DNA from: Candidatus Saccharimonadota bacterium
GTDB lineage: Bacteria > Patescibacteriota > Saccharimonadia > Saccharimonadales > Saccharimonadaceae
Direction: 5' to 3'
Assembly: GCA_017421685.1 (NCBI GenBank)
Contig: JAFOHW010000004.1
Coordinates: 1-28,100 of the forward strand
DNA: 28,100 nucleotides
The notes beneath the pieces were generated by a model. It searched no databases. It worked only from the letters and a program-made list of their open reading frames with translations, and was not told the origin of the DNA. The position numbers and the translations under genes were made by a program. Every line of letters begins with the position of its first letter. Within the stretch, counting starts at the first letter, position 1. Shown here piece by piece: positions 1 to 28,100 of this stretch.

Positions 1-831
1 ACCAATGCGGCGCCTCCTACGATTGAAGACCTAGAATATATGCAGGAATTTGCTACTCTAAGCAGTGGAGATAGAACCTACATCTTAAATAGCATGACGA
101 CTGACGCTCAGTATCAACTAAAAGATTCCCGTGACGAGAAGACTTATTACGTCTCTAAGCTTCGTGACGGCAATGTCTGGATGACGCAGAACTTAGATCA
201 CGATATTGTTACTACCGCTAATTTCTATACGCCAGACAATACTGATATCCCGGCTAATTGGACGGCGAGTGCAGGAACGCTTTCGTCTGGGGCGAGTTGG
301 ACGGGCTCAGACACCACATTGGTTTCTCAAGATAGGGGGGATCTATATTGGAGCGGGGTCGTTGGCGATAATAATTTTGTTTCCTCCGGTGACCCTCACT
401 ATCATTTAGGAAATACTTATAATTGGACCGCCGCTGTAGCGATGAACGATTCTTCGAGTATTGGTTCAGATATTTTAGTTAATCAATCGATTTGTCCAGC
501 AGGGTGGAAATTACCACGGACCGTGATTGGTTTAACGACAGACGATAATGAAGTCTATGCTCTATGGACTCAATATGGTTATACTAAAGCTTCAGGATAT
601 GAAGGTGATTATTCCGGAAGCTTCAGTAACGCCTCTACTATATGGAATGCTCCGTTGTATTATACTCTTACTGATGGTTTTTCTGATGAATTTTGGTCGT
701 CTCAGACGTATGACGACGACGATTTTTATGAATCTTATTCCTTTTTCGTTGATGCCGATACCAATATATCCCATCATGCGGATTATCTCTCTCGTCAAGA
801 TCCCGAATCGATTCGTTGTTTAGTCAGATAA
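1..831 (+). CDS. FISUMP-type surface protein, 3' part
   Basis: The frame is open to the window edge, so the true start lies upstream; 276 codons are visible before the TAA. The protein has the hallmarks of the Fibrobacter succinogenes major paralogous (FISUMP) domain common in Saccharibacteria surface proteins: a DSRD..TYYVSKLRDGNVWMTQNLD segment near residue 45, NQSICPAGWKLPR near residue 170, a FWSSQ segment, and a terminal SIRC. It is rich in Ser, Thr, Asp, Tyr and Trp and low in Lys, as expected of a secreted domain. The signal peptide, if present, would be outside the window. The family is thought to be exported, but its binding partner is unknown. A fragment of a second copy lies just downstream (868-945). 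Family call is fairly sure; function is not. Confidence 0.8.
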   Translation, partial: TNAAPPTIEDLEYMQEFATLSSGDRTYILNSMTTDAQYQLKDSRDEKTYYVSKLRDGNVWMTQNLDHDIVTTANFYTPDNTDIPANWTASAGTLSSGASWTGSDTTLVSQDRGDLYWSGVVGDNNFVSSGDPHYHLGNTYNWTAAVAMNDSSSIGSDILVNQSICPAGWKLPRTVIGLTTDDNEVYALWTQYGYTKASGYEGDYSGSFSNASTIWNAPLYYTLTDGFSDEFWSSQTYDDDDFYESYSFFVDADTNISHHADYLSRQDPESIRCLVR

Positions 832-840
832 AGAAAATAT

Positions 841-951
841 ATGGAGTTATATTGAAGCGAAGATTGGATGGCACCGATCGTTTCGTCTCTTCCAGTCGTT
901 TTGGAACGTAACTACGACGTATCGATTCGTTGTGTCGTTAAATAACTCCAT
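841..951. repeat. 10-bp inverted repeat flanking the FISUMP remnant
   Basis: ATGGAGTTAT at 841-850 is the exact reverse complement of ATAACTCCAT at 942-951. The arms enclose the remnant frame. It could be a hairpin or the footprint of a rearrangement; ten bases can also arise by chance. Confidence 0.4.
868..945 (+). pseudogene. Remnant of a second FISUMP C-terminus
   Basis: A 25-codon frame ending in TAA reads ...ERNYDVSIRCVVK. It matches the end of the preceding gene (SIRCLVR) and the usual FISUMP ending. The 12 bases TCGATTCGTTGT are identical at both gene ends. The rest of the domain is missing, so this looks like the tail of a deleted tandem paralogue. It is too short to prove. Confidence 0.5.
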
Positions 952-985
952 CCATAGCTACCCTAGTAGTCTTTCTCACTCCCCC

Positions 986-3900
986 TTATTTCCTCTTAAC
1001 ACACTCTTCCCCGACCAATTCTTTTAACTTCGAAATGAGCTCATCTGTGATATCTACCTTAAATGGCATGCGTAAAGGTCGCTTTTCTTCATTATCCACT
1101 AAGACCAAGACGACTTCCTGCATACCGAGATATAAATCCGCTATCTTTCGGATTGAAGTCAGAACTTTAGTGTCGTCTGGATTTTTAATCAAAATATAAA
1201 GTCTTTCTTTTCGCGGATCTTTCGGAGGTTCTTTCAAAACTCGAGGCGTCTCTGTCACCGGAGTTTCGCTACGCGCTCCATTTTCCTTGTAGACTCGTTC
1301 TGCTGAAGATTTTCCATATCTTCTTTTTCCTGACGCCGGCGCTGAAACCGGGGAAGCTAATTTCGTCCCAGTTGATTTGTAGCCCTCCAGAATTTCATCT
1401 GAAATTAACTCAACTCCTTCTGCTAAGATTTTTACGTCCGACGTAATTCTCCCATCCTTGTCCTTTGCGTTTACTTTCCCCTTTACTCTTACGACATTGT
1501 CTACCTCTAATTTTCCACCACACTCGGCAAAAACACTTGGAAAAACGATAAATTCGGTCTCATTCGTTTTGTTCTCTATCTTTACAAATGCCATCTTGTC
1601 GCCTTTTTTGGTCAGAATCGTTCGTATATTCGTAATAATTCCCCCAATCGTGACGATCTTATTATCATTCTCTGCCGTGATTAAACTCATCGGATGGGTC
1701 TGTTCTTCAAAATATGTATCATATTTATCTAACGGATGGGCAGAAAGATAAAGCCCCATTAAATCTCGTTCCCAAAGCAGTTGCTCTTTTTCGGGGTGTT
1801 GAACTGGTGCCGGTTTTATTTCTACCTCTGGCACGACTCCTGCTTCCCCCATCATCCCGAATAAGTCAGTCTGTCCCGAGCCAACATCCTTTTGGATTTT
1901 TGCGCCATAGCCTTGAATAGATTCGAGATTAAACAACAAATCGCTTCGCGATGCTCCGAATCTGTCAAACGCCCCAGTTTTGATTGCCGATTCCCAAGAT
2001 TTTTTATTAAACTTTGTCGAGTCTACTCTTTTCGCAAAATCACAAATCGACTTAAACGGACCATTTTTGTCTCGTTCTGGGATTACTATATCCTCAACTA
2101 ATGATTTCCCCATGTTTTTGATTCCGGAAAGACCAAAACGAATCGTGTTTTCTCCCCCGACAATCCCAAAATCTCCATAACTTTGGTTAATGTCCGGACC
2201 GAGAACTTTTAATCCCATCCTCTTACATTCTGCAATTTCAATAGTAAGTCGATCTGTCCAGCGCATATCTGCCGTCATTAACGCAGCCATGAACGCGTCC
2301 GGAAAATGCGCTTTTAAGTATGCTGTCCAATAAGCAATCAATGCATAACACGCCGCATGGGACTTGTTGAAGCAGTAATTTGCAAAATCTAATAGTTGTG
2401 ACCAGAACGTCTCCGCAATTTCTTCTGTCGCTCCCCCTACCTCAATTGCTCCCTTGATAAAATCAGGTTTAACTTTTTTCATTAAATCAACCTTTTTCTT
2501 CCCCACTGCCTTACGCAAGGTGTCCGCCTGACCTCCGGTAAATCCACACCACTCCTTACTGATCTGCATGAACTGTTCTTGGTAAATCAGAATTCCGTAA
2601 GTATTTTTCAAAGAATTTTCGAGCCCAGGATGCAGATATGTAATAGGCTCTTCTCCGTGCTTTCTCTTAATGAATGAGTCAATAAACTGCATTGGCCCTG
2701 GACGATAAAGCGCGACCATCGCGATGATATCCTCAAAAGTCGACGCTTTCAGGTCTCTTAAATATCTTTTCATCCCCGCAGATTCAAGCTGGAATACCCC
2801 AGTTGTTTCTGCTCTCTGTAGTAACGCGTAGGTTTCTGGATCATCTAATGGTAATTCCGATAATTCTATGTCGGTATGGTAGACTTTACGAATCATCCTT
2901 AAAGCATTATTAATCACGGATAAATTAGAGAGCCCCAAAAAGTCCATTTTAAGTAGGCCTAGTTCTTCGACTTGTCCCATCGGAAATTGGGCCGCAATCG
3001 GACCTTTTGCTGAAACTTCCAGAGGTAAAAATTTAACCAAATCATCTGGCGCAATAATAACCCCACAGGCATGTACCCCATGGTTCCGAATTGTTCCTTC
3101 AAGTCTCGAAGCAAAATCAATTACTTCTTTAGCGGTTGGGTTTGTCTCGTATTCATTTTTTAAGTCTGGAACATCCTTTATCGCGTCGCTAAGGTGGACA
3201 TGACGCCCCATAACTGGGTCTGGGACCATTTTAGCTAATCTATCCGCTTCCGCATATGGAACTTCAAGAACCCTCGCTACATCTCTTACGGCGTTTTTTG
3301 CCATCATCTTACCAAAAGTTGCGATATTTGAGACTCTCTCTTCGCCATATTTTTGCGTACAATATTCGATAACTTCATCTCGTCTCGTGTCTTGGATATC
3401 TGTATCGATATCTGGCATTGAGATACGGTCTGGATTTAAAAATCTTTCGAAAAGTAAATCATATTTCAAAGGATCTAATTCCGTAATACGTAAAGCATAT
3501 GCTAGAATTGAGCCAGCCGCCGAGCCACGCCCGGGTCCATAAACAATTCTTTGTCCCTTCCCCCAGTTAATGAAGTCTTGGACAATTAAAAAGTATCCAT
3601 TATATCCCATTTTGTCGACGACCGATAATTCGTAGTCAATTCTCGGCAAAATTTTATGACTTTCATCTCTTTCCTTATCGACCTCCCCTAAAATTTCCCG
3701 ACATTTTTCAACGGATAAACTTTCAGTTTCTTCTAGTTTTTTGCCTCCATATCGATAAACTAAACCTTGGAAGACTAACTTATCAAGATAGGTTTTTTCG
3801 TCTTCTCCTTCCGGAACTGGAAATTTTGGAATCAAAATTCTCCCAAGCTGTAAATCCACATTGCACCGTTCCGCAATTCTCTTTGTATTCAAAACCGCTT

Positions 3901-4711
3901 CTGGGCAAGTATCTTGCCAATGCTCAATAATCTCCTCCGCGGGAATAACATGCAAATCGTAATCCTTTAGGGTCATTCGGTTTGTGTCAGACAAATTTGC
4001 AGCTGTCCCGATGCAGAGTAAAACCTCGTGCGCGTCCTGATCCTCATGCTTTAAATAATGGGCATCGCAGGTCACAACTAGTGGTAGCCCTAATTCTTCG
4101 GCATGTTTCATATGCCAATCATTGACCTTTTTCTGTTCCTCAGAATGCGTCGTAGATTTTGGGTGGCCATGATCCTGCATCTCGAGATAAAATCTATCTT
4201 TAAAAACGTTTCGATACCATTCAATTAATTCGAATGCTCGCTTATCGTCCCCCGCCCGAATCGCCTCGGAAATTTCCGAACCCATACATCCAGAGAGGCA
4301 AATGATTCCTTCGTTGTATTTTTCTAGCTCATCATGATCAGTTCGTGGCTTGTAATATTTCCCATGCTCTTCCGCATTGCTCATAATCCGACATAAATTC
4401 TCGAACCCTTTATTGTTCATTGCGATTAAAGTAATGTGGAACCGCTGTTTATCGTGCGCAGGGTCCTTGTCGGTCATTTTTCTTGCCGCAACATAAGCTT
4501 CTAGCCCCAACAAAGGCTTTATTCCGGCGCTATTGCATTCTTTATACAACTCGACAAGACCAGACATCGTCCCATGGTCCGTCACAGCGACCGCTTCCAT
4601 CCCCTGACCTTTTATGAATTCAACTAATTCGGGAATTTTCGTTAGCCCGTCAAGAAGTGAGTAGTGCGTGTGGTTGTGTAGGTGTACGAAATCACTGGGC
4701 TTTAGCTTCAT
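986..4711 (-). CDS. dnaE: DNA polymerase III subunit alpha (DnaE)
   Basis: Replicative C-family polymerase, 1241 aa, close to the usual DnaE1 length. The N-terminal PHP domain (about 1-280) keeps metal-ligand segments: HLHNH at 10-14, TDHG, GLEAY, QDHGHP and CDAHYL. An active, proofreading-type PHP is therefore plausible. The palm carries the GPGRGSAAGS loop, MPDIDTD with probable catalytic Asp436 and Asp438, and KMDFLGL with Asp590. An OB-fold segment (VTIGGIITNIRT...KMAFVKIEN) and a charged tail follow. There is no DEDD exonuclease insertion, so this is not PolC. The ATG overlaps the stop of the upstream small gene by 4 nt (ATGA) with only a weak Shine-Dalgarno, which points to translational coupling. 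It is the last gene of a three-gene minus-strand unit. No convincing terminator was seen between 832 and 985. Confidence 0.97.
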   Translation of the reverse strand: MKLKPSDFVHLHNHTHYSLLDGLTKIPELVEFIKGQGMEAVAVTDHGTMSGLVELYKECNSAGIKPLLGLEAYVAARKMTDKDPAHDKQRFHITLIAMNNKGFENLCRIMSNAEEHGKYYKPRTDHDELEKYNEGIICLSGCMGSEISEAIRAGDDKRAFELIEWYRNVFKDRFYLEMQDHGHPKSTTHSEEQKKVNDWHMKHAEELGLPLVVTCDAHYLKHEDQDAHEVLLCIGTAANLSDTNRMTLKDYDLHVIPAEEIIEHWQDTCPEAVLNTKRIAERCNVDLQLGRILIPKFPVPEGEDEKTYLDKLVFQGLVYRYGGKKLEETESLSVEKCREILGEVDKERDESHKILPRIDYELSVVDKMGYNGYFLIVQDFINWGKGQRIVYGPGRGSAAGSILAYALRITELDPLKYDLLFERFLNPDRISMPDIDTDIQDTRRDEVIEYCTQKYGEERVSNIATFGKMMAKNAVRDVARVLEVPYAEADRLAKMVPDPVMGRHVHLSDAIKDVPDLKNEYETNPTAKEVIDFASRLEGTIRNHGVHACGVIIAPDDLVKFLPLEVSAKGPIAAQFPMGQVEELGLLKMDFLGLSNLSVINNALRMIRKVYHTDIELSELPLDDPETYALLQRAETTGVFQLESAGMKRYLRDLKASTFEDIIAMVALYRPGPMQFIDSFIKRKHGEEPITYLHPGLENSLKNTYGILIYQEQFMQISKEWCGFTGGQADTLRKAVGKKKVDLMKKVKPDFIKGAIEVGGATEEIAETFWSQLLDFANYCFNKSHAACYALIAYWTAYLKAHFPDAFMAALMTADMRWTDRLTIEIAECKRMGLKVLGPDINQSYGDFGIVGGENTIRFGLSGIKNMGKSLVEDIVIPERDKNGPFKSICDFAKRVDSTKFNKKSWESAIKTGAFDRFGASRSDLLFNLESIQGYGAKIQKDVGSGQTDLFGMMGEAGVVPEVEIKPAPVQHPEKEQLLWERDLMGLYLSAHPLDKYDTYFEEQTHPMSLITAENDNKIVTIGGIITNIRTILTKKGDKMAFVKIENKTNETEFIVFPSVFAECGGKLEVDNVVRVKGKVNAKDKDGRITSDVKILAEGVELISDEILEGYKSTGTKLASPVSAPASGKRRYGKSSAERVYKENGARSETPVTETPRVLKEPPKDPRKERLYILIKNPDDTKVLTSIRKIADLYLGMQEVVLVLVDNEEKRPLRMPFKVDITDELISKLKELVGEECVKRK

Positions 4712-4959
4712 TTCTTTTCGCCAGTTTTCTTCGCTACTGTCTTTTTCTCAGTTTTTTTCTCTTTCTTATCTTTTTCGACTTCTTTTACGCAGGGACACTC
4801 TTTTGCGTCCTCATTCGCCTCATGGCCGTCAACATCTTCGCCGTCATCTTCATTTACTTTGATGAATTTTCCCGCGACTGCGCCAACAACCGCCCCAAGC
4901 AATGCTCCTAAAACAAACTTTCCTGCTCCGCTCTTATTTTTCGTCTCGTTTTCCGCCAT
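4708..4959 (-). CDS. Small YtxH-like membrane protein
   Basis: 83 aa. ATG at 4959 was chosen over an in-frame GTG at 4965 because AGGAG lies 5 nt before the ATG and would abut the GTG. A Gly/Ala-rich hydrophobic stretch (KFVLGALLGAVVGAVAGKFI) forms one membrane segment near the N-terminus. It is followed by an acidic linker with one CPC motif and a very Lys/Glu-rich tail. This resembles YtxH/glycine-zipper proteins, whose function is poorly known. It overlaps the 3' end of the upstream gene by 26 nt and dnaE by 4 nt, so the three are almost certainly co-translated. Confidence 0.75.
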   Translation of the reverse strand: MAENETKNKSGAGKFVLGALLGAVVGAVAGKFIKVNEDDGEDVDGHEANEDAKECPCVKEVEKDKKEKKTEKKTVAKKTGEKK

Positions 4960-5239
4960 TTTCACTCCTTTTCTCAGTTTTTTCCTTAAATCTTTCTTTG
5001 ATTTTAGGATTAATGTATTTATCTACAAACATCTCAACTGTCCCGCCAATCGAAGTCATTCCCTTAACATTTGAAACAATCCCATTAGTATTTTTTGCGA
5101 TATCCTGACCTTCTACGACAACTTTCTTAACTTCTTTACTTAAGTCTATTAGTCTAATAATTAAAATAATTCCGACAATCAGGAAAATAAAAAGCGTAAC
5201 TCCTAAAATTGCCACTAATATCCATTCAGTTGTGTTCAT
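4934..5239 (-). CDS. DUF948-like single-pass membrane protein
   Basis: 101 aa. One strong N-terminal membrane segment (residues about 6-30) is followed by an amphipathic, probably coiled-coil region (KEVKKVVVEGQDIAKN) and a basic C-terminus. The pattern is that of DUF948/YtxG-type proteins, often found beside YtxH-like genes, and such a gene follows here. AAGGAG lies 8 nt before the ATG. A -10 box overlaps the stop of the upstream galU. The biochemical role is unknown. Confidence 0.75.
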   Translation of the reverse strand: MNTTEWILVAILGVTLFIFLIVGIILIIRLIDLSKEVKKVVVEGQDIAKNTNGIVSNVKGMTSIGGTVEMFVDKYINPKIKERFKEKTEKRSENGGKRDEK

Positions 5240-5259
5240 GTAATTATCTCCTTAAACTA

Positions 5260-5268
5260 ATTATATCA
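5260..5268 (-). promoter_or_regulatory. Extended -10 promoter of the 5239-986 unit
   Basis: On the minus strand TGA-TATAAT is followed 20 nt later by the ATG, with AAGGAG between. The TGA is also the galU stop codon. No clear -35 box was found. Confidence 0.6.
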
Positions 5269-6141
5269 CTGATTGCTTGAATAGTCTTCGACGAATTTTT
5301 TTACATCTTCGGCGTAGTCGGTATGTGATAAAACGTACTCTAAGTGAGCTAGGAAATAGTTTTTCGGATCACCTGTCGTAATCCAGTTTCCTTCACTTTT
5401 TGCAACTAGAACATCGCCATGCTCGGCCAATTTTGTAATCGCATCAACCGTCCAAAGTTCATCATCAAGACCCGTGTTCGCCGGGATTAAATAATCAAAA
5501 ACTTCGGGCGTAAGTAAATATCGTCCATAAGAAGTCAAATTGCTCGGCGATAAATCTGGGGTTTTCGGCTTTTCGACAATATGGCTTAAGGTCCCGTTCT
5601 CTTTTAGAGCAATCATTCCGTATCTATGCCAATCTTTTTCTGGCATTTCCTGAGCCGCAATAACTGCTTTTGCGCCTTTATTATTCTCGAACGTCTCGAT
5701 CAAGACTTTTACGTCACCTTCTCCAAGAATTAAATCATCACTGTATAAGACTACAAACGCCTCATCATCCTTTACGAAGTCTTTCGCTGAAACAATTGGC
5801 GAACCGTTTCCATAAGGCAAAGTCGGATCCTGCTCAATTACTGTAATTTTTGGAAATTCTAGAACTTCCTGGACAGATTTAAATCGGTCAGATTTGCCTT
5901 GCTTCTCGAGTAAAGCCCTGACATTTTCAGCCGGATTATGAAAATAATCCTCATAAATTTCTTTAGATTTAGTATTAGGGGTCGCAACGATCACGATTTC
6001 TTCAATCCCCGCTCGTGCGCACTCTTCAACGCAGAGTTGCATTACTGGTTTTGCCCCAATTGGAATCATAGCCTTTGGGATAGTTTTCGTAATTGGAAGG
6101 TAGCGACTAGCAAACCCCGCATCAGTAATAATTGCTTTCAT
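5266..6141 (-). CDS. galU: UTP-glucose-1-phosphate uridylyltransferase family (GalU-like)
   Basis: 291 aa, the usual GalU length. The family makes UDP-glucose from UTP and glucose-1-phosphate for envelope glycans. The N-terminal nucleotide-binding region is recognisable (DAGFASRYLPITKTIPKAM), as are YSDDLILGEGD, HIVEKPK...PSNL, GRYLLTPEVFDYL and a DAI near the C-terminus. The usual GLGTRFLPATK appears as GFASRYLPITK, and the usual GHA segment as GNGSP, so substrate and nucleotide choice are uncertain. AAGGAGG lies 5 nt before the ATG, and TGTTATAAT lies 19 nt further upstream. It appears to have its own promoter and is not preceded by co-oriented overlap. Confidence 0.85.
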   Translation of the reverse strand: MKAIITDAGFASRYLPITKTIPKAMIPIGAKPVMQLCVEECARAGIEEIVIVATPNTKSKEIYEDYFHNPAENVRALLEKQGKSDRFKSVQEVLEFPKITVIEQDPTLPYGNGSPIVSAKDFVKDDEAFVVLYSDDLILGEGDVKVLIETFENNKGAKAVIAAQEMPEKDWHRYGMIALKENGTLSHIVEKPKTPDLSPSNLTSYGRYLLTPEVFDYLIPANTGLDDELWTVDAITKLAEHGDVLVAKSEGNWITTGDPKNYFLAHLEYVLSHTDYAEDVKKFVEDYSSNQ

Positions 6142-6160
6142 AAAGCCTCCTTAAGACGTA

Positions 6161-6169
6161 ATTATAACA
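6161..6169 (-). promoter_or_regulatory. Extended -10 promoter of galU
   Basis: TGT-TATAAT on the minus strand lies 19 nt before the ATG at 6141, leaving room for a short leader with AAGGAGG. No good -35 match was seen. Confidence 0.6.
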
Positions 6170-6185
6170 TAAAAACAACGAAAAG

Positions 6186-6791
6186 CTATTTTTTCTTCTT
6201 TGAGCGAACCGACTTATGAGATTGCTTTCTCGCGATTTTGTCTTCAATATTTTGAGAACGATTATGAACTCCATAAATTAAGCTAGTAATCCCGACTATA
6301 AGCATATATGCTCCGAAGAACCTAATAAAGGTCGTGATCTCGAAGTCCCCAGCATTTAAGATGACCGCACCAATGATACAGCCACAGATTCCAGCCAAGA
6401 TTCGGATAAACCGGTCAGTTGGATCAACGGTTGATAGGAATCCATGGAAAATATCTATAATCCCAGAGACGACCGTATAGACCGAAATAATGATAACACT
6501 AAGAGTTAAATCGTTTTTCGCGAAAAACAGTAGCCCTAAAGAAGCAACAACATCAATTAGTGCATCGATAATTGAATTAATCCAACCATGTTTCTTGGTC
6601 GAATTATAGAGCGCTCCTGCCGTATCGATAATCCCCATTAAAAGCAATAATACGCTAATAATCGTAATTATATTATCGACGTTTGCCATCCCTCTGAACA
6701 ATGTAAAACATCCGAAAAGAATCGCTAACGCTCCCCTTATAATGAACATTATCCAGTGTTTATCAATGAATCTTCGATTTATCTTTGCCAT
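6186..6791 (-). CDS. HdeD/DUF308-like membrane protein
   Basis: 201 aa from the ATG at 6791. A longer in-frame start at 6845 is rejected because it lies upstream of the likely promoter, and because AAAGGA sits just before 6791. Six hydrophobic segments alternate with short loops. Each pair has the HdeD pattern of a Gly/Arg-containing helix (IIRGALAILFG, FIRILAGICGCIIGAV). The tail is very basic (SHKSVRSKKKK). HdeD proteins are linked to acid resistance in E. coli, but the role here is unknown. It is alone between the envelope operon and galU. Confidence 0.8.
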   Translation of the reverse strand: MAKINRRFIDKHWIMFIIRGALAILFGCFTLFRGMANVDNIITIISVLLLLMGIIDTAGALYNSTKKHGWINSIIDALIDVVASLGLLFFAKNDLTLSVIIISVYTVVSGIIDIFHGFLSTVDPTDRFIRILAGICGCIIGAVILNAGDFEITTFIRFFGAYMLIVGITSLIYGVHNRSQNIEDKIARKQSHKSVRSKKKK

Positions 6792-6816
6792 AAAAAATCC
6801 TTTATTACTTATGCTT

Positions 6817-6845
6817 ATTGTATCACTTATTAACAAATAACGCAA
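6817..6845 (-). promoter_or_regulatory. Promoter of the HdeD-like gene
   Basis: TTGCGT, 17 nt, then TACAAT preceded by TGA on the minus strand. The predicted transcript start is about 19 nt before the ATG at 6791. Confidence 0.5.
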
Positions 6846-6873
6846 AAACTTTAATTTCTATATCTCATTTACG

Positions 6874-8013
6874 TTAAACATGGCGAACTTTTTTTCGCAC
6901 GGACTCTACTAACTTCGTCTTCTTGTACGCTAAAGGCTTTAAGATTAAATCATGCGCTGGAGTATATTTTAACTCTTCACATCCAAACGAACGTTTAAAT
7001 TCTGAAACCCCATAGAATCTATGCGAAGTTTCCTCTAGCCCAACAATCCCCCAAAGATTATATCGAAGGCAACCTCGCTTTCTAGCTTCTTTCATTGCCT
7101 CCATATGCAATAAAGGCGCAGCTGAATATCGAGTTCCGAGTTCTGACGAAACGCCATAATGATAGCTCGCTTCCGGACCATAAAAAATCATAAAATTCTG
7201 GGCCAAAGTTTCGCCATCTTTTTTAGCGGTGTAAATTAAAACCTCATCGTTTCCTCGAAACGCTTCAAATTGTTTTCGCAAAAACTCGCCAGAAAAAGCG
7301 ACATACTTTTGTCTCTCGGCGTGCAACTTCTCTAACCGACAAAATTCTTCTATCGCCTTGTCACTCGCCTCCGCCGTAATCTCGATCTCATTTTTCTCGG
7401 CTTTTCTCAATTTTCTTCTAAAACCTTGCGACGCCCCCGCTAAAATCTCTTCTTCGGACTTTTCTAAATTTAAAATTCCAGCATATTCTACCGATAAATA
7501 CATTGGTGCCCGTTTTAAGCCTTGCTCTTGCAGAATTTTCAAAATATTGTCCGACATTGGTTCTTGTGGTCTAACCCTGATAAAGACGCAGTCTTTCTCT
7601 CCACCTTGGGTCTTAATGTCGGAAAATATTGCCTGGACGACTTTACTATTCTTCCAATCCATGATTGGTCCTCCAGCAATCGCCAGATATGTTCCCCTTT
7701 TCGCAGTTTCAACAACTCCAGCGTACGCTCCGACGATCTTATTTTTATCGTCGACTAAAATCCTCCGAACAACCTCTTTCCCCCGGCTAATATGAAATTC
7801 GTAAAAATCCCACGATTGAAGAAAATTCGATTCAACGTGCGACTTAATAAATTCATCCCAAAGCTCGCGAGAAGAAGCATTATGTATAGAAAAACCAGAA
7901 ACAGCACAATTCGAGACTGTCCGCGACAACGGGAGTGGAGTTAGCGAGGAGCCCCGTAACGACGGGCGCGACGAAGCGTGTCGAGGATGTGCTGTTTTGG
8001 TTTTTCTTTTCAT
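6874..8013 (-). CDS. FemAB-like peptidyltransferase, copy 2, with in-frame palindromic insert
   Basis: 379 aa. FemAB/FemX enzymes use aminoacyl-tRNA to add residues to the peptide side chain of peptidoglycan precursors. Two GNAT-like halves are recognisable: NFLQSWDFYEFH, GGPIMDW, FIRVRPQEP in the first; FRRKLRKAEK, AAPLLHMEAMKEARKRG, YNLWGI and HRFYGVSEFKRSFG in the second. It is homologous to the gene immediately upstream, with which it shares these motifs and a 4-nt overlap. The start at 8013 is supported by AAGGAGG 5 nt before the ATG. Residues from about 3 to 41 (PRHASSRPSLRGSSLTPLPL and flanks) do not look like the family and are encoded by a palindromic repeat that also occurs in gatA. 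The fold should be intact since the insert precedes the first domain. Donor amino acid unknown. Confidence 0.85.
   Translation of the reverse strand: MKRKTKTAHPRHASSRPSLRGSSLTPLPLSRTVSNCAVSGFSIHNASSRELWDEFIKSHVESNFLQSWDFYEFHISRGKEVVRRILVDDKNKIVGAYAGVVETAKRGTYLAIAGGPIMDWKNSKVVQAIFSDIKTQGGEKDCVFIRVRPQEPMSDNILKILQEQGLKRAPMYLSVEYAGILNLEKSEEEILAGASQGFRRKLRKAEKNEIEITAEASDKAIEEFCRLEKLHAERQKYVAFSGEFLRKQFEAFRGNDEVLIYTAKKDGETLAQNFMIFYGPEASYHYGVSSELGTRYSAAPLLHMEAMKEARKRGCLRYNLWGIVGLEETSHRFYGVSEFKRSFGCEELKYTPAHDLILKPLAYKKTKLVESVRKKVRHV
7890..8005. repeat. GC-rich palindromic element, copy A (inside a FemAB-like gene)
   Basis: Outer arms at 7890-7908 and 7988-8005 are reverse complements apart from one indel (AAAAACCA..ACAGCACA against TGTGCTGT..TGGTTTTT). 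TCGA lies at the inner end of each arm (7911-7914, 7981-7984). The core from 7920 matches copy B in gatA: TCCGCGACAACGGGAG at the left, GAGCCCCGT and ACGACGGGCGCG at the right, with a few substitutions and one single-base indel between. The core has its own small hairpin (CCCGT-AACG-ACGGG). The element is much richer in G+C than its surroundings and keeps the reading frame. Confidence 0.9.
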
Positions 8014-9008
8014 AAATGCCTCCTTTTCTTCCTGGCTTTCTCGACAACTAAGTTCTTTAAATACCCGACTTTCGAGATAATTAAATCGTGTGCCGATACA
8101 TATTCAACGACTTCTCCCCCAAAACCAGTTTTAAAGGTTGTCACTCCGGCGTAACGATGATTTGGGTTTCCTTTTGGCGCAATTCCCCAAAGGTTAAACC
8201 TCTCGTGCCCTTCCTCCTTTAAATCCCGCATCGCTCTCCACAAAAGCGCATATGCCCCTGGTAATTTTCGGTTTAATAACGTCGAGGCGGCTTCGTAATA
8301 ATCTCCCTCATGTCCATCCCGAATAACTAGACCATAAGCGATTCTTTCCCCTTCCGAAGTTTCAGCAACATAAATATCAATCTCCCCCTTGAATGCCTCT
8401 CTTTCTGCTAGCAAGGTTTTAATGTCTGGCGGAATGAAGTTTTGTCGCTTCGCTGTCTCGACTTGAACCTGATGAAATTCCTTAAAAATCTCTTCTGAAT
8501 TATCTTTGAAGACTTTTATTCCTAATTTTCCTGCTCGCCTAACTTCGTAACGAGTCTGTCTCCGCATATTGGAAAGCAAAATTTCCTCATCTTTAGTCAA
8601 ATCAATCATTACAGTATGTTCGGCCGCCAAGTGCATCGGAGATTCTTTTAGTCCCAAACTTTCTAGTAATTCTGTATTCTTCGAAGTCGCCAGCAATTGG
8701 GGGCGAAGTCTTGCAAAAACGCATTTTTCCCGCTCTGCGACCTCAGAAATCTCATCCAGGGCTTTTTTTATGGCTTTTTTATCTCCCCAGTCAATTAATG
8801 GTCCACAAGGAATCTCTAAATATCTTCCCCGTTTTGCGTCTCTGATAATCATTAAGGCATGTCCTAGCCCCCCAAAATCACTCACGACCGTTTTTGCGCC
8901 CAAAATCTCGTTCATTTTCGCATACGCAGGCGATTGCAAAAAGTTCGCTTCCGGAAACCGCTCTATTATTTCGTTCCAATTAACTTTTGCCTCTTTATTC
9001 TCCGTCAT
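8010..9008 (-). CDS. FemAB-like peptidyltransferase, copy 1
   Basis: 332 aa from the ATG at 9008. AAGGAG lies 7 nt upstream; the codon at 9011 is a TTG and is less likely. Same family as the following gene: NFLQSPAYAKMNEILGAK, IPCGPLIDWGDKK, FARLRPQL, NMRRQTRYEVRRAGKLGI, GAYALLWRAMRDLKEEG, FNLWGIAP and HRYAGVTTFKTGFGGEVVEY. Length is near the usual 330-420 aa. Two tandem copies suggest sequential additions to the interpeptide bridge or two different acceptors (inference). It overlaps the DegT-like gene by 14 nt and the second FemAB-like gene by 4 nt. Confidence 0.88.
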   Translation of the reverse strand: MTENKEAKVNWNEIIERFPEANFLQSPAYAKMNEILGAKTVVSDFGGLGHALMIIRDAKRGRYLEIPCGPLIDWGDKKAIKKALDEISEVAEREKCVFARLRPQLLATSKNTELLESLGLKESPMHLAAEHTVMIDLTKDEEILLSNMRRQTRYEVRRAGKLGIKVFKDNSEEIFKEFHQVQVETAKRQNFIPPDIKTLLAEREAFKGEIDIYVAETSEGERIAYGLVIRDGHEGDYYEAASTLLNRKLPGAYALLWRAMRDLKEEGHERFNLWGIAPKGNPNHRYAGVTTFKTGFGGEVVEYVSAHDLIISKVGYLKNLVVEKARKKRRHL

Positions 9009-10125
9009 CAAGGTACTCCTTTATTATCTTTCGCGCTGGCGCCAATTCTTCTTTACTATAAAAAGTTGGTAGATTCACGATTTTTTCTGCTACTTCTACC
9101 GAAGTCGGGCAATCTTTTTCAGGAAAATGAACTTTTTTGTAATATCTTTCAGGTGAAACCGGCTTTTCGTACCAAAACCCATCAAGATAATAACCATTTT
9201 TCTTTAACTTCTTTAGAGCCTCATCTCTGTTATTAATGAGGTAAAATTCTCGGATTGGGGATTCTCCACTCTTTTTTAGGTTCTTCAATTGTTCTAAACC
9301 TAACTTAGCCTGAAATTTTGCAATTCTTCTCTCTAAATCTAATTTATTGTCTGCAGATTTTTCAACAAAGCGCAACTTTAGAAGGACACGCATAAAAATT
9401 CCGCCTAATCTAACCCTAGTTAACCCTCGGGTCATTGCTCCAAACAGTGGATAAAATCTAGCTCGAAGCGTATCAGAGAGTTTCGGCAGTTTCGTGGGCG
9501 CTTCAATTTTATTTTTACAGGGGTGACGCAAGATTGCTACTCCCCCGGAAATTGTATCTATTGATTTATCTTTCCCGAAAGACAACGCCGTCGCAACCCC
9601 TATTGTTCCAGCTTCTCTTCCGTCAGAGTATTTAACTCCTGCGCAATGCGCCAAATCCTCGACGATAAGAAGTCCATATTTTTTCGCAAATTTCTCAATC
9701 TCATTTATATCGACTGGGTTTCCTAAGGTGTTTTGGACTATAATCCCCTTAGGCGTAGCGGGTCGAGAGGTACCTGCACCAACACTATTTGTTAAAGCTT
9801 TTTTCAGTGTGTTGACAGAAAAATTTAAATCGCTCTTCTCTATATCTACGAAGATCGGGACTAATCCAGCACTTTTAATTGCTTCATAAACCGCATAACA
9901 GGTAAATCCATTAACCAAAATTCCATCGCCTCTATTAAAATAAGACTTTAAGGCCAACGCCAGGGCCGACCGACCATTTTTACATAAAACCGCCTCGCCT
10001 CCATATTTTTTCTCCAAAAACTCCTCTAGCTCTAAACAGTCTCGCTTTCTTCCAATCGAAAAAATATGTTTTAATCGTCTTTTTCTTGTATAATTTCCCG
10101 CTAACCCTAAAAAGTAATGTTTCAC
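8995..10125 (-). CDS. DegT/DnrJ/EryC1/StrS-like PLP aminotransferase
   Basis: 376 aa. PLP-dependent fold type I. The N-terminal part has YGGEAVLCKNGRSALALAL and GILVNGFTCYAV. EDLAHCAG carries the cofactor-binding Asp, and SFGKDKSIDTISGGVA places the probable Schiff-base Lys at 187. Most DegT enzymes make amino sugars, but some are remodelled. Its position between a hydrolase and two FemAB-like genes, overlapping by 4 and 14 nt, suggests an envelope role. The segment GAGTSRPATPKG (about residues 116-127) interrupts the strand before IIVQNTLGNPV and resembles a translated repeat. The substrate cannot be named. Confidence 0.82.
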   Translation of the reverse strand: MKHYFLGLAGNYTRKRRLKHIFSIGRKRDCLELEEFLEKKYGGEAVLCKNGRSALALALKSYFNRGDGILVNGFTCYAVYEAIKSAGLVPIFVDIEKSDLNFSVNTLKKALTNSVGAGTSRPATPKGIIVQNTLGNPVDINEIEKFAKKYGLLIVEDLAHCAGVKYSDGREAGTIGVATALSFGKDKSIDTISGGVAILRHPCKNKIEAPTKLPKLSDTLRARFYPLFGAMTRGLTRVRLGGIFMRVLLKLRFVEKSADNKLDLERRIAKFQAKLGLEQLKNLKKSGESPIREFYLINNRDEALKKLKKNGYYLDGFWYEKPVSPERYYKKVHFPEKDCPTSVEVAEKIVNLPTFYSKEELAPARKIIKEYLDDGE

Positions 10126-10802
10126 TTTTTCATCCTCTCGACCAACGTTATTAACGCTCTAGCCAATTCATCAGGGTTAGAGATATACGGCGCGTGTGTC
10201 CAATTTGCATAAAATTTCAGTTCTGCATTCGGTAATTTTTCATACATCACCGTAGCATGGCGCGGAGGAGTTGTTGTGTCTTTCTTCCCCCAAAGGATAA
10301 ATGTCTTTGTTTCAACCTTACTAAAATCTAATTTTTTGTCTGATTCTAGCATGTTCGTTAATGTCTTTTTCATATTTTCGGGCGCTTTCGAATAGTCAGT
10401 TGACCCAGTTATTCTATGGAAAATTTTGTCAATGAGAGAGATTTTCTTTAGTGGTTTTCCGAGTTTAGCCAATTTCTCAACAACTTTCTTTTTCGTAGAC
10501 GGCTCATAGACTCCGGCCGAATCGAGTAAAATCAGATATTTTAGTTTATCGGAATCCTCCGCGCATAGATTTAATAAAATTCTTCCACCGTTAGAATGGC
10601 CTAAAGCAATCGCCCCATCTGGAATCTCGCAGTCAGCCCACTTAACGTAATCCTCAATCGTATAGACTTTTTTCGATTCCTCCGTTAATCCGGGGACTTT
10701 TAACATTTTTACACTAAGTCCCTTATCACGAAGAATTCGTAAAGTCTCCTTCCATGGCTCAATCGTATAAGTCCACCCATGAATAATATAAAGATCAGCC
10801 AT
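10122..10802 (-). CDS. Alpha/beta hydrolase
   Basis: 226 aa from the ATG at 10802; a second ATG directly upstream (10805) is too close to the GGAGG. Alpha/beta hydrolase fold: oxyanion-loop segment IIHGW at the N-terminus, nucleophile elbow GHSNGG with Ser70, acid in WGKKDTTTPP, and His in WTHAPYISNPDE. A family with RBBP9/esterase-like and lipase-like members; the substrate is unknown. Its stop overlaps the DegT-like start by 4 nt, and the MurF-like gene ends 34 nt upstream, so it belongs to the envelope operon. Confidence 0.85.
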   Translation of the reverse strand: MADLYIIHGWTYTIEPWKETLRILRDKGLSVKMLKVPGLTEESKKVYTIEDYVKWADCEIPDGAIALGHSNGGRILLNLCAEDSDKLKYLILLDSAGVYEPSTKKKVVEKLAKLGKPLKKISLIDKIFHRITGSTDYSKAPENMKKTLTNMLESDKKLDFSKVETKTFILWGKKDTTTPPRHATVMYEKLPNAELKFYANWTHAPYISNPDELARALITLVERMKK

Positions 10803-10836
10803 CATTCCCTCCCTTCTGTCTTTATTTTATCAAAAA

Positions 10837-12108
10837 TCATGAATCTAGTCCCCAACTTTTTCGACGATTAACCGCGGCTTTCTCTCTTCGGCATAATAAC
10901 TTCGCGTCTTCCGGATTATCAAGTAGTTTTTCTATAATCCATTCAAGGTATTGACTCCCCTTAAAAACCAAGGTTTCATTTCCCTTTATATTTCTCTCGA
11001 TATATTCAAGCGCCTTCCTTGGATCAAGCGTCGCGACCGCTGAGACTCCTAATTTCTTCAGTTCTGGCGCCGTATATTTCTTTGTTCTTCTTCCGACCAA
11101 AACGACTTTTTCGGGTTTTACATCGGCAATCAGTTCCGCCAACTTTCTATGCTCTTCTCCCGTAATTGATCCCTGATCGACAATATCCCCAATGACTAAC
11201 CATTTATGTTCCGCATGCATTCGTTTCGTCATATCTAAAATCGAAGCGACCGAAATGATGTGTGCATTATAACTACTATCAATGATGTCGATCCCTTTCT
11301 TTCCCTTAAAATACGAGCTACGTCCCGGCGCCATCTTTATGTCCGAAAAGTCGGACTTAAACGGCAATTTTAAATATTTCATTAAATCCTGTAAAACCAA
11401 AAGGTTAAACGCTAAGTCTCTTGGTTCTGGATGGTTAAAATGGAAAGTTGTATCTCCATAAGTAAAATCGGTTGAATTAGGGTAAACAACGTATTTTTTT
11501 ACTTCAGTTTTCTTTATCGGAATGACTTTTGCCGAGATATCTTTTGTCGCGGTTTTCATCATTTTCGAATCGGCATCAATATAAACCAGCTTCGAAGTAT
11601 TTTGAGGCAAAGTCGCGAATTCCGCGGTAATCGCCTCGTCTAAATTCTTGAAACGCCCCTCCTCTACTTCTTTTTCGAACTGTACGGCATGTGATCGCCC
11701 AATCGATACCCAGATGGTAACTTCGGGTTTTAGCCATTTCGCCAAGAACTCTGCTTCATGGGGCCTCTCCCCATCGATCTCGACAACATAAAATTTCTCC
11801 TTATGACGATAAAATAGCGAACGAAAAGGGGCGGCAATCAATAGATAGAGCCAACGCAATTTCGACCCCCTTATCCCTTTAAGCCCTAGTAGATCAAAAG
11901 AAACCCCGAACGCAGAATTTGCGTCATGCGAATAATGGGCCTTTTTTCCCATTTCATGTTCCATAAGATGGAGCATCGTTGTTTTTCCTGCCGATCCAGT
12001 AATCGCAATTACTCTTGGATTCCATCTTCTAAGAGCCCTATCTGCAAAATGCCGAAAATACTTCGCGACGACGAAATAAAAGCGCTTTTTGAATTTAGCG
12101 ATACTCAT
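10837..12108 (-). CDS. MurF-like Mur ligase family protein without the N-terminal domain
   Basis: 423 aa from the ATG at 12108. Mur ligases join amino acids to UDP-MurNAc with ATP. The P-loop TGSAGKTT has Lys42. VVEIDGERPHEAEFLAKWLKP, SIGRSHAVQFE, MAPGRSSYF, IIDSSYNAH and VIGDIVDQGSITGEEH correspond to the MurF pattern. Only a short basic leader precedes the P-loop, so the UDP-substrate-binding N-terminal domain of true MurF is missing. The Lys that is carbamylated in MurF (in AKGEIF) has no counterpart in EAITAEFATLP. It could be a remodelled ligase acting on another substrate. The start at 12108 is chosen because TATAAT lies 6 nt before it; the longer frame to 12183 would begin upstream of that promoter. 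First gene of the 12108-6874 operon. Confidence 0.8.
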   Translation of the reverse strand: MSIAKFKKRFYFVVAKYFRHFADRALRRWNPRVIAITGSAGKTTMLHLMEHEMGKKAHYSHDANSAFGVSFDLLGLKGIRGSKLRWLYLLIAAPFRSLFYRHKEKFYVVEIDGERPHEAEFLAKWLKPEVTIWVSIGRSHAVQFEKEVEEGRFKNLDEAITAEFATLPQNTSKLVYIDADSKMMKTATKDISAKVIPIKKTEVKKYVVYPNSTDFTYGDTTFHFNHPEPRDLAFNLLVLQDLMKYLKLPFKSDFSDIKMAPGRSSYFKGKKGIDIIDSSYNAHIISVASILDMTKRMHAEHKWLVIGDIVDQGSITGEEHRKLAELIADVKPEKVVLVGRRTKKYTAPELKKLGVSAVATLDPRKALEYIERNIKGNETLVFKGSQYLEWIIEKLLDNPEDAKLLCRREKAAVNRRKSWGLDS

Positions 12109-12114
12109 GGAATC

Positions 12115-12123
12115 ATTATAGCA
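12115..12123 (-). promoter_or_regulatory. Leaderless promoter of the envelope operon
   Basis: TGC-TATAAT on the minus strand, then 6 nt (GATTCC), then the ATG at 12108. The expected transcript start falls on the ATG and no Shine-Dalgarno is present. No good -35. Confidence 0.7.
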
Positions 12124-12144
12124 TATAAAAATACAGAGATAATA

Positions 12145-12173
12145 TTGACTTTTTTGATAAAGTATGATATAAT
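12145..12173 (+). promoter_or_regulatory. Near-consensus plus-strand promoter without a gene
   Basis: TTGACT at 12145-12150, a 17-nt spacer ending in TGA, and TATAAT at 12168-12173. Transcription would start near 12180 and meet the hairpin at 12197-12226. No plus-strand gene lies before that hairpin. Confidence 0.7.
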
Positions 12174-12196
12174 TAAAAAACACAGATATAATCTTA

Positions 12197-12226
12197 AAAA
12201 AGACTATGCCAGCGCATAGTCTTTTT
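12197..12226. terminator. Intrinsic terminator of rpsJ, usable from both strands
   Basis: AAAAAGACTATG pairs over 12 bp with CATAGTCTTTTT around a 6-nt loop, with U-runs in both directions. It lies 17 nt past the rpsJ stop. Confidence 0.88.
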
Positions 12227-12242
12227 ATTGTTTTGACTGTTT

Positions 12243-12575
12243 TTACATCTTAATTTCTGCGTCGACTCCAGCCGGAAGCGAAAGATTCTGTAAGCTCTCA
12301 ATCGTTTTCGGGGTCGCATTAGAGATATCAATTAATCTCTTGTGAACTTTCATCTCGAACGATTCCCCACCAGTCTTATAGACGTGAGGAGATTTCACGA
12401 CCGTAAAAGTACTCTTTTTTGTCGGTAAAGGAATTGGACCACTAACGGTCGCTCCCGTTCGAATTGCCGTATCGACAATTTGCCTTGCGCTTTGATCGAT
12501 AACTCGATGATCGTAAGCCTTGAGGCGGATTCGGATTTTTAATCCCTCATCTTTTTTTGCCTTAGCGTCTGCCAT
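12243..12575 (-). CDS. rpsJ: 30S ribosomal protein S10
   Basis: 110 aa, slightly longer than the usual 102-105 because of a charged N-terminus ([12 protein letters not shown]). S10 motifs are clear: [40 protein letters not shown]...[12 protein letters not shown] and [13 protein letters not shown]. It assembles in the head of the small subunit and is also NusE. AAAGGA lies 5 nt before the ATG. A promoter (TTGACC-17-TATAGT) is upstream and a terminator immediately follows, so here rpsJ appears monocistronic instead of leading the S10 operon. The order fusA-tuf-rpsJ on the minus strand recalls the str operon. Confidence 0.96.
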
Positions 12576-12649
12576 TTTTTCCTTTCTTGTCTGATAACCT
12601 CCAAGACATGAGTTTTTCAGACTTGATAATTAGTTTTTAATGTATCTTA

Positions 12650-12678
12650 ACTATATCATAGAATTATTCATGGGTCAA
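12650..12678 (-). promoter_or_regulatory. rpsJ promoter
   Basis: TTGACC, 17 nt ending in TGA, then TATAGT on the minus strand. The leader is about 67 nt and contains GTCTGA and TCAGAC, which can pair around a loop that includes a GGAGG. Confidence 0.65.
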
Positions 12679-12729
12679 GCTACTAAGATTCTACGTCCTA
12701 TTACGAAATGGGGATTCATCCATAATTCG

Positions 12730-12738
12730 TGCTATAAT
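12730..12738 (+). promoter_or_regulatory. Leaderless promoter of the E2-like gene
   Basis: TGC-TATAAT followed by 6 nt and the ATG at 12745. No Shine-Dalgarno. The arrangement is nearly the same as for the MurF-like gene. Confidence 0.7.
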
Positions 12739-12744
12739 AAAACT

Positions 12745-13614
12745 ATGAAAAAATATGGAGGAGCGCATAGGGTCAAAAACGTAACTGGTATGGCCCAAAT
12801 TAGCATAGATTTAAAGCCAAATCGAAGCGTCAGCGACGTCTTTATTAATCAAGAAATGGATTTGACTAATCTATGTAAATATATCGAAAAAAAGAAAGAA
12901 TCTGGCGAAGAGATAACTTATTTCCATGCTTTTCTGGCGGCCATTGGAAAAACTATCTATAACCGTCCGAAATTAAATTATTTTGTCGCAAATCGTCATA
13001 TCTGGGAGCATGATAAGGTTGTACTTTCGTTTGTCGCGAAAGTCAGCTTCGATGATCATTCCGAAGAGATGATGGTTATGATTCCGATCGAAAAGAATGA
13101 TACAATTTTTACAATCGGAGAAAAAGTTCGGAAAAAAGTCAGTGGTTTTCGTAAAAAACGATCTAATGGCGTTGATAAGAAAGGCGCAAATTCTGCCATA
13201 GATATCCTTGGGAAAATGCCGAATCTTTTACGTGTACCTGTGGTTGGGATTTTAAAATGGACCGATAAAAAAGGCTTACTTCCAGCTTCCCTTGCTGAGG
13301 ATAACCTTTATTATAGCTCTATGATTGTATCTAACCTTGGTTCAATTGGCTGTGGCGCCATTTTCCATAATATTACGGATTTCGGTAATTCTTCTTCTCT
13401 GCTTACAATGGGCGAGATTAAGGACGAAGAAATTATAATCGACGGAAAGAAAAAGATTCGCAAAATTTGTGAATGGGGCATGAATTTCGATGAACGTATT
13501 GCCGACGGTTATTATTTCGCAAAATCTGCCGACTTACTTCAATACATCCTAGATAACCCTGAAGAACTTGAAAAACCTGCCTCTGGAAAAATTATCCTTG
13601 AAGAAATTAGATAG
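12745..13614 (+). CDS. E2-like acyltransferase fold protein (CAT superfamily)
   Basis: 289 aa from the ATG at 12745, chosen because TATAAT lies 6 nt before it; the longer frame from 12640 begins upstream of the promoter. It resembles the catalytic domain of 2-oxoacid dehydrogenase E2 and chloramphenicol acetyltransferase: ITYFHAFLAAIGKTIYNRP, FVAKVSFDD, YYSSMIVSNLGSIGCGAIFH and DERIADGYYFAKSADLLQYIL. There is no lipoyl or peripheral-subunit domain and no E1/E3 gene nearby. The catalytic motif HRxxDG appears as ERIADG (residues 250-255), so the general-base His is replaced by Glu. My recollection is that this is normal for this stand-alone family. The role is unknown. It sits in the opposite orientation between tuf and rpsJ. 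Confidence 0.8.
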   Translation: MKKYGGAHRVKNVTGMAQISIDLKPNRSVSDVFINQEMDLTNLCKYIEKKKESGEEITYFHAFLAAIGKTIYNRPKLNYFVANRHIWEHDKVVLSFVAKVSFDDHSEEMMVMIPIEKNDTIFTIGEKVRKKVSGFRKKRSNGVDKKGANSAIDILGKMPNLLRVPVVGILKWTDKKGLLPASLAEDNLYYSSMIVSNLGSIGCGAIFHNITDFGNSSSLLTMGEIKDEEIIIDGKKKIRKICEWGMNFDERIADGYYFAKSADLLQYILDNPEELEKPASGKIILEEIR

Positions 13615-13767
13615 TTTTTATCATAAACTTTTTTCGCTCATCTGAGGTGAAAAAATGAAAAAATAATTTGATGGAAGCCTTCCGGTATTTCAGTACCGGT
13701 TCTCCATCACTATTTTTTCATTTTTTCAGCCTTTTTATGATTCGCTTAAAAAAGTTTATAATAAAAA
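13615..13767. repeat. Nested palindrome of about 153 nt between convergent genes
   Basis: Four nested stems are visible. 13615-13634 pairs with 13748-13767 (19 of 20 bases complementary). 13649-13665 pairs perfectly over 17 bp with 13711-13727. TGATGGA (13669-13675) pairs with TCCATCA (13703-13709). CCGGTA (13682-13687) pairs with TACCGG (13694-13699) around TTTCAG. It starts directly after the stop of the E2-like gene and abuts the tuf terminator. It contains no open frame of note. It may act as a terminator for the plus-strand gene, but is far larger than one needs to be. Confidence 0.9.
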
Positions 13768-13796
13768 ATAGCTCCTTTTTAGGGGAGCTATTTTTT
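13763..13796. terminator. Intrinsic terminator of tuf (bidirectional)
   Basis: AAAAAATAGCTCC (13763-13775) pairs with GGAGCTATTTTTT (13784-13796) around an 8-nt loop. It lies 10 nt past the tuf stop. Confidence 0.9.
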
Positions 13797-13805
13797 TAAG
13801 GCATA

Positions 13806-14990
13806 TTACTTGATGACCTTGGTGATAACCCCAGAACCAACGGTTTTACCACCTTCACGAATAGCGAAGCGGTCGTTATCGTTCATAGCAACAGGAGCCA
13901 AGAGTTTAACCTTGAAGGTTACTTGGTCACCAGGCATGACGATTTCCTTATCAGCCGGGAGCTCAACCTCGCCAGTTACATCCGTAGTTCGGAAGTAGAA
14001 CTGAGGCTTGTAACCCTTAGAGAACGGAGTATGGCGTCCGCCTTCCTCTTTCTTCAAGATGTAAACCTGCGCCTCAAATTCAGTATGAGGGGTAATCGAA
14101 CCAGGAGCAGCGATAACCTGTCCACGCTCAATCTGATCTCGCTCAATACCACGAAGAAGAAGTCCAGCATTATCGCCAGCCTGTCCCTGATCTAGGGTTT
14201 TATGGAAAGCTTCAATACCGGTAACAACCGATTTCTGAGTTTCTTTAAGACCAACGATTTCAACTTCGTCATTTAATTTAACGATACCCTGCTCAATACG
14301 ACCAGTAGCAACAGTACCACGACCTTTGATCGAGAAAACGTCCTCAATTGGCATCAAGAATGGTTTGTCAAGATCGTGTTCTGGAACATCGAAGTATTCG
14401 TCCATAGCTTTAACAAGCTCCATGACTGCATCTTCGTTCTCTTTGTCTCCTTCAAGAGCTTTAGTCGCAGAACCCTTAATAATAGGAGCGTTGTCTCCAT
14501 CGAAACCGTACTTATTAAGAAGGTCTCGGACATCCATCTCAACTAATTCAACGAGTTCAGGATCAGCGAGGTCCATCTTGTTGAGGAAGACGATGATTTT
14601 AGGTACGTTTACCTGGTGAGCAAGAAGTACGTGCTCACGAGTCTGTGGTAATGGACCATCATTCGCAGCGACCACGAGGATAGCACCGTCAACCTGAGCA
14701 GCACCGGTAATCATGTTTTTAATGTAGTCGGCGTGACCAGGCATATCAACGTGCGCATAGTGACGCTTCTCGGATTCATACTCCTGATGAGAAGTCGCGA
14801 TAGTAATACCACGAGCTTTTTCCTCAGGCGCATTATCGATTTGATCATAGGCAACTGGTTTATTAACGTCCGAAGGAAGTCTCTTCGAGAGTACGCTAGT
14901 AATCGCAGCAGTTAAAGTAGTTTTACCATGGTCGACGTGACCCATGGTGCCAACATTAATATGTGGCTTGGAACGGTCAAAATTTGCCAT
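13806..14990 (-). CDS. tuf: Elongation factor Tu
   Basis: 394 aa from the ATG at 14990 (AGGAG 5 nt upstream); an in-frame upstream ATG at 15044 lies inside the leader hairpin and is rejected. GTPase that delivers aminoacyl-tRNA to the ribosome. G1 GHVDHGKT (17-24), RGITI, G3 DMPGHADY (usually DCPGHADY), G4 NKMD and G5 SATKAL are intact, followed by domains 2 and 3 of normal length. It has its own promoter and terminator, with an unusually stable leader hairpin. In a str operon it would follow fusA directly; here fusA lies 3.7 kb upstream with two plus-strand genes between. Confidence 0.98.
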
Positions 14991-15015
14991 TCTTTCTCCT
15001 TTTATATTATTAATG

Positions 15016-15045
15016 TTTGGAGCGCTAATAAAAACCAGCTCCAAA
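15016..15045 (-). promoter_or_regulatory. Hairpin in the tuf leader
   Basis: TTTGGAGC and GCTCCAAA form an 8-bp stem around a 14-nt loop, 25 nt before the tuf ATG and right after the predicted transcript start. It may stabilise the mRNA 5' end; there is no U-run, so it is not a terminator. Confidence 0.6.
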
Positions 15046-15058
15046 ACTCTACTTTACT

Positions 15059-15087
15059 ATTTTAGACTATTTTAAGCTTTTTGTAAA
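15059..15087 (-). promoter_or_regulatory. tuf promoter
   Basis: TTTACA, 17 nt, TAAAAT on the minus strand, with the transcript start expected near 15052. It is divergent from the adhesin promoter at 15125. Confidence 0.7.
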
Positions 15088-15124
15088 GATATTTTTGGGG
15101 ATAAAAATCTTTTTAAAAAAAGTC

Positions 15125-15153
15125 TTGACATTTAAAACGTTTATGTATATTAT
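15125..15153 (+). promoter_or_regulatory. Promoter of the VaFE adhesin
   Basis: TTGACA at 15125-15130, 17 nt, TATTAT at 15148-15153 (or TATATT two bases earlier). The leader of about 43 nt ends in AAAGGA before the ATG. Confidence 0.7.
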
Positions 15154-15202
15154 AGGATTATAAAAGGTCATAACACAAAAATTAAAAATAAAAGGAATTG
15201 CT

Positions 15203-17875
15203 ATGTTTACACTATCAAGGACTAGGATAGCCAAGCGAATTGCGGTTTTGTTCGCTAGTGTGCTCTTAGTCGCAACTGGCGTCTTTGTCGCCTTAAAACA
15301 AAACAAAACCGAAGAAACTAACGCGGCCACCGGCGACGGTGATTATGTAACTATCACTTATACCGGCGATATTGGACATCAAGGAGACTGGCCCGGTTGG
15401 AATGGTGTCTTTCATTCCCCACCATTTTCTGTGAATTCTGGAACGGCTACCGGGTTCTGTATTGACGCTTGGCTCAGCGTTGTAGATAGTGGCTCAAGAA
15501 TCAGGGCCTACAAAAGAAACAACGATGCAATGAAGTTAGCTATATATATTTATACTGTGTCAAATAGCGCGACTAATGCCGCCCTGAGCCAATTAGGAAT
15601 CTCAAGAGACGATAACGGGTTTGCTCGCATTCATGCTATAGTATCATACATCAATAGGCCAGAATATACTGAAACCGGTTATACCGAAGAAGAACGTCCA
15701 GGTTGGAATGATATGGTCGCATGGATAAAGGAAAAAACAGGCATCATTAAAGGATACATTACTAGTAATGCTGATGTTTGGCAAATGGCTAAAAATTACC
15801 AGTTGTATACATTAGATGGTTCCGCTACTACGGACTCTAGTTTACAAAACATTGCCTGGATCGAACCAGCCTTTGGCTCCATCAAAGTCCAAAAACACGA
15901 TTACGATACCAATAATACGACTCCTCAAGGAAATGCAAGTCTTCAAGGAATTCATTTCCAGGTAATAAATAGCGATAACAATTCCGTGGTGGCCGAAGGA
16001 AACACTGGTGCTGATGGCTCCGTGACTTTCCAAAATCTTCTTGCGGGGGTAAATTATAAAGTTAAAGAAACTACGACTGGAAGTACCAATACTAGCTATA
16101 CGGTCACTAATTCTGAGACGGCATCGATAAACTTAACAACTTCAGGTCATACTTTCGACGTCAAAAACCAAGTCAAACGTGGCAAAATCACACTAAAGAA
16201 GGTAGATAAAGAAACGGGTACATGTGATAAGAAAACCAGCGAACTAAGCTTCAAGGATACAAAGTTCCAAATTATCAATAATTCAACTAATCCAGTATAT
16301 ATCAACGGTTCATCATACGCGAAGAACGCTGTGATTGAAACTAAAACCTTTGGCGAAAACGACTGCAATGTTACCTTTGAAAATCTCCCATACGGTAGCT
16401 ACCAAATCAAGGAAATTGCCGCTGGAACTGGCTATGTTCTAAACGCTACACCAATCAATGTCACAATCCCAACTAACAATAATTACAATGTTGAAACTAC
16501 TGTCTCAAATCAGCCAATCCGTGGCGACGTAAAGTTCATTAAGAAATCACGAGAAGATGGTGATCCAATGGAAAACGTTCTCTTCAGTATCTCTGCCCTA
16601 GATAAGGACAACAATATTAAAGAAACCCATCTCGTCGTTAGTAACGCTGAGGGTATTGTAGATACTTCGTCTAGCTTTATCCTACATTCGGCCAATACCA
16701 ACGGTTACGACGTCCTATATGATGCTTCTGAGCCAATCGTCTTCTCTAGCTACGGAACTTGGTTCGGCAAAGACAATACTGGCGCTTCCCTTCCAGTAGA
16801 TGATACTGTTGGCGCTCTCCCATACGGTAAATACTTAATCCAAGAACTAAAGTGTGACGCGAACTTCTTCTGCACAAACACTCTAAACCAAAAGAAAACC
16901 ATCACTATTGATACGGACAAGCAGATTGTAGATTTAGGAGATTGGAATAACAGTTGTACAGAATTTAGTTTAGAAACCTCCGCTCATAACCCAGATAACG
17001 ACTCATTCTATATTGAAGGCCAAGGAGAAGCTACTATTGTAGATGAAATTGACTACTGTGTAAAACCAAACATGAACTTTACCGTTAAGGGTATCCTCAT
17101 GGATAAAGAAACCGGCGAACCGCTCCTCATTAATGGAAAAACCGTTGAGAGTGAAATTAAGCTCAACTCTGAAACTGAGTGTGGTACAACCGAGATGGAA
17201 TTCACCTTTGATGCCACTGATCTTGGCGGAAAAGAAATCGTTGTCTTTGAGAAACTATATTATCAGGATGATTTAATCACCTCTCATGAAGACATTAATG
17301 ACGAAGCCCAGACTATCTACGTCTTAAGTCTTACGACCTATGCCGAGAACAAAGAAACTGGCGAAAAGACCTTGCCTCTAGGTGAAGACGTGACTATTAA
17401 GGATACTGTGAAATATTGCGTCATCCCAGGACATAGCTATATCATTAAGGGCGTTCTTATGGACAAAACTACTGGAAACGGCCTTCTTATGAATAGCGAA
17501 CCAGTAGAACAAGAAGTCGTCATAGAGAATCCAGAAGAAGCCTGTGGCGAAGTTGTCATGGAATATGACATTAATACGACCGGACTGGGTGGCTCAGAAT
17601 TAGTGATCTTTGAGACGCTATATCTAGCCGAACCCGGTGAAGAAGAAGGCGAATATGAACCAGTCTATGAACTTATCGCCCATAAAGACTTTGATAATGA
17701 AGCTGAAACTGTAAGAGTTGAATTACCTGCTCCTGAAACCGGTGCTGTCACCACGAAAAAAGAAGGTAGCAACGAAACTGGAAACATCATCTTCATCGTC
17801 GCGACCGTAACGGTCTGTGTTAGTGGATACATTATCATGAGAAGAGTATCTAGGAAGAACTTCTTCAAAAGATAG
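15203..17875 (+). CDS. VaFE-repeat surface-anchored adhesin with thioester-like and SpaA/CnaB domains
   Basis: 890 aa. An N-terminal signal segment (about 10-32) is followed by a TQXA-like domain (about 50-215) with GFCIDA (Cys86) and VWQMA (Gln194), a possible Cys-Gln thioester. Three SpaA/CnaB-like domains follow (starting near SIKVQKHD, KITLKKVDK and DVKFIKKS; each closing with a YxxKE/QE segment), expected to form Lys-Asn isopeptide bonds. Two VaFE repeats occupy about 590-846, with LMDKETG and LMDKTTG, VVFEKLY and VIFETLY. Each has a conserved Cys pair (619/660 and 739/781). The C-terminus has LPAPETG, a membrane segment and a basic tail, a sortase-like or simple membrane anchor. Likely host or neighbour attachment (inference). 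It has its own promoter and terminator. Confidence 0.88.
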   Translation: MFTLSRTRIAKRIAVLFASVLLVATGVFVALKQNKTEETNAATGDGDYVTITYTGDIGHQGDWPGWNGVFHSPPFSVNSGTATGFCIDAWLSVVDSGSRIRAYKRNNDAMKLAIYIYTVSNSATNAALSQLGISRDDNGFARIHAIVSYINRPEYTETGYTEEERPGWNDMVAWIKEKTGIIKGYITSNADVWQMAKNYQLYTLDGSATTDSSLQNIAWIEPAFGSIKVQKHDYDTNNTTPQGNASLQGIHFQVINSDNNSVVAEGNTGADGSVTFQNLLAGVNYKVKETTTGSTNTSYTVTNSETASINLTTSGHTFDVKNQVKRGKITLKKVDKETGTCDKKTSELSFKDTKFQIINNSTNPVYINGSSYAKNAVIETKTFGENDCNVTFENLPYGSYQIKEIAAGTGYVLNATPINVTIPTNNNYNVETTVSNQPIRGDVKFIKKSREDGDPMENVLFSISALDKDNNIKETHLVVSNAEGIVDTSSSFILHSANTNGYDVLYDASEPIVFSSYGTWFGKDNTGASLPVDDTVGALPYGKYLIQELKCDANFFCTNTLNQKKTITIDTDKQIVDLGDWNNSCTEFSLETSAHNPDNDSFYIEGQGEATIVDEIDYCVKPNMNFTVKGILMDKETGEPLLINGKTVESEIKLNSETECGTTEMEFTFDATDLGGKEIVVFEKLYYQDDLITSHEDINDEAQTIYVLSLTTYAENKETGEKTLPLGEDVTIKDTVKYCVIPGHSYIIKGVLMDKTTGNGLLMNSEPVEQEVVIENPEEACGEVVMEYDINTTGLGGSELVIFETLYLAEPGEEEGEYEPVYELIAHKDFDNEAETVRVELPAPETGAVTTKKEGSNETGNIIFIVATVTVCVSGYIIMRRVSRKNFFKR

Positions 17876-17892
17876 AAAAGCTATCTAAAACT

Positions 17893-17920
17893 ATAGGACG
17901 TACCAGGAGGTACGTCCTAT
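17893..17920 (+). terminator. Intrinsic terminator of the adhesin gene
   Basis: A perfect 12-bp stem (ATAGGACGTACC / GGTACGTCCTAT) with an AGGA loop, followed by TTTTGTCTT, 18 nt after the stop. Confidence 0.9.
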
Positions 17921-17929
17921 TTTGTCTTA

Positions 17930-17958
17930 TTGACTATGCATAAGAAGTGTGGTATAAT
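17930..17958 (+). promoter_or_regulatory. Promoter of the orphan 188-aa gene
   Basis: TTGACT at 17930-17935, 17 nt ending in TGTGG, TATAAT at 17953-17958. A 10-bp palindrome TACATATGTA (17962-17971) covers the expected start site and could be an operator. Confidence 0.75.
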
Positions 17959-18016
17959 ATATACATATGTACCTTAATATCAGAAACGGAGAAAAAACAG
18001 AGAATAGGGGGAAGTC

Positions 18017-18583
18017 ATGTCTCGTCTGGACAATTGGTTTATCTGTACGGACAGCCACTTCGTTTGTGCAGGGCATCGGGATGACAACAATAAATTCTGG
18101 ATCCCACTAGAGATAAAGGACGCCTTCCCTCGTCGCTCCGGCGAAGAGGCGAAGCCCACAAAGGAAGAGCTGATGTACTGGTGGAACGATGAGTTTTACG
18201 ACGCATCTCCACTTGAACAGAACAGCTTTTTCTGCGGGAAGGTCTATAACGACCCTCGTCCTGAATACTTCGATGGAGGGTTCGTAGATGGAACCTCTAC
18301 CGTCCTTGAGTTCAAACGTAACCAGTATACTGGTTACCACATCCAAACTCGGAACACGAAATACGAACTTGGATACATGAACTCGAATTACCGTGACCTT
18401 CTTGGCTACATTGCCGAGGGGGTCATCTCAATGGAGGCGGTCGAAGAGACCTTTGGGCTGTTTCGTCGCATGAACGACCCACGTCTTCCGAGATACGTTC
18501 TCCAGATGCTTTTGGGGGAGCAAACCTTCGACGAAGGCAGGGTCAGGTCCTACTTCGCGAACCGTCGGCTCCTGAAGTTCTAG
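18017..18583 (+). CDS. Unknown protein, orphan GC-rich gene
   Basis: 188 aa; no family recognised. GGGGGA precedes the ATG by a few bases. The protein is rich in aromatic and charged residues (WFICTDSHFV, FWIPLEI, MYWWNDEFYD, YFDGGFVDG) with a helical C-terminal half (GYIAEGVISMEAVEETFGLF). It has no signal peptide or membrane segment, so it is probably cytoplasmic. The base composition differs from its neighbours: 37 of 60 bases are G or C at 18121-18180, while most of the window is AT-rich. It has its own promoter and terminator, like a self-contained cassette. A 47-codon frame starting at 17967 in another frame overlaps its 5' end and could be a leader, but is more likely chance. Confidence 0.75.
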   Translation: MSRLDNWFICTDSHFVCAGHRDDNNKFWIPLEIKDAFPRRSGEEAKPTKEELMYWWNDEFYDASPLEQNSFFCGKVYNDPRPEYFDGGFVDGTSTVLEFKRNQYTGYHIQTRNTKYELGYMNSNYRDLLGYIAEGVISMEAVEETFGLFRRMNDPRLPRYVLQMLLGEQTFDEGRVRSYFANRRLLKF

Positions 18584-18606
18584 GAGAGGCTCAGTTTCTG
18601 TAAACC

Positions 18607-18626
18607 GGGACCGCTTTGGCGGTCCC
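18607..18626 (+). terminator. Terminator of the orphan gene
   Basis: GGGACCGC and GCGGTCCC form an 8-bp GC-rich stem with a TTTG loop; the following tract is TTGTCATTT, a modest U-run. Confidence 0.75.
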
Positions 18627-18642
18627 TTGTCATTTCTAATCA

Positions 18643-18678
18643 AAAAAATAAGCAAGGATTTTTCCCTGCTTATTTTTT
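18643..18678. terminator. Bidirectional terminator between the orphan gene and fusA
   Basis: AAAAAATAAGCA (18643-18654) pairs with TGCTTATTTTTT (18667-18678), 13 nt past the fusA stop. It has T-runs in both directions. Confidence 0.88.
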
Positions 18679-18691
18679 AATTCACGGAAGC

Positions 18692-20791
18692 CTATTTCGA
18701 ATTTCGCTTCTCAATAATCTCCTGTGCAACATTTGGCGGAACTTCTTCGTAAGCAAAGAGCTCCATGCTGGAAGCGGCTCGCCCTTGGGTCATGCCACGT
18801 AAGTCTCCGGTATACCCAAAGAGGTTCGCTAGCGGACAGAAAGCCTTAATTAGTTTAGCGCCACCATTCAAATCTTCCATTTCATCAACGCGACCACGTC
18901 GAGAGTTTATATCCCCAATTACGTCACCCATGAATTCTTCCGGAGTCGTAATCTCTAGTTTCATGATAGGCTCAAGAAGAACCGGGTTAGCTTTCTTAAT
19001 ACCTTCTCTAGTAGCCAAAGAACCAGCCAAGGTAAAGGCGAGCTCAGACGAGTCTACATCGTGATACGAACCGTCATACAAAGTAGCCTTAATATCTACT
19101 ACCGGATAGCCAGCGATAACACCACCAGCAAGAGTATCTTCGACACCCTTCTGTACCGGCTTACGATATTCTTGTGGAACGACGCCACCCTTAATCATAT
19201 CGATAAACTCAAAGCCCTTCCCTGCTTCATTCGGCTCAAACTTAATCCAGACATCACCATATTGACCACGACCACCAGACTGTTTAACATGTTTACCTTG
19301 GGCTTCGGCAGTTCCACGAATTGTCTCGCGATATGCGACTTGCGGAGCACCAGTATTTGCCTCTACGTTATGTTCTCTTTTTAGACGATCGATAATAATC
19401 TCGAGATGTAGCTCGCCCATTCCAGAGATGATTGTTTGTCCAGTTTCTTCATCGGTATGAACTCGGAAAGTCGGATCTTCTTCTGCCATCTTCGAAAGAC
19501 CAATACCCATCTTCTCTTGGTCGGCCTTAGTTTTTGGCTCAACCGCAATCGATACTGGAGGATCTGGGAATTCAATCGACTCAAGTAAAATCGGACTCGA
19601 TGGACTACAAAGTGTCGTGCCGGTCGTACAGTTCTTTAGTCCAACTACAGCCGCGATGTCCCCTGCCCCAATTTCGGAAATTTCATTCCTATCATTTGCA
19701 TGCATTCGAACTAGGCGCCCGATTCTCTCTTTATCTCCGGTCGAAGCATTAAGAACTGTGTCGCCAGACTTTAATTTACCGGCATAAACACGGATAAAAA
19801 TTAATTTACCGACAAACGGGTCAGTCGCAATTTTGAACGCTAATGCCGTCAATGGTTCAGAATTTTCAGCTTTTCTAACAATCTTATCTCCAGTCTTCGG
19901 ATCCGTACCAACGGTTTGACCTTGGTCTCGGTCTAACGGGCTAGGCAGATAATCAGTCATAAGGTCAAGCACCTTCTCAACGATAACTCCGCGACCGTCT
20001 CCCCCGGTAACTAGGAAGAAATCACCATCTAGGACACGCTTCCTTAGAGCAGACTTTAGCTCGTCGACTGTAATCGCTTCTTCACCTTCGCTAAAGTATT
20101 TATCCATTAGAGCCTCGTCGGCCTGAACCGCTTCCTCTACCAACATTGAGCGCGCGTTCTTTGCCTTTTCGAGCATATCTTCTGGAATCTCGCCAACGGT
20201 CAACTCGCGGTCAGCATAATCTTTATAAGTATAAGCCTTCATATCGATTAAATCGACAACTCCACAAATATCCTTTTCAAATCCAATCGGAAGATGGATT
20301 GCTACGGCATTTTTCGATAAGCGTTTATGAATCGAATCAAGCGATTTATAGAAGTCGCCACCAATCTGGTTAATTTTGTTTACGAAGCAAATGCGTGGAA
20401 CTCCATATTTTGTCGCTTGGCGCCAAACTGTCTCAGATTGCGCTTCTACACCCATTTTCCCGTCGAAAACCACAACCGCGCCATCAAGAACACGGAGCGA
20501 ACGCTCGACCTCAGCCGTGAAGTCAATGTGTCCCGGTGTATCAATAATGTTAATCTGATGATCCTTCCAGTAAACAGTAACTGCCGCCGAAGTAATTGTA
20601 ATACCTCGCTCCTTCTCCTGTTCCATCCAGTCAGTATCAGCGCCCCCAGTTCCGCCTTTAACCAAATCAATCTTATGTTTTAATCCGGTACGATAAAGAA
20701 TCGCCTCCGAAATCGTCGTTTTTCCTGCGTCAATATGGGCAATAATCCCAATATTGCGTAGATTATGTAAATCCTTAACTGCAGGAGCCAT
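18692..20791 (-). CDS. fusA: Elongation factor G with altered G4 and G5 motifs
   Basis: 699 aa, normal EF-G length. Translocase GTPase acting on the ribosome. G1 [17 protein letters not shown] and G3 DTPGHIDF are standard. G4 is N138-K-I-N141 instead of NKxD, and the G5 region, normally GSAFKNKG, reads TGGDGRG from residue 262. These two motifs contact the guanine base. Domains 2-5 are present ([79 protein letters not shown]). The altered codons are clear in the DNA (AAC AAA ATT AAC). AAGGAG is only 3 nt from the ATG, within a small hairpin. Probably the functional EF-G of the cell, since tuf and rpsJ accompany it. Confidence 0.96.
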
Positions 20792-20798
20792 ATGCTCC
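20784..20798 (-). promoter_or_regulatory. Hairpin enclosing the fusA ribosome binding site and start codon
   Basis: In the mRNA GGAGC-ATATG-GCTCC forms a 5-bp stem. The Shine-Dalgarno is in the stem and the ATG is in the loop. This could limit initiation or mark it for regulation. Confidence 0.5.
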
Positions 20799-20906
20799 TT
20801 ATCTTTATTATTTATTTCTCATTTAGAGTTCCACACTCAAAAAGAGATGAATCTACCCCATTCTAGCACATTTTTTCCTAAAAGAAAAGACTAAAACGCT
20901 TTAAAA

Positions 20907-20935
20907 TTGACAAAATAGACAAAGTGTGATATAAT
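20907..20935 (+). promoter_or_regulatory. Consensus plus-strand promoter antisense to gatB
   Basis: TTGACA, 17 nt ending in TGTGA, TATAAT: a full match to the sigma-70-type consensus with an extended -10. No plus-strand gene follows; the start site near 20942 is 6 nt from a hairpin. Confidence 0.75.
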
Positions 20936-20947
20936 AAGAATATATCC

Positions 20948-20968
20948 CTGGCTTAGGCCAGCTTTTTT
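20948..20968 (+). terminator. Short hairpin with T-run overlapping the gatB stop codon
   Basis: CTGGC-TTAG-GCCAG followed by CTTTTTT. On the plus strand it has terminator form. The loop contains the complement of the gatB TAA. On the minus strand there is no U-run after the stem, so gatB is not obviously terminated by it. Confidence 0.55.
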
Positions 20969-22377
20969 CTTAAGATGTCTTGAACTGCTGAAGGGTTTGC
21001 TTTTCCCTTAGATTCTTTCATAACTTGTCCAACCAAAAAACCAATCACCTTCTCTTCACCAGCCCGAAAATCATCTTGTGCCTTTTTCGTTTCGGGTTTT
21101 GCTAAAACTATATCTACAATTTCTTCTAGAGCCCCCAAATCGTTTTCCTGAATCAGCCCCAGTTCTTTCGCAATATTCTTCGCCCCTCGTCCCTTCATTT
21201 GCGGATCGAACAGCCGTAAGAAAACTTCCTTTGTCGCCGTTGAACTAAGCTCCTTCTTTTCATTCATTTCAGACAGTTCAATCAAATCTTTTGCGCTCGG
21301 TAAATCATTTAAGTATTCTACCGATTTTTCTTCCGCTAAAAGAACCGAAACGAACAAATTCGAAATCGCAGTCAGTTGAGACTCTTTTCCTGACTGGCTC
21401 AGTTCTTCAATTTTTCTCATTAGCTCTGGATAATCCAGCAAAATTTCGATAATATCTTCTCGGATGATTTTTTTGAATTTTTTACGGTAATCCGATGGCA
21501 TCAAAGGTAGCTTAGAGGCCTCCTCCTCAATGAATTCAGAGCTTAAATTAATTGGCGGGAGATCTGGTTCCGGCATATAACGATAATCTTTTGCTTCTTC
21601 CTTCGAGCGTTGTCCAGTTGTCTTTCCAGCCCCATCATCCCAGCCTCGAGTCTCCTGAACGACTTTTTCACCAGCATCTAGTAATTTACTTTGTCGTTTA
21701 ATTTCATATTCCACGGCTCTTTCTACCGCTTTGAAAGAGTTAAGGTTTTTTACTTCCGCTCTCGTCCCGAGCTCTTTAGCTCCCTCTGGCGCAATTGAAA
21801 CATTGATATCGAAGCGCATATTCCCGTTATACAAATCACCGTAAGTTACTCCCGCATGACACATCAATCTCCATAATTCCTTACAATAATCATGTGCGTC
21901 CTTCGAAGAATGAATATCCGGCATCGAAACAATCTCGATTAACGGCGTATCGACTCGGTTTAAATCCACTAACGAATATGTATCAAAATGCGTTAACTTT
22001 CCTGCGTCCCCCTCTAGATGCGCGTGTTCAATTCTGATTTTTACCCCCGAAGGAAGCTCGACGTATCCAGGTCCAATAATCGGCTGATAGAACTGAGTAA
22101 TCTGGAAACCCTTCGGCGAATCTGGATAGAAGTAATGTTTCCGGTCAAAACGCGAAACAGGATTGATTTCGCAATTCATAGCTCGCCCGGCTAGAATCGC
22201 TAGTCTTATCGCCTCACCATTTAACCTCGGTAGCATCCCCGGTAAAGCATAACACACCGGCGAAACGCACGAATTTGGTTCTTTCCCGCGCGCATCGTTA
22301 TCAACCTCGGAGAACAACTTCGTTTTGGTTTTTAATTGTACATGACATTCAATACCGATAGTTGGGATATATTTCAT
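20953..22377 (-). CDS. gatB: Asp-tRNA(Asn)/Glu-tRNA(Gln) amidotransferase subunit B
   Basis: 474 aa, normal length. GatB phosphorylates the mischarged Glu- or Asp-tRNA and receives ammonia from GatA. The start is typical (YIPTIGIECHVQLKTKTKLF, usual GLEVHVQL), followed by SPVCYALPGMLPRLN, KHYFYPDSPKGFQITQF, EGDAGKLTH, DLNRVDTPLIEIVS, YNGNMRFDINVS, EVKNLNSF, YRYMPEPDLPP, and the C-terminal YqeY-like tail domain (FLVGQVMKESKGKANP). Its ATG overlaps the stop of the HEPN-like gene by one base (TAATG). Presence of GatCAB implies indirect Gln-tRNA and/or Asn-tRNA synthesis. Confidence 0.97.
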   Translation of the reverse strand: MKYIPTIGIECHVQLKTKTKLFSEVDNDARGKEPNSCVSPVCYALPGMLPRLNGEAIRLAILAGRAMNCEINPVSRFDRKHYFYPDSPKGFQITQFYQPIIGPGYVELPSGVKIRIEHAHLEGDAGKLTHFDTYSLVDLNRVDTPLIEIVSMPDIHSSKDAHDYCKELWRLMCHAGVTYGDLYNGNMRFDINVSIAPEGAKELGTRAEVKNLNSFKAVERAVEYEIKRQSKLLDAGEKVVQETRGWDDGAGKTTGQRSKEEAKDYRYMPEPDLPPINLSSEFIEEEASKLPLMPSDYRKKFKKIIREDIIEILLDYPELMRKIEELSQSGKESQLTAISNLFVSVLLAEEKSVEYLNDLPSAKDLIELSEMNEKKELSSTATKEVFLRLFDPQMKGRGAKNIAKELGLIQENDLGALEEIVDIVLAKPETKKAQDDFRAGEEKVIGFLVGQVMKESKGKANPSAVQDILRKKLA

Positions 22378-22796
22378 TAGATTGCTCCTAGGTCTTTTAA
22401 GGCTTGTTTATAAACTTCTAGAGCATTGGAAGCTTGTTTATACGAAATCTCAAATCCAGATTCATGTGCAATCGCATTTCGAAGCTTATGCGCGCGCCAA
22501 ACTGAATTTAGATGTGTAAATTTATCGCCAGAACGCTTAAGCCTATCGCCCATCGTTTTCCCTGGTACTCCCATCTCAATCAAAGCCTTATCAAGGAGTT
22601 TATCCCCCTCGATAATCGTGGTTACATAGCTCGCAGGGTTTTCCTGTTTTAGGCGATTCTCAATCGACAAAAACTTAGCCTGATAATTTTCCTTATTAAA
22701 ATGATATTGTCGCTTCCCGGTTAACAAAATTGCGACGAAAACAAAAACCGCAATAATTAAAATAGCGAGCACAAAAGTTACTACACCACCATCCAT
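22377..22796 (-). CDS. Membrane-anchored HEPN-like protein in the gat operon
   Basis: 139 aa. GGGAGG lies 8 nt before the ATG. One N-terminal membrane segment (about 5-26) is followed by a helical cytoplasmic domain. Residues 106-111 are RNAIAH, a match to the Rx4-6H motif of HEPN domains, in the typical setting of helix-LRNAIAHE-helix (SYKQASNALEVYKQALKDL). HEPN proteins include RNases and non-catalytic tRNA- or nucleotide-binding members. It lies between gatA (25 nt gap) and gatB (1-nt overlap), so it is surely co-expressed with the amidotransferase. No partner nucleotidyltransferase (MNT) is adjacent, so a toxin-antitoxin pair is not supported. The function is unknown. Confidence 0.8.
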   Translation of the reverse strand: MDGGVVTFVLAILIIAVFVFVAILLTGKRQYHFNKENYQAKFLSIENRLKQENPASYVTTIIEGDKLLDKALIEMGVPGKTMGDRLKRSGDKFTHLNSVWRAHKLRNAIAHESGFEISYKQASNALEVYKQALKDLGAI

Positions 22797-22821
22797 AAAC
22801 TACAACCTCCCCATCTTATTA

Positions 22822-24300
22822 TTATTCATCTCTTAACTCCTTAGAAAACTCAATCAAACGTTTATCGCTTCGCCTCGGCCCGACAATCTGAAGCCCAATT
22901 GGTAGCCCATCTTTAGTTTTTCCGACCGGAATAGTTAATCCAGGCACTCCCGCTAAATTCAGCGACACTGACATAACATCTTCTAGGTACATTGCGACAG
23001 GGTCATTAACTTTCTCACCTAGTTTAAAGGCTGGACTCGGAGAAACCGGCGAAAGAATAAAATCACAATCCGAAAACGCTTTAGCATATTCTTCTACGAT
23101 CAATGTTCTTGCTTTTGCCGCTTTTAAGAAATAAGCATCATAAAACCCGCTCGATAATACGAAGTTTCCAATCATAATTCGACGTTTATTCTCGGGCATA
23201 AAGCCCTCACTTCGAGTATTTTCGTATAACTTATCTAAATTGCTAGAATCTTTCGAACGCAGACCATAACGAACTCCGTCATACCTCGATAGATTACTTG
23301 CAACCTCCGCTGGCACGATAATATAGTAAACAGAAAGCGCATATTTTAAGCTCGGCATATCCAATTCAATAATCTCATGACCCCTTGATTTCAGGAATTC
23401 AATTTTTGATTTAAGCGCGTCCCGAATCTCCGCATTAACAGAGGTATTATCGAAATCTTTAATGACGCCGACTCGAGCGCGGAAATCAGATGATTCTCGA
23501 CCATCCGCGACAACGGGAGCGGAATGAGTGCCGGAGCCCCGTGACGACGGGCGCGCAGGCACGAGTCGAGAATCATCTGATCCCGTGTCTGTATCAGCAT
23601 TATAATAATCCGGCAAAGTCGTCATGTCTTTCGGATCTCGTCCCGCCGTAATCGACATCAATAAATCCATATCTTCAGGCGTCTTCGTAAAAAACCCGAC
23701 ACAATCAGTCGACGAAGCCATTGCGACAACCCCATATCTCGAGATACAACCATAAGTCGGTTTAAGACCATAAACCCCATTGAATGAAGCTGGCTGACGA
23801 ATCGAGCCTCCAGTATCTGTACCAGTCGCAAACTCAACTATATCAAGCGCAACCGCAACCGCCGAACCTCCTGACGATCCTCCAGCAACACGTTCCTTAT
23901 CAAATGCGTTCAAAGTCGGCCCGAAATATGAATTTTCAGTTGAAGAACCATGTGCGAAAGCGTCCATATTCGTTCGCCCGATCATAATTGCCCCTTCGTC
24001 CTCGAGTTTTTTCACCGCTGTCGCCGTAATTGGCGAGGTGAACCCTTCTAGGATATGCGCCGAAGCTGTCGATTCCCCTTCCAGGCTCAAGAAATTATCT
24101 TTAAGCGCATACGGAACTCCTGCTAGGCGCCCAACTTCTTCTCCTCGCTTTATTTTTTCATCAATCTCGCGCGCTTTCTTTAATGCACCTTCCTCATTCA
24201 AAAAAGTAAATATATTATAATCGCTAAAATGCTTCGCCTTCTCAAGCGCATCTCTTACCAATCTCTCTGCTGAAACCTTTTTATTCGCAATTTTCATCAT
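22822..24300 (-). CDS. gatA: Asp-tRNA(Asn)/Glu-tRNA(Gln) amidotransferase subunit A with in-frame palindromic insert
   Basis: 492 aa. The amidase releases ammonia from glutamine for the GatB reaction. The amidase signature is complete: GVPYALKDNF with Lys67, AGGSSGGSAVAVA and GTDTGGSIRQPASFNGVYGLKPTYG with the cis-Ser and nucleophile Ser. The C-terminal part (PVSPSPAFKLGEK, LNLAGVPGLTIPVG, GLPIGLQIVGP) is normal. Residues about 240-272 (including LVPARPSSRGSGTHSAPVV) do not belong to the family and are encoded by a GC-rich palindromic element. It sits in the surface region before RARVGVIKDF, so function is probably kept. The ATG overlaps the gatC stop by 4 nt. Confidence 0.96.
   Translation of the reverse strand: MMKIANKKVSAERLVRDALEKAKHFSDYNIFTFLNEEGALKKAREIDEKIKRGEEVGRLAGVPYALKDNFLSLEGESTASAHILEGFTSPITATAVKKLEDEGAIMIGRTNMDAFAHGSSTENSYFGPTLNAFDKERVAGGSSGGSAVAVALDIVEFATGTDTGGSIRQPASFNGVYGLKPTYGCISRYGVVAMASSTDCVGFFTKTPEDMDLLMSITAGRDPKDMTTLPDYYNADTDTGSDDSRLVPARPSSRGSGTHSAPVVADGRESSDFRARVGVIKDFDNTSVNAEIRDALKSKIEFLKSRGHEIIELDMPSLKYALSVYYIIVPAEVASNLSRYDGVRYGLRSKDSSNLDKLYENTRSEGFMPENKRRIMIGNFVLSSGFYDAYFLKAAKARTLIVEEYAKAFSDCDFILSPVSPSPAFKLGEKVNDPVAMYLEDVMSVSLNLAGVPGLTIPVGKTKDGLPIGLQIVGPRRSDKRLIEFSKELRDE
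23485..23581. repeat. GC-rich palindromic element, copy B (inside gatA)
   Basis: Perfect 16-bp inverted arms, ATCAGATGATTCTCGA (23485-23500) and its complement (23566-23581). The core from 23504 matches copy A: TCCGCGACAACGGGAG, GAGCCCCGT and ACGACGGGCGCG. The distance between arm starts is 81 nt, exactly 27 codons. The core hairpin is CCCGT-GACG-ACGGG. Arms share only the inner TCGA with copy A. Confidence 0.93.
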
Positions 24301-24584
24301 AATACCTTTGGTACTTTAATTTGATGTTCTTTCTCCTCTTGTGCTAAACCAAGTAGCTCTTCGCGACTGGCGTCTTGCGGTAAAATCTCATCTTCTCGCC
24401 AAACATTTTCCATCTCAAAGACCTGATAAGTCGGCTCAATTTCGTCAGTATTTAATTTATCGAGCTGAGAAATATATTTAATAATATCTTGTAAATCCTT
24501 ACCTAGAGAAGTAACTTCATCTTCAGATAAAGAAAAATTCGACAAACTAGCCAGATGTAAAATATCCTCGCGTTTTATTTCCAT
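24297..24584 (-). CDS. gatC: Asp-tRNA(Asn)/Glu-tRNA(Gln) amidotransferase subunit C
   Basis: 95 aa, normal GatC length. The small subunit stabilises GatA-GatB. The family pattern is clear: MEIKREDILHLASLSNFSLS, LGKDLQDIIKYISQLDKLNT and the DEIEPTYQVFEMENVWREDE segment. It starts the gat operon. TGG-TATAAT lies 7 nt before the ATG, with no Shine-Dalgarno, so the mRNA is predicted to be leaderless. Its TGA stop is within the ATGATGA overlap with gatA. Confidence 0.95.
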   Translation of the reverse strand: MEIKREDILHLASLSNFSLSEDEVTSLGKDLQDIIKYISQLDKLNTDEIEPTYQVFEMENVWREDEILPQDASREELLGLAQEEKEHQIKVPKVL

Positions 24585-24591
24585 AGTATAA

Positions 24592-24600
24592 ATTATACCA
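24592..24600 (-). promoter_or_regulatory. Leaderless promoter of the gat operon
   Basis: TGG-TATAAT, 7 nt, ATG on the minus strand, in the 17-nt gap after murJ. A weak TTTAGA lies 16 nt upstream of the -10. Confidence 0.7.
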
Positions 24601-24601
24601 C

Positions 24602-26242
24602 TTATTTGACGTTTCTAAAGAGGATTTTTTTAATATATTGAAAAATCGGCTTCGCTTCTTTTAGGTCGAGGAAGTAACTTGCAATTAAGTAAGCAATGGA
24701 AGAAATTGCTGTGATAACCAAGAATTTCGGGATTGTAATTACGAGCGAGGTATCAGTCGCCATCAACGGAATAAATTTTGTCATCGAGAACGCAACGCAT
24801 CCTGTAATTGCTGTCGCAAACAGCATCCTGAAAAATGCTCGCCAGAATGCTTTGTTTAATAGTTCTCCATTAGAGCGTCTTTGCAATAAATAAAGCAAAA
24901 CAATAATTTCAGCTAAAGCTCCAATCGATTGCGCAAGCCCCAGGCCATCAACCCCCCACCCAAGTAGATAGAACCATATCGAAAGCATAATTGTTAACCC
25001 AATCGCAAAAATAGAAACATAGAACGGCGTTTTTGTATCTTGAAAAGCATAGAAACCTCTCGAAGCGATATGAAAGACAGAACGCGCAAAAATTGCAATA
25101 CAGAGCGCTCCAAGAACCGACGCAATTGTTCCGTTACTATCATTATTACCAATATTCGAAATAAAGCTTGTAACATATCCCCGTCCAAAGAAAGCGATAA
25201 CCGTGACTGGAAGCGCAATCCAAATTATTGTTCGGAGCGCTTGTCTGAACGTATTAAAAAATTCATTTTTATCACCAGAACCCAGTTCTTCGGTCAACTT
25301 CGGGAAAAATGCCGTCGAAATTGCGACTCCAACTAGATTCACGGGCATTTGATGTAATGAAGAAGCCTGATTAAACGAACGTACTGCTCCAGCCCCCATT
25401 CTAGAAGACAGGTTCGTATTTACAATTCCATTAATGTAATCAATTCCCTGGTCTAGCGAGCGTGCTGGTAGTAGCCTTAGAATTGAACGAAAACCCTGAT
25501 TCTTCCAACGGATTTTAAAGTCATAATCCATCCCGAGTCCAAAAACTCCAATCAAAGCGACGATTAACTGTAATACGGCGCCGAGAATAACCCCAAGCGC
25601 AACTCCCATAATTCCTCCCTCAAAAATCTGGATTCCAAATATATTAATCCCCCCAGTAAACCAAGTAATACCAATAATAATTCCGACATTATATATTGCT
25701 GGAGCAAATGCATAAAAGATAAACCGTCCGACCGCCTGTTGGATTGAAGTTAAAACCGTCGCAATACTAAATAGGAACGGGTTTATTGCAATTACTCTCG
25801 TCATATTAATTGCGAGCACCATTCCAGACTCATCAAGGCCAGGGCTAACAATGTATCTAATTAGCGGGTCTGCAAAAATCATAATTAAAACACTAGCTAT
25901 CAAAGTTAGAACCGCTAATAAGTTAAGCAAACTAGACGAAAGCTCCCAGGCCGATTTTTTATTTCCTGCTACCAGGCGCTGATTGAAAACCGGCACAAAC
26001 GAAACCGCCAAGGCTCCGGAAGTTAAAATGAAAAACATGAAATCCGGAATCGTGAACGCCGCTGTATATGCGTCAATTCCTGTCGGGTAAGTCCCGAGAT
26101 AATATGAGTTTAGTAAACGGTCGCGAAACAATCCAAGTAAAGCCGAAACTAGAGTTGACGACGCCAAAACGATTGCCGCTGATTTTACCGACAATTTCAT
26201 TTGAGCTAACGCGACGACTGACTTAAATTTGAACTTCCGCAT
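24602..26242 (-). CDS. murJ: Lipid II flippase MurJ
   Basis: 546 aa, an integral membrane protein of the MOP superfamily with about 14 hydrophobic helices. It moves lipid II across the membrane for peptidoglycan synthesis. Family segments: SALLGLFRDRLLNSYYLG near the N-terminus, SGALAVSFVPVFNQRL, ARSLDQGIDYINGIVNTNLSSRMGAGAV (in pieces), LHQMPVNLVGVAISTAFFPKL and SRGFYAFQDTKTP. The start at 26242 lies 6 nt after a TATATT box with no Shine-Dalgarno; the next Met is at residue 15 and also lacks one. It is divergent from the penicillin-binding protein gene, 62 nt away, and the two act in the same pathway. Confidence 0.95.
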   Translation of the reverse strand: MRKFKFKSVVALAQMKLSVKSAAIVLASSTLVSALLGLFRDRLLNSYYLGTYPTGIDAYTAAFTIPDFMFFILTSGALAVSFVPVFNQRLVAGNKKSAWELSSSLLNLLAVLTLIASVLIMIFADPLIRYIVSPGLDESGMVLAINMTRVIAINPFLFSIATVLTSIQQAVGRFIFYAFAPAIYNVGIIIGITWFTGGINIFGIQIFEGGIMGVALGVILGAVLQLIVALIGVFGLGMDYDFKIRWKNQGFRSILRLLPARSLDQGIDYINGIVNTNLSSRMGAGAVRSFNQASSLHQMPVNLVGVAISTAFFPKLTEELGSGDKNEFFNTFRQALRTIIWIALPVTVIAFFGRGYVTSFISNIGNNDSNGTIASVLGALCIAIFARSVFHIASRGFYAFQDTKTPFYVSIFAIGLTIMLSIWFYLLGWGVDGLGLAQSIGALAEIIVLLYLLQRRSNGELLNKAFWRAFFRMLFATAITGCVAFSMTKFIPLMATDTSLVITIPKFLVITAISSIAYLIASYFLDLKEAKPIFQYIKKILFRNVK

Positions 26243-26248
26243 ATATAT

Positions 26249-26257
26249 AATATATCA
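26249..26257 (-). promoter_or_regulatory. Leaderless promoter of murJ
   Basis: TGA-TATATT on the minus strand, then 6 nt (ATATAT) and the ATG at 26242. Confidence 0.55.
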
Positions 26258-26292
26258 TACATAAAAAAATTATGTTTTTTATAAATTTAGTG

Positions 26293-26298
26293 TATAAT
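26293..26298 (+). promoter_or_regulatory. Leaderless promoter of the penicillin-binding protein gene
   Basis: TATAAT followed by 6 nt (AATGAC) and the ATG at 26305. No Shine-Dalgarno and no good -35. Confidence 0.6.
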
Positions 26299-26304
26299 AA
26301 TGAC

Positions 26305-28100
26305 ATGGCTAAGAAAAAATCTGAAGTGATTTTGCCGTCTAAATCTAAAAAGAAGGTAAAATCCTCTAAAAAAACTGCGAATAAACTTACGAAGAAGAAC
26401 ATGAACCTCTACTCGAGCTTAAGCTATAAGTATCGAGCAAAACAAGAAGCTAATTCGCGCAGACGCGCCGAAGAATTAGCGAAATTACCGAAAGAGCCCG
26501 TAAAAAGGTTCTTTGCTAGACTTCATCCTAAGCGAGTCTTTAAGTGGTGGTTCTCTTGGCGAGGTCAAAAAACAATCCTGAAATTCTGTGCTGCCTGTTT
26601 CTTGATTTTAATTATCTTCATCGGCGGATTATTCCTGTATTATAAGAAAGATCTTGACGAGATTCGCCTTGACGAAATGTCCATTTCTGAAACCGTAAAT
26701 ACATATCTCGACCGTAACGGAAAAGTACTCTGGAAAGATACCGGAAGCGAAGATTATCGTCTTGTTGTTGACGCGGATGAAATTTCTGATTATATGTATA
26801 AAGCAACGATTGCGATTGAGGATAAGAATTTTTATAATCACATCGGCGTAGATTTTGGAGCTTTAGTTCGCGCTACCTTATCTACTGTGACTGGTCAGGG
26901 CGTCCAGGGTGGTTCAACTTTGACCCAGCAATTAATCAAACAAGTTTATTTCTCGGATGAGGCCGCAAGCGAAAACCGTGGTGGCTTAACTCGTAAGATT
27001 AAGGAATTGATTCTTTCAATTGAACTTGAGCGCATGTATTCTAAGGACCAGATCCTGACCATGTATCTAAACCAATCTCCTTATGGTGGTCGTCGTAACG
27101 GTGTTGAGTCAGCCGCCCAAACCTATTTCGGAAAGCATGCAAAAGATCTAGACTTAGCTGAATCTTCTCTTCTCGCTGCGATTCCTAATAACCCTGGCGT
27201 TTTGAACCCATACAATACTTATGGAAACGATATGTTGATTGAACGACAACATAAAGTTCTAGATGACATGGTTTCGATGGGATATATCTCTAAGGAAGAA
27301 TCCGAAGAGGCGAAAGAAGTCGCAATCTTAGACACAATTAAACCGGAATCTAGCCAATATGCCGACATGCTTGCGCCCCACTTCGTCCTAGAAGTTAAGT
27401 CTCAACTTGAGGATAAATACGGAATTCAGACTATGCGCGCCGGCGGTTGGACGATAAAAACAACTCTAGATTATCGTGCTCAGGAAATCGCCGAAGATGC
27501 TGTCGCCGTCGGAGCTGGACATACGTATAAAAACAGCAGTGATAATATTGCACTAGTTTCAGTCGACGTCGAGACCTCCCAGGTTGTTGCTATGGTTGGC
27601 TCAATCGATTTCTTTAACGCTTCCTATGGCGAATTAAATGTCACGACCGACTCTCTAATCGAGCCAGGCTCTTCGATCAAGCCGATTCTCGATTACTCTC
27701 CGCTCTTCATGGAACGCGAAGGAATTAACTATGGTCCAGGCTCGGTCTTGAAAGATGAAAACATTAATCGTCTTTATTGTGCCGGTTATTCTGGTAGCTG
27801 TTCCCTAACTAACGCGACTGGAACTTTTTACGGGAATGTAACTATTCGCTTCTCGCTCGGACACTCTCTAAACATCGCCGCCGTAAAAGCCCTATATATC
27901 AATGGCGTAGACAACTCTCTTGAAGTCGCCCACGCTCTCGGAGATGTCTCCTACTGTAAGGATCGTGAAGACTATGGTCTTTCTATCGCGATTGGCTCTG
28001 GTTGTGGCGTAAAAATGGTAGAACATGCGAACGCTTACGCTTCGATCGCTCGAGGTGGAACCTATAAAGACTTAGCTTACGTTCTAGAAATCAAGAACTC
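26305..28100 (+). CDS. Class A penicillin-binding protein (PBP1a-like), 5' part
   Basis: 598 codons are visible and the frame runs off the window. Bifunctional peptidoglycan glycosyltransferase and transpeptidase. A long Lys/Arg-rich cytoplasmic head (1-90) precedes one membrane segment (about 91-113). The GT51 domain has IEDKNFYNHIGVDFGA with catalytic Glu172, QGGSTLTQQLIKQ from 201, KIKELILSIELER and MYLNQSPYGG. The transpeptidase domain has EPGSSIKP with nucleophile Ser456 and Lys459, and HSLN with Ser521 and Asn523. The KTG motif would lie beyond the window. It is paired divergently with murJ. The unusually long basic head could contact nucleic acid or a partner (inference). Confidence 0.95.
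   Translation, partial: MAKKKSEVILPSKSKKKVKSSKKTANKLTKKNMNLYSSLSYKYRAKQEANSRRRAEELAKLPKEPVKRFFARLHPKRVFKWWFSWRGQKTILKFCAACFLILIIFIGGLFLYYKKDLDEIRLDEMSISETVNTYLDRNGKVLWKDTGSEDYRLVVDADEISDYMYKATIAIEDKNFYNHIGVDFGALVRATLSTVTGQGVQGGSTLTQQLIKQVYFSDEAASENRGGLTRKIKELILSIELERMYSKDQILTMYLNQSPYGGRRNGVESAAQTYFGKHAKDLDLAESSLLAAIPNNPGVLNPYNTYGNDMLIERQHKVLDDMVSMGYISKEESEEAKEVAILDTIKPESSQYADMLAPHFVLEVKSQLEDKYGIQTMRAGGWTIKTTLDYRAQEIAEDAVAVGAGHTYKNSSDNIALVSVDVETSQVVAMVGSIDFFNASYGELNVTTDSLIEPGSSIKPILDYSPLFMEREGINYGPGSVLKDENINRLYCAGYSGSCSLTNATGTFYGNVTIRFSLGHSLNIAAVKALYINGVDNSLEVAHALGDVSYCKDREDYGLSIAIGSGCGVKMVEHANAYASIARGGTYKDLAYVLEIKN

Follow-up and report, generated by a model that had tools for sequence, protein, structure and literature searches.

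Two genes in a 28,100-nt stretch of DNA from a Saccharibacteria genome (the whole stretch analysed, below called the window) each contain, in frame, a copy of a palindromic element. The element is a dispersed palindromic repeat that forms a multi-copy family, and the likeness of its copies is not a coincidence. The core, of about 65–90 nt, forms a pair of hairpins that a short conserved stem closes. It is enclosed by an outer stem, mostly of 15–30 bp, whose arms pair with each other and vary from copy to copy. On balance we favour the view that these are small mobile palindromic elements whose stem is reshaped by template switching at the site.

Two copies of the element in the window

Copy 1 occupies positions 7890–8005 (plus strand) and lies directly past the start codon of a FemAB-like gene (6874–8013, minus strand; Pfam PF02388 (FemAB), 7e-35). 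Its site-specific left outer arm (7890–7908) pairs with the right outer arm (7988–8005). Folding places hairpin A at 7920–7939 and hairpin B at 7944–7977, with the tip CCCCGTAACGACGGGCGCG at 7952–7970. In the start region, as read, the hairpin includes neither AAGGAGG nor the ATG (8013), which puts the insert within the reading path. Copy 2 occupies positions 23485–23581 (plus strand) in gatA (22822–24300, minus strand; Pfam PF01425 (Amidase), 1.2e-131). Its arms, ATCAGATGATTCTCGAC at 23485–23501 and GTCGAGAATCATCTGAT at 23565–23581, form a perfect 17-bp stem around a spacer of 63 nt, which folds into hairpin A (23502–23526) and hairpin B (23528–23562, with the tip CCCCGTGACGACGGGCGCG at 23537–23555). 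The tips of the hairpins, CCGCGACAACGGGAG and CCCCGTNACGACGGGCGCG, agree exactly between the copies. Allowing up to three mismatches, CCCCGTNACGACGGGCGCG was found twice in the window and in none of 100 shuffles.

The first-pass annotation had placed two copies of a palindromic core at 7920–7984 and 23504–23569, in the same orientation, in a FemAB-like open reading frame and in gatA. These copies are real. Their description as nearly identical is too strong for 78% identity over 81 nt, and holds for the hairpin tips. The copies are GC-rich as had been stated (66% and 71%, compared with 41.5% for the window), and their palindromic nature is borne out by folding of the plus strand, which gave −50 kcal/mol and a z-score of −5.5 for copy 1 and a z-score of −6.8 for copy 2, with 0 of 200 shuffles as good in either case. 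Both copies also match R1, a covariance model of one subfamily (copy 1, G000:C36:7896-7999, E = 3.1e-9; copy 2, 23481–23584, E = 2.4e-13). The host frames are open through the inserts, as had been claimed, and neither is interrupted. A long inverted repeat specific to the gene encloses each copy beyond the borders first drawn. The site-specific outer stem, the two-hairpin core, the existence of subfamilies and the fact that the same protein loops have received insertions repeatedly had all been overlooked.

A dispersed family within genes of Saccharibacteria

A BLAST search of the window's own genome found six further places at E ≤ 10, four of them below 1e-4, and the covariance model found 8 places in all. 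With up to two mismatches, the tip pattern CCCCGTNACGACGGGCGCG was present in 41 of 199 genomes of the family, at up to 20 places per genome; some of the single matches among these 41 genomes look chance-like by eye. The reversed pattern, used as a control, gave one match each in 7 family genomes. Within the window's genus, model R1 had matches at E ≤ 0.001 in 160 of 174 genomes, at least 22 candidates being found in many of these. Of 379 genomes sampled evenly across the phylum, 8 matched, a lower bound because R1 stands for one subfamily. Four of these belong to the window's genus, three to one other genus of the same family and one (G584) to another family. Two loci of G584 were folded: L352 has the same architecture with arms of about 20 bp, and L345 differs in the middle. 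Among the matches listed from a collection of named genomes, 65 of 80 loci were from Saccharibacteria, many of them labelled as from the gut of goat, sheep, cattle, buffalo or roe deer. As to possible carriage by phage, four stretches in IMG/VR match the tip pattern.

To describe the family, we used 88 matches in stretches of eight genomes, with up to three substitutions in the tip. Removal of one locus fetched twice, and of two with 60 nt equal to another copy, left 85 copies: 23 in G142, 18 in G062, 14 in G177, 7 each in G089 and G006, 6 each in G150 and G000 (the window's genome), and 4 in G165. One place in G089 and part of those in G165 and G006 lie outside this set.

Open frames of at least 190 codons contain 62 of the 85 copies, and all of these frames are uninterrupted. 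The flanks of the other 23 copies never matched one same protein, so no split protein was seen; six of the 23 lacked a homologue for one flank or both, and in at least three other cases the top match was a duplicate retrieval of the locus itself. Among copies in the sense direction, phases 0 and 2 occur 22 times each; the antisense phases together account for 18. The third sense frame, in which the usual tip would contain TAA or TGA, was used in 0 of 44 cases. This test of phase is circular on its own, because copies were assigned to genes by their open frame, and is valid only together with the flank comparison of the 23 remaining copies. Judged by their open frames, the genic copies are very probably translated, and the host proteins would then carry an extra loop of about 30–40 residues. 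From their motifs we take the hosts to include synthetases of the IleS/ValS and LeuS types, GatA, GatB, Obg, TsaD, MnmA, an RlmD-like protein and PolA. The element encodes no conserved peptide, several frames and both directions being in use; it is the DNA and not the peptide that is conserved, as had been proposed from the two copies in the window.

Occupied and empty sites were compared for both host genes of the window, in lists that consist of the matches nearest to an insert-bearing query and are no census. Of 30 GatA loci, picked by score out of 59 genomes with a match, 14 have a long linker bearing an insert and 16 a short linker. The inserts are of several kinds: some belong to the window's family, some to the same family in reverse (L052, L056 and L057), and others have different cores, one of which is common to L048 and L054. 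In solved GatA structures the stretch of the insert falls between two aligned blocks; an AlphaFold model of GatA, with a mean pLDDT of 42.9, was too poor to be used. Among the 120 FemAB homologues listed, of 2467 found, 98 have at most 345 residues and 18 at least 361; the window's protein has 379. In one homologue (P0021) the element sits at the corresponding place in the opposite orientation. The four reverse copies (P0021, L052, L056 and L057) are compatible with inversion of the spacer or with independent insertion in reverse.

Four database proteins differ from the window's GatA by the absence of exactly 29 residues and are 99% identical to it otherwise. By protein alignment the missing residues are 240–268, corresponding to an 87-bp segment at 23497–23583 (minus strand; coordinates derived from the open reading frame), which comprises the core and one arm. 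The four proteins retain the second arm (ESSD). As the same insert is found in two sister species (P0126 and P0127), the polymorphism is probably a precise loss. Relatives free of the insert residues exist for GatA and for FemAB, and the core recurs elsewhere in its own genome and in related genomes, two points on which the first-pass annotation had made its reading as a mobile repeat depend. That reading is supported.

Origin of the outer stem

To compare the arms, the left flank of each copy was aligned with the reverse complement of the right flanks, its own and those of all other copies. The median pairing score was 17 for the arms of one copy and 7 for arms of different copies, and the best pairing was reciprocal for 71 of the 85 copies. 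Two copies in G142 (24 and 25) have cores identical at 72 of 72 bases and unrelated arms. Seven copies in G177, all outside long open reading frames, have cores that are 88–98% identical and seven different arm pairs of 28–31 bp, four perfect and three with 1–3 mismatches. About five inner arm bases are common to the seven, and the arms end abruptly. Four sets of copies have the same arms at different places, and judging from these sets the arms sometimes travel with the core. These sets apart, most copies have arms that are matched in no other copy. When arms were sought as copies of other places in the sampled parts of the genomes, no convincing third copy was found outside the shared-arm sets.

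The length of the insert was compared with relatives that lack it at 34 genic sites. The excess was nearer to the core plus one arm at 23 sites and to the whole hairpin at 10, with one tie; the comparison at several sites depends on a single relative, every relative belongs to a different species, and the result became mixed once the boundaries of the conserved unit were used. At 25 of the 34 sites the median excess was 93–120 nt. For copy 49, in a synthetase gene of G089, the median excess over 19 relatives was 111 nt and the arms and core together measure 113 nt; relatives with no insert have a linker of about five residues. The excess was 117 of 122 nt (both arms and core) for copy 36, in an MnmA-like gene. 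Against other species, copy 1 showed a median excess of 117 nt for a 116-nt hairpin, and copy 2 one of 98 nt for a 97-nt hairpin. As the excess at these four sites equals the whole hairpin, not every arm is native to its site, and a native flank plus a copy of it cannot account for all arm pairs.

One of the shared-arm sets comprises seven copies from several genomes. Outside the shared arms a further 4, 5, 4, 4, 3, 3 and 6 bp are complementary, counted from beyond the last pair common to all seven copies; taking the following pair, which is C-G in four copies, as shared lowers each count by one. Among the 5040 permutations of the flanks, the true pairing alone reaches the observed sum. Two members of this set, L124 and L243, occupy the same site of the same gene in two species, with similar protein on either side (NYRILAVVK...LIGLI and GYRTLAVVR...LLGLI). 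The outward pairing is a run of 6 bp in L124 (10/19) and 18/19 in L243. We read L243, compared with L124, as growth of the palindrome in place into host sequence, a direction of change that we infer. Pairing of the outer stem can thus continue into flanking host DNA, and there is no fixed terminal repeat.

Mismatches within the arms comprise 112 G.T and 113 A.C (80:87 on the coding strand). Selection on a transcript would favour G.U pairs. The absence of a G.T bias therefore points to template switching at the level of DNA, and not to selection on RNA. By these counts, and by the comparison of L243 with L124, homogenisation of the arms is strand-symmetric. In the mechanism that we favour, a long hairpin would provoke template switching by DNA polymerase at the site. 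One arm could then be copied onto its partner, and the stem could be corrected and lengthened out of host sequence. The core between the arms might flip, and slippage might delete the core together with one arm. More tentatively, a new mode of mobility is possible, in which the core moves and its terminal inverted repeats are remade at each site by self-templated (snap-back) synthesis. If this were true, the remade arms would be the inverted counterpart of a target-site duplication, and the element would need no fixed ends.

The main rival is insertion of the element in the centre of a palindrome or hairpin loop that is already there (a terminator, a short palindromic site or the loop of another element); the arms would then be the stem of the target. 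At two intergenic sites (L120 and L118) the empty relative does have a terminator-like hairpin at the place of insertion, the seven arm-sharing copies lie between short complementary flanks (for example GAA/TTC and AAA/TTT), and second insertions occur at the tip of hairpin B (P0257 and P0281, at the protein level, and L049). Such targets are rare, however: perfect inverted repeats of at least 15 bp with a loop below 10 nt and without the element numbered one in 110 kb of G177, and none was noticed by reading, without a count, in the empty genic orthologues shown. We consider insertion into ready-made palindromes rather unlikely.

A conventional MITE, with fixed terminal repeats, a transposase acting in trans and arms that diverged later, would fit the size and palindromy of the element. 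It would also fit the four sets of copies with common arms at different places, and the sites, including both in the window, at which the whole hairpin is extra. Against it, arms are unrelated among copies with identical or near-identical cores, and no target-site duplication was noticed by eye, uncounted, in the flanks read. Nor was a mobilising enzyme found in searches for Y1 transposase, IS110 and reverse transcriptase. A Y1 transposase is present in 38 of the 199 family genomes but in 0 of 17 sampled genomes of the window's genus, and by hand count in 7 of 41 genomes with the tip pattern and 31 of 158 others; an IS110-type DEDD transposase is present in 3 of 170 genus genomes. Both were rejected as mobilisers, and a MITE of this kind seems to us improbable. 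Reverse transcriptase (RVT_1) occurs in 59 of the 199 family genomes, and by hand count in 13 of the 23 genomes where the pattern matches three times or more and 46 of the 176 others. It is weakly tied to copy number; none was found in the window's own genome or in G150.

The structure might instead be kept for a function in RNA, such as regulation, splicing or ribosome bypass of the insert. Compensated changes at 14 of 30 stem pairs in the core (one subfamily) are in keeping with this, as are the conserved tips and GA-rich internal loops, which look RNA-like by eye, and two intergenic sites at which the copy stands in place of a relative's terminator-like hairpin. The lack of a G.T over A.C bias speaks against RNA selection on the arms, and Rfam gave no match in the window, and none for copy 1 at E ≤ 5. 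Bypass or splicing is disfavoured, since the genic copies are in frame and free of stops, which neither process would require. A function in RNA is in our judgement very unlikely as the explanation of the family. Chance, or conserved protein loops with no mobile repeat, can be dismissed almost entirely, as the pattern is missing from shuffles and repeated across the genus, and relatives are empty.

Significance and comparison with known systems

If our reading of these copies as mobile elements with a reshaped stem is right, palindromes that code for protein, a peculiarity known from Rickettsia, are also scattered through the genomes of a streamlined bacterial phylum, where they sit in conserved genes such as those for tRNA synthetases, GatA, GatB, Obg and TsaD. 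They would account for odd loops of 30–40 residues in Saccharibacteria proteins, and the family would preserve a record, made in nature, of template switches within coding sequence. A nearly constant core inside a stem that differs at almost every site of insertion suggests an uncommon mechanism by which DNA is inserted or reshaped. The contrast of a conserved core with a site-specific stem makes two matters testable: the way in which small elements move, and the means by which long stems remain perfect. We found no description of such elements in Saccharibacteria among the open-licence papers listed, in agreement with the first-pass annotation, which knew of none.

The first-pass annotation had also likened the element to the Rickettsia palindromic elements (RPE). 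In the parts of the sources drawn on here, RPE are palindromic, about 150 bp long and grouped in ten families; many lie in frame inside unrelated genes, where they add residues to the proteins, and each encodes a conserved peptide (PMC10969869). Some genes have been struck more than once (PMC3733652). The Saccharibacteria element is likewise dispersed, about 100–150 bp long, present in many copies and in frame in unrelated genes. It differs in that its core has no conserved peptide and is read in several frames and both directions, in its site-specific outer stem and two-hairpin core, and in belonging to another phylum. The comparison is one of descriptions; on that basis the element is RPE-like in effect, and we do not claim that it is an RPE.

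REP/BIME sequences with their RAYT are described, in the part of the source cited, as multi-copy hairpins that in some cases lie in genes, including tRNA synthetase genes (PMC3733652). To that extent the Saccharibacteria element, also a multi-copy hairpin with some copies inside genes of this kind, resembles them. It differs by its longer stems, by arms that are not conserved and by the absence of Y1 transposase from the 17 genus genomes sampled. MITEs have terminal inverted repeats conserved between copies, unlike the present element, the four shared-arm sets excepted.

The remaining parallels concern the stem. According to the sections cited, a template switch between inverted repeats homogenises their arms and causes the spacer to be inverted, in coding DNA as well (PMC8604942), and template switching can create and repair hairpin stems (PMC8794818). 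Such quasipalindrome correction is a mutation process, and in those sections it is not tied to a dispersed core. In Nematomorpha mitochondria perfect inverted repeats lie within translated genes; both of their arms encode conserved native sequence, and the portion of that study used here mentions no dispersed common core (PMC6649704), in contrast to the family described here.

The element in PrmC-like, Obg-like and RlmD-like genes

In one related genome (G177), the element, including its arms, is common to a PrmC-like and an Obg-like gene (loci L145 and L149); some protein similarity between the two loci is also found farther out from the element. The Obg-like gene of a second genome (G142) contains the same element unit twice, at L134:6169 and L134:6964 on the reverse strand. 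RlmD-like proteins also differ within the element: P0255 and P0262 by an internal loss within the core, and P0257 and P0281 by additional sequence inserted where hairpin B, one of the two core hairpins, has its tip.

Other palindromes

Genomes carrying the element also hold several further palindromic families with different cores (for example GAAGACTTGGCC, GTACCGGACAGTACCGG and TTTTTACAAC) and long, perfect arms, at loci L110, L131, L136, L138, L123, L127, L115 and L111. A perfect 29 bp inverted repeat with a 12 nt loop and no core is present in G165 (L153:1255-1324). Another nested palindrome lies between two genes of the window, at 13600-13785. Its perfect 18 bp inner arms, at 13648 and 13728, are enclosed by imperfect outer arms, and its fold has an energy of -64.7 kcal/mol. 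Judged by eye, it resembles a further palindromic family found in relatives.

The first ORF of the window

The protein encoded by the first ORF (1-831) terminates in RCLVR, an ending that we take to be reminiscent of the variable proteins of diversity-generating retroelements.
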